NCBI RefSeq assembly: GCF_000003815.2
Contig: NC_049986.1
Coordinates: 15,401,569 to 15,465,568, forward strand
Direction of reading: 5' to 3'
Origin: Branchiostoma floridae
Lineage: Eukaryota; Chordata; Leptocardii; Amphioxiformes; Branchiostomatidae
DNA length: 64,000 nucleotides
Below, one piece after another: positions 1 through 64,000 of the stretch (its first letter is position 1; the number at the start of each line of letters is the position of its first letter). The notes below the pieces were generated by a model. The model worked only from the letters and a program-made list of their open reading frames with translations. It was not told where the DNA came from and searched no databases. The position numbers were made by a program, and so were the translations under genes.

Positions 1-3000
1 CTTTACTGGTGGAGGTGAAGATGGTAAGATGTTAACCGATAATTCAAATCGACATACTCTGCAAATGAAGCAATTCATAGTTCACAGCATATCGAAAACA
101 AAGGCCAACCGAGTTGATGGCCTGTGTACTGTTCCTGGGACACTTTCCTATCGCTTTGACTCTGAAGTAGTGTGGAAGTTGGTCTTATTATAACGATGGC
201 GTTTACGAAAGGAACTAATCAATTTAGTATAGGCTAGCTGTTACTTTTCTTTAACTGATCTCAAAATGATTGAAATACAACTTCTCTCCCCAGACGAGCT
301 CTCGAGGTTGTCCACAGACATGCTGCCCCGCAAGGCTACCTTCATCACCCAGCGGTACCGGAGGGGGCACGAGGGGTGCGACAAGTTCTTCCTCTTCTAC
401 TACCCTGTAGCAGACGTCAGCGAACTCAACCTGGTACCTTGTAGTTTCCCTTTCAATCCTTAACAAACCATAAACACACTGCTTTGCTTAAGACATGGCT
501 AATTCTAGGGCATGATCTTATAATGTTGTATTAATGTTGTATCTATGAAGAATTTTGATATTTGTTTATTTGCAAATACACACGCAAGGGCTAATCGCAA
601 GTACATGTAGCATGGAATAATGATAATTGCCGTGATATTAACAGATGATGCCACTATATGCCAAGTTACTAGTTAACAAAAGTTTGAAATATCGACAAAC
701 AGGTCAACTTTCATGCGAATTTAAGCGGACGTTTTTGTCTCGTTTAGAAAAGAGCCCTCCTCCTAAAGCGCTTTGATTACCTGGACACGTACGTCAGATG
801 CTTCACCGGTTACGTCAGTCCTGACGTCACCATGGACCAGGCGCGTTACCTTAGCGACCAGCTCCATGACAACGGGCTGTGTCGTGTGCGGGACAGGGTG
901 ACGGTGGCGGAGTACGACAGCCAATCACGACTGTTCGATCGTCATAACGAAGTAAGTTTAAACTTTATGCCAGAATAAAAGAAAGTAGATATTTACTTTT
1001 AGTGACCTTCGCCCAGAAGGTTATGTTTTTGGTAGCGTTTGTATTTGTGTATGCATGTTTGCACGTATGTGAAATGGACAGCATAACTCGAGAAGGATGG
1101 ATTGTATTGATATTTGGTATGGGGGCAGGTCTTGATGACGCCTTGACATGATTAGATGTTGGGCCACCTAGCGGCTTGTAACGGAATCTCAGCGGAACTC
1201 CCGTTTTATCTCGTGTTCTGGACATGTAATGATGTGAGTTTGGGGATGTAAATATAGCTCTTGAGACAGACCGTGTATGCTGCAGGTTTCTTTGAACTGC
1301 TGGAGCCGGTTTACTTTCAAACTTTGAAAGATAGCAACCCAAGAACGGGCTGGTGATTGATTTTTGTCTGCACATGAGTTTGAAATGTCGGGCAGGTAAT
1401 TAGCATCATCAAGCGACAATGGAAGAAAAAATTATTTATATTTTGCAATTACTTGCTATGGACAAATCTTGTAAAACAAATGTTCTCGAGTCAGTGAAAT
1501 GTTACTTGTATTTATCAATTTCCCTTCGAAGATCTTCTACTAGATCCTTTCTCTGCTATTCGTACTACAGATCCTTTTTGACGCAGCGGATTGCAAGAAG
1601 ACCCAGGAGCGCGCACCGGAGTTTGTCTTCAGTCTGCCTGTCAGGTCAGATGGCGTTAACGTCCATTAGCCGTATCGTCACACTTATTCATTTCATGTCA
1701 ATTANNNNNNNNNNNNNNNNNNNNNNNNNNNNNNNNNNNNNNNNNNNNNNNNNNNNNNNNNNNNNNNNNNNNNNNNNNNNNNNNNNNNNNNNNNNNNNNN
1801 NNNNNNNNNNNNNNNNNNNNNNNNNNNNNNNNNNNNNNNNNNNNNNNNNNNNNNNNNNNNNNNNNNNNNNNNNNNNNNNNNNNNNNNNNNNNNNNNNNNN
1901 NGGGGGGGGGGGGGGGGCTGATCTTATAAATCCCCTTTTCCAGGGCCCAGATTTCTGTCCCGCAAACGGTCGTTGCCATTTGCAACGGTCGATGCCCGTC
2001 AACACGGGGATACGTGCGGGGGGGGGTTTAAAGGATTGGGTTTTGGATTAAACTTTTTGCCCCTGGTTCGGATCCAAAATATTGCCGTTTCATTGATTTC
2101 TTGGCCACGTTTGAAAAGTTGTTTTTCAAACATTATTTCCTCTTGTCAGACACCCCCACCCACCCACACACAGCATTTTGATACGCTCGGATATGACAAC
2201 ACCTGTTGGTCTTGACCGTCTCAAATGGTCTTGACCGTGTCAAATGGCCTTCACCGTTTCAAAGGACTGTTTCCGAGTTGTACGATTCAAAGGGCGCTAT
2301 CAAGAGAGGGTGGCCCAATGTAGAATGCTTATATGTCACATGTCTGTCTGTGCGCCAGTCTCATCTCTTTATCGTCAGCAGACACCAAGAGCAAACAAGG
2401 GGTACAAACAAGAACATGCCGTAAAGGACGAGGCACCGCGAGATCCCTCGAGAAAAGCCGAGATCGTGTACGTCCCGATGCCGCCTAGATGCAAGACGAC
2501 CGAATGCATGCCGATCAGGAAGACCAAGGACTTCGGCGACTTCTGGGAGATAACTGTAACAGATTGTGAGTATACGTCTGACTTTAGTTCTTAACTTGAA
2601 TGAAATAAGACCCGTCATTATGATAACTTCAACCATCCATATTTGCTATGCCCTGTTCATGATGCAAAAATAAATTCAATTCGGCTTAGCAATTAAGTCG
2701 TATTAAGTCGACTTGTTATTTGCGTTCATGATGCAAATTTGCACCGACACATAAACCTCCTCTCTTTTAAGAACACAGATGAACTTCCGAGATAAGGTTG
2801 TACTGTTGTAAGTACTGTTGTTCGATGTGTCGTTCATTTTGTGAATCTTTTCAGACAAGGGTGTGTGCCACTTTGAAGTTGGTTGTGGTGCTCATCACTC
2901 AGGAAGGAAGGTTTTTCGCCCCCTTCTAAAGTACTTCGCCGGAGACAATGTCGAGGGAATTTCCCTTGGCGGTATTACGGCACCTTTGTTCTTCAATGTG

Positions 3001-4157
3001 AGTATGATGTGCATATCTTGTAGTATCTCTTTTGATATGTCTCATTATTCTCCTTATAATGGGCGACAGCTTTGTCTAAAAGCACAGTGCATGGGCATGT
3101 CACACGTATCATTACTCGATAACATCTACAGAAGACAAGCTACGTCGGGCCTTTGTTTTTTCTCATTATACATTTCATAAGGTGTTCTTGCAGCTACCGT
3201 GACCTGATGGCTCCCAGTTTAACAACATTTCGTGGTCATTGGCGATTTTCAGCCGGGAAGGTTCTGATGCTTAGAAATAGATATATCCGGGAAGCTTGTA
3301 GCCTGCCCACAGCTGTTTCCCGGTTGAAAATCGCGACCACCTCCCCCCAGCCGCTTTCGCCAATGCCCATAGATAGGCCAGTGAAGGAGGCTAAGTATAC
3401 TCCTATAGAAGCTAGTTATTCGCAGTCCCAGTGAGTACGTAAGGCTTTCCCAGAGAATAAAACCGCTTTCACATGATCCCCACAATGCACTCATTCTCCA
3501 GTACCAAGGCGTTGTACTGATGGAGTCCGGTGAAGAAGGGAGCTGCAGCTTACCATATGAAGTTTGTCTTCCGCTGCCAAAGGCTTTCCGGCACAGAGAG
3601 AAGATTGCAACTCTGAATAACCACGTGAGTAAATCCAAAACAAACAAACAACCAGACAAACGTGCTTTATCATGCGTAAAAGATTGTGTGACCTTCTTGA
3701 ATTCGTTATGATTTTTTTAATGAAAATAAAAATTTGCAAATACATTTGTGTTGGCATACAGACAAACTTGTATACTCGAGCGGAGGTCAAGGCGTACATC
3801 ACGAGAGTTCACGAGTACCCACTTCTCGCGAGAACGATCCGAGAACACGGGCTGCATCTCATGGGTCGTCTTGACGAGGAAGGAGTCAGATACGACAAGG
3901 TAATACTGCCATCATCACCACTGCCATAGTGTACCCAAGCCATCGTACTACATGTCTCTCTCTACTGTGCTACCGTTATATAATCTGTAATATTTGAATG
4001 AATTTTTATAACAATTACAACTGCATTTATCTACTTATTGTCATCTTTCTAGGAGGCGCTGTTAGCCTTCACATATGACGACTACTTCACACCGCCGAGC
4101 CAGAGAGTCAGCTATGTAGGCTTCGGCAACCCCATCACCGGGAATAAGCAGACTTAA
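1..4157 (+). CDS. Gene A: multi-SOUL-repeat protein, 5' part outside window and middle damaged by an assembly gap
   Basis: This is the last part of a gene homologous to genes B-E; numbering follows the exons of B. Exons seen: exon 7 end 1-23, exon 8 294-406 (or to 432), exon 9 748-951, exon 10 1571 to about 1640, exon 15 2379-2565, exon 16 2855-2997, exon 17 3502-3624, exon 18 3762-3899, exon 19 4053-4157 with TAA stop. Acceptors and donors are GT/AG, and exons 15-18 keep the phases of B (1,0,0,0). Recognisable family blocks are QSRLFDRHNE ending repeat 2, GVCHFEVGCG and LLKYFAGDN in repeat 4, and AFTYDDYFTPP near the end. Exons 11-14 are not visible; they would lie in or next to the 1705-1901 gap, and exon 10 reaches a stop just before that gap. 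A is the most diverged copy and ends with exon 19, lacking the acidic tail exon. Exon 8/9 joins in phase 0 rather than phase 2 as in B-E. It may be intact or partly degenerate; the gap prevents deciding. Confidence 0.72.
565..625 (-). repeat. LINE 3'-tail fragment
   Basis: On the minus strand this reads a CTTGCGATTAGCCC-type block followed by TTTGCAAATAAAC. It matches the 3' ends of the LINE fragments at 25389-25430 (plus), 29255-29525 (minus) and 31238-31300 (minus). It lies in an intron of gene A. It is short, so the family is not assigned. Confidence 0.45.
1705..1901. other. Assembly gap (N run)
   Basis: 197 N, followed directly by a run of 16 G (1902-1917). The gap falls inside gene A where exons 10-14 should be, so the missing exons are probably an assembly problem at least in part. 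Confidence 0.99.
3228..3347. repeat. Fold-back inverted repeat in gene A intron
   Basis: The left arm near 3233-3260 (GGTCATTGGCGATTTTCAGC then CGGGAA) is complementary, with a few mismatches, to the right arm near 3318-3345 (TTCCCGGTTGAAAATCGCGA then CCACC). The loop is about 57 bases. The layout suits a small MITE remnant; no target duplication is obvious. Confidence 0.55.
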
Positions 4158-7100
4158 GACTGGCTCCGCCCCTTAGGCGTCGCCAAAAAGCCAAGCACTA
4201 TAATAGATTAAGGACATCATCTGTTGTGCGAAAGGTCAATTAGAAGGTTAGGCCTCAGTGTCAAGGCCTAAGAAGCACTTCAAGGTTGCAGAATCATTGT
4301 ACATACAGTATAAACATCTACAAACTTGTGATGTTGAAACAACAGAACGAAGTGTGCTTAAGGAGATTGTTTAAAGTCTCTACAAGCTCTGGCATACAAC
4401 AGAGTGCTGTTGAACAATGCATGTGTTACTGAAATAATCCTGTAGTATAACGTTACATGTAGCTATCTCTAAGCAGTTAAGCAGTTAAAGTTCTTCTCAT
4501 ACTTTGACTTTTTTATGACTCCATGTAAACGTGTATAAACTTGTATAGATATACTCGGTACGTATTGTTATTGAATATTCTACATGGGGAAATTATACCA
4601 TCTGACAAGGAATTCGGCATACCGTACTTTCCCCGATACCCTGTAATAGACTTATAGTATCAACAGGTAACTGCGGTTTGAAAAGTATCTGCTAGGGGCT
4701 CAAGAACATCAATGACGGTCCTGCCCAGAATACCTCTCGGTAATTCAATAAAGATCAATAAAAATTTACAGTTTGTTTGACTCAGTTAAGGTCACCCGTG
4801 GGTCATAACAGCCCACATGTGGACTTTGTGATGGGGCCGAAAACTTGATCAAAGAAATAAGAATGAAGCACAGAAAACGTCGTCATCTTTTCAGAGATAA
4901 AACACAGTGCAATGCGACTATCAACAGAGAGGGAAGCAACTGTTGGTTGTTTTATGATCCATAGAGGTCATAATGAAAACTCGGTCACCTAACCTGGATA
5001 CCGTCTTAGTTAGTTTATTCCAATAGTCGCTATCCACCACAGGAGCACGCATAAACTAACAAGGAATGCCCAGATGCCCTACCGACAAACATCCACCGGC
5101 ACCTGACATCAACTGACTTCGAAGAGCAACAAGTCGTCAATCAGCAGCCCGGATTGCCACTCTGTTCACGGTGACCGTTCAGCCGCCCTGATGTCACAAC
5201 TAATCTTACTGTTTGGCAGCATTACGAATCCCTTACTTAGTGTTATTCATTTCGATGCGTTCAGACAGCAGGTTATCATCGCATTTATCAATGTTATGAT
5301 CGCATTTTGTGGGTCTGGTAGCAAAATAGCCTTCTTTGTCTCTCGGGAAGTAAAGCAGTGTCATGGAAGATAAGAATAGATAACCTGATGCCAGACTGTT
5401 TCCAGGGCCTGCATAGGCCAGTTCCTTGGCTCTGTAGCAAACGTGCTACAAGAAAAATGTAACACAGCCCATCATAACTTTCAGGAAAATGTTTCCCGGG
5501 GAAACAATTTTAGGAAAATGCCAGGATGGGTTGTGGTAAAATTTCCAGGTCCGTTGGCTCCGGAGCCAAGGATCTGGTCTGTACAGTCTAGCATCCAGGT
5601 TAAAAAAAATCTGTTGTTGCTTGTTTACCTCTTCGCCCAAGATTTATAGCGTGAGGTTCAGCTTCCGGACGGCTTTCGTGATAACCTGGCACTGCTCAGA
5701 GTTCGGGTGAACGGCAATCAAGCAGATGTTTGGCAGGACATGTGTAAAGTTTTCTAACGGTTAGCTTTGAATATCCCTGGATTAAAGATTTTCTCAGTTG
5801 GTCATTTTGGGAGGAGAATTGTAAGTGTTTTAACCGTTAGGAATTTGTTTTGCAGACCTCATAAGGGATTGTCAGAGAAGCCAGTCGGTAAGAAAACTTT
5901 ACCCCACTGACATTCTATTTCCTAGTTAGTTGGCCTGGCACTCTACAGCCTATTCCGAATGATGATAAGACTTTTTGTGACAATTGGTCACTAGAACCGG
6001 TCATGTTTCTGATATCGGGTCACAGAGCCGACTATCAGGAGAGACCAGCCGTCGCAGACGACCAGTTATCAGTTGCGCCTGGCGGTGCAAGGTTCCGTCT
6101 GTCCGAGCTAACGGTACCAACTTGATTCCAATACTGTTTGGGTCTTTAACGTGCAAATTATGACCGTAGAATGGACATAAAATTATAAACGGTCTCCTTC
6201 TGGAGTCTAAAGAAAGCAAAAATAAATAGATAAATAAAAAAGCTGACAGAAATATGCTGACCGACGGTTTGCTAGCATGCTCGTGGCGTAAGAAAAATTG
6301 TAACAATATTATTTTACTCCCTTCATCCTTTCCGGTTATTACTCAACGTGATTTCCGCTCCAGAGCAAACTGATGAATCAGGCAAATTTCCAGTGACGGA
6401 GGAAATCTGGAACCGTGTTGTTTATCTGCAAGCAGACCTGTTTTCCGTTAAACTGTGCTGATCTGGGCAACATTCAGCTGCGGGGTGGCCCTGTCGGTCG
6501 ACCTTGCCATCCCCACAAGGCGTGATACTAGATCAATCACTCAACAAGTAAGTTAGTCGCGTTTATCTGACACGCCTTGTCGTGTGGCGGGGCAGGCGTC
6601 TCTGGATTCTCTTCGGAAAACAAGATAACGAGGAAAATGCTAAAACTTCAGAGTTTTCGATGTCAGCAAAAACATGATGGAAGCCACAGAGTTTGGTCTT
6701 TTAACCGATACCAAGGGGATAGGGGTAGCGGTTGTACATTCAAGTTAACGTGACATCGATTGGGCTCTGATTTCTGAATGTTTTGTCCTCATCTTGCTGA
6801 CACCGTCGTCTGAAGAAAATATTTCTTTTATATGAAGAGCAAAGCATAGAATTGATGCCAAGTCATCACGAGACAAAATATTTTTCGAAGCTACTGATAG
6901 AGGATTTCATTGGGGAAATACAAATTTCAAGGTCATTCGTTCACAATTCGAACTAAGGTTTACTACGGCCGCCATTTTGTGTGTGAAAAATTATGGACAC
7001 TTGATATTACATAATTGTTGAATAGTGTTTTGGTCTGTACAGTTACACTAGAAACTGGGCGACCATTTACGTACATGTACTATACCGGCTACGCTGTATG

Positions 7101-8245
7101 ACATCTCCTAGAAGAGAGTTAAGTTGATCCTTTCAACAAACTCACGCCACAGGAAGCTGTCAATCAAATTGTGACCTTTAACCTCACGCCTGTTTTCATG
7201 ACTTCGCCACTTGTGCAAAACAGACACTTAAGACAACATCCTAGTGTCAATTGTGACCAAAGTAAAGACCCACAGTGCAGAATTTTGTTTTGGAACACAG
7301 CCTACCATTTCTGAGAAACACCCCAGGACAAGGTCGAACAACAGGTGGTGGGGAGGGGGGCGACATGCCGCAGTGTTCTGCAGACTAGAATTCAATCCTG
7401 TTATTATAGAAACCACGTTTATCTTTTTTTTAAGAATCGTTAAGAAAAGTGTTGTCAAAAGTACAAAAACGCAAGAAATAATCTAAGTGCTGTCACGTTA
7501 TAAAACTTTTTATTGAGGAAGGGAGTGTCCGTCTCAAAGAAGAGAAGATACGAACAGTCTATTGTAATGCACCATTTTCTCCCCTCTCTCTTTATTTATA
7601 TCATATATATGTATATGTCATCAACGAAATCGTGTGCTACGTTCTATTTCCTCTTCTGACGTTTCGTTTTTGTGTGCAAAAATGGTTCACACGAGTCAGA
7701 CGTCATGTCAGATGCCCGGTCACCATACTGTTGATGTTTTCCATCTGTTTTACATTCTACAGTCGTCATTGCTGACAAGATACTTTACTGATTTTTTTTC
7801 TGCGAGGATGTCGTTACTTTACAAATTAGACCAATGTGATCTAGGTCTACGCCTGACACGTGCCTCTCTGACATTTGGTGCCTGGAGAGAAAAGCGTTTG
7901 CTTCCTCTGATAAATGAGTTACCCGTGTGTGCGTAAGGTCATGTTAGGACTGCCCAAAAAAAAACAACGATCGCTGGCCGATCACACCACCTTAAGGTGG
8001 TATCTCACTGCACTTGGGGCACTGGTGTGGCACTTCGGGGTTCGAACTCCAGAGATTAAGAACGAATTTTCTTCCTTTCTGTGTATTTTGCTGTCTTTTA
8101 AGTAATACTTTTACGTCTTACGCAATGTATAAGTTATAAAAAAACGGAGAAAATAACAAAACAGTGCCACAGTGAACGAAACCCGCAGTGCCGCACTGGT
8201 GCCCCAAGTGCAGTGAGAGTCCACCTTTGGCGTCCCCCGTAAACA
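4158..8245. other. Intergenic region A-B
   Basis: No coding exon with family similarity or convincing conservation was found. It holds the 3' UTR of gene A with AATAAA signals at 4747 and 4757. The rest is AT-rich unique-looking DNA with only short chance reading frames. Confidence 0.6.
4747..4762 (+). terminator. Polyadenylation signals of gene A
   Basis: Two AATAAA hexamers (4747-4752 and 4757-4762) lie about 590 bp after the TAA stop of gene A. They are the first close pair of canonical signals downstream. The long 3' UTR is an inference. Confidence 0.55.
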
Positions 8246-8290
8246 ATCGCCTGTCCTTTATAAGGGGGAGCTTGATTGTTGTGAGCCAGT
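8231..8290 (+). promoter_or_regulatory. Core promoter of gene B with TATA box
   Basis: TTTATAAG at 8257-8264 sits in a block (AAACAATCGCCTGTCC before it, GAGCTTG and TTGTTGTGA after it) that is closely repeated upstream of gene C at 22811-22860. Conservation of this block between two paralogs whose surrounding spacer DNA differs, with a TATA motif and a downstream splice donor, supports a promoter. Transcription would start near 8290, about 30 bp after the TATA box. In gene C the same position reads TTCATAAG. Confidence 0.7.
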
Positions 8291-8365
8291 TAGAACCGAC
8301 CTTCAGCCGGACGCACACCTCTGCAGTGGTGGCGAATTCTTGACAAGAAAGTTAGTCGCAGCAAC
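8290..8365 (+). other. Predicted non-coding leader exon of gene B
   Basis: A segment conserved with 22858-22933 (shared CTGCAGTGGTGGCGAA and GTTAGTC-like blocks) ends at a consensus donor, GCAAC|GTGAGT. It would splice to the acceptor TATTCCAG at 9971-9978, just before the ATG exon. The 5' end is estimated from the TATA position. Confidence 0.62.
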
Positions 8366-9984
8366 GTGAGTTGCTCTTTGTTTTTCTCTTGTCTAACCAT
8401 AGTATGGAAATAGAATTATGTCATTTTCGTAGAATTCCTTTTTGTTAATTAAAAAGTCTTTTATAAATGTAAAGCATTTTCTTTCCACTTTGGATATCAA
8501 AAAAGCACTAGTTGTAAAGTGTTCTTTTAATGTGCTTTCTTAGAACACTATATTGGGACACCTGCGTTATCACTTGTTACCAGTGCCCACAGTAGTAGTA
8601 CTGTGACCAATGCTAGTACGGCAGAGCATTGCGCAGTAAGTCCAGGGCTCGAAAGGCCTACCTGAAACGTCAAATTTACAGGAAAATAATGAGATTACAA
8701 AAAGAAAACGACAGAAAAATGTGCAATTTGGCAAGCTAGATTAATGCTGGCCAGTAATCAAGCACCACATGTTGTAGAGATTAGGAATTAAGTATTTCGA
8801 GCCCGAGACACTATTTCAATCAGATTGTTTTCTTCGATATGCTAGAGTAGTTGTTCTTTTGTTGTAGCGTATATCTAAGAACTTGAAACATTCATTTTCA
8901 TTATGTAGTCTTTATTTCAACATAGTCACAAATTAGTTAACCTCTAGACACGTAAATCATTCCAACAGACTGCATCGTCACAATAGCTAATAGCTGTGTG
9001 TTTGCAAATATTTGCCAAGTGAGGGTAGAGATTATCACTTTTACATGTAGGCATGGGGGACTTTAGACAGCTATTGTTGGTCTCTGGTCACTGGGCGCTC
9101 GAACGTTCACTTCTCATCGCCAAGCAGATGTAGGGTTAGGTGTAATTTTTTAAAAAGGTTGGGGTTGGTTTAGGGTTAGGTTTAGATTTAGCCTCTACAA
9201 GTGTAGCCGCTCCTCCTAAAATCCACCCAGAACTCTGTTTGAAAATTATCAGGTGCCAGGAGTGTGACGTAGTACTCTCCCCTCGTGTACACTGGAAATT
9301 CCCAAGCAGTGTTGCGGCAGATATTTATCAGGAGCAGAAATTTGGCTTGACACCGGGTCAGTGGTTTATGCGTGTTTTGTGGGATTTTTGTATCTTTTTC
9401 TAGTGTAAGTGGAGCACGTTTTTATCTCTTTGCCTGTTACCAGAAAGCGAAGAGCAATGAAGGCACGGTAATATTAAGAAGACGCAAACCAGGCATAAAA
9501 CTGTAACGCTGAAAATCGTGCGATCAAAAACATCGACGATGTGCATCCTCTGTGGGCATCCTCTCGTAACTTGGCTGCCATAGCCAGTTCACAACTTAGG
9601 CTGACAATGCGTTTTGTGGTGTTATTGTGAGCAAGGTCCAGCCAAACACACCTGCCGGACCTGTTTACATACTGGGATAAAAGATATCATTTGGATAACT
9701 GATAAATCATGTCAACAGTTTCTGCTGATAAGTGCTAACACTTGATCATTTTTGTCATGAGATTTATGTTAAGCAAAGACGTAGCATGAGAATACATTTG
9801 TAAGATGTTAATGGTTTCCTCATTCTTTTTAAACGAGGTTAAGTTAAGTTGAAGAGCAAAACTGCAATGTGCAATACTTAAAGGAGTGAACAATCCCCAA
9901 AGATAATTAAATCAACAGACTGAGAACATATTTAAGAAGAACAAATGGAGTTCTTTGAATGATTTCTGTCTATTCCAGGAGACC

Positions 9985-11422
9985 ATGAATCCCAGGCTCG
10001 TATGGGCGCTATTTCTCCTGGTGCTTGTGGCGGTGTGTCACGCCGAGCACCCCGGGCACGACAGCGGTGAGCACGACGAGCACGAGCACAGCAAGCACGA
10101 GGACCACGACCACAGCGATCACCACGAGCACGGCAGCTCCCACCAGCACGAAGATGAGCACAGCTCACATGAGCACGAAGAGCACCACGACTCGCACGAG
10201 CACACCTCAAAACAGCACGAAGAGCACGAGCACGGCCCGGACCACGAGCATGGGTACGTCATACACGCTATTACAGCCTGTGGTCAAATCAGGGCTTTGG
10301 AATGTTTCTACTTTGTTAAACTAGTTAAGATGTTTTCTCGGTCATTGTCCAAGAGAAATGCGACTTTGGGGACTTTTTTTCATTCTTAAATGCTTACATT
10401 TCTTGGTTACGTCTTACATGTATATCTTATGTTAGATAACGCTAGAAGATCTTGTCACTGTATTTCACACACTTGTCTTTTCGACTTCAATACATACGAT
10501 GACTGATGGNNNNNNNNNNNNNNNNNNNNNNNNNNNNNNNNNNNNNNNNNNNNNNNNNNNNNNNNNNNNNNNNNNNNNNNNNNNNNNNNNNNNNNNNNNN
10601 NNNNNNNNNNNNNNNNNNNNNNNNNNNNNNNNNNNNNNNNNNNNNNNNNNNNNNNNNNNNNNNNNNNNNNNNNNNNNNNNNNNNNNNNNNNNNNNNNNNN
10701 NNNNNNNNNNNNNNNNNNNNNNNNNNNNNNNNNNNNNNNNNNNNNNNNNNNNNNNNNNNNNNNNNNNNNNNNNNNNNNNNNNNNNNNNNNNNNNNNNNNN
10801 NNNNNNNNNNNNNNNNNNNNNNNNNNNNNNNNNNNNNNNNNNNNNNNNNNNNNNNNNNNNNNNNNNNNNNNNNNNNNNNNNNNNNNNNNNNNNNNNNNNN
10901 NNNNNNNNNNNNNNNNNNNNNNNNNNNNNNNNNNNNNNNNNNNNNNNNNNNNNNNNNNNNNNNNNNNNNNNNNNNNNNNNNNNNNNNNNNNNNNNNNNNN
11001 NNNNNNNNNNNNNNNNNNNNNNNNNNNNNNNNNNNNNNNNNNNNNNNNNNNNNNNNNNNNNNNNNNNNNNNNNNNNNNNNNNNNNNNNNNNNNNNNNNNN
11101 NNNNNNNNNNNNNNNNNNNNNTGGGCGACAAAAATGGTGTATAAACACCTCTCAACAACATGTTCTAACATGACAAGACCTTATTTTTGGTAGTGCCCCC
11201 CCCCCCCCCCCCCCCTTGATGATGCCGTGTTAATGTGTTCCTTGGGAGATACTAGCTATTGGCGCTGTTACAAAAGTCTCTTGTATATAATTTAGAAGCC
11301 TGCAAGAACTCGTCAACAAATTCCAGACCTGCCACGGGGCCAGTGTCAGTGTGGCAGCCGTGCCTTTTGGGAAAGATTTGCATGGTTGCCAAATCCCTCC
11401 CCCTCTGCCCTCTTCACACACA

Positions 11423-11469
<47 letters not shown>

Positions 11470-14400
11470 GCTCGCACGCAGACAGGTAACAGCATTTGTT
11501 TTGGAATGAAAGCTCATCTGTGTTGAAAACAAAATAAATCGTTAGGTTCTCATTAGACATAAACTCACAATGTGTCACAGATCTAGATATTTGTTGAAGA
11601 CCATTGTGCCAGGCGGAAAGTGTGACAATAGGCATGTCTGTTTGTATAATGAGATCCCTGAAGACCAATGTTTGTGTTTGAACAGCTTGGTTTATTTTGA
11701 AATGTAATGGACGACTGTTTACGTTGCGCACTGGTACAGATAACGGCCTCACCGGATCAAAGGTGAAGGACGGAGAAAATACATCTACAGTAGGGCTGGG
11801 TATCGGTACAGAAAATTGAGGTCCAGGTCCGGTTCAGGTCCAGAGGATCAGGTCCAGGTCCGGACCTGAACCTGGACCTGATTCAGTATGACTCATACCA
11901 ATGGTCCATTTCACTACAAAGAAATCTGTTTGGTGGAGTATGAGACTTACACTGGCGTTTTAAAATCCTACAACGCTAACTGCACCTGTACGATTGACTG
12001 TAAACCTTGGTAGAAATTACTATAAACTCTACTCTACTTCACTCTTGTTATTTTCTTCCAACTGCAAGCGCCAAAACGTGTGAATGCCTGATAAAATAAT
12101 ATGTTAATTTTCTAATCGGTCCAACATCCGGTCCACCTAATGTTTTCAGGTTCGGTTTTTCTGGACCGGTCCAATAAGAAAAACCGGTTTTGTACCGGTA
12201 CGCTGTACCGATACCCAGCCCTAATGTACATCAATAGTTAGGGACGAACCAAACAGTGAGTATGGGGGGTGCCACGTTGTTGACATTCTTCCTTGGATGG
12301 ATACCAAGCGCAATTGTATATTGCTTTTATTACGTCTTTCTTAAAACATTTTTTTTCTTCAAATATATCCTTTCCATAAGTTCCCGATATGCTTCAGGGC
12401 TTAATGTGTTTTGCAAATCCTCCTCAAATAAGATATCTTCTTGGTTCAGAAATATAATCCTCTTGCAAAAAAAGTTTACGCTTCACTGGTAAGACGGAAA
12501 TGAGTAGTGCCAAGTCATCATTTACAATAATTGTGAACTGTTAGTTCCTTCGCCGATCTCTAAATTTTCTTGTTTGTTATTTTCTATTCTCAGTGACAGC
12601 CATGAACGTCATGGTTCCCACGAAAGTGAGCTGAAAGAGTTCTGTCGTGGAGAGTGCCCTGAGTACGAGGTGCTGTGCCACAACCATGAATACGATGTGA
12701 GACGGTACAAAAGCGCCCTCTGGATCTCCACCACGGTATCGGACCCGTCTCTGTACCAGGGTCACGTACGCGGCTGGAACCGCCTGCACAAGTATATCAG
12801 AGGAGGGAACAAGGAAGGTACGTAAAATGTTAACGTTATGGTATCGCACTAACGCTAAAAAACGTTGCGAATTTCCCCTGTACTTTTGACATGAGGGTAT
12901 ATGATATAGCACTATACATATATGATGTCGTATTTCTTGGCGACACCACAGGGGTGGAGCTAATATATTCCTGTGATCGATATGAAAATGGTTCAAATTT
13001 CCTTGCATGCTTTTACTGTGAGGGGATAATACTGTTTTAGGCACAGGCCATATACTAAAAGATCGATAATTAGGACACAGCAAATTGCACATTCGAACCA
13101 TGTTGAATGCTACATGGTTGTTTTGTAACATTTCCAGGAGTGAAGATGCCGTACACCGCACCCCTGGTGACACAAACCCGGGAACCCCAGGAGAGCCCCT
13201 TCCACGAGGTCACCGTGTCCATGCCGCTTCCCAAGGACATGGCTAAGAACCCTCCCACACCGATCGACCCTCATGTATGTTAACCGTAATTCTTATCTTC
13301 ATGAAGTATCTATTTTCACTAGCGTTTGTCTGCTGGCCATGGATGGATTGGTTTCATACTCGATGTGTTGGTAGGGTGTGGCAAAATTGGTTAGATTTTG
13401 CCCCCCCCCCCGCCCCTGGCGGCTTCGCTTGGTACTGCAACGGAACTTCCAATTTTGATATCTCGCTATATATTTTGGTGATAGAAATCTCTTGACGTAA
13501 ATTTAGACACCCTAGCGGCTAGTTTTGTAATTGCAGGAGCTTTTCTGTAAAAATGTCCGTAGAGGATAATTGAAGAAAAGTTTGATTTTTGGGTTTATAA
13601 GTAGCTTAGACAAAGATATAAAAAAAATGAAATAAAAATTATGCAACTATGCAAAATAGGAGGACAGTTTTTCAATGTCCTGGGCATGATATGATGTTGA
13701 CATTTGGTTCAGAGCTATAAAGATAGTTTTTGACGTCAGCACAAGGTGGCGCAGGTTTGAGCCCCCTTACATTTACTTTTTGAACTGCACGGGCATTTTA
13801 TGAAAACATTCCAATGAGGATAACTGAAGAAAGGAACGATAGATTCCAAAATTTTAAGCATACAGGTAGCTTATGCAAAGATGTATACATGAAATGCATA
13901 TTATGCAAATGAGGACTTAATTTGTTCCAGGTGGTGATTGATCTCGTACCCGAGTCTATCGTGTACGTGAAGAAGTACCGAGGCCGTGCCGCCCGTGTCG
14001 GGTTTGTGGCAGAGCGGGAGGCCAAGAAGTTTTTCACCACCCTGGAGCACCACCATGAACCCTTCCATGGCAAGAACGACTATTTCTACATCGCTCAATA
14101 CGACAGGTAAGCATTTTGTTACTCTGTGACGGAGGGTAACCTCCGACGACAGAGTATTGTTGTTGTCCGGTGTGATGAGTGTTCGCATCAGTATCTCTAT
14201 AATATGTTCACGTTGCAGCATTCGTATGTAGCTTGGCATCTCGCCTGCACGCACGTTTTTTTTTCTATAGCTGTTTTTATCATCGATGTAACATTTTCAG
14301 AAGTCACCCCTATATTCCTGGTATTGTAGAACAGGCCATGTGGTTTGGGGCTTTGGTAATTAGCTTATCTCCAAGCAGATATGGGGTTATGTGTTCTCTA

Positions 14401-17400
14401 ACGTAGAGAACAGCTGTCGCGGCAGAGGAATCCCTAAACAGATGTTAGACTCTGGCTTTCTAGCACATTGCATTGGTCAGTGCCAGTGTTACGCCGATGG
14501 GCGGTTATACCGGCTATATAGATACAAATACAGATAGTTCTATTTTTCTGGTCTCACTACAGCAGTCGTGCTGGATCTTCTGACCCGAAAATGTACAACG
14601 AGATTTGGGTTTTCGCCATGAACGAGAGGACGTTCAAGTGGCTAGAGTTCAACGACCTCAACGGCCACGGAGAGGGACTGCCCCACTGCCTCCATCACGA
14701 CAACAGAGTCGGTTCGTGGCACAAGATGAACCAGGAGGACATCCCTGTAGAGGCCCTGGCCAGGAGGCAGTGCTCTGAGACGTTCTGTGAAGGTACGACA
14801 GCCAATATTTGCCTGAAAAGGTAGAATATATAGTTTCCAGATGTGTTGTTCCTTCACCACCGCATCTACGTATATCTCTTTCAGCACCGAAGAAGTGTCC
14901 CAAGTATTCGGCAAAGGCGGTGAAAGAGGTGGACGACGAGACCATCCAAATTAGAGAGGAGAAGGACCTGAAGGCTGTCGGTGTCGTCCCTCTCACCTGT
15001 AACTTCGACACGGCCATGCACTCGTCTACAGGACCCCTGATGCAGTATTTGAACGAAACAGGTGACGGAAACTTTATATTTATCATGGAAATCGTGTTTT
15101 TTGTACGTCAAGTGCCAATGTTGGTCTGATCTGAAGAGGTTATCAGGACATTTTGATGATGACTAAACTGGTGAGTCAAAGCTGCCCGGAAGTCTGCACT
15201 TACACTAGAATTGCCAAGTACTTCTAGTAAATCATTGTATTTTCCCCCTCTTTATAGGAGTGCCTTTGTCAGACGTCGCGGCTACTATGACTGCTGTCGT
15301 AGAGAAGCGAGATGATGAGGATGGAAAGGAGGGCTGTGGAAAATTCTACAAAGTCTACTTCGGCATGGGCGGCGGAAGTGGCAAACCGGAAGATGTAGGT
15401 TTATCTTTCTAATGCGTGACTCAGTATGCGACTCTTCTACTGCTGTATCCGTCTTCATGTCGAGATAGAAAATGTGGAATTCATAATGTTTTATTTTGAC
15501 TATTACCCAGGACTACACCCTGTCTTTGAATGAAGACCTCTTCAAGGCACCGAAGACCATTAAGGTGTTGCACGATGGGAACGCTGCCGGAGGGAAGTAA
15601 GTTGATGACTATTTTTTACGTTCAGAGCCTCGGAGCTGGTAAGTCAGAACGTGTGTACATGTATGGATATGATGAATAATGATAACCAAAGCAAAGGAGC
15701 TTTCATTTTGATGTTGGACGTTACATTTATAATAACAATAGACACACACACACACAGCACTTTTTATCGCCACACAGTAACTTCTACACCAAGTGTTTTG
15801 GTGGCAACGCCTACTACGAACCAACCACTGTCACTACAACGTCGAAGATGACCATGGACAAGTTGAGGGATGCAAAGAAGTGCATGCTGGAAGACCACTT
15901 CACTGTGATCGAGTACCACTCGCAGTCCAGGCTGTTCGACAGGTTTAATGAGGTACATGAGCCATCGTTTTTTATCGATCATCACATATGGTGACTTGGG
16001 AGTTTTCGTATTTTTAATCCACAAAAATGGTGGACCATATTACGTAACTCTCACAAGACTGCAAATACCATATCAGGAATTAGTTCGAAGTTTGTTCGCG
16101 ACAACTTTGGATGAAGGCTTGACAGGGTGTAACGTTACGATGGATGCTCTTTGCTGCTGCTTTGTTCCCAGATCAACATCGATGCCGATCTGGACTGCAG
16201 TGACCAGGAGGGCCGTCCGGAGTTCACCTTCCACCTCCCACTGAGTAAGGGCTACCACCGGGACGAGGCGAAGCCGGTGTTCGGGGACCGCTGCACCACG
16301 TACGAGTGCCCCAACATGTCCATCGCCGTGAGATTTGAGAACAACCTCAGGCTGATGAAACATCCAGCAGGTAACATCAACCCATTGCACCAGTAAATCG
16401 TCTCGGGCGCGTATATTATAACGAGCTAGTGAGTGCTGGTTGCATGAAAGCACAGAAAGAATTGCAAAAAAAAAGCTACGATTGAATTTTGAATTGGGGA
16501 TAAAGCTGGATCCAGAAATTTTCTAATGCTCTTTCTGATTCTACTGTTTCGAGATACATGTAGATCACATGCAACCCCGGTGTAGGTTCACGGTGGCCGG
16601 GTGGTATTTTGCTTCGGCGGCATTACCGGGGAAGGGGACGATGCTGAGCTTGTACTGAATCTTTACAGCATTTTCAACCTTCTTTTTCGCTTGTTCCACA
16701 GGAAAGTGGATCTGCTCCAACAGCACAGGAGTGTCTTGTTCGTACGCACAGGCCTGGGAGAAGGCACTCCAGCCCATCTTGTCATACATCAACGGTAAGA
16801 ACGAGGACAACGTGAGGATGGACATGACGAGACCTCTGTATGGACAGGTGTGGGGCTTTTTCTTACCTTTTAGCAGCGGTAAATTGTTGTTACCACACCC
16901 GTGTCGAAAAAATCGACTGAGAAACATTATGAACATGTACAGATTCCCCCAAAGGAGCTGCTGGTCACTTCTACTGTCCTACTGTCATCTGGTTTTAGAT
17001 AACCAGGACTGTTGTACTTGTAATCATTGAATTGTGCAACAACAACTTTAAATGACGTTTATATAGTTATAATACTGTAATCATTATGGTGTTCCACATT
17101 CTTCCTCTTGATTGTACCTTTGTCACATTTCGTTGTGATACGTAAGTTATGCAAGTGTAGGAATTGCTTTGTACATCTTTAGAAATGAGCCTTCAGTGCT
17201 GAGCATGCTGTGGTGTCTTTGGTACAGTCTGGACAATTTTACTTGCAATGCAATGTAACGTAAACATGCTGCTTGTTTTCTCTTATGGCCAGGGACATAC
17301 AGGAGAGAAGGGAAACGAGTGTGTGAAGACGTTCACGTTGTGCATGTACCTACCAGTAGAACATACAGAGAACCCACCAAAGCCCATCGATGACCATGTA

Positions 17401-20400
17401 CGTACAAGCTGTATTATCCAAGATTGAAATCTAAGCTCTGCTGACTTGACATTGTAATGGATACGATGGAAATTTAATACGTGACTACTTAAGGTGTAAT
17501 GTCGGCCGATGGAGTCCTTTTGTATGTCGTTGTCTTGTACATACACAGCTTTAACAAAGATTACAACGACACGACACATTTTTGTATGAAGCCGAAATCA
17601 CAGGATGTAGTGGTCAAGTAACAGTCATACGTAAACAGAGCAACCCATTCAATTCAATGGCAAATAAGGAATAATGCACACATCTCGGAGAAAGCCATTA
17701 TATTGTACACAATTTGCAAGGAGTCATAAATCAAAATCGCCATTTCAGCTACAACCGTTCAAATACTGAAATATCAGTATTTCCCATTAAATTTCATTAT
17801 ATTTCTTTCAGATTGGCATCCGAACAGCAGACAAAGAAATCTACTGGTTCCAGTCCGTGTTCGTGGGAGAGCCGACTCCGGAGAGGATGTACAAGTCCCT
17901 GACAGACATGACTGAGCAACTTGACGATCTCAAGCCGTTTGGAGTCGATTATTCCATAGATGGAACGGTAAATACATGTTGGAAACTCGCCCTATGAATA
18001 CGCATAGAATGTATCTTGATAACATAGAAGATAACGACTCCCAAATTATTTGTATATACACTTTGTAACACTTATAATCAAAATCCACTGTATTCGATTG
18101 AGGGAAGTTGAAATGACAGTATTACAGTTCGAGGTAATTTTATATCATACGTAATACGTATCAATAGTAGGGTTATCCTTTATCCTCCAAGTAATTCCGG
18201 TTACTAGTAAATGCGTTCATCATGGAATATTTCGATATCATGAATGTACATTGATGATCTGACCTTTTCATATGCACTAGTTTGGAAAATGTATTCTTTC
18301 CTTCTAAGAGATGATCTTTGTACATTGACGTTTTTGTGTTCCAGGAACTTTGGTTCGGAGGGTACGACGAACCTGGGGATGAGCAAGGTCTGCACGAAAT
18401 CATCATTGTAGACCAGCAGCACATCTACTGGAAGGTAAGGACATTTTTAGATTTCTTCGTTAAATCCGCTCGCATCACTTTCCTCTCCTAGGTTCTTAAT
18501 CATCAACATATTCTTTTTAATCATTATCTGTATCCTTTTCCTATATGTAGTCTCACATCGTATCTGTAAGCGTTTTAATTCACAGAAACATAAATGTTTT
18601 AAAAAGTTATCTATCTGGTCGACGTTTTGGTAAACCCTCGGTTACCATCGCCCAGGAAAGAATGTACACTGCTACTCTTTTCCGCATGGTGGCATTGCGG
18701 TCAAGACGCAGTAACAAATGTGACTGAGTCCTTGCCCCTTCTTTATTCTTATTTTTTTTAAATTATCAATAAAACCTTACAGCCAGAAGAAAAGGAGGGA
18801 GAGGAGGAGGAAGAGAAGGAGGAGACGGACGCCCATGATCACGACTGGGTGGACCTTCCCAAGCCGGAAGGCTGCAATGACGAAACTTGTCTAGACATCC
18901 ACGTCACCAAAGAGCACGAAGACTTTATGGAGATCCACTTCCCGAAGAGTAAGTCCATTCTAAGATGTTTCCATCTTCCTTCAATAAGTTGGCATATGTG
19001 CAGATGATATTTCATCCGTGATAGTTGAGGTCATCATACAAGGACTGTCAAAGAATCATCAGAGTCTTCCAACCATCCCTGAACAGTGACGTGGGGTTTT
19101 AGAAGCTTATGAACCACATTAAAGTGTTACTAATTTACAAAATGTGACGTTACATAACCAGTTTTGTATAGAAGGATGAGAACTTGCTGAATTAAAGTAT
19201 TACAGTTCGAGCCCCTTCTATAACTTCCATCAGATTCGAATTCTAAATGGACAAAGATACAGAGGTCAATGGGACTTTGATGGGTTGTCATGTAGTCCGA
19301 TGATGGGTTCATTTCTGACAGTTTGATGTCGTTTCTAGCCAAGGGCGTGTGTCAGTGGGCGAAGGGCTGCAACAAGGGGACGTCCGGACGGTCTTCCTTC
19401 CTGCCGCTCTTCAAGTACTTCAACGGAGACAACGCGGAGAACGAGGTGATTGGAGACATGACGTCACCAATCGTTGTACAGGTGAGTTGTCACACATACT
19501 TGAGCACACGTACACAAAAATAGATTAGAGAGAGATTTATGATATTTACTTATATTTGGGATAAAAATTGTACGTGGGTAAATGACAAATGAGTCGAGGA
19601 ATTTTCCAGCACTTGAATGTAATTTCTTGTTACACAATAAATTCTGAAGGTAAACGCCTCTAGTATACGACAAAAGTTGTCTCTAATTGAATCTGCAATA
19701 ATCTTTAGATCATTGGAAAGGATGTCAGAAATAGTTGCATATGCTCAATGAGTGTTTTCCGTGCTTCAGATCAAGACTCATAGTGGAGAAGAGGAGGGTG
19801 CAGACATGGGTGCGTGTGACCGTGAGTTCCAGACCTGCGCCAGGCTGCCTGATGCCTGGATCGACCAAGGCAAGGACATACCAAAACCGAACGGAGAAGG
19901 GGTGCGTCATTTATATTGTCGTTACAAGTATAAATACTAATTGCTTCGGAAGAAAGGGAAAAGTATGGAACACTTTATCAAATACTACAGACTTGAAGAG
20001 TCTGAGGTTGGGCTGGAGGCAGTTAATAGACACGCGGAATATTCATATTTTCAGAATGGTATAGAACATAGACCTGTTCTTTGTATATCCGTATCCTGTG
20101 TGAAAAATGTTTCTTGTCCCTTTCCATACTCAGTGGCGATACTTATATTTTTAAACTCTCACACAGATGTCAACGTTTGACAACGAAGGTGCGGACGCCT
20201 ACGCCATCTCCCTGAAGGGAGTGACTGACAATTCACTGGAAGGCACATTGGCAGAGCGCATGGAAGAACTCGGACAAAAGTTGCAGGAGGAGGGACTCGA
20301 GTTTGACAAGGTCTGGAAAACTTACTTAAACACCGATGACCACCACCCTGTACATTTCGGACCAGGAAAAATCGTTTTTTAGCAAACCTGTAAGACCACC

Positions 20401-21492
20401 TGCAGATGCAGTCTATAAGTTTGACAATTTATCTATTACATGTCTATTGTTATCAGGATGAGAGGCATGCAACGACCTACAATGTTTTGAATATGTTGTG
20501 TTGCTCCATTCAGCTTACGTCACTAATACTTGATTCAAAATATCTTTGTTTACAATATTTTTTTTTACTCAATCAGCTGGAAAGTGGACACTGCCACATG
20601 TGACATATTTAATTATACGTTTTTCCCTTGCTCGTGCCCCCCTCCCCAGGACTGGGTGCTGGTCTTCGCGTACGACACCCCTTTCACCCCCCCTGAGGAT
20701 AAGGTCACCTACATGGCTTTCCTCAAGCCCTCTGGAGCTAAGGAGGGAGGAGGTAAGGACGTCGATCGGATAGGTGTTAGAATATTGAAGGAAGGAGCTT
20801 CTTGTCGTTGTTTCCATAAAAGACAAGGTTTTCCTAGCAAACGATCTTAAAACAAACAGGAAGGTTTAATTCAATCCGTTTTTATATCCATATATATTTG
20901 ATTATAAGTCGTGTTGATTTGAAGTCATGAATGTCCAGTAGCTGTCTCACACAAAGGGCCTGTCACTGTGGCCTAAAACGGCAAAGTTAGAAAATAAGAA
21001 AAGCAGTTCCACCCGGCATTACGTTCATGGTTACCAGGTATTTCAACTACTAGTAGCCATCTAGGTTATAACAGTCGGTACTTACTGTTTCCTGTTTCTT
21101 TCTGTCCTTTCATGACTCCATATCTGTCCACCTAGGCCAATATATATAATGCTATGCAAAAGAGAAGTAATATTCTAACAATGTGAAATACACTATGCCG
21201 CCATATTTTCTGTTATGTTAGATTAATACATTGTACAAGTTGCAATCGTTGTGAATAAACTTGACTTGACTTGTTTTTCTTCTGTGTCGAACGTGCAGAG
21301 ATGGCAAGTGACGAGGCCAGTGTGGAGAAACCGGCGAGCGACGAGGAGAAACCAGCCGAGGAGAAGGAGGGAGATGATGAGGGAGAGAAAGAAGAGGAAC
21401 CTACGGAGGGAGATGAGGAACCTACGGAGGGAGAAGAGAAATCCGAAGATGAGACAGAGGCACCAGAGGAAGAAGGAGAAGATGAGGAATAG
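9985..21492 (+). CDS. Gene B: secreted protein with His-rich N-terminus and four SOUL-type repeats
   Basis: Twenty coding exons: 9985-10253, 12594-12817, 13138-13274, 13931-14106, 14566-14792 (or from 14563), 14885-15061, 15258-15394, 15511-15596, 15778-15952, 16172-16370, 16702-16847, 17293-17397, 17812-17967, 18345-18434, 18783-18948, 19339-19481, 19770-19901, 20167-20310, 20650-20752, 21299-21492 (TAG). All joins keep frame; the product is about 1061 aa. Residues 1-20 form a signal peptide ending CHA. Residues 21-90 are a His/Glu/Asp-rich run. Repeat 1 (about 95-344) shows PEYEVLC, YDVRRY, YIRGGN and YNEIW, as in the SOUL/HEBP family. Repeat 2 (about 345-540) ends QSRLFDRFNE. Repeat 3 (about 580-768) has YECPNM and SYINGKN. 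After an acidic linker comes repeat 4 (about 785-997: GVCQWAKGC, FKYFNGDN). The tail (998-1061) is Glu/Asp-rich. Single SOUL proteins are about 200 aa, so this is a tandem fusion. Many paired Cys suit a secreted, disulfide-bonded protein. Heme binding is known for some SOUL proteins but unproven here. Confidence 0.88.
10510..11121. other. Assembly gap (N run) in gene B intron 1
   Basis: 612 N lie between the His-rich exon and exon 2 of gene B, with a poly-C run (about 11196-11215) shortly after. Further His-rich coding sequence could be hidden here, although the donor at 10254 (GTACGT) is a good splice site. Confidence 0.99.
11415..11466. repeat. (AC)n microsatellite
   Basis: About 25 CA units with one interruption, in the first intron after the signal-peptide exon of gene B. 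The CVCVCV and THTHTH reading frames across it are artefacts of the repeat. Confidence 0.97.
11791..12223. mobile_element. hAT-like MITE in gene B intron
   Basis: A 433-bp element with perfect 21-bp terminal inverted repeats (11791-11811 and 12203-12223, both reading TAGGGCTGGGTATCGGTACA inward). The flanking 8-mers ATCTACAG (11783-11790) and ATGTACAT (12224-12231) agree at 6 of 8 positions, as expected for an aged hAT target duplication. The TAGGG start also fits hAT. There is no transposase frame, so it is non-autonomous. It contains an internal palindromic stretch of GGTCCAGGTCC units at 11818-11882. Confidence 0.85.
13545..13917. repeat. Two diverged copies of a ~125-bp intronic repeat
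   Basis: The segments 13545-13670 and 13795-13917 align in order: GAGGATAA.TGAAGAAA, then a ...AAGTAGCTTA / CAGGTAGCTTA block, then CAAAGAT.TA, then TATGCAAATGAGGA-like ends. The second copy runs to a few bases before the acceptor of exon 4. They look like a degenerate tandem or an old transposon remnant. Confidence 0.5.
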
Positions 21493-21585
21493 AATATCGT
21501 GCAATCGTAAACGTGTAGAAAAGTGTACATCAGTTTTTTTCCTACAATGTATTTGTATCGAGAATCTATTGATTGAGAAAATTGA

Positions 21586-21591
21586 AATAAA
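21586..21591 (+). terminator. Polyadenylation signal of gene B
   Basis: AATAAA lies 94 bp after the TAG stop of gene B, the usual spacing for a short 3' UTR. No other hexamer is closer. Confidence 0.65.
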
Positions 21592-22810
21592 TGATTTAGT
21601 CAAGAAAGTTATTTTAGAGCTTTGTCAGCATAGCCAGCAGCTGCATAATGTTGTTTAAATGAGTAGCGAGAGTCGTCGTGGGTTTTTGTGGCAAACGATC
21701 TGTGCACTTCTGCATGAATTCTTCACCCGATATGCCTCAAATTTCTTTACTATACACATAGACTTCCCTGTAAAGATATAAGATATAAAGTAGATATCTG
21801 AAAACATATCAGATCACGAGGTTGTGGTCAACGTTTGCACTGTTCTTTCTAATGACGACATAGACCAAATCCTATGGTAGATTATAGGCTGTGTGTACTG
21901 AAGTTGTACTAATTTCTATCCTTACACAAAGCAATAAACAAAAGTCAACGTTACAAATAATGTCATGTGGATCATTATCTCGGTTTCTAAAATATCCAGA
22001 GATTATGATGAATGGACATCAACGGACAACAAATGAGCGACCGAATTCCATTACTTCCCTGAAAATGGAGGTATTGTTTTGGTCTGTTTGTTTGTTTGTC
22101 TTGGTGTGTGTGCATGTTTGTTTGTTTGTTTTGGTGTGTGTGCATGTTTCTTCTCGCTCCCGGGTCCAAGTGTGTTTCCATGCTGAGTTGTAGACAACTG
22201 ACAGGATACGTGAAGGCTGGGCTGGCCTGTGGATAAATGACTTCTGCAGGCCGACAGGAGGGGGATGTTAGCACAAGGCCAAACGTCAGGGTGGATGTCA
22301 TGCGCCAGAAAGTGGAGGTTACATGCGTGCAATGGACCCGATTGACCTTAAGACCGTTAAATCAATGGTTGTATTTAATAATAAAGAATACAACCATTCA
22401 TGAAACCCCAAATTGCGTCCTTATTACAAAAGGTTTACTGCAGATTACATAAGGCATCTGCCAGATGTTTGGATCCTCAAGGACCGCCTTTCAGGAATTA
22501 CAACTCTAGTTTTTTCTGCCCAATCGGCGGGCTATTTGAAATACATTTTGTTCTTAGTGTACACAGTATACAATGTAAACCGACAAGAAGGTCACACTGA
22601 ATACATCACGACTTAAGAGGTGATACGATTCCTGTGACAATACTTAAGCAGTGCATCTCTAAGGCGTACAGCTGCAGAAATTTGACTTTTTCTTTAGAGG
22701 CAGTGTCATTGGATAATCAGTTTTTATGATAAGCTGATAATCACCTCGAGGATGTCCTAACCTGGCAAATTGGGCCGGTGTTATTTACCCCCTCCCCCCG
22801 CACACACACA
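21592..22810. other. Intergenic region B-C
   Basis: It contains no recognisable exon. It includes a tandem TGTTTGTTTG plus GGTGTGTGTGCATG repeat (22085-22150) just after a GGAGGTATTGTTTTGGTCTG block. The same type of block starts a repeat at 41660 in gene D, so it is probably the edge of a dispersed element. Confidence 0.55.
22085..22150. repeat. Short tandem repeat (TGTTTGTTTG / GGTGTGTGTGCATG)
   Basis: Two copies of a roughly 32-bp unit. It lies beside a GGAGGTATTG motif also found at 41660, suggesting a decayed dispersed element. Confidence 0.7.
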
Positions 22811-22860
22811 TAAACAATCGCCTGTCCTTCATAAGGGGTGAGCTTGTTTGTTGTGACGTA
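22811..22860 (+). promoter_or_regulatory. Core promoter of gene C (degenerate TATA)
   Basis: This block matches the gene B promoter at 8241-8290 (AAACAATCGCCTGTCC, then GAGCTTG and TTGTTGTGA). The TATA position reads TTCATAAG (22828-22835) instead of TTTATAAG, so the core TATA is changed by one base. Gene C may therefore be expressed more weakly; this is an inference. Confidence 0.65.
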
Positions 22861-22933
22861 GTTAATACCGACCTACAATCAGACTCGTCTGCAGTGGTGG
22901 CGAACGCTTAACAACAAGCTTAGTCCCAACAAC
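22858..22933 (+). other. Predicted non-coding leader exon of gene C
   Basis: Conserved with the leader exon of gene B, sharing GTCTGCAGTGGTGGCGAA and ending AAC|GTGAGT at 22933. It would join to the acceptor TTCCAG at 24241-24246. The 5' end is estimated. Confidence 0.6.
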
Positions 22934-24252
22934 GTGAGTTACTACTATTTTTCTCTTCTAGAGCCTAGCCTTTATAGTAGAAATAATACCCATAAAATTA
23001 TGTACATTTTTCACGATAAAATTGTCTTTGATTACAATGTTTGTAATACAATGCTACACGAAAATTGGACAGAAGGCATCATTTTTCCTTGTACACCAGT
23101 TGATATTATTAAACTAGAGCTCTAAATGTCAAGTTCATGAAATAAATTCGTTTCATTGTTTTGTAAAGGAACTTGATTGAGGAAATTTGCTGAGGTGAGC
23201 TTAACATCAACAAAAGTGTCCCACAAGTAGGTTAGCACGATTACATAAAGTAAAACCTTATGTAACCTCAAAGGAGATAATTGGACAGAAAATAGTACCA
23301 TTCCTGGCCAAACTTTAGGCGTATTTCAGATTCAGAGAAACGAAAGAGCAGAAGAATTACGACCTCCACTTCCTATGTCTGGATGTAGGTAGAGTATCCT
23401 GGGATGGGTACAGCGAAAATACGACCGCAAACCTAAGTCGTTTCTTTAGATAATCCTGGTTGTGTCGTACACAATTCTGCTGCCATGAGATGTAAATGTT
23501 GTCTCATATTGTAGACGACCAATTCTTCAACAGATCGTGCGATACTAAAACAACATGTACGTCTTCGTGCAACCTGAGCTCGAGAACCCCCTCCCCTTCG
23601 AACTACCGGACTGACAGTGTGAGGTTGTTTTGCTCAAAGTCCAAACAAACGGACTTGTTTGTATACTGGGAGAAAATGTATCCTTCGGATTCAGTCAACA
23701 GCTTCTACCCATATAAGAGCTTTGAAAACATTTGATCACTTAGTCATTGATTTCTTAGGCGGGCTTTGAGATTTACCTACAGTAAAGACAAAACGAATCT
23801 GTCAGATATATACGAATATTTCAGCTCGTGCTCGTGCAGAAAGGAATACAACGTTTATTTACCCATATGTGTAATAGTTCCCTTTGTTACCTACCGTAGA
23901 TTCCACTCGACATAGTCCACTGGCATTGTAGTAACTGACAGTGTTGTAATATAACGTATATGTGTAGTATTAGAATGTAACCATTGCTATCTGTACATTG
24001 CCATACATTGTCACTGATGCAATTGTTGCGCAATAAACCATCATTCATTAAACTCGCTACACTAGTGGCATCACTCAAACCTTTGAGTTAAGTTTAAGTA
24101 CGAACCTTCATACTGAAAAATATTTTGTTTTCAATGTAAATTCATCCCAACAAATTGACAAAGTGTCTTTCAAAAAGAGAACAAAAAGCAAGTTAAAGCA
24201 ATATCCTTTAAATGATTTCCATTTGGATGATTTTTGTTTGTTCCAGAAGACT

Positions 24253-27200
24253 ATGCATCAGTAGAGGCTGACGTGGGCGATAGTTCTCCTGGTGCTTGGG
24301 GTGATGTGTCATAGCGAGAACACTGGGCACGACAGCGGCCAGCACGATTACGTCGGGAACAGCTCACACGAACGTGGGTACGTTATATGGTTCCTTTAAC
24401 AATGTTTGCAGGAGCGGCATATGTTGTGTTAATGACGATTACCATTGACCTTGATGATACGACTGTTATTTAGGTTGGCTTTTTTGGTACATACCACTGC
24501 AATGAAGCTGTTTTTCATTTGTATAATGATGAAAGCTACAAACTCACGTTTGCGCAACTTGATATCTTCTAATGATCTGCAGTTATTAGAAAATGATTGT
24601 TTCCATCTAATTGTTTTCATCTAATAGAAAAAAACAACCTAAATACCTTAAGAGGCATGCGAACGGTTCATTGCTGAATATGATCTTAATTTACTTCTTT
24701 GTATTTTCCACTCTCAATGTCAACCATTAGCAAGGTCACAACTCCTATGAAGATGGGTTTTGAATGCTTGTCTGTGTCGACATAAAATCTATGTTAACTT
24801 TGATCCAACACAAACTCACAGTGTGAATGTGATATATGATGAAGTTCGATGTGCCAGGCTGAAAATGTGAAAATTTTTGTATAATAAAAGGTCAACGTTT
24901 TTTGTTTGTTTGGAGAGCTTGGTTTATTGTTCTAATCTAATGGACGACTAGTCGTCTGATTACGTTGCTCAATGGTGCTGATAATTATAAATTAGTGCCC
25001 ACCCTCTCGAAATTGAGAGAGGGCGGTACAAGAGGCTATCCGTGTGTGAAAGAATGTGCAAACAGTGTACGTCAAACGTGGTGGAAGACGAAACACATTT
25101 TATGTCAAACTGCTCTCTCTATAATCAAGAAAGAAAAGAGCTGTTCGAAGAGACCATCAAATTCCACCCAAACTTCCTCACATTCACTGACAAAAAGAAA
25201 TCAGTTCTCCTGCTAACATCACAAAACCCACACATAATAGAAAATGTGGGATCTTTCGTCTTCCACTGTCTTCGAAAAAGGAGTCGAACCCAATAACCCA
25301 GGATCTAGAGTTAGATTTTACTACCTTTAGACTAGAGTAGACACTTGTGATTTTGTATCTTACATTGTTTGAATCTTTTTATGTTAACTGCAATTAGCCC
25401 ACGGGCAAGAATTTGCAATAAACTTATTACTTATAAAAGCCTCACTGTGTCAAAGGTAAAGGGCGAACAAAGCATATCACTAGTTAGCCAGTGTGTCCAC
25501 ATTTTCCTTGCATGGATACTTCGCGAAATCTCGTACTGGTTTAAATGCTTCGTTCCAAACCACTTCTTTCAAAATGTAACTCTATACTTTTCATAAGTTT
25601 AAGATATGCACATGGCTTAAGGATATCTTAGAAATCGTCCTCATATGAAAAAACAAATCTTCCTGGTACATTGCAAAAAAGATGTACGCTTCACACCTAA
25701 CATTTACACGAGTCATCATTTGCAAGAATTGTGAAATATTCATTCCTGGATATCTAAATTCCCTTGTTGTTTATTTCCCTTTGTCAGTGACAGCCATGAA
25801 GGTGAGCTGAAAGACTTTTGTCGTGGAGAGTGCCCCGAGTACGAGGTGCTGTGCCACACCGATGAATACGATGTGAGGCGGTACAAAAGCGCCCTCTGGA
25901 TCTCCACCACGGTATCGGACCCGTCTCTGTACCAGGGCCACGCGCGCGGCTGGAACCGCCTGCACAAGTACATCAGAGGAGGGAACAAGGAAGGTACGGT
26001 TACTACGGTAAAATCTAACTGTATATATGTTGAAGGTGAATCGAGGGTTTGAATTTTGGCTGTTTTGCTCTCCCGACTTCAACGGCACTGGAGATGTACA
26101 TGTAACTCTCTGACAAGGTTTAATCCATGTTGCAAATTGTCCTTTAAACCTATATTTTAGACAAAGGTTGTTCGTTTTGCCGGCGGCAGTGAAAGATAAG
26201 CACCCATTTTTTGCAACGCCCTAAGGACGGGGCTGATATAGTATTGAACGTATCGAATTGATTGACTTCGGCCGATGCTGGCCACTTTGAATTGAGACTA
26301 ACATGACTATCTATGGTGCTGGATATTTGTACAGAATTACAGTTGTATACTGTAGTTATTATCTCGTAACATTTCCAGGAGTGAAGATGCCGTACACCGC
26401 GCCCCTGGTGACGCAAACCCGGGAACCCCAGGAGAGCCCCTTCCACGAGGTCACCGTGTCCATGCCGCTTCCGAAGGACATGGCTAAGAACCCTCCCACA
26501 CCGATCGACCCTCATGTATGTTTATCATAATTATTTCTGGTTGTGTCCTAGAGTTAGGTTAAGTAGGAAGAAGGAAGAAGGTTCACTTACTGTCACTGAA
26601 TTGAAGTAGAGGGTATTACGTGGTACTAAACCATATTAGGTTGAGGACGCGGGCACTGAGGGAGAAGATCATCATCTTGGTGCAGGTGCAGGTGCAGGTG
26701 CAGGTGCAGATGCAGGTGCAGGTGCAGGTGCAGGTGGTTTGTGGTTGGCTGGCTGGTGGCTTTTGGCTCCTCTGTAGGCAGGGGCGCCGCTCCCTGACCG
26801 CCACTCTGCTGTGCGGCGACGAGTACCCGTAATAAAAGATTCATAGTATCATAGACTTCAACTAAAGGTTGGAATTGGATATCTATCACTATCATATGAC
26901 TCTAAAAAACAACAGTCATGCCTGACTTTCTTCATCGCCTTACCAACTGTGCCCTCTGTCCCAGGTGGTGATCGATCTCGTACCCGAGTCTATCATGTAC
27001 GTGAAGAATTACACAGGCCGTGCCGCCCGTGTCGGGTTTGTGGCAGAGCGGGAGGCCAAGAAGTTTTTCACCACCCTGGAGAACAACCATGAACCTTTCC
27101 TCGGCAAGAACGACTATTTCTACATCGCTCAATACAACAGGTAATCATATATATGCCTTTTGTTTGGTTTTTGTTGCTGGTCTAACAAGCAATCAAGGCT

Positions 27201-30200
27201 GCTCTGCAAAACTTGAAAGAATGCAAAGGCTATTTGGTAAGACCTAGCCTGTGATAATTAATGGACCTTACGAATTTGGGTGACAGCTTACAACTTTTAT
27301 GATTTCGTGACATCCACGTAGCTGAGAACGGTGTGACTGAACTCACGCATCCTGGTGTCCTCACAGGCGCAGTCACACTGGGTCCTCTGACCCGAAAACG
27401 TACAACGAGATCTGGGTTTTCGCCATCAATGAGAAGATATTCAAGTGGTTGGAGTTCAACGATCTCAACGGCCGTGGAGAGGGACTCCCCCACTGCCTCC
27501 TTCACAACGACAGAGTCGGCTCGTGGCACAAGATGAACCAGGAGGACATCCCTGTAGAGGCTCTGGCCAGGAGACAGTGCTCTGAGACATTCTGTGAAGG
27601 TACAAAACAGTACATTCGCTTACAAATGTAAAATAGTTCACTTAGCATCACTTGCAAATATGTTATCCCTAGAATCTTAACCACTGCATATTTTGCAGCA
27701 CCTAAGAAGTGTCCTAAGTTTTCGGCAAAGGCGGTGAAAGAGGTGGACGATGAGACCATACAACTTAGACAGGAGGACGACATGAAGGCTCTTGGTGTCG
27801 TCCCTCTCACATGTAACTTCGACACGGCTTTACATTCGACTGTAGGGCCAATGGTACAATATTTGAATAAAAAGGGTAAGTAGAACGTTTTTACTCGGGA
27901 CAAAAATGGCATCTTTCTTAAAATTCTAATTTTATTTCCGAAGAGAAAAGTTTACCTAAAATGAAAAGCCATTTTTGAAAGTGGCATAGAGGGTGTTTTA
28001 TGTAGATGGCGGGTCAAAGCAGCCCAGACGTTTGCACGAACACAATATTTACTATGAAAATCTATTTACTACTTTATTCCTTTTTTCTCTTTATAGGCGT
28101 CCCTTTGTCAGACGTCGCGGCAAGCATGACTTCTATCATAGAGAAGCGAGAGGACGTTGATGGAGAGGAAGGATGCGGCAAATTCTACAAAGTCTATTTC
28201 ATTATGGGCGGCGCCGGCAAAAGTGGCGACCCTGAAGATGTGAGATGGTGTTTAAATGATCTTTGGAATATGGAATATACAAAACTGGTGTTCGTGTCGG
28301 GATAGAAAAATATGATTTACTTGCTGTATTCTCTTTCCACAGGATTATACCCTGATTTTAGACGAGGACCTCTTCAACGCACCGAAAACGTTTGAAGTGT
28401 TGCACGATGCGAACGCAGGAGGGAAGTAAGATGTCCACTTATTTTTACGTAGGGGCTTCAGATCAGACTCGGTAGATCATAATGTGTGTACACACATGGA
28501 TATGAGAAATGATGATAACAAAAGACAAGATACAAGGAAACGCATTTGGTTGGAAAAAGCAGCAGGACCTGCCTAGCCGAAAGGAGATCTTTTATAGCCA
28601 CCCTCTCAAGTATAAGTACTTCAACACTGATTACGTTCATTAGTTCATACGTTCATACAGCTAACAGATATTCTTGCTGGGATCTGTATTCTGACCAGAA
28701 CAAGTACTGGTCGTGACATAATGGGTAATGGACTTGTAGTAAATTAACGAATTAATATCCATGGCAGTAAACACCTTCTCAGTACATCAAATAGTCACAT
28801 TCAGTATATTTCTGGCGTAGTATATTTCTGATCGCTATCCATTTATCAGACACTGGCATCCTTTCAAATTTATGTCACTAAAATATGACGCTGTACTTTT
28901 CATCGTAACACAGTAACTTCTACACCAAATGTTTTGGTGGTAACGCCTACTACGAACCAACCACAGTTACTGCAACGTTCAAGACGACCGTAGACAAGTT
29001 GAGGGAAGTGAAGAAGTGCATGTTGGAAGACCACTTCAGCGTGGTCGAGTACCACACACAGTCCAGGCTGTTCAACAGGTTTAATACGGTAAGAAGTCCT
29101 TGAAAATCATCCATGTTTAAAATCTATTTTCTTCAGAATGGCATTATTGAAGACTATACTAACAGAATTGCTAGCTTAATGTTGTTTGAACTGTTTCCAT
29201 TGATGATGACTTGTAACACATTATTAACCCACAAATATGGTGGACCCTTTACGTCATTGCCTCGTGACAATATAATAGAAAATTCACAAAAAAATCTTGC
29301 CCGTGGACTAATTGCAGGCAACATGAAAGGTACAGACAAACAGTCTTTGACAATGTAACAATGTGTCTACTCTAGTCTAAAATCTAACTCTAAATTCGAA
29401 TGATCCCACCTTTCTGTAATGTGTGGGTTTTGTGATAATGTGATTAAGGAGGAGACTAGTTGTTTCTTTTTGTCATTGAACGTGGTGATATCTAAGAGGA
29501 CTTTAGTAGTGGCCTCTTTAAAGAGGCAGTTTGAAGCAGTTTCTGGACAGTTTCAGCTCATCACTGTAATGTTACGATACTCACAGTTGCTGGTTTGCCT
29601 ACTAGATCCACATCGATGCCGACCTGAACTGCAGGAGTCAAGAAGGCCGTCCTGAGTTCAACCTTAACCTTCCACTGAGTAAGATATACAGCCAGGACGA
29701 GGCGAAGCCTGTGTTCGGGGACCGCTGCACCACGTACGAGTGTCCCAACGAGTCTATTGTCATGAGAATTGAGAACAACCTCAGACTGCTGAAACACCCA
29801 TCAGGTAACATCAAGTAGAAGCACTGCCAATAACGTATCTCTGATGACTATATTATCACAATCGGGATGTAAATTGAAATTGTAGAAAGCTGTGAATGGA
29901 TTGTGATTTGGGAAAAAAGGATGGCACAGAAATATTCTCATAATCTTTCAACTATTTCGCTGGTCTTGGGCGTTTACTCTTCGAATGAATCTTCTCTCTT
30001 GCTAATTCTACAGCAAAGTGGCTCTGCTCCAACAGCACAGGCGTATCCTGTACGTACGAACAGGCCTGGGAGAAGGCACTCCAGCCCATCCTGTCATACA
30101 TCAACGGCAAGAACGAGGGCAACGTTATGATGGACCTGACGAGACCTCTGTATGGACAGGTATGGGACTTATTTCTATATAAGTATTGGTAGATACTGTA

Positions 30201-33200
30201 CGGATTGTTGTGACCACTTTCGCGTAGAATCCTATTCGACAAACTCGATCAAGAAGTACAGTTTGGTCCAGGAGAAGCTGTGGGTCCAACGCTGCAATTG
30301 CAATCTGGTGATAGGGCTGTTGTTTTTAACCGTGATTGTATTAGCAATTTAGAATGACGCACTTATCATCTTACATTCATCGCTCATTTGCCCTGCTCTC
30401 GATTGTACTTTCATCGTGCTTAGGAATTACATATAATTTAGGTCATGTTAGCGGCATCAAGAGGCCTTATAGATATCTCCATAGAAATGACCCTATTTGG
30501 TATGCTTAAGTGTCTATAAAATCTTGGCGCTTTAGTTTAAACAGACCAATTTGGCAGACTGAGTGTGCACATGTGTGATAATAACTAAAAATATGAAGTT
30601 AAAGTACTGCATGGTTCTTTATTTACCCAGGGATACACAGGGGAGAAAGGAAACGAGTGCGTGAAGACGTTCACGTTGTGCATGTTCATGCCAGAGGAAC
30701 ATACAGAGAACCCACCAAAGCCCGTCGATGACCGTGTACGTACACGCTGTATTATCCATGATTGATAATGGACGTTACGCTAGATAGCATGTAGGTTTGA
30801 TTTGTAATTGGCTGAGGTTTAATGTCGACTATTAAATGCAATACACAGTTGCAAGGAAAATTACAATAGCACTGTGTTCATTTTTGTATGAAAACGAGAT
30901 TCAATGACTCTACTCCAACAGGGTGTAGTTTTCAAGTATGACATTGCTACATTTACCAATCACTTAAGTTCTCAATGGTTCATTTCAGATCGGCATCCGG
31001 TCAGGAGACAAAGAAAGTTACTGGTTCCAGTCCGTGTTCGTAGGACGGCCGACCCCGGACAGGCTGTACAAGTCCCTAACAGACATGATTGAGCAACTGG
31101 ACGCTCTCAAGCCGTTCGGAGTCGATTATTCCATAGATGGAACGGTAAAACCATGTTTGCACTTGTCCTAATTATACAATTATTCATCAGAATATACCTT
31201 AATCATATGGAAGACAACGACTAAAATCATTGTATAAGACGTTTATTTGCAAGTTCGTGCCGGAGGGCTAATTGCAAGTACATGATATGAACATAGTAGA
31301 TATACAAGTGACAATTGACAGTCATTAACAATATTCTACTCTAATACTACTGTTGGCTATTTCTAAACAGGTTGGGTTTGACTTCTTTGTATAAACACTT
31401 GTAGCGATGTAATTATGAAGACCTCTTCTGAGTCATCGAATAAATTTGTTACGGAGAGTTAGACATTTTTCTTGGTACGTTGTACTGTCATAATTTTTTT
31501 CAAGTAAGTAAGGTAATCATTTGCTTTCATTCAGAGACACTTGAAGTCCCTTAATGTTTGTATCATTGAATATTTCAGTATTCCTACCTATGAAAGGTGC
31601 GGCAATGATCTGATCATTCTCACCAGGTTGACAAATAGATATAATTTTTTGGATAAACATTTTGACGTTTCTGTGTTCCAGGAACTTTGGTTCGGAGGGT
31701 ACGACCACCCTGGCGATGAGCAAGGTCTGAATGAAATCATCGTTGTACACCAGCAGCACATTTACTGGAAGGTAAGAACATTCTTTATGTTTTGTCATTA
31801 AATCTGTGAGCACGGCTTGTCCTTTTGCAAATTTAATGTCCTAAACATATAAAATCCTTTATTGACTCCAGACTTTAATTCACAGAGCATACTTTTGAAC
31901 GTTTTGGCAGCTCCATAGCTACTTTTCTTGTGGCCAAAATGGCCAACATGTTTCCTTCAAATATTCCTAAATAAATCCTTATACATTCCGAGCAAAAGGA
32001 GGGAGAGGAGGAGGAAGAGAAGGAGGAGACGGACGCCCATGATCACGACTGGGTGGACCTTCCCAAGCCGGAAGGCTGCAATGACGAAACTTGTCTAGAC
32101 ATCCACGTCATTAAAGAGTACGGCGAGGTCATGGAGATACGCTTCCCAAAGAGTAGGTTCTTTTAAAAATGTTTCCAACTTTCTGCCAAAAATGGAAATT
32201 TCCCCCGTGGTGTTTGAAGTCTTGATTTCAAGTCTTATTAAAGAGGCGATATATGCATTGTCCACTAATTACCGTGACAGAAGGTCTTTGATATAGAAGG
32301 TTTTTGATACAAATTTAGAAAGATAAGGACCACCATTGCTTACATTACGTTCCGTTGCTGTATTTGTGTGTACAACAAAGGTATCTAACATTACAGCTTC
32401 TTTCAGATTTGAGTAAAGAGTGTAAAATGACGTGGACGGAGGTGGACGGAACTTTAATGAGTTGTTCTTTATATAGTTCAATGTTTGATTCATTTCTGAC
32501 AACTTGATGTCGTTTCTAGCCAAGAGCGTGTGTCATTGGGTGAAGGGCTGCATGCAGGGGTCGTCCGGGCGGGCTCCTTTCCTGGCTGTCTTTAAGTACT
32601 TCAACGGAGACAACGCGGAGAAGGCGGTGATTGGAGAGATGAAGTCACCAATTGTTGTACAGGTGAGTTGTGAAGTTCGATCCCCAAAATTGAACGAGCC
32701 CAGGAGAGTGCCAATGCTTCCTTGCTTTTATAATAATTATTGAATTACTTTGGATCATAACGAAATTTGGATATGCTAGTATGTATAGTGTTTTCAACCC
32801 CATTTCCCGTGTTTCAGGTGAAAACACCAAGTGAGGAAGAGGAGAGGAAGGACATCAGTGCGTGTGATCTTGAGTATCAGATATGTGTCATTCTGCCCGA
32901 TGCCTGGATCGACCAGGGCAAGGACATTCCAAAACCGAAGAGAGAGGGGGTGCGTCATTTATTTTGTCGTTACAAGCAACACTCATCTATTGATTCTACC
33001 TTTAGAACAAGATAGATCTATCTAACACTCGATGATAGAGTTTGGAGGGTTAGAGATTAGACTGGAGACAAAAATGCGTAAGTGGAATTCACCGAGCAAC
33101 ATGTTTTCATATTATGTTTTCATTTCTACCTTATATCAGAATAATTTATCTACGTATCAGAGTCAGAAAGGTTCTTGCCCCTCTCCATAGTCCCATTTTC

Positions 33201-35791
33201 CCTATCTCTCACACAGATGTCAACGTTTGACAACGAATTTGCGGACGCCTACGTCATTTCTCTGAAGGGAGTGACTGACGCCGTGCTGGAAAGCACCTTG
33301 ACAGAACGTATCGCAGGACTTAGACAAAAGCTGGAGGAGAAGGAACTCGAGTTCAACAAGGTCTGAAAAACTTACGCCAACATAGGGAAATATTTGACGC
33401 TTTGGATCAATACAAAACATTTATATATATATACAAGTGTACTTAGTCTAACACATCTCTGCCTTTTCCGCCCCCCCCCCCCCCAAGGACTGGGTGTTGA
33501 TCTTTAAGTACGACGCCCCTTTCACTCCCCCTGAGGAGACGGTTACCTATATGGCTTTTCTCAAGCCTTCTGCAACAACAGATGAAGGTAATTAAGAACT
33601 TATTTTATACATATTCGTATGTGATTTTAGCCCATTATCAAGAAGTATGTCCGATTTGTCAATGTACCTTTTAATGTACAGAACATGTAATTGAGCCGTC
33701 TGGCTGCTAAGTATTCTTTCAATAAAACCCATTTATTATAAGGCCATAGCAAGTAAATTTTATGGATGACATCAGCGCGCGCATTAATTTTCGCCTCATT
33801 TCAGAAAAACAAACACTGTCAAGATTTTTTTTTCTTCTGCAGGGATGGTCAACATGACGATAAAGTACCAAAATGAGCAAATATGTTGTATTGTAGCATG
33901 ATAATTGTACTTGTAGAAGTGACACTTGCGAGGTACCCAGGGCTGTAGTTGTAGAAATGAAACTTATTGCCATGGATAGTTGTAAAAGTGGCACCAATAT
34001 GGAAGCCATGAGTGTGGTTACCAACTTTGTTGGTGATGCCAGGCTACCACACTAGTGTCACTTCTACCACACCAGTACATGTCTTGAATACAGGAATGAA
34101 TGCCTTGTTGGCTCTGATACCATGTTTTGTCCCTTTAATTTTTGTTACAACATTCATCACAACTTTATGGTGCCTATTTTTGAAAATGTAGCCATCTTGT
34201 TTTTTTTTCTTCACCCATCTTGTTTTTTTCGCCCTATCGCACTATTTTTGCAGTCTGCAGTCAGAGGATGTCATCCATAAAATTTACTTGCTGTGGCCTA
34301 ACTTGATCGCACCGATAAAGGTCTTGCTCTATCGAAGAAAGTCTTTGAGTGAACATCTGCTAAAGAAAGCATTCTTTTTTTACCTTGCCGGGCCATAGCC
34401 CGGCAAGGTAATGAGGCCCGATCTTTACATGGTTCAATCAATGGTTCAATCAATGGTTCAATGTTAACCCAGCCCTTCCAAAGGCCCCTCAAAAGGCCCT
34501 TTTCTCTTTGCCCAATTTTATGGCTTAGTTAGACAAGGGTACATTGCAGGCCAGTATTAAAACTGTATTTTAGACGTATGTGGTCCAGCGTAAATAAAGC
34601 TACGCTTTAACCCATGTTTATCATAAAGATATATCAAAAATTGCATCAGAAGGAATTTATTTTGTAATAAAGAATAATGCATACTCATTGTGGGTCAAAA
34701 AGTTTTACAATACCGGTTTATTGTGCCAATAATTTATCTGACATAGATTATGTTAATGAGGTAAATTTCCCTACACTTGGGGATTTTTGCTGCATTTCAT
34801 ACTACAGTTGCTAGGTGTCGCTCTTTGTACAACAACAAAAAAAAGTACATTGCAACAACATGAAACAAAAAAATAGCCGCAAACTTCGGGGCTAGTAGCC
34901 AGGTAAGTACATTTTAAAGACATTTGTGACTATGAATGTCCTTGATAGAGTTTGTATTGTGTGAAAAATAGATTTGAGACTGGATTGGCAGCTGGAGAAG
35001 TCACTAAAGCTTTCCCGTACAAGAATTGGGGCGGGAGGGGGGCGACATGTGGAACTCTGTGGTTGTCTCTGATTATTTTGATGTGATCCTCATGTTAACT
35101 GATGAACACTGGTGAAGCGCCGAGGTACCTTTTCCTGACGAAATCCCTACTACCCGGCAAGGTACAGCTTTTTTTAAAGCACTTGTTTTCATTTCCAAAA
35201 CTCTTCTCGAGTGCACAACAGTATGATTCCACACACAAGCACAACGATAGAAAACATAACAGCCATCAAATAACTGTCTCACAAAAAATCGTAAGTGTTT
35301 GGACAGGAAAATTAAACGATATTTTATCCGTAATAGCCAACCACTGTGTCTTGATACTCAGAAGCTAGAAACTCGAATGGAAGTTTAATATTGTTTTTTA
35401 ATAATTTTTTAATATTGTTCAATACCAATGGACAGTTATTCTTGCATTCATGTTTCAACCATATATGCACATGGTCACAACGTACTTAAGTTACTTGTAA
35501 CCATTTAGTTTGTAACAGGCAAGCGTCAGTAGTTATTGTTTCCTCTTTTACTCCTCGCTGTCTTTTCATTGTTTTTTTTTCTTTTGTGCTGACCGTCTAG
35601 AGATGTCAAGCTACGAGGCCAGTGTGGCAAGACCGGCTAGCGACGAGGAGAAACCAGCCAAGGAGAAGAGAGAGGGAGGTGATGAGAGCAAGAAAGAAGC
35701 GGAACATATGGAGGGGGAAGAGGAAGTTGAGGACGGTGAAGAAGAGAAAAAGACACCAGAAGCAGGAGGCGATGGAGAAAATGGGGAATAG
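24253..35791 (+). CDS. Gene C: four-SOUL-repeat protein, closest paralog of B, with a stop at codon 4
   Basis: Twenty exons match B one for one: 24253-24377, 25788-25993, 26379-26515, 26965-27140, 27373-27599, 27699-27875, 28097-28239, 28343-28425, 28914-29088, 29606-29804, 30014-30159, 30631-30735, 30989-31144, 31682-31771, 31993-32152, 32520-32662, 32818-32949, 33217-33360, 33488-33587, 35601-35791 (TAG). Exons 2-20 are open and in phase (about 960 aa). They carry repeat 1 (YEVLC, YDVRRY, YIRGGN), repeat 2, repeat 3 (YECPNE), repeat 4 (FKYFNGDN) and an acidic tail. The first exon is homologous to the signal-peptide exon of B, but the ATG at 24253 is followed by CAT CAG TAG. The hydrophobic core WAIVLLVLGVMC persists after the stop. 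The next in-frame ATG (24304) would leave no signal peptide. The His-rich run is reduced to about 20 residues. It could be an early pseudogene, use another first exon, carry a null allele, or reflect a sequence error. Confidence 0.82.
24985..25430 (+). mobile_element. LINE reverse-transcriptase C-terminal fragment plus 3' tail
   Basis: The frame around 25021-25296 contains GRYKRLSVCERMCKQC, then a VEDETHF...C-type pattern. This Cys2-His-Cys pattern is seen near the C-terminus of many non-LTR retrotransposon reverse transcriptases. A frameshift near 25020 separates it from upstream LVPTLSKLRE. The tail ends with AATTAGCCCACGGGCAAG then TTTGCAATAAAC. It lies in the intron between exons 1 and 2 of gene C. 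The fragment is dead. A second copy of the same 3' end lies inverted at 29255-29525. Confidence 0.72.
26679..26736. repeat. (GGTGCA)n hexanucleotide tandem repeat
   Basis: About 9-10 units with one G-to-A change, in the intron between exons 3 and 4 of gene C. Reading frames across it (VQVQVQ, LHLHLH) are artefacts. Confidence 0.95.
29255..29525 (-). mobile_element. LINE 3' fragment, inverted relative to the 24985 copy
   Basis: The reverse complement matches the 3' part of the plus-strand LINE fragment: TCACAAAACCCACACAT, GTGGGATC, AGAGTTAGATTTTA, TAGACTAGAGTAGACAC, and a final AATTAGTCCACGGGCAAG. It lies in the intron between exons 9 and 10 of gene C, antisense to the gene. Confidence 0.7.
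31238..31300 (-). repeat. LINE 3'-tail fragment
   Basis: The minus strand reads a GTACTTGCAATTAGCCC block followed by GCAAATAAACG. This matches the tails of the 24985-25430 and 29255-29525 fragments. It lies in the intron between exons 13 and 14 of gene C. Confidence 0.5.
33588..35600 (+). other. Last intron of gene C (2.0 kb)
   Basis: The longest intron of gene C, bounded by donor GTAATT and acceptor GTCTAG. No coding exon is seen inside. It holds the TIR element at 34381-35164 and non-coding DNA. Confidence 0.7.
34381..35164. mobile_element. Putative TIR element with 12-bp ends
   Basis: TACCTTGCCGGG at 34381-34392 and its exact reverse complement CCCGGCAAGGTA at 35153-35164 bound about 784 bp. 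T-rich runs (TTCTTTTTTT and CTTTTTTTAA) sit just outside both ends. The left end is itself a near-perfect hairpin (34381-34410, 13-bp stem, 4-base loop). GGTTCAATCAAT is repeated at 34430-34463. No transposase frame is seen. Superfamily and true ends are unknown. Confidence 0.5.
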
Positions 35792-35886
35792 AATATCGTA
35801 CAACGTGTAGTAAACGGAGTTGTAGTTGCATTAGGATGAAGGTGCCACTGTTTGAATGAAGGTGCCATTTAAGTTTTTTATCATAT

Positions 35887-35892
35887 AATAAA
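35887..35892 (+). terminator. Polyadenylation signal of gene C
   Basis: AATAAA lies 96 bp after the TAG stop of gene C, nearly the same spacing as in gene B (94 bp). Confidence 0.65.
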
Positions 35893-37415
35893 GAATTAAT
35901 ACGTAATGATATAGGTAACTTTGTTAATTGAAATCAAGACGTGCCAAGACTGTAGTTGACTCCTGCACTGCTGTTGACGAAATAAACAAGGAGTATGCGG
36001 GTATGGCTGTGTGTGCTGAAATTGTAGAAATTCTAGACTCACAGAGAGTTATAAAGGAAAGTCCACACTACAGTTATCGTCAGGTAGATTAATCTAGCTA
36101 TCAGAATTGACATATCTAGAAAGATTCTAGATATGGTTATGGAATATTTATATATAGAGAGAGATACCAGTCACAAGTCAAAAATAATACTTTACACTGT
36201 GGGATGAAGTTCATATCAATTTGATCGTGCTTACGTATTTATTAGTTTACTATGAAAGAGACTTCATACTATGTATACGTATATATAGTCATTGTAACGG
36301 TTCGTTTAATCAATTACGATAATAGCAAAGAAGATCACCATGATCACCACAGCTCTATTATCAAAACTTCGAATTCGTCCTTGGTATGAGAGGTAACCTG
36401 AGTTCAACGACCATCTGAAACACGTGACTCATCTATGTAAGGAGCACCGTACGCTCTCCTAGGCTTGTTTTCGGACTTGTTAGAATACGATCTCAGGTAT
36501 CCGAACTTAAGGTGCCAACCTTCGCTGGACGCTGAACAGGAGAGAAGTTGGTCCAAGAAGTGGGTAGACTAATGTTTGTCTTGTTAGATTTGGAGCTCTT
36601 TGTGGAACACCTAGCGATCTTTGCAATCCCTCGTGCGCTTATGGTGTAGATTGAGCCAAAATCGTTTGATGTTTTACTCAAATTGATAGTCCATTAGCTA
36701 CATGTATCATACATAACTTGTAGGTAGTTAATCTTCCTGGATTTCGGGGCATTAAAACATGACTTGCAAATTACATGGATTTAAACAACTCGTATTTACA
36801 GACTATAATACAATTGCTTATTTGCATACATAGGAACTTTACCTCTAGTTTTTGGTGTAATAGTTTAACTACCGAATTTACCCCATGTGGGCAAGAACAT
36901 AAAAATATAGACCATCAATATGCTACTTTATATAATTGTAAATGCTCAATCCACAACGATCAACTTTACGTGACCATGACATTCTCTGATTGACCAGCGA
37001 TTGTTCCAGAGTTGGACTTTATATAGAATATGCCTATATGTTCATAGTCCACCGGCGGCAAAGTGAATAATATTTACCTGCGTATATGTTCAAGGTAGGG
37101 TTTCTTGTTTGACGCAGTCAGAATTTTAGATTAGAGAAAATTTACAAATGAAGGAGAGTCTTGTAGTCAAACGTGTAGTGCATGGTACTTTGATAATGTC
37201 CGCAAGCTCAACATCAGTTGAAAAACAGAACTTACCCTTGCCATATCGGGATCCATTGCTTTGTCACAATTCTTGCCATATACATTTTTTTTAAACCGTC
37301 ACGGTTACCAGCCGTTCCTCTTTTTATCTATTACTATTGAAATACATATGTTTATATCTGAATTTCGTAGTCGTGATTCAACGGTAAAAGAATCATTTAA
37401 AATGTTTCCATCTAG
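35893..37415. other. Intergenic region C-D
   Basis: AT-rich spacer with no recognisable exon. The B/C-type promoter block was not found here, so the promoter and any leader exon of gene D are unassigned. The acceptor-like CCATCTAG at 37408-37415, just before the gene D ATG exon, suggests a leader exon upstream. Confidence 0.5.
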
Positions 37416-37421
37416 GTTATC

Positions 37422-40400
37422 ATGGCATACAAAGTCCTGTTGGCGACCTTTCTGGTCTGTGTGGGCGTGTGTTATGGTCGACATCATCATAAACAACCTC
37501 AAGGCGACTCAACCAGGTAAACACATCATACTTTTACTCAAGATTAAAGCAGGTATGCCAGAAAATAGTGGAGGGTCACTAAAAGGTACACATGAAGGAC
37601 TGGTTGGGATTTTTCATCTGTGTATATATGTATGAGTAAGTATTATAAGTAAGCACTTTTTTTCGTTTTCAACAATAGTATTGGTTGGCGTTTATGTACA
37701 GTTTGAATTACTGTACTTTTATTTTCTCAGTGGTAACAGTGAACAACTGGAAAAGGCCTGTACCGGAGAGTGCCCTGAGTTCGAGCTGTTGTGCTCGACC
37801 CCAGAGTACGACGTGCGGCGGTACAGGAGCGCCCTCTGGGTGTCCACCACGGTATCGGACCTGTCCCTCTCCCAGGCCAGCGGGCGAACCTGGAGCCGCA
37901 TCCATGTGTATTTCAAAGGCAAAAATGATCAAGGTATGTATTTACCATAGTTATAGACAAAAGTGAAAACGTATGCGTAGTTGTGTGAACGTGTGTGTAT
38001 GTCAGTATGTCTTTGTGTGTGTGTGCTTGCGTGCGCGCTCGCGCGTTTGCATTTTTCATTCAAATGTGTCATACAGTATATACATGTTTTTTTGTATATA
38101 TACATGTCTGCTCCTTGTGTGTGTGTAAGTGTGTAGCCATGAATGAACCCACAAACAAATGTGAGTGTGTTTCCAGGCGTTAAAATGCCGAGCACCGGGC
38201 CGTTGGTAACACAGACTCGCCAGCCGTCCGACAGCCCCATGCGAGAGATCACACTCTCTGTGCCGCTGCCGAGCAAGATGGTGAAACGTCCGCCCATTCC
38301 GAACGATCCAAAAGTTCGTATTCAAAAATGATTCCATTCATTTTCCAGTTTGTAATGTCGTCATAATTCAATATGATGCCATCAAAGTGCTCATAGTGTA
38401 TGATTTTCCAACCATTAGTGATGACATGTAAAAAGAGACGACGGAATGCAGGGCAAGTTGAAGTAAGGCGTTGTAGAAGCTAGATTCAGCAAGTGCTCAT
38501 TTATGGCATAATAATGGCTCTAACGATGAATGGACGAAAAATCTTTATGGTACATTCATGCCTCGGCGGGCTAGGTATAGGTTGTCAATAGAATGACGCG
38601 CTGACATGTGCAGAAAGAAGAAACAATGGACTATGAAGAGACTTATGATATGTTGCGTCAATTTAATTTGTGACAATGTTACCAACCAAACAAGACAAGT
38701 TTTTCTCATCCCAACACTTCGATCTCTGTCCCAGGTGGTGATAGATCTCGTTCCCGAGACTGTCGTGTACGTGAAGAAATTCCGGGGTCATTCACACCGG
38801 GTAGGCTTTGTCGCTGACAGGGAAGCCGACAACTTCTTCCGGACCCTTTCAGACAACAAGGAGCCGTTCTATGGGGACAATGATTACTACTATGTCGCGC
38901 AGTACGACAGGTAAAACAATTAACCAAAGCAAGTCACTATGACAGATGCAATTCCTCTGTGTATGTAAGACACTCCAACTCCTTATGCCACCGGTAGATC
39001 TGCCTGGAGATTAGTAAGAAACTGGCTTATTCTGTAACAATAGGTATGGTGACTTTCTGAATGATTTTTAATTTGGCACAAACATGCAGTCGCTCAGAAG
39101 TTCATTTTTTGGGGAAAAAATGTATCCTTCATACTTACAGTGCACTTGGAGTACCACGCCCAAAACAGACACTGCAGGAGTATTATGGGAGATGCTGTTT
39201 TCCTTCATCCTTGCACTGTATTTTACAGCATTGGTGCCTCCTCCAGTCCACTGACGTACAACGAGATCTGGATCTTCGCTCTGAACGAGAGATTGTTCCG
39301 GGTTCACGATTTCAACGACCACATCGGACAGGCATTCCCTAACTGTCTCCGGAAGGACGACAGGCTGAGGTCGTGGCACAAGATGGACCAGGCCGACATC
39401 CCTGTACAGGCCCTGGCACGGAAGCAGTGTTCCGAGACGTACTGTAAACGTACGTGTATGATGTTGGGTGAAAGTCGACATTCCCGGTTTTGTCTTTATC
39501 ATGTCTTTGGCCATTTGGAAGCAGATACAATGTATCAATAGTTGATGATCCTGATGGAACGTGTTGCCATTTTCTCTCATCCTATTTTTAAGACAACCAA
39601 TTTTGACCTCTGTATGCAAGTTGATGTGTATGCTAATGTTGTGATATGATTTTTTTCATGATGTGGCGGTCTCACGAGGAATGCAACATCGTACATTCGG
39701 CCATCTATTGATGATTGTTTTCATAAAAAGTACTACTAATTGATATGGTATTCACAAGGGAATGGAGAATGTCTTTCATTGGTTAATGACGTTTGTAACC
39801 AACTATTGCAGCACCAAAGCTGTGCCCTGTACCTGAGGTGAAGCAGGTGAAGGGAATTGACGATAAGACCATCACACTTCAGAAGTTCACCGATGTTCAC
39901 GTCACCTCCTACAGCCCGTACACCTGCCACTACGACACCGCCATCATCGCGGCCGCAGAACCACTGGCAAAACACCTCAACAAAACAGGTAGGTCACGAT
40001 GTTCCTCGTTTCCTCATCAGAATATGGTAAGGGGTAATATCAGAATGTGGTAATGGGTAATATCAGGTATAATATTTACCGCGTTATCTGATCTTTTTCA
40101 CGGCTCACAACGTCTCAAATTTAAAAACAAAAATTCTACACCTTGCTTTGACAAAGAATGGGTCGGCCTTTGTTGGAAGTGCCACCATCCTGGTTCAGTG
40201 AAGGTCGGTGGGCACTGAAGTACACAATATCTTCTTTCAACGTTGACGTTCCTCGTTCCAAGAAATTATTTAGGGTGCCTTCCCACCGGGTCCCCAAACA
40301 ACACGTGAGCGACCAAAATTGAATCTGTTCGCGCTTTTGGGTTTCAGATTAGAATATCATCCACGATGTAGAATTGTAAGAATTATAAATACACCAGTAC

Positions 40401-43400
40401 ACACAAAACTTAGAGATGTACGCTCTTTGCCTAAGACATTCATTAAGCTAAGCGTCAAATCTCTGGTTGCTCAGTTCTCTGGATGGAAGGTTGTTTCCAA
40501 CTTTCAAGGCTGACACCATCTTATCTCGTTCTAGGAGTTCCACACTCTGAAGTCGCCTTGATGAGCTTCAGCGCGGTTGAGATTCGAGACGAGTTGGACG
40601 GGAAGGAGGGCTGCCAGAAGTTCTATGACATAACTGTCATACGGGGCGGGGCGAGTGGGACTAAAGTCCAGGTGAGTGAAGATGCAGTTTATATACACCT
40701 TCTATTTACAAGCCAATCTGGTCAGCTTTACAATCATTAAATTTTTAACTAAGCTTTCACTTTATCACGCTATCTTTAAGAAACAATCGTTTTTAGCACA
40801 ATTTTGCACCTTCGTTATTGGCGACACAGTATTACATTTACAAATGTCTGGAAGAACAGTGATTGTGTGACGACCTTTGTTTTTCTCTACCCTTTGTTCT
40901 GCAGGACTTTTTCCATGAACTTACCCCGGATACTGCCGATAGGCATGGGTTAAGGAGTCCAAAGACGAAAGAAGCATATCATCATCGGAAAAACTACCAG
41001 ACTCAGTGAGAGACCACTATGATATAGTAAATTGTACCAAATATATAAGAAATTCTCGTCGTCCTTAGATCTTCTAGAATTGTCTGTAAAATAAAGTATT
41101 AACCCGTTTCGCTAAATTTAGCTCAGATGAAACTTTCGTGGTCATATTCGTAGGACGTCGGGCGATTACGATATCGTCGAATTTTGCTGAGCAGGCTGTG
41201 ACCAAACCAGCCGCCGACAGCCTTTTCTGTTAGTTAAGATACGGTCACACATTCGTATATATTCAAGTCCGTTTGAGGTGCGTATGCACGCGTATGAAGC
41301 TCTTAGTCTCTACCAGGCTCCACAGGTCGCGGGGAAAATAGTACAAATTGGACAAATATAGATGAATAACATGCCAGATGAGTTAGCTGACCGAGAAGTA
41401 TGGTTAGCGACCCAGCTAACTCGTCTGATATGTTACCTGTTTACGTTTGTCCAATTTCTTTTATTTTTCCAACGACCTGTGGGGCCTGGTGGAGGTAAAT
41501 ACTCCCATGCGCGCCTCATACGGACTTAAATATATACGCAGTTGTGCCCCCACCTTGACTTGCTATGGCTCAGAACGCCTTTACTTGGCGGTCATACGGC
41601 GACCGTAATACGATCGTACGGCGAATGTGTCCAGACCTTTTTTTACCTCCATGAAAAATGGAGGTATAGTTTTGAGTGTGTCTGTCTGTCTGTCTGTGTG
41701 TGTGTGTGTTTGTGTTTCTATTATGTCATTTGCATAATCAGAATATTTCATGGAGGTATGAGGTCTCCGAACTCTTGTTTTTTCTATTTTGCTTTCGGAC
41801 TGACGGGGACAATGTGGCACTGCACTCAAGTTTTTGTAACTTATATTAACAGTGCCACATACACGGTACAGACAGAAGGTAAAGGTAGTCTTTTGCCTTC
41901 CCGACCGAAGTCAGGTACCCATATTTACACCAGGGTGAAGTGAGGAAGGTCGTGTAAAGTGCCTTTCCCAAGGGCACAACGTCGGAACGGGGCACGGTGG
42001 GGATCGAACTCAGAACCTCTAGGTTTCGAGCCAAACGCTTTACCAGTTACACCACGCCCGACCTTTTAGCTAAGGGCAGAACCCGCCGTACGTGCAAATA
42101 CGTGCTGTCTACGTTCCAAAACGTGGGCAATCTTTTGGGATCTGTAAGTGGTAAGTACCGCCTCCGTACGTACTTTGTGTGCACCTTGCGCAACCGTGCG
42201 AGTGACGTGCGTTGACGTACTCATTGCCAGTCGCTGCTCTTGCCAGTCGTTCCCCACGTTTTCAGAAATACGTGGCGGACGTGGCCTCCCCAAAACCGTA
42301 CGGACAAATCGCATGTACGGCGGGTTGTGCCCTTAGCTTAATTGAAGGGAATAGACGGTCAATTCTCAAAATCCTTTGCGGTTTTTATGCTAAACGGATT
42401 TCTGTCATATTCTTATCTCTATGTTGGCATACAAGTAGATTATGTTCCAAGATACAAAGATGTTAGTACAGTAGCTTACTTGAAATCATGCTATTTACTG
42501 CGCGTCTCGCAAAAAAGGCATGAAACAAAACAGTTGGTGGAACCAACATTTCACCATTTCACAACGAAATGGAAAACTGGATGGAACGAAAGGAATAGCC
42601 AAAAGCGGCCATTTGCTATAATATGCATTACCATTTTATGCACCACAGTCACTTCTATCACAAGTGCATGGGTGGGAACATCTACTACGAACCAGTCACC
42701 ACCACTAAAGTAGCCAACGTACTCACGGACAGGCTCAAAGAGGAGAAGAAGTGTATTCTGGGAGATCACATAGGGGTGTTCGAACATCATCCACAGTCCA
42801 GGCTGTTTGACCGTTTCAATGAGGTACGATTGTTATCTGTTTCCATTTGTCTTTTTGCCTGTTTATCTATTCTGAATAGCAGTCAGTGACAATCCGACGA
42901 GACCCTAGATAAAGTCAATGGCATCTCTATTTCAGACGGATAGCTTTTATTTCCTTAATTTGCGTCATCAACACAAGTTTTATTAACTACAATTCAAAGT
43001 TAAACTTTTACATCCATATGGTACACTCAAAGGTATTGGCTCATTAGTTGAGATAAAAGACAACTTTGAATCCCCTTTGAGAAAAAAAGTAAGGAAGAGT
43101 GAAAAAGAGAGTGATTAAGAGAAATAACAGGAAAAGCAAAACTATGGCCATTCCAGTTAATATGCACATACTCTGAATCAAATAAAAATCAAATCGAATC
43201 AAACTTTATTTAATCAACTTGGCAGTCATGATCAATCAGACTGAATTGCGTCGAGTGTACAAGGAAATTATAGGAATGAAGCGTATGTTTTTTCAGGTTA
43301 TTCTAGATGCCGACCTGGACTGCAGTGACCAGGAGGGCCGTCCGGAGTTCACCTTCCATCTCCCGCTGAGTAAGAGCTACAGCCAGCACGAGGCGAAGCC

Positions 43401-43764
43401 AGTGGTCGGGGACCGCTGCACCACGTACGAGTGTCCCAACATGTCCGTCGCCGTGAGGTTTGAGAACAACCTCAGGCTGATGAAAACCCCAGCAGGTAAC
43501 CTTGAGGATGATGCTGTGATAATGGAAGAGTCTAGCCCATCTGCCGACACAATGTCTCTATAAGAACTACTACCAGCGGTTTAAATCTGTCAGGGACCAA
43601 TGTATATGTAGTGTCTGACTATTCTGTGAAAAAAACACAAGTTTCAAATATAAACATGTGGCGTCGCCTAGCGTAACACCTCGAGCACGTAAAAGAGCCC
43701 ACCACACTTATCGAAAAGAATCCTTCCAAGTGTGATATATATACTCTATCTATCTATCTATCTA

Positions 43765-43834
<70 letters not shown>

Positions 43835-46800
43835 CTGTGCTGTTCAGTAGAAACCTGGTGTCTTAGGCCATAAACTATGTGATACACACGAACCTTATGA
43901 GATTTGCACGAACCTTATGCGAAATTGAGGCAGTGGTAGCGTCTGTCACGTGACCACTGCCGGGGTCACGTGACAGACGGAGCGGGATTTTCAAGATGGC
44001 GACTTCGATCTTCGGCGACGGAAAATACGATGTAACACGCCGAAATGAAGCAAAACAGTAGCTCACAGGCTATCGAATACGTCTTCGTGATGGTATATGT
44101 CCATTCCATGCATTTAAATATAGATATCACGGGTAGAGACGCTCAAAATCATTCCTTCTCCCCGGCCGCCGTTTTGCATAAGGTTCGTGCAAATGTCATA
44201 AGGTTCGTGTGTATCACATAGTGATTCGTGCGAACTTCATAATATTCGTGCGTTTTCGCATAGTGATTCATGCGATTTTCATAATATTCGTGCGTTTTCG
44301 CATAGTGATTCGTGCGTATCACATAATATTCATACGAATTTCATAGGGTTCGTGCAAATGCTTAGGCACCCCTGATAAAGCGCTTTAACAGGTATGCAAT
44401 ACCAACCGACAAATACACCAGTTAAAATCTGCCTCACCAGTCATCATGGACACGCTAGGCACATTGATATGGCATTAACGTTAGTCTGTTAAGATGGCCT
44501 ATTACCTCCCAGACTTTTGTTGTTCCACAGCCACATGGCTTTGCTCCAATAGCACAGGCAAGTTTTGCACACACAAACAGGCCTGGGAGAAGGCACTCCA
44601 GTCCATTCTGTCTTACATCAATGGCAAGAACGAGGACAACGTGAGGATGGACATAACCAGACCACTGTATTATCAGGTCAGCTAATTTTTGTTGTCTGAA
44701 ACAGAGAATCAGCTGGGATGCACTACATACTTGGTTGCAACTGGTGTTTTATGATTTAATGTTCAAGCTAACCTTCATTGTGTGACAATGGGATTGTTTC
44801 AACAGTTTGTAACAGGCGAGTAGAAACAGTCTCCTGGCTCCCGGGATTTAAACCCGCGCCGAACTCGTTTCAGGGTCAGACCTGTTTCGCATGGTCAGTT
44901 TGGCGGCGTTTGAACCTAACTGGTATAAGTTGATGCTGTATAACATTGTAAGTAAATCACATTTGTTTCCATTGTTAAGGCATTTAGATGTTTCTTTACT
45001 CAGGGTTTCAGAGGAGACCATGAGTGTGATACAGGAATTACGATGTGCATTACACTGCCAAAGAAGTATGAGGACAACCCACCAAAGCCCATCGATGATA
45101 TGGTATGTATTGAGATATCTATTTCATGATTGTTGCGTATTTTTCTTTACTTAGGCCACTAGTGGATGTGTGCTTATATTTTCCTTTAAGACTGATGTCA
45201 TAGCCATCAGTACCAGTACAATTGTTTGCGATAATGTCAGATAGACTCCTACAAATTATGCTTAATGTTGTCAAACTTGGCAGCTCAGACTAGCAGTTTT
45301 CAGGAGGTTCATTGACAAGACCTATTCCGAAGTGCAATAAAATCACCTGACGTATAACGTTTCACAAACCTATTGGTTAGCTCAAAACATTACATACTAT
45401 CAATATATCAGATCTTTCAGAAACTACATACTTATACACCTATTAGACGATTAGATGATCTTTCCATACTCTTGTTTATATTTTCCAGGTTTCCTTCAGA
45501 AGGGGAGATAAGGATAGTTACTGGTATGAGACGGCATTTGTGGGCAAGCCTACCTTAGACGTGCTCACGAAACAGATGACTCGGATGACCAAGCAACTTG
45601 AAGAACTTAAAACGTTTGGGGTAAACTATACGACAGAGGTATGCAGCCATGCTTTCATCTTTCATATATACCATTACGTCGACTATATATATAGGGACAA
45701 AAAAGTGCCCATAATGAGTACAAGTATTCCAAGTTCAAAGATTTTAGACGATCTTCGTATTTCATACTATCTATATTTTTCTTGTTTTAGGACATTTGGG
45801 CTGGGGGCTATGGCTTTGTTAACGACGAGGAAGCTCTTATGACAGTGATAATCGTAGACCAGCAGGTATGTCTGATTGATAGTCACCCAATCGATCATTT
45901 CATCAATCAATCAATGAATTACATTTCGTATTCCAGCAGTATTTAATGTTCAAAAGGCAATTAGATATAGATATGTTATTTACTTGAGACAAATGCAAAA
46001 GGATTATTCACAAAAAAAAAACTTGTATTTCTTTTTTTCAGCACATCTACTGGAAGGTGAGTGCCTGTTTCTTATAACTGTTTCATAACGTTTTATAATG
46101 TTTGCTCCTGCGATTCACACTGTAGATACACTGTGCCAAAATGAATTAGAACGATTATTTCTTTGTTTTAATTCAAACCTGAAACAGGACAGTGAGAAGG
46201 TAGAAGATGCCGAGAATGACAAGACGGAGGAGGAACACCCAGATGAAGAGATCCTGGACCTGATACCAAAGGATTGCCATCTGCCTACCTGTAACCCCGT
46301 CCAAGTGACCAAAGAACACAGCAACTACATGGAAATCTTCTTCCCCACATGTGGGCATTTACATACTATCTATTCTCTGTTTCCCTCCACCACCATCCTT
46401 GTTATTTGCTCAAATTTATTTCTTTCTGCTTTTCGACCTCCTTGTAGTTTTGTTCCATGAGAACAAGTACAGCTCATTTTGCTGAACGAACTAAAGCCAG
46501 CAATTATCAACGAAGGAACTGAAGATAGTGATTAGTCTTTCATTTGAGTTGTCTTCACTAACTTGGGAGTAACGTTTAGCATGACTTGACTTGATTCATG
46601 ACGTGTATGAGATCATGAGACATTTTTGAGAGGACTTTAAAGTCGTATCACGGCTTTCTTTGAGCCTCATTACCTATGCCCTGTGTTGCACAGCGAAGGG
46701 TGTCTGCCAGTACGTCAAAGGATGCGGCCACGGCTCTCCTCGCCGGAGTCTATTCCTCCCCATCTACAAGTATTTCGACGGAGACAATGAAGAGAAGGAG

Positions 46801-49071
46801 AAGATTGGGAATGTCACGGATCCAATTGTTTTTCAGGTAGTTTCCAGATATAAAAAATGAAACTTGTGTTGTATAAAATTGTTTACATTTTGAGCAGTTT
46901 TGTAGCTATCTACGCTGTGGTTTATTTGCTCCCTAGGTATTTGAAAAAGGGCCAATGAGTGGCGGAATTCTCATATCTATGCATGAGTATAGTTGATGCA
47001 ATGCGGAAGTGGTGCGCTTGCATATCACTCTTTTTGTTTTTGTTGACTCAAGGTAAAGCTCTACTCAGCCGAGGAGGAACTGGCCGGTGTTGAGGCATGT
47101 GAGCGAGAGTTCCAACTCTGTGCCTATCTGCCTTCCTCCTACGCGGAAAAGGACATCCCCAAACCAACAGGAGAGAACGTAAGACATCATTTGATGCAAT
47201 GATAGATATAGATTATACCATTATGATCTCTTTCTAGCTAACACTATACTTTCTGCAATCTTTGACAATACACACCAACGTTAGATTTAATGTAAAGGGC
47301 TGTTATGGAATTTTTTTTATAAATACCTTGTATGCAATCCGTATCTTGGTTCAATCTGCACACGAAACCCTGCATTAAATCCCTATTTACATGATTTCAG
47401 TATTGTTTTAGTCAATGATAGCTTTATTGCACAGCAATTGTACGGGGTACAAAGTATGGCATCTACATAACTACAGTTCTATAACTTAACGCTTATCTAA
47501 CTAATACAGAAGTTGTAGTATGGGATAAGTTTCTTACAGTCATTGGAGGCTTTTACAATCATTGAATTAAAACAATCATTTACAAATGTATGGGACTCAA
47601 CAAGTTCAAATGAAACGGAAGAAGATATTTTTATATCAAAACAGTATCCCTACTGTGGGACTGCACACCGTTTGCATACAATCTGCATATTGGTTGAGAC
47701 ATTTATGCCACCTTTCAAAACACAGATGGCTACATTTAATGCCAAGGATGGAGCTCACGGGTACGCCATCGGTGTGAATGGTTCTTTCAACAGTATCGAC
47801 ATTCCTGCCACAACCATCAAGCTGATACAGGCGCTGAACGCAGAGAAGGTCAAGCACAGCCAGGTACAAATTTTAAACTGACCAGTTAACGTTTTATTCA
47901 CTGTCAAAGGCGGGTAATCAATCTATCTATTGGGCACATCCCACATAGTGTAATAGAAACGTAACAGATGCATATCTGTATACTTACATACGTAAAGCAA
48001 TTAAATGTGTTCTTGACATCTAAATGTAGAAGTCTCTACCAACAAGGATGTTTGTTCCAATGCACATACTTTTCATACTAATTAACGTACACATGCACTG
48101 ATTGGTTACCGCTGAAACTGTTCATTTACCCAACTGTACATCTACCACCCATATGTATGTTTCCCCTACTACCACTTTATGTTTCTCCTACTGTATGTTT
48201 CCCCTACTACGTATACCTCTGAATGTTTCCCCTACTGTATGTATCCCCTACTACCTCTGTATGTTTCCCCTGCTGTATGTTTCCCCTACTACCTCTGTAT
48301 GTTCCCCCTACTGTATGTTTCCCCTACTACCTCTGTATGTTCCCCCTACTGTATGTTTCCCCTACTACCTCTGTATGTTCCCTCTACTGTATGTTTCCCC
48401 TACTACCTTTGTATGTTTCCCCTACTGTATGTTTCCCTTACTACCTCTGTATGTTTCCCCTACTGTGTATTTCTCCTAACACCTCTGTCCTCTGTATGTT
48501 GACACATCAGGACTGGCTGCTGATATTCGCGCACACCAACGAGTTCACCAAAGTCGAGCAGGACAAGATGGTTTACTTCGCCCTCCTGAAGGATCAGGAG
48601 ATGTCGGATGGAGGTATATTAAGAAACTTTAAAAGTGTTCCATAAACTTTCAAATTTCCAAATTATCTTATTTGTTTTGATTTCATTAATTGACTTGGTT
48701 GAAGAATTCTAAAGTCAAACGAAAAAAAAAAAAAACACAGCACAATCCTGCTCCTTATTGTGAAACTTGGAGCACCAGTCCTGTCATGTAATAAAGCATG
48801 GTTTATATATAATTGGGACAAAGCGAAAATTACCACATAATGACAATCATTCACTTTGCCTCCATTCGGACTGCCCTCTGGGCCCGTATATTGGTATTTG
48901 TAGCCAGACAGGTGCAGCAAGTACTCTAGCCCAAGGTATGCAAAGGTTAGATTCTAAAAGACAAGGTAAATCTACATAGTGTCTACAGGTGCCCATGCAT
49001 ACATGTATGCTGTTCCACTTATGCGTGAATGTGTCTGTCATCTTACAGTGCAGCCCTCTGATGGCGAGTAG
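37422..49071 (+). CDS. Gene D: secreted four-SOUL-repeat protein with a 15-nt microexon
   Basis: Twenty-one exons: 37422-37516, 37731-37933, 38177-38313, 38735-38910, 39229-39449, 39812-39988, 40535-40671, 40905-41005, 42649-42823, 43297-43495, 44531-44676, 45004-45102, 45489-45638, 45791-45865, 46042-46056, 46188-46350, 46694-46836, 47053-47178, 47726-47863, 48511-48613, 49049-49071 (TAG). The product is about 933 aa and all joins are in phase. It starts with signal peptide MAYKVLLATFLVCVGVCYG, then a short HHH segment. Repeat 1 has FELLC, YDVRRY and VKMPSTG; repeat 2 ends QSRLFDRFNE; repeat 3 has YECPNM and SYINGKN; repeat 4 has GVCQYVKGCG and YKYFDGDN. The HIYWK block, part of one 90-bp exon in B and C, is here a separate 15-nt exon (46042-46056) flanked by TTTTTTTCAG and GTGAG. 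The last exon adds only VQPSDGE, so the acidic tail of B and C is missing. The exon 3 donor is GTTCGT, weaker than in the paralogs. Confidence 0.87.
41006..42648 (+). other. Intron 8 of gene D (1.6 kb)
   Basis: No exon is seen. It contains a dispersed-repeat edge at about 41646-41760 (TACCTCCATGAAAAATGGAG, then TCTGTCTG/TGTG runs, then TTTCATGGAGGTATGAGG) and the minus-strand SINE at 41850-42063. Confidence 0.6.
41850..42063 (-). mobile_element. tRNA-derived SINE
   Basis: On the minus strand from 42063 the sequence begins GGTCGGGCGTGGTGTAACTG, which carries an A-box, then GAGGTTCTGAGTTCGATCCC, which carries a B-box. The body has GTTGTGCCCTTGGGAAAGGC, ACTTTACACGACCTTCCTCA and CTTCACCC. The same body follows the tRNA-like head of the plus-strand copy at 54750-54986, so they belong to one family. 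It is not a functional tRNA gene, because the head does not fold into a full cloverleaf by eye. Confidence 0.75.
43745..43832. repeat. (CTAT)n then (TA)n microsatellite
   Basis: About six CTAT units pass directly into some 33 TA units, in the intron between exons 10 and 11 of gene D. Confidence 0.96.
43856..44373. mobile_element. MITE-like element with 44-bp internal inverted repeats
   Basis: The left arm 43876-43919 and right arm 44177-44220 are inverse complements at 43 of 44 positions. Each contains two CGAACCTTAT-type units. Outside the right arm, 44221-44360 holds further degenerate units of CATAATATTCGTGCG and CATAGTGATTCGTGCG. The outer ends GGTGTCTTAGGCC (left) and the complement of CTTAGGCACCCC (right) are partly inverse. 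Between the arms lies a GC-richer core with a perfect 15-bp hairpin (43941-43955/43964-43978) carrying two CACGTG sites. No protein is encoded. It lies in the intron between exons 10 and 11 of gene D. Confidence 0.72.
48154..48500. repeat. Minisatellite of ~38-bp unit next to an exon of gene D
   Basis: Units alternate CTGTATGTTTCCCCTA and CTACCTCTGTATGTTCCC-type halves (16 + 22 bp), about nine in all, pyrimidine-rich on the plus strand. The array ends about 10 bp before exon 19 at 48511 and may supply its polypyrimidine tract. Long reading frames here (FPLLYVSPTTS repeats) are products of the array. Confidence 0.93.
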
Positions 49072-49419
49072 GCAGAGAACTCAGACTAAGAAGAAGGCAG
49101 AATGGAGCACGACGACAAAGAATGCGCAGGAATAACACAAAGTTGATGATACATGGAACAATAGTTATTTGCATACCAGAAACTGTTTATTCATTTCCAA
49201 CCAGAGACGATCATTGGTTACTAAACCCACTCAGTCATGCAGAAGATGGTCCGGGTATAAGATGGGATAGATAGATGGATAACAATGAGACCCTGGTTTG
49301 GCTACGTCATATGTATCCATTGTACCAGCGACCTTTACCCACTTATAGCTGGCAACTTGGCCACCATTTCACAACCAGGAACGTCCTAATGTACAATTTA
49401 CTTTGATATCTACCTGTTG

Positions 49420-49425
49420 AATAAA
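49420..49425 (+). terminator. Polyadenylation signal of gene D
   Basis: AATAAA lies about 350 bp after the TAG stop of gene D. It is the most plausible hexamer downstream of the gene. Confidence 0.5.
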
Positions 49426-51611
49426 TGCATGTACTATACATGCATGAATACATACATGAAGTAGGAGTTCTATTATAATATCAGTTATTAATTGATGAAT
49501 AAGTAACGTTAACGTGAAGCAGTTAAAGGAATGCATTCTTCACATATCCTTACTTGGTGAATTCATCGATGCACATCTTATAAAAATGGTTTTGAGCATT
49601 TAAAGACAATGTTGTTGTTTTTTTCTTGAAGCAACTTCGCAAATATTTTGCTTACGCGGTAGATCGACCATCTTATTGGTATAGTGGCCCTTGAACTTGA
49701 TAAATACATTCACTCTCACGGGCGTGCAATTGTTGACAGACTCTGTGTCCTTTCAAGAGGAGGCAATGACCAAAGAGCAATGACTTGTTTTTTTGAGGTC
49801 AGTCAGTTGCCATATATGAACAATAGCGCATGCGCAACGTACCCAGCCTATGGGATGTCGTTTCAAGCAATGACTGTGCAAACAGTCACAAGGTTCTGCA
49901 GAACTTACATTCTTGGCGTCGTTACAGCCCGGACAATATTCCAACACACCGTTACTGACTGGCGGTGCTGAATAGGACTGGAGGTATTTCAAGTAACATC
50001 TTTATTATATGTTGAATTATGCCGCTACTTTTTACTTTTACAAATCTTTACAGCTTAAACGTTGCTGGGCCTATTATGATCTTCCTAATCCTCAATGTGG
50101 CGTGGTTAGGATTTGAATCTGACTGCTGACTCACTCCCAAACACCAACCGAACAGCAGCCAGCCGAACCGAACACTAGCAGACCACTATAGTCGAATGGC
50201 CAATGCTCTAGAACACGCTTATTTTCTAAAACAGCGAAAACGACGCAGCGCGCCTCTCCCGTGAAACTACCCTCTACTTAAATGCTCATAACAGAAAATT
50301 GGTTGACTGTCCATGAAATTTGGCACGCTTAAAGATCAAGCTTTAATGCGTCCAACAATGGTCGAAATAATGACGTTGATTGAATAATACTGTAAGAAAT
50401 TGTCCACTAAACATTGCGTATTTTACGCAATGTTTGTTCGCTTATAGCCTATAGCATTCATGAATACTATCGAAAATCTCCGTGCTGATTTCCAGAAACC
50501 TTACCTTTCATTTGATATATAGTTTATTGTCGACTTGTAAGCAGTGGAGCGCAGTACCCGAATAAAAATGTTCACTCTGTTACAGAGACGAGGCCCCTCG
50601 AGCGTTCTACTGTCGGTCTCTTAGCAAGTAAAATCATGGAACTTGAGTGCAATATTTGTAACGGCGTTGCATTCATGACGAATTCTCTATCCCTCTTGAA
50701 ATCTGTGTATTGGTTCTCAGAAACCTTAGCTTTAATTTGATATAAAACTTAATGTCGACTCTGGTTACTAGCATAGCACTGGCATAGAAAATGTTCACTC
50801 TGTTGAAGACCCTTCGCCCCATACGTTCTTCCGTGGAACGAGGTCACACAGCGTGCTGTCGACGCAGTTTGTTTGGCGTGTAAACTCGTTGCTCCTCATA
50901 TAAACCGGGTGACTTTGGTATAATTACAAAGGCAATGAAATGGACTATCACATTGTGGAATTAGATAATTGGATCTAAATGAATGTTTCAAAAGCCATAG
51001 TCCCAGATGTCATTTTGCAGCGCACAAAATATGTGCATTGTGCTGGAAAAATCCTGTAGATATGAAAAAGTATAAACATCATGTAAGTCAAAGGTCTTTT
51101 TGTTGCACCACAGACAGTTGTTTACACCCATGCCAGGGGATCAAGCCGTGACTCGGCCTGCGCCGTGTCGTGGCGTTCTATGTGATCTGTGTCGTTTTAG
51201 AAAACCCCGGAAGCAAAATAGAATATTCGATGCTTGGCCATTCGACTAACTAGCTAACCCATTCGAGACCTGCCGTGCATAGCCGATTGTTGTAAAAATT
51301 TCAAAACATTCGGCTCATACAGGGGAACACCAGCCAATACAGCCAAACGCCAGCCGACTCCAGCAGTCGACGTCCTAGCTCCCGAATCACTCCTAACCGT
51401 TAGGCATAGCCGGGAGAGAGTCGGGAGCCAAATTCGGCTATGTGTAACGTGTAACATTTCAGTTGTTTTCCAATGAGGTAAAAGAGAGGATTTGTACTCG
51501 TACAGCTCAGATTTGTGGCATTTGATCTAGTATGATATTTCCGCGATCATAATAAATGTGTGAATTTCCAAATGGATGTGGTCCCCTTGAGTCCTTCTCA
51601 ACCTTGATAGG

Positions 51612-52075
51612 AGTTACTTCGGACGACAACGGACGTACGCATTTTTAACTACTCTATGCGCATGCCCTGACGTTGCCATATGCCTTGCTTATTTACATCC
51701 ACCACGATCAATACGTCTGCTTTGTATTTTTGAACTTGAACTTTTTCATGTCTGTCGCAAAAGCAAACAAATTACACATTTAGAATGCCAATGATCTTGG
51801 ACGACAGAAGATGTACGCAGTCCTGACTACCCTATGCGCATGCCCTGACGTCGCCACATGCTTTGCTTATTTACATCCATCGATAACGACCAATATGTCC
51901 ACATGGTGTTTTTGAACTTGACATTTGTCATTATTCCATTGGTAGAGGTTGAAGTCCAGGAATATTAGTGGCGTGCCCTATATAGGGCAAGTCTCTAATG
52001 TGTTTTCAAATAAATCAAGTCTCAAAGATTGTTTGTCACAAAGTCAAACAAATTACACATTTTGGATACCAATGA
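51612..52075. repeat. Direct repeats upstream of gene E
   Basis: A block with GACGACA.., CTATGCGCATGCCCTGACG, then ATGC.TTGCTTATTTACATCC and TTTTTGAACTTGA occurs at about 51621-51735 and again about 178 bp later (51799-51925). A block AAACAAATTACACATTT...CCAATGATCTT occurs at about 51766-51798 and 52057-52089. They are diverged tandem duplications in the likely promoter region of gene E. Confidence 0.7.
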
Positions 52076-52245
52076 TCTTCACACTTTTATAAACTTGAAC
52101 CTTATTCAGATGGCAACAGGGAGAATTGACAGGTTCTTTAGTTGGTGCTGCTCGTGTGAGTATGTTCATCACAGTTAGAATTATGCTACAGTCATGATTT
52201 CAGTGACATTGATTCTGATGGATCATTTCGATAATGTAGGTAACA

Positions 52246-55200
52246 ATGGCGTCCAAAGTCCTGTTGGCAACATTCGTTCTGGTCTACGTGGGAGTGTGCC
52301 AAGGTCATTTCCACCACTGGCATCTACTGGGCGATTCAACCAGGTACACACTACACACCATACTTAGAATTTTCTAGATTAAATCAGGTATGCTCGAAAA
52401 TGATGCCAAGCTCCCCTGGGTGCCATCCGATTTCCAACGGGGCTCCAAGACTTGCTTTCCTTAAAACACATCATCGCCAAATCTAAATTTTCTGCAATAG
52501 TCTAAGAACCAAGACCTCAGTTGTTTTCCAACAACAGTGTTGTGTATAAACTAAAATCGGATTTTTTTACATAGTTCACAACACACCTATTCTCTCCATG
52601 ACAACAGCGTAGCCCCGGAAACCGTCTGTACTGGAGAGTGCGCTGAGTTCGAGCTGTTGTGCTCGACCCCAGAGTACGACGTGCGGCGGTACAAGAGCGC
52701 CCTCTGGGTGTCCACCACCATGTCGGACCTGTCCCTCTCCCAGGCCAGCGCCAGGGGGCGGAAACGCTTACACGACTACTTCAGGGGTGCAAATGGCAAA
52801 CGTGAGTTTCACGCAGTCAGTGCCAACACATCATTTCACGTCACAAAACGATATGAACAATAAATTGCAGACCTTTTTGAAGATGAACAGATGACTTATG
52901 TCGCTACACATATCTAGTGGGGCCATCTATATGATGCAGCCAGCTTGAATGGATGAGTTTTAGTCACTGTGAAAATGTCTACTGGACAATGTCATAATCT
53001 CAATACTCAACTAGAGTTCGGGGACCACATACCTCCATGAAATATTTATTGCTTTTTTGTGGATGGTATGTATGTTTATGGTCGGTTGTATTTGAGAGTA
53101 ATGGTTATAAATGTTATGGGAAAGAAGTGGTGTATTCATTTAATGACACAGAGAATGTCCATCTGATAAGTAATTATTAAAATGTGACACTTAATTGTGT
53201 AATGTGCGTTTAAGAGGTCGACGGCATATGGTAGCGTGGTGTTCCTGAAGCGTGATGTTTGGCATTTAAACTGTCTAAGGTTGTCAGCATTATGAGGTTA
53301 TACTATGTGCCTCAGAGCGGTGTGGTGGGAGGAAGTTGGGAAAGTTAGAAAGAAGAAGGGATTTGGCAAACTTTAGTCCGAGATCTTTACGTCTTACCTG
53401 CAGAAGTATGCAATTTATAGAAATTAATAGTTGATTAGCATTTATAATGACGATCTCCTACTATTACAATGTGTTCCACAATAGGACCTTGATAAATGTA
53501 AGATATGTTTAGCTGCTGGCTACAACTGTTAGCTGCTGGCTACATGGCCCACGGGTGATTAATTACCTGACCTACATACGTCACCTTGCCCCGGGACATG
53601 CCTGTTCCAATATTTCGCAGATATAGGGGTGATTTCTGATATTATTACATTGATTATAATGACAGATACGGCGCCCAAAATCTCATCGATTCGAGCTTTC
53701 ATCACACCCCACCAACACAACAAGTATGAAACCAATCCATCCAGCCGTTCTTGAGTAATCATCTACACAGACAGAGACACATAACAGAAAATATAACCTC
53801 CATTCCATGACATTTCATGGAGGTAATTAGTATAATACCATCCTGACAGAGCATCTCAGTTAGAATGACATGAAAGAAAAACGCTTTGCTGTTAGGTTCT
53901 TTGTATTCCTGCAGGTGTGATGAGCTATTTCAATATTTTTTCTGAGGAGTACATTAACGATGGGCTTTTTTTCAGGACTGAAAATGTCGTACACCGCACC
54001 CATGGTGACACAGACCCGGGTAGCATCTGAGAGTCCCGTCCGTGAAATCACCGTGTCTGTGCCTCTTCCCGAGAGGGTGGCAAAGAACCCTCCTAAGCCA
54101 ACAGATCCCAGGGTATGTTTCAAGTTTCTCTCAAAGATGGAATTTATTCCTACCATAGGGCTTGTTGTGCTTCGACAGCAATCAATTATCAAATTTGGCC
54201 TATTTCCTTGCCTGCATGAGTGTCGCTATCTTTTCTACTCTCAAAGCAATCTTGTATTTACCTATCTTAGCATTATGAGGATCTTAAGGTATAGTCAAAT
54301 CTACTTCTGGTATCGAGTATCGTAACATCTGTAGTGCTTAAACGTAGGAATGTGAATAACTTATTGCGCAACATATCATACATAGGATACTTCATGACGA
54401 AATGAAATTCATTTTCAATTTGCTTTGGACATAATGGGCAGAACCTACTGTTTCTCAACTGTGTTATGACATGTGCAGGTGGTGATAGATCTCGTCCCAG
54501 AGGCCATCATGTACGTGAAGAAGTTCGAAGGACGTTCTGCGAGGGTCGGCTTTGTCGCTGACCTGGAGGCCAAAAACTTCTTCAAGACCCTGAAGGCGAA
54601 TGATGAACCATTACATGACAACGAAGGCTATTACTACGTCGCGCAGTATAGCAGGTATGATGCCATATACAGCATGTCAATGTAACGTTAGCACTCACAA
54701 GAACTGGTCATGGTACCACAACGCCCTTTATTAAACCACGTAAATGGCGTCGCGTGCGGCGTAACTGGTAGAGCGTTCGACTCGGAATCTAGAGGTCCCG
54801 AGTTCGATACCCGCTGTGCCCCCGGCGTTGTGCCCTTGGGATGGTCACTTTACACGACCTTCCTCACTTCACCCATGTGTAAAAACGTTCCGTACTACGT
54901 ATGTGGCATAAAGCTGCCTGTACTTCTTCTGTTATTTCTGTTTATTTGAAATGCAATAAATATTAAAAAAAAAAAAAAAAAAAAAAGCTAGCGACATGCA
55001 GGAAATCTAAAACAGTAGCAGTCTGTACATAAAGTTGGATGATGCTTCAAAACAACGGTCGTGTTCATGGAAGGCGACAGCTTATGTTGCGAGATGCTCC
55101 ATTGGGTGCTGCACCGTTGCACTTAACGGCCAACGCATTCACGATCAATTTGAGAGATCTCATAGTCAGCACTGTGTGATTGCTTCAACGATAAGTGAGG

Positions 55201-57352
55201 AATAGTAAATATATGAAAGCTGCAAAAAAAAAAAAAAAAAAAAAAAAAGCTGCCTGTACATATGTAAATTTCTTTACGTTTTGTGGCCACATCTACACTG
55301 TGAGCAGCGGCACCTGTCCTGTAGTCAGAATTGCCCTGAAGAAGGTGACAGACAGTCACCAAAACGTCGGTGAGAATAAAACATTGGTTGTGTAAAAAGA
55401 CTCTCTTTATTCAGTGAAGTACCAACCTGATGAAACAAGTCACGAATGTTTGTGACACTGTTAATATGAGTCTCTAACTTGTGTGCAGTTCCACATTGTC
55501 TTCGTCTGTCCAAAAGCAAATAGAAAAGAGAGTGAATAGTTTCCTCGGGTTGAATGTTCTTTATTCAATAATAGATAACGACGTTGTTGACTATACAAAT
55601 CTGCTCCGTTCCATGATAGGGCTATTCAAACATGTGACATATAGAACTGAAAATAAGAAGAACATTAATAATCAAAATTTTGCAAGACTCTACTTTTGCC
55701 CATTTTTCTCCTTTTTTCCTCAATTTGCAATGCAGCTCGGAAAAGTCCAGTGCGCCCATCCGCACAGAGATTGCAATTTTTGCCCTGAACGAGAAGACAC
55801 ACAAGTGGCTGGAGTTCAACGACAGACAGGGACTCCCGAAGTGTATCCGTGGTAAGGGGGAGCACATGACGTGGGAGAAGATGGGCCAGAGCGACATCCC
55901 GCTGGCGTTGTCAACTCGCGAGCAGTGCTCTACGACGTACTGCCAAGGTATGATTGGATATACCTGCTCTTGTTGCTGTCTATGACATAGGCAATATAGC
56001 CAAACCCTCGAAAATGAAAGAAGAACTATTATCGAAAATCGAACCTTTTCAACTCTTGAAAACTGTGTCACTGAGTTCAGTACCATGTCCTGACTGACAG
56101 TAGTGGCTGTGGTGGCAGTGTTATCAGTAGTACTAGCAATATCAGTAGTAGTAGTGTTGGTAGTAGTAGTAGTAGTAGTAGTAATAGTAGTAAACCCTCG
56201 GTAACCGCTATGCAGGCAATGACTGTCTTTCCCAATAAATGGAATGAATCTTTCGTGAATTTTACACGTCCTATCGTTGTTTTAGCCCCCAAGAAGTGTC
56301 CAAAGGTCGAGACAAAGAGTGTGGAGGGTATTGACGACAAGAGCATACAGCTGAAGCACATGAAGGATATCAAGGCATGGGCGTACGTACCACCAACCTG
56401 CTACTACGATACAGCCTTTCCAGCTTCTACGGGTCCACTGCGGGAGTCTCTAAACACATCAGGTAAGATTCTAACACCTGAGAGATATGTTTGTACAGAA
56501 AACAAGTCAATATATGTTATCTGTGTTGTAACGTCATGTTACATGGAATGTTATTTTATTGAGGGAACAACTTTACATGAAGTTCCTGGCATCGGTTGAA
56601 TATAATGGATTCGTATCAAGATTTTGATCAAACATGATCATAAAGATTGCTTCCTATCAGGCTGCAAATGAGTTAATGTTTTGACAATCTACGACTGAAA
56701 TTTAATACTTGATTGTGTATTTGCCTACAGGTGTCACTCTTTCGGAAGCTGCCATGACGATCACAGTTGCCATGGAGAAAAGGGAGGAGTTGGATGGGAA
56801 GAACAGCTGTCAGAAGTTCTTCAAAGTGTTGCTTGCTACAGGTGGTGGAAAAGGGGGCCTAGAGGTACGTTATGACAGAAAGGTCTTGGCAGGAATTGTT
56901 TTAAGAAAAGAAGTAAATAAGGATAATTATTAAAATAGAATTTATCTCTTATTGTTGCACAGGACGTACAGATGAAGGAGGAGGCTGGCTTGCAGATGCC
57001 AAAGACTGCAGAAGCAATACATCAGGGGCATGCGACTATTGCAGGGTAAATCAAATGCTGTGCTGCAATGGTTGCATTTCAATTACTCCAAGTAGACATT
57101 CCCTTATGTATCAATCCGCTATTTCTTACCATCAAAACTATACCAAATTATGTTCATTATTTATTTTCATCACATATTAGACACTACTCCAAGTGTTTCG
57201 GCGGCAATGCCTACTACGAACCGATCATCATCACTTCCACGGCTAAGCTCCTCATGGAACAGCTTAAGGACAAGAAGAAGTGTTTCCTGGGTGACCACAT
57301 CAGTGTGCTCGAATACCATCCGCAGTCCAGGCTGTTTGACCGTCACAACGAG
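52246..57352 (+). CDS. Gene E: SOUL-repeat protein, first half only (repeats 1 and 2)
   Basis: Nine exons: 52246-52343, 52608-52801, 53976-54112, 54479-54654, 55736-55947, 56286-56462, 56731-56864, 56963-57045, 57181-57352. They are in phase for 461 residues and end at a donor (GAG|GTTTGT). The signal peptide is MASKVLLATFVLVYVGVCQG, followed by HFHHWH. Repeat 1 has FELLC, YDVRRY, LKMSYTAP and a closing YYYVAQY. Repeat 2 starts PKKCPK and ends QSRLFDRHNE. The opening is closest to gene D (shared KVLLATF, GDSTR). Exons 10-20 are absent from the window because a BEL/Pao retrotransposon begins 126 bp into the next intron. They may continue past the right edge or be lost. The SYNEIW-type motif of B and D is replaced by RTEIAIF. 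Confidence 0.83.
53030..53826. mobile_element. Putative TIR element in gene E intron 2
   Basis: TACCTCCATGAAAT at 53030-53043 and its exact reverse complement ATTTCATGGAGGTA at 53813-53826 bound 797 bp. The same end motif occurs at 41646 and 41750 in gene D. Just inside the right end is CCATCCAGCCGTTCTTGAGT followed by an ACACAGACAGAGACAC tract, a layout common in invertebrate dispersed repeats. No coding capacity is visible. Confidence 0.6.
54273..54470 (-). mobile_element. LINE reverse-transcriptase C-terminal fragment
   Basis: The minus-strand frame 54458-54273 reads SRFCPLCPKQIENEFHFVMK then a PMYDMLRNKLF-type continuation. This is the Cys-x2-Cys...His pattern near the C-terminus of many non-LTR reverse transcriptases. 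It ends just before exon 4 of gene E. It is a different family from the LINE fragments in gene C. Confidence 0.6.
54750..54986 (+). mobile_element. tRNA-derived SINE with poly-A tail
   Basis: The head has GCGGCGTAACTGGTAGAGCG (A-box) and AGGTCCCGAGTTCGATACCC (B-box). The body, GTTGTGCCCTTGGGATGGTC, ACTTTACACGACCTTCCTCA and CTTCACCC, matches the minus-strand copy at 41850-42063. It ends in 22 A residues (54965-54986). It lies in intron 4 of gene E, in the same orientation as the gene. Confidence 0.82.
55224..55420. repeat. A25 tract and adjoining unclassified dispersed repeat
   Basis: A run of 25 A (55224-55248) is followed by sequence containing CCCTGAAGAAGGTGACAGAC then GTCACCAAAACGTCGGTGAG. 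This CCTGAAGAAGG...AAACGTCG layout with a small inverted core (GTGACAGACAGTCAC) resembles dispersed repeat ends in many metazoan genomes. I cannot name the family. Confidence 0.45.
56130..56192. repeat. (AGT)n trinucleotide repeat
   Basis: Imperfect AGT/TAG units, with a purest stretch of ten or so at 56161-56181, in intron 5 of gene E. Confidence 0.85.
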
Positions 57353-57478
57353 GTTTGTGGGTTCTACGTTTGGTTTTCTATATTTGAATAATGTTTTGTG
57401 TTTTGGTAACTATACAACGCCCAGGTTCTACATCCATCTGTCTGTCAGTGTCTCCATGGTCATCAATATTCCTTCTTC

Positions 57479-58510
57479 TGTAATAACCTCTCATGCTCCA
57501 ACGCCTTCAGTGATGCAAGAATAATCATATTTGTAAGCGCAGCAACTCTGGATCTTTCAATTACTGCCTCAGCTTGGGTATTGAGTAGCTTTACCGACTC
57601 ACCTTTGAATCCTGAGTTGATAGAGACGAGGGCGGAGACACCAATCTTGACTCGCATATATTGAGTATTTATTCTACGTAGGATTAGTATTACAAACCGC
57701 CATTTGTCTGAAAGTCCTGATGTCCCTAACTGATCTTTGTGTCCGAATACGATGCGTAAGTCCGTGGTGAATCCAACGATGATCAAAGATGAGTCTTGGT
57801 CGTAAAAACTGGTATGGTCCAATACCCAATCTGAGTCCGTTATCCCTTGGTACTCGTATCTTGGAATTCCCTCCAAGCCTAATTCTCCCGAAACTGTCCT
57901 TCAGCTCGGGCCATGAATCGAATCTTGGGGTTTCTTCCAAGCCTGTTTTCCTGGAGCTGTCTTCCAGGCCTAAGTGTCCTAAGACTCCTGGAAATTCCTT
58001 TTCCAGGCCTAAGTGTCCTAAGACTCCTGGAAATTCCTTTTCCAGGCCTTTGATCCTTCTTCTTCTTCCTTCTTGGAGTTTGTTCGTCTCCAAGCCTAAA
58101 TTTCCTGGGGTTGAACTCCAGGCCCAAATTTCCTTCTGTTCTTCCTGAAGTCTTCACCCCAGGCCCAATTGTCCTTCTGTTGCGGTCCTCTGGCTCTACC
58201 CCTATTTATATCTCTCCTCTCCACATCCACCCCAGGGGTCTGGCGTGGGGACGCTATGCATTCAAATTAGCTGGTACCATATCTGGGACACACCACCACC
58301 CCAGGTGTCTGGCGTGGGGACGCTTTGCTTTAACAGCCACCCCAGGGGTCCGGCGTGGGGACGCTTTGCAATCAAATTCCAGCCGCCCCCGGGCTGGCCC
58401 TGCTGGAGTCTCCCTTGGTGAAGTGGCGGGGAGTAACTTCGGCGGGAAAATAACTTATGCTAATCTAAAAGCTAAAGGCGGCAAATTCAAACTGTAAGTT
58501 GGCGATTACA
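57479..58510 (-). repeat. 3' LTR of the BEL/Pao element
   Basis: Read on the minus strand it starts TGTAATCGCC at 58510 and ends ...GGTTATTACA at 57479, giving inverted ends TGTAAT...ATTACA (8 of 10 outer bases pair). The purine tract TTGGGGGCCAG (58511-58521) directly precedes it, as expected for plus-strand priming. Length is 1032 bp. A minus-strand TATAAATAG (58203-58211) is a probable promoter, placing U3 at about 58510-58175. U3 carries three copies of a CCCAGGGGTCTGGCGTGGGG block (plus-strand spelling; 58227, 58296, 58337). Downstream of the start lies a 39-bp direct duplication (57963-58041). The other LTR is outside the window, so identity and target duplication cannot be checked. Confidence 0.78.
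58203..58211 (-). promoter_or_regulatory. LTR promoter TATA box
   Basis: TATAAATAG on the minus strand, about 300 bp inside the LTR, with a GGGG after it. Position and orientation fit the U3 promoter of the retroelement. Confidence 0.6.
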
Positions 58511-58776
58511 CTGGCCCCCAATTGTCCGTTCTACGACAATTTTACATTACATACATGTAATAAAGCCAACTTCCTTACACAATGACTATACTGTGTTTCA
58601 AATAGTTGTTAGTAAAAATATCATGCAATAGAAATAAGCTTGGCTGAAGTCCATATAGGGTTGTCTACTTCACTACGTTGCGCATGCATTACATATAAGT
58701 TTCTTAGAATATTAAAGTTCGAACATGACCACGTAATCCTCCTGGAATTCAGGTCCTTGGTTTGCTCTTTGATCAT

Positions 58777-61700
58777 CTATGGCTGTTCCTCTTCTGGCAG
58801 AATACATACTAGTTTGTCAATTGGTCGCTCCAGGACGTTACGCTGCGTCTTGACCTGCACTCGACGCACTAATCCACGTTTGTCGGGCATGACTTGCACG
58901 ATTTTGCCCAGCGGCCATGCGCCTCTCGGTGTTTGATCTTCCTTCATTATCACGATGTCTCCTACTGCAAAGTTTCTTCTAACTTTGCCCCACTTCTGGC
59001 GTTCCTGTAGAGCTGTGAGGTACTCTCTTTTCCACCTCTTCCAGAATTGGTCGGCGAGGTATTGTACTTGCTTCCAGCGCCTTTTAGCGTACAGGTCGCT
59101 CTTGTCTGTCAAGCTTGGTGGCAAGCTTGGTCCCGATCCCATTGTCAACAAATGGTTTGGTGTGAGCGCTTCAACATCGTTGATGTCTGTGCTGACCGCC
59201 GTTATTGGTCTGTCGTTGATGATGTATTCCACTTCACAGAACAGAGTACGCAAACCCTCATCATCTTGTAGTTTCTGTTTGCTTATAGCATTGAGAACTT
59301 GTCTTATGGAGCGTATTTGGCGCTCCCATACTCCTCCAAAGTGTGAGCCTGTAGGTGGGTTGAATCTCCAATCCACATTCTTCTTCAGCATGGTCTCACT
59401 TATCTGGCGCTCGTTCCATTTCTTTATCTCTTTCTCCATCTCGGCCTTGGCTCCTACTAGATTTGTTCCATTATCAGACCATATCTGCTTCACTTGTCCG
59501 CGACGAGCGACGAACCTTCTAAGTGCGCTGATACACGAGTCTGTATCCAGTGAGTCTGCCTTTTCAATATGTACAGCACGAGTCGCCATACACGTGAATA
59601 TTACTCCATAGCGCTTCACGGTGCTGCGGCCTCTCTTGACCTCTATCGGTCCGAAGTAGTCTACACCGACTCTGGTGAATGGTGGTTCATCTGGTGTTAC
59701 ACGGTGTGATGGTAAGTCTGCCATCTTCTGCTCTCCTGGCTTGCCACGCAGTTTGCGACAGACGACACACTTGCTTATCACCTTTCTCACTAAGGAGTTG
59801 ATCTTGGGTATCCAGTACCGTTTTCTTGCCAGGGCTATTACGTATTCCCTTCCCATGTGTCCCACGTTACTGTGGAGCTCTTGAAGCATGAGCTCTGCTG
59901 CTCTTGACTTCTTTGGAAGCAGTATGGGATGTTTTGTTTCCACCGGCAAGGTTGATTTTCCCAGCCTTCCACCCACTCGAAGGATGCCTTTATCATCCAA
60001 CTTGGGATCCAGCTTTCTGATGGTACTGCTCATCCCTTCTTCGGTGTACTTCCTTTGCACATGCTTTATGACAATCAACTCTGCTTGATCCAGATCATAG
60101 CATGTTGGACTCAGTGGCTTCTTCTTTGTCAACAAGGCTTGGCGTACCTTTACTAGCCAAGCTATAGCCTTCTTCAGGCGGTGCCAGCTCGAGTAATGGC
60201 GTAGAAGTTTGTCAACTGGGTTCTCCCGGTCAACTTCCTGTGCCACTATTGCATGCACCTTGATCTCCGGGTCGAGCTGTGGCTCATTAACCCTTATGAT
60301 GTCTGGTTGGCTTGGCCAACGGCCCTCCTCTTGCCACAGGAACTGTGGCCCCTTTATCCATCGTTCATTCTCGATGAACTCTTGTATGGTTTGACCTCTT
60401 GATGCATCATCCGCGGGGTTCAACCCAGACTCAACATAGCGCCACTGTCTCGGACTTGATACCTGTCTTATCGTTGCGAGCCTGTTTGCCACGAAGGTGT
60501 GGAATCTGGACGTCTCATTGTTGATGTACTTGAGGACTGTAGTACTGTCGGTCCAGAAATGCGTTCTGTCCACCTTGAGGTCTAACTCTCTCTTGAGCAT
60601 TGAGTCCACACGGACTGCTACTACTGCCGCATTAAGTTCCAGTCGTGGTATGGTGATCTTCTTTAGCGGAGCGACGCGGGCCTTGCCCATAAGCAGAGCA
60701 CAGTGTACTCTGCCATCTTGGTTCTCCATACGTATGTACGAAGCTGTTCCATACCCTGATTCACTTGCGTCTGCGAAGTGATGTATTTGCACTGAGGCAG
60801 GGTCTCCAAATCCGACCGGTTTCACGCACCTGTCTACCTCAAATCTGTGACTCAGCAACGGTAGTTCTGCCTCCCATTTTTGCCATGACTTGACGTGTTT
60901 CTCTGGGATCCTTTCATCCCATGCCTTCTTTTCCCTGCACAGTTCTTGCAGAATCAGCTTGGGATGCAGTGTGGCAGGAGCGATCAATCCCATTGGGTCA
61001 TACAGCGAGCTTACCGTTGACAGTATTCCTCTCTTTGTTGCAGGCTTGTCTTTGGTGATGTTACGAAAGCTCAACTTGTCTGTCTGCACCTTCCATAACA
61101 TACCCAATGTACGTTCTACTGGCATCTTGTCAAGGTCAAGATCCAGGTCCTTTACTTCCTCCGACATTTCTGATGTTGGGACAGTCTTGAGTACTTCCCT
61201 GCTGTTGCTAACCCATTTGGTGAGCCTCAACCCTCCCGTGGCGCATGCTTCTCGCATCTCATTTGCAAAGCATTGTCCTTGTTTCTCTGTTGGCATAGCC
61301 TTGAGTAGATCATCCACGTAGAAGTCTTCTTTGAGTGCCTTTAGCACTTCTTCGTTGTACTGTCCTTTACAGTCCTCAGCTATCCTCTTCAGAGCATAGT
61401 TTGCACAACTTGGGGATGACGTTGCTCCAAATACGTGTACTGTCATCCTATATTCTTCAGGTGGTTCGTCTAAGTTGCCTTTTGGCCACCAAAGAAATCT
61501 TTGGTAGTCCCTGTACTTCTCTGGTACTTTCACCTGTGAGAACATGGATTCTATATCCGCCATCAAACCCACTGGTTCCTTTCTGAACCGAGTTAACACT
61601 CCCAACAGCGTGCTGGTCAGGTCTGGACCCTGAAGCAGCTCCTTGTTGAGGGAGGTGCCGGCGTATGAGGCGGCGCAGTCAAAGACGACTCGTATCTTTC

Positions 61701-64000
61701 CTTTCTGCGGATGGTACACCCCGTGGTGGGGAACATACCATACCTGTCCAGGCTCGGTCTTCAGTTCCTCTGTTGGTACCCGTTCTGCGTAGCCCTTTTC
61801 TATTATTTTTTGCATGAACTGTGTGTATTCTTCTTGGTACCTTTCATTCTTTGTCATCCGTTTTTTGAGATGATTTGCTCTTTGAAGGGCTACCTGCTTG
61901 TTGTTTGGCAGCTCAGGTGGTCCCCTTTTGAAGGGTAATGGAATCTGATAATGGCCATCTTCCTTCCTTGTGCCTTCTGATACGATTTTCATAAACCTTT
62001 GATCTTCCACTGACATTTCTTTCTTGTCCTCCTTTGTCTCGTTGAAATCGCCGTTGAAATACTCTGTCAGCTGTTGATCCAGACTTATTCTGTTGACAGT
62101 AGCCTTGTCATCGCTGGCCCCCTTGAGGGGACCGTTTACCGACCATCCCAGTAATGATCTCACTGCATAAGGACCATCACCCTGACTGTTGATAACTTGC
62201 CAGGGCTCAACCGCCTTCGGCACGTTGTTACCGATTAACAAGCCTATGTCAGCATTTATCTTGGGCACATCTACTTCTTTGAGATGTGGCCAAGCCTTAA
62301 GGTCCTTCGTCGATACGATATTTTCTTTGGAGGCAGGTATCTTCCCTTGCGTGTATGCTGTAGCTATGGGAATTGTGTTTTCCCCTTTCAAGTCCATGAC
62401 CTCTAGGTCATGCAGGACTTCGCTGTGCACTGCTTTGGTGTCATTAATTGTATTCAGCGTCAACTTCGTTTTCCTGCCACTTGTCTTCAGCTGATCCTTT
62501 AAGGCCTCGGTACAGAATACCACATCGCTTCCCGAGTCCAAGAAAGCATATGTTTCGACCGTGATGTTTGTGGTCTTGCTGCGGACCTTCACAGGAATTA
62601 TAGGTGGCACTCCTTCCCAGCTGCGTCCGTTGCGTAGTACTCGTCCTACTGCAGCCGTCTTCTTGGGTAGCGTTCCAGCATCCCGGTGTAGTACTGTAGG
62701 ATGAGACCTCTGGCACTTCCCACAAGTAGCCCTTTGTTTGCATTCCTTGGCCATGTGGGCCTTCCCCAGGCAACCAAAGCACAGGCCCCGGCCCCTGATG
62801 TATTCTAGACGCTCAGCCACTGGCCTGGCCCCGAGCACTGCACAGTGGCTCAGGCCATGATTGGCCTGAGCACAGTACAGACAGCCACCCGCAGACCCAG
62901 CCTCCGCGCCGCCTGTCGCCACAGCCACCGCCAAACTTGAACCTCGCCTTGGTCCCTGCCCCCGTTTGAAGCCCGAACCCCGGCTCCCCTCTCTGTAGCC
63001 GAGATCGCCAAAGACCTCGTTAGAGACAACGTCTTCTTCCTTCTTTACGAAGCTTACAAAGTCTGAGAATGAAACTGGACGCTCTTTGATTATCTCATGG
63101 GACCGTCTCCTCCAGCGTTCCTTGAGCTTGAACGGTAGCTTGTCCACAAGCAACTTGATGTTGTAATAATTATCCAACTCTCTCAGGTACCTGTCTCCAC
63201 TCATGGCGTTTTTGCATTCCATTAAGAACAAAACGAAATCCTTCAGTGCCGTTTTGTCTTCAGCTTTGATCTCAGGCCACTTAGAGGCTTGCACGGAGTA
63301 CGCCCGAGATATCTTGTGGGGTGTCCCATATCTTTCTTGCAGGGATTCTTTTGCAGTTCTGAATCCTTCTTCTGGTTCCATTAGGAAACAGCTGTCCACA
63401 ATCTTCTTGGCCTCCCCTCTGGTATACTGTTGTAGATATGACAAACGGTCTTCTGCATCTGATGTCTTGTCTTCTATCGCATGTTTGAATGCCCTTACGA
63501 ATGTTGTGTACTTTAGTGGGTCACCATCGAAAACACTAATAGCTCTTGTTGGCAGGCTGGCTTGTTTGTTGTGATCCACCATCAGCTTGGTGACCTCCGC
63601 CTGTGTACTCACTAACCCTTGCAGAAACTCCTCAGGGGTTGGACTTTTTCGCTCATTCCTGTCATGAAGCGTTGGGTGGAAGTCCCTTGCCTCCGGGTTC
63701 AGGTTCCGGGCATCGATAGGTGTTCGTCTAGGCTCTACGGTTTCTGGCTTAACATTTACCGGCACAACCGCTTCTGTTCGCTCAAACTCATCTAGTACCT
63801 GTAACTTAGCCTCCTCTTGAGCCATTTCCATCTTTATTTCCAGCATTTCCCTCTCTTTCTTGATTTGGAATTCTCGTTCCTGAATCTCGTTCTTGATTCG
63901 GAATTCTCGTTCCTGAAGTTTTGCCCTTTCCTCTAGTGCTGCTGCCTTGGCCGCAAGCTCTGCTCTTCGTAGCTTGGCACTTAGTTTTGCGCTTGAAGCG
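58777..64000 (-). CDS. BEL/Pao retrotransposon gag-pol polyprotein (N-terminus beyond window)
   Basis: One uninterrupted minus-strand frame runs from the window edge to the stop at 58777. The frame stays open upstream of the ATG at 63846, so that ATG is probably internal; the upstream part is a charged helix with repeated QEREF units. From residue 1 at 63846, domains in order are: a gag-like region (about 85-290, DUF1759-type); zinc knuckles (about 315-385, CLYC...CFGC...C, CGKC); an aspartic protease site DSGSD (about 435); reverse transcriptase (about 690-900, VVFDCAAS, YVDD); a Pao-type peptidase-like and RNase H-like region (about 975-1180); an integrase HHCC zinc region (about 1290-1380, CVVC); a DDE core (about 1400-1540, DYFGP, SDNGTN); and a C-terminal DUF5641-like domain. 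This order is that of BEL/Pao elements. With no stop or frameshift over 5.2 kb, the insertion looks young. No env-like frame follows it. Confidence 0.93.
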   Translation of the reverse strand, partial: ASSAKLSAKLRRAELAAKAAALEERAKLQEREFRIKNEIQEREFQIKKEREMLEIKMEMAQEEAKLQVLDEFERTEAVVPVNVKPETVEPRRTPIDARNLNPEARDFHPTLHDRNERKSPTPEEFLQGLVSTQAEVTKLMVDHNKQASLPTRAISVFDGDPLKYTTFVRAFKHAIEDKTSDAEDRLSYLQQYTRGEAKKIVDSCFLMEPEEGFRTAKESLQERYGTPHKISRAYSVQASKWPEIKAEDKTALKDFVLFLMECKNAMSGDRYLRELDNYYNIKLLVDKLPFKLKERWRRRSHEIIKERPVSFSDFVSFVKKEEDVVSNEVFGDLGYREGSRGSGFKRGQGPRRGSSLAVAVATGGAEAGSAGGCLYCAQANHGLSHCAVLGARPVAERLEYIRGRGLCFGCLGKAHMAKECKQRATCGKCQRSHPTVLHRDAGTLPKKTAAVGRVLRNGRSWEGVPPIIPVKVRSKTTNITVETYAFLDSGSDVVFCTEALKDQLKTSGRKTKLTLNTINDTKAVHSEVLHDLEVMDLKGENTIPIATAYTQGKIPASKENIVSTKDLKAWPHLKEVDVPKINADIGLLIGNNVPKAVEPWQVINSQGDGPYAVRSLLGWSVNGPLKGASDDKATVNRISLDQQLTEYFNGDFNETKEDKKEMSVEDQRFMKIVSEGTRKEDGHYQIPLPFKRGPPELPNNKQVALQRANHLKKRMTKNERYQEEYTQFMQKIIEKGYAERVPTEELKTEPGQVWYVPHHGVYHPQKGKIRVVFDCAASYAGTSLNKELLQGPDLTSTLLGVLTRFRKEPVGLMADIESMFSQVKVPEKYRDYQRFLWWPKGNLDEPPEEYRMTVHVFGATSSPSCANYALKRIAEDCKGQYNEEVLKALKEDFYVDDLLKAMPTEKQGQCFANEMREACATGGLRLTKWVSNSREVLKTVPTSEMSEEVKDLDLDLDKMPVERTLGMLWKVQTDKLSFRNITKDKPATKRGILSTVSSLYDPMGLIAPATLHPKLILQELCREKKAWDERIPEKHVKSWQKWEAELPLLSHRFEVDRCVKPVGFGDPASVQIHHFADASESGYGTASYIRMENQDGRVHCALLMGKARVAPLKKITIPRLELNAAVVAVRVDSMLKRELDLKVDRTHFWTDSTTVLKYINNETSRFHTFVANRLATIRQVSSPRQWRYVESGLNPADDASRGQTIQEFIENERWIKGPQFLWQEEGRWPSQPDIIRVNEPQLDPEIKVHAIVAQEVDRENPVDKLLRHYSSWHRLKKAIAWLVKVRQALLTKKKPLSPTCYDLDQAELIVIKHVQRKYTEEGMSSTIRKLDPKLDDKGILRVGGRLGKSTLPVETKHPILLPKKSRAAELMLQELHSNVGHMGREYVIALARKRYWIPKINSLVRKVISKCVVCRKLRGKPGEQKMADLPSHRVTPDEPPFTRVGVDYFGPIEVKRGRSTVKRYGVIFTCMATRAVHIEKADSLDTDSCISALRRFVARRGQVKQIWSDNGTNLVGAKAEMEKEIKKWNERQISETMLKKNVDWRFNPPTGSHFGGVWERQIRSIRQVLNAISKQKLQDDEGLRTLFCEVEYIINDRPITAVSTDINDVEALTPNHLLTMGSGPSLPPSLTDKSDLYAKRRWKQVQYLADQFWKRWKREYLTALQERQKWGKVRRNFAVGDIVIMKEDQTPRGAWPLGKIVQVMPDKRGLVRRVQVKTQRNVLERPIDKLVCILPEEEQP

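Follow-up and report, generated by a model that had tools for sequence, protein, structure and literature searches.

An array of Branchiostoma floridae genes for putatively secreted proteins with several SOUL domains

A stretch of 64,000 nucleotides of the Branchiostoma floridae genome (NC_049986.1, positions 15,401,569 to 15,465,568; hereafter the window) raises the question of whether its series of SOUL-like exons belong to genes for multi-domain secreted proteins, and what such proteins might do. Comparison of the reading frames of the window with one another revealed co-linear exon series on the + strand. A dynamic-programming gene model was dropped because it produced spurious exons, and exons were instead fitted under a single fixed phase pattern. 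This gave the exon order SP, R1a-d, R2a-d, R3a-e, R4a-e, where R1 to R4 denote the four successive repeats. Genes B, C and D lie whole within the window, A and E are partial, and the common order and phase pattern is shared by them (Table 1). The earlier note had counted five genes; the array comprises eight (A to H) and extends beyond both window ends. The first placed exon of gene A is located ~2.9 kb upstream of the window start, the second half of gene E lies at 66114-70202 on the window scale, and genes F, G and H follow E. A ninth copy (gene I) is inverted and found 3.5 Mb from the array. Five other frames of the window (24991-25293, 58937-59608 and 60851-61318 on the + strand; 57677-58153 and 62447-62812 on the - strand) yielded no Pfam match.

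Table 1. Positions of exons and repeats of the SOUL genes in the window.
Feature	Position	Strand	Basis and remarks
Gene A, 3' part	294..4133	+	exon fitting; repeat 1 upstream of window
Gene A, exons placed	294-433 (R2b, weak), 753-951 (R2d), 1571-1631 (R3a, weak), 2379-2565 (R4a), 2855-2997 (R4b), 3762-3899 (R4d, weak), 4059-4133 (R4e)	+	
Gene B, exon 1, signal peptide and His-rich region	9985..10253	+	hand reading, joined in frame
Gene B, SOUL repeat 1 and linker	12594..14792	+	exons 12594-12817, 13138-13274, 13931-14106, 14563-14792
Gene B, SOUL repeat 2, divergent (weakly supported)	14885..15952	+	exons 14885-15061, 15258-15394, 15511-15596, 15778-15952
Gene B, SOUL repeat 3	16172..18434	+	exons 16172-16370 (also encodes the final residues of the SOUL2 match), 16702-16847, 17293-17397, 17812-17967, 18345-18434
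Gene B, SOUL repeat 4, acidic lead-in	18783..20752	+	exons 18783-18948, 19339-19481, 19770-19901, 20167-20310, 20650-20752
Gene B, final exon, acidic tail and stop	21299..21492	+	in frame
Gene C, signal-like exon	24253..24377	+	stop at 24262-24264; end approximate
Gene C, SOUL repeat 1	25788..27599	+	exon fitting, Pfam
Gene C, repeat 2	27699..29088	+	exon fitting
Gene C, SOUL repeat 3	29606..31771	+	exon fitting
Gene C, SOUL repeat 4	31993..33587	+	exon fitting
Gene C, acidic tail exon	35601..35791	+	hand reading; start approximate
Gene D, signal peptide exon	37422..37516	+	exon fitting, hydropathy
Gene D, SOUL repeat 1	37731..39449	+	exon fitting, Pfam
Gene D, repeat 2	39812..42823	+	least supported exon R2c 40905-41005, E 1e-3
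Gene D, SOUL repeat 3	43297..45865	+	exon fitting
Gene D, SOUL repeat 4	46272..48645	+	open to stop 48643-48645; R4a start uncertain
Gene E, signal peptide exon	52246..52343	+	exon fitting, hydropathy
Gene E, SOUL repeat 1	52608..55947	+	exon fitting, Pfam
Gene E, repeat 2	56286..57352	+	repeats 3 and 4 outside the window, past an intron of ~8.8 kb

The exon series could conceivably represent neighbouring single-SOUL genes or pseudogenes that merely resemble multi-domain genes, a reading that we regard as highly improbable. It can draw on the partial gene A and on gene C, whose signal exon is unusable as read. However, the phases are compatible throughout, the coding sequence is constrained, and two genes are open from ATG to stop, namely B (20 exons joined, 1062 aa) and D (19 exons joined, 903 aa). 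Exon R3a encodes the end of the SOUL2 match and the beginning of the SOUL3 match, and by bridging two domains it counters in part the separate-gene reading. In addition, the introns between domains in genes B, C and D are short (92-517 bases), and signal-type exons were matched ahead of repeat 1 only. Scripted joining of exons gave no internal stop in six of the nine genes (B, C, D, E, F and H); no signal exon was included for B, C and H. Genes A, G and I came out of frame, with 10, 18 and 21 stops, respectively, because the splice rule gave no R3b site in G and I and because A is partial. By exon fitting, the signal exon, R2c, R3b-e and R4c of gene A were not found, and its R2b, R3a and R4d are weak (E > 0.01). 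A run of N occupies positions 1705-1901, within the interval of the missing exons.

That the products contain SOUL domains is indicated by the Pfam SOUL profile (PF04832; cut-off of 27 bits). Whole-protein scores of 236.9 (B), 206.2 (H), 212.6 (C), 193.1 (D) and 205.1 bits (E) all exceed the cut-off, and since the E-value is 1.7e-70 for B (4.8e-61 for H), the match is not due to chance. Four SOUL stretches were found in both B and H (E up to 1); with a tighter limit (E up to 0.01), C, D and E showed three each. Scored singly, the repeats of gene B reach 119.9 (R1), 20.9 (R2, below the cut-off), 56 (R3) and 56.7 bits (R4). Repeat 1 matched the solved structures of HEBP2 (2.7e-15) and HEBP1 (about 2e-7), and the repeat 3 profile did likewise (3e-13 and 3e-9, respectively). 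The repeat 4 profile matched HEBP1 weakly (0.0075), unrelated chains beginning at 0.049. In profile comparisons against the repeat 1 set, repeats 3 and 4 scored 98.6% and 96.1%, and repeat 2 scored 51% (E 1.5e-4) over just 62 columns. Repeat 2 has a Pfam match in five of eight copies, and it gave no match to solved structures. Thus, of the four SOUL repeats proposed in the earlier note, repeats 1, 3 and 4 are SOUL domains as judged by Pfam and profile comparisons, and repeat 2 is weakly supported as a divergent SOUL repeat.

In the tree, each of repeats 1 to 4 forms a single clade across eight genes (support 100/100, 100/100, 100/99 and 100/100, respectively), and hence the four-domain gene is older than the array. 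The best explanation is that an already four-domain gene was duplicated in tandem and that its copies then diverged; the expansion by local duplication proposed in the earlier note is supported. A second cluster contains drafted genes with four and seven SOUL domains, the seven-SOUL draft being hand-trimmed, and the number of SOUL domains per gene may thus not be limited to four. Draft module M1 groups with R1 (95/92), and M2 with R2 (98/92).

Coding constraint on the array genes is clear, with dN/dS values of 0.27-0.50 for the 11 gene pairs computed. The first three exons of repeat 1 are 94-98% identical between B and C, among the most conserved between these two genes. The near-identity of these exons raised the question of gene conversion between B and C, but the introns between them are 78-79% identical where aligned, which makes constraint the simpler reading. 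Small conversion tracts in the first R1 exons are possible, given the low synonymous divergence. The array with its diverged copies might also suggest a family involved in immunity or nutritional immunity, whose secreted SOUL proteins would deny heme iron to microbes and whose copies would diversify under pressure. In sea urchin larvae, soul1 is described as acting downstream of IL17 signalling (PMC5660111, PMC5457136), which fits this idea. However, there is no sign of positive selection at the gene level, dN/dS staying under 0.5 for all 11 computed pairs, and we consider a role in immunity quite unlikely.

Are the proteins secreted? With signal peptides called by hydrophobicity alone, a signal-type exon is present in six of the nine genes (B, D, E, F, G and I), all with a hydrophobic stretch of 11 residues (mean hydropathy of 2.73-3.35). 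The signal peptides noted before for B and D were thus borne out, both being joined in frame from the ATG, as was the broken signal-like exon of gene C, in which a stop is the fourth codon. The placed signal exon of gene H is doubtful (E 0.7). Secretion is predicted for the products of those six genes, and C (unusable as read), A (none found) and H (doubtful) count against it. Twenty cysteines are invariant across eight genes, and genes B and C encode an acidic tail. The earlier note's placing of SOUL proteins mostly inside cells or in plastids needs qualifying, as both a signal peptide and a SOUL domain are listed for a mussel shell protein (PMC6641155).

The residues of the presumed ligand site bear on whether tetrapyrrole binding was retained. 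His42 is reported as the heme ligand of mouse SOUL (PMC6321638). Among 32 aligned repeats of eight genes, this ligand is not conserved: its position in HEBP2 corresponds to His in two of the 32 and to Arg in all eight aligned R1 copies, the alignment of R2-R4 being uncertain there. A His is found two residues ahead of the conserved Tyr of an L-x-x-Y motif in seven of the nine copies of repeat 1. HEBP1 has a Met at that position, which we take to be a heme-contact residue.

The array proteins might have lost tetrapyrrole binding, the SOUL fold of these secreted proteins serving as a disulfide-rich scaffold, e.g. in a matrix or mucus protein. This is possible, if somewhat unlikely. The lack of conservation at the His42 position, the strong divergence of repeats 2 and 4 and the secreted SOUL protein of the mussel shell proteome (PMC6641155) speak for it. 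However, similarity to HEBP2 is still clear in repeat 1, and its first three exons are among those most conserved between B and C. Moreover, HEBP1 binds heme without a HEBP2-type His42.

Our leading explanation, to which we give about an even chance, is that of secreted, disulfide-rich multi-domain pocket proteins that carry or sequester a flat hydrophobic ligand, most likely a tetrapyrrole, encoded by a tandemly duplicated four-domain gene. Evident from the sequence itself are the exon order, the open frame, the SOUL identity of repeats 1, 3 and 4, selection on the protein and the invariant cysteines. The product would be a soluble protein of ~900-1060 residues, with a signal peptide, four consecutive SOUL domains and short, partly acidic linkers, B and C adding the acidic tail. 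Every domain would form a small pocket-bearing barrel, stabilised extracellularly by disulfides. The ancestral pocket would have been kept in repeat 1, which is closest to HEBP2, and the remaining domains would provide further or altered ones. The ligand, probably heme or another tetrapyrrole, would be carried or sequestered in body fluid, gut or mucus. A more specific proposal, rather doubtful in our view, is that the multi-SOUL family, with four to seven domains, represents a multivalent extracellular carrier or sponge for tetrapyrroles (for example heme, or dietary chlorophyll products in a filter feeder). Heme ligation would have shifted to the helix 1 His of repeat 1, and the His-rich arm of B would be a second metal or heme site. 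If these genes do form a separate branch of secreted multi-domain proteins rich in disulfides, with an array of its own, they would show the SOUL fold at work in series extracellularly. The array proteins also represent an accessible system for studying binding by SOUL domains, with recombinant single repeats compared with the whole chain.

To our knowledge, the SOUL proteins described so far are mostly of the single-domain type, and their function is unsettled. No described multi-SOUL secreted protein was among the matches listed in the open-access literature. Polycalins, the multi-lipocalin gut proteins of Lepidoptera, offer an analogy only, in that a single secreted chain carries repeated pocket domains; their fold differs, and no homology is claimed. 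Human HEBP2/SOUL (PDB 3r8j, 4ayz), with which repeat 1 can be aligned along most of the domain length (query 33-203) and which repeat 3 matches too, has one domain. In contrast, the array proteins have four, together with a signal peptide, invariant cysteines and an Arg at the His42 position of repeat 1. HEBP1/p22HBP (PDB 2gov, 2hva) belongs to the same family and matches repeats 1 and 3, and weakly repeat 4. It is also a single domain, unlike the four of the array proteins, and is described as cytosolic (PMC6321638). Finally, the heme-binding protein 2-like protein of the mussel shell (PMC6641155) combines a signal peptide with SOUL as in the array proteins, but is listed with one SOUL domain.

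The window covers bases 15,401,569-15,465,568 of contig C8. Comparison of its reading frames with each other revealed co-linear exon series. We used the exons of genes B and D of the array as queries against the extended array and then fitted the splice sites, with one phase pattern. The resulting exon order is a signal exon (SP) followed by R1a-d, R2a-d, R3a-e and R4a-e, the exons of four SOUL repeats (R1 to R4). All 19 exons were placed in each of B, C, D, E, F, G and I, the last an inverted copy outside the array. Under the fitting rule, no splice site was found for the signal exon of C or for R3b of G and I. R4d is missing from gene H, in which the signal exon and R2c are weak. In A, 12 exons were placed, including three weak ones, and the last has no splice site. 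Scripted joining of the exons gave open frames for six of the nine genes (B, C, D, E, F and H, with B, C and H joined without their signal exons), and the frame was lost in A, G and I. The script mis-cut the signal exon of B; exon 1 of this gene was read by hand. Once this exon and the tail exon are included, the 20 exons of B form one uninterrupted frame of 1062 residues, from ATG to stop. The 19 exons of D do the same over 903 residues, in a model where the start of R4a and R2c are uncertain. An acidic tail exon ends both B and C.

Coordinates of the features described in the text (C8 and C12 are contigs)
Feature	Location	Strand	Basis
B exon 1 (269 bases, phase 2)	window 9985 (ATG) to 10253	+	hand-read
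C signal exon	window 24253-24377		
Short repeat upstream of D last exon	window 48082-48500		
E intron R2d-R3a	window 57353-64000, on to 66113		
Second cluster (L016-L022)	C8 18.929-18.985 Mb	+	profile matches and drafted gene models
Gene I, ninth array-type copy, inverted, 3.5 Mb away	C8 19000926-18988180	-	exon fitting
Four single-SOUL exon sets (L024-L026)	C12 21.210-21.234 Mb	-	profile matches

The R2d-R3a intron of E is ~8.8 kb long, compared with 219-517 bases in B, C and D; it is probably an insertion, and four frames taken from it matched no Pfam family. A short repeat directly upstream of the last exon of D has several open frames, with long ORFs of no apparent meaning.

The gene models indicate that each exon series would code for one protein rather than several. 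The inter-domain introns of B, C and D span 92-517 bases, and the exon search of the extended array matched signal-type exons ahead of repeat 1 only. In B, the Pfam SOUL2 match stops three residues into R3a and the SOUL3 match starts within the same exon; R3a thus links two domains.

The whole B protein contains four Pfam SOUL stretches (E 1.7e-70), as does H, and C, D and E contain three each at a stricter setting. The earlier note had proposed four SOUL repeats per gene. Taken singly, repeats 1, 3 and 4 of B bear this out (119.9, 56 and 56.7 bits), whereas repeat 2, at 20.9 bits, falls under the Pfam cut-off of 27 bits; repeat 2 matched none of the solved structures. Repeat 1 matches the solved structures of the single-domain proteins HEBP2 and HEBP1, and the repeat 3 profile matches both as well; that of repeat 4 matches HEBP1 only, at 0.0075, and unrelated chains begin at 0.049. 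When the profiles were compared with that of the repeat 1 set, human HEBP2 included, repeat 3 gave 98.6%, repeat 4 gave 96.1% and repeat 2 gave 51% (E 1.5e-4, over 62 columns only). Five of the eight copies of repeat 2 match Pfam SOUL (best 1.1e-9), and we take it to be a putative, diverged SOUL domain. A multi-SOUL architecture appears highly probable.

The proteins are also likely to be secreted, as predicted from signal-like starts in B, D, E, F, G and I (hydropathy only). Hydropathy of the first exons upheld those noted earlier for B and D, and the stop previously seen in the signal-like exon of C was confirmed. The other 18 exons of C are open and constrained; the gene may start from a different first exon, may have lost this one recently, or may be misassembled here. 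Across B-I, repeats 1 to 4 hold 6, 5, 5 and 4 invariant cysteines, respectively. Following the signal peptide of B, 25 of the 69 residues at positions 21-89 are His; C, D, E and I have short His-containing stretches at this place, and the length found in B was not seen in other genes.

In a tree of 44 domains, midpoint-rooted only, the eight copies of each repeat form one clade (support 100/100, 100/100, 100/99 and 100/100 for repeats 1-4); hence, the four-domain gene predates the array. Expansion by local duplication, as suggested at the outset, is supported. dN/dS ranges from 0.266 to 0.495 in the 11 pairs computed, out of the 28 that eight genes allow. Where aligned, B and C are 79-98% identical in exons and 75-91% in introns.

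Pfam SOUL, run as a profile against the complete genome (513 Mb, 431 contigs), gave at least 48 exon-sized matches. Most of them fall into three groups: the array itself (C8 15.40-15.50 Mb), C8 18.93-19.00 Mb and C12 21.21-21.23 Mb. More SOUL exon matches lie at C8 12.18-12.38 Mb and C11 18.45-18.46 Mb. Profile matches and drafted models suggest multi-SOUL genes on C8 at 18.93-18.985 Mb. The hand-trimmed proteins of drafts J and M have four (3.1e-98) and seven (1.4e-190) Pfam SOUL stretches, respectively, and draft M could represent more than one gene. One module is near-duplicated between drafts K and M. Gene I, at the end of this region and on the opposite strand, is a full relative of the array genes. 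The C12 single-SOUL sets group with human HEBP2 (99/92), and repeat 1 falls in a group with them, HEBP2 and the draft modules J1, K1 and M1 (98/95). M1 is the closest joiner of R1 (95/92) and M2 joins R2 (98/92); M3, M4 and M6 are placed near R3 and R4, weakly.

Heme and other tetrapyrroles are bound by HEBP1 (PMC7700505), and mouse SOUL is reported to bind heme with His42 (PMC6321638). At the His42 position, each of the eight aligned R1 copies carries Arg; His occurs there in two of the 32 repeats, in an alignment that is uncertain outside R1. Seven of nine R1 copies have a His two residues before the conserved Tyr; the exceptions are A, with Val, and H, with Tyr. The HEBP1 residue at this place is a Met, presumably a heme contact on helix 1. 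The odds that at least one domain would bind a tetrapyrrole seem evenly balanced.

On the sequence evidence, the family is real: its genes are tandemly duplicated and under constraint, and their predicted products are secreted multi-SOUL proteins. The domain family itself is known. Automatic annotation of the array genes may already exist elsewhere. No multi-SOUL secreted protein was found in the open-access literature searched, whose coverage is incomplete. SOUL genes feature in sea urchin gut immunity (PMC5660111, PMC5457136) and, in a sea anemone and a coral, in daily cycles of expression (PMC4476465). A secreted SOUL protein has already been published (PMC6641155); it is listed there with one SOUL domain, in contrast with the multi-SOUL genes of the array.
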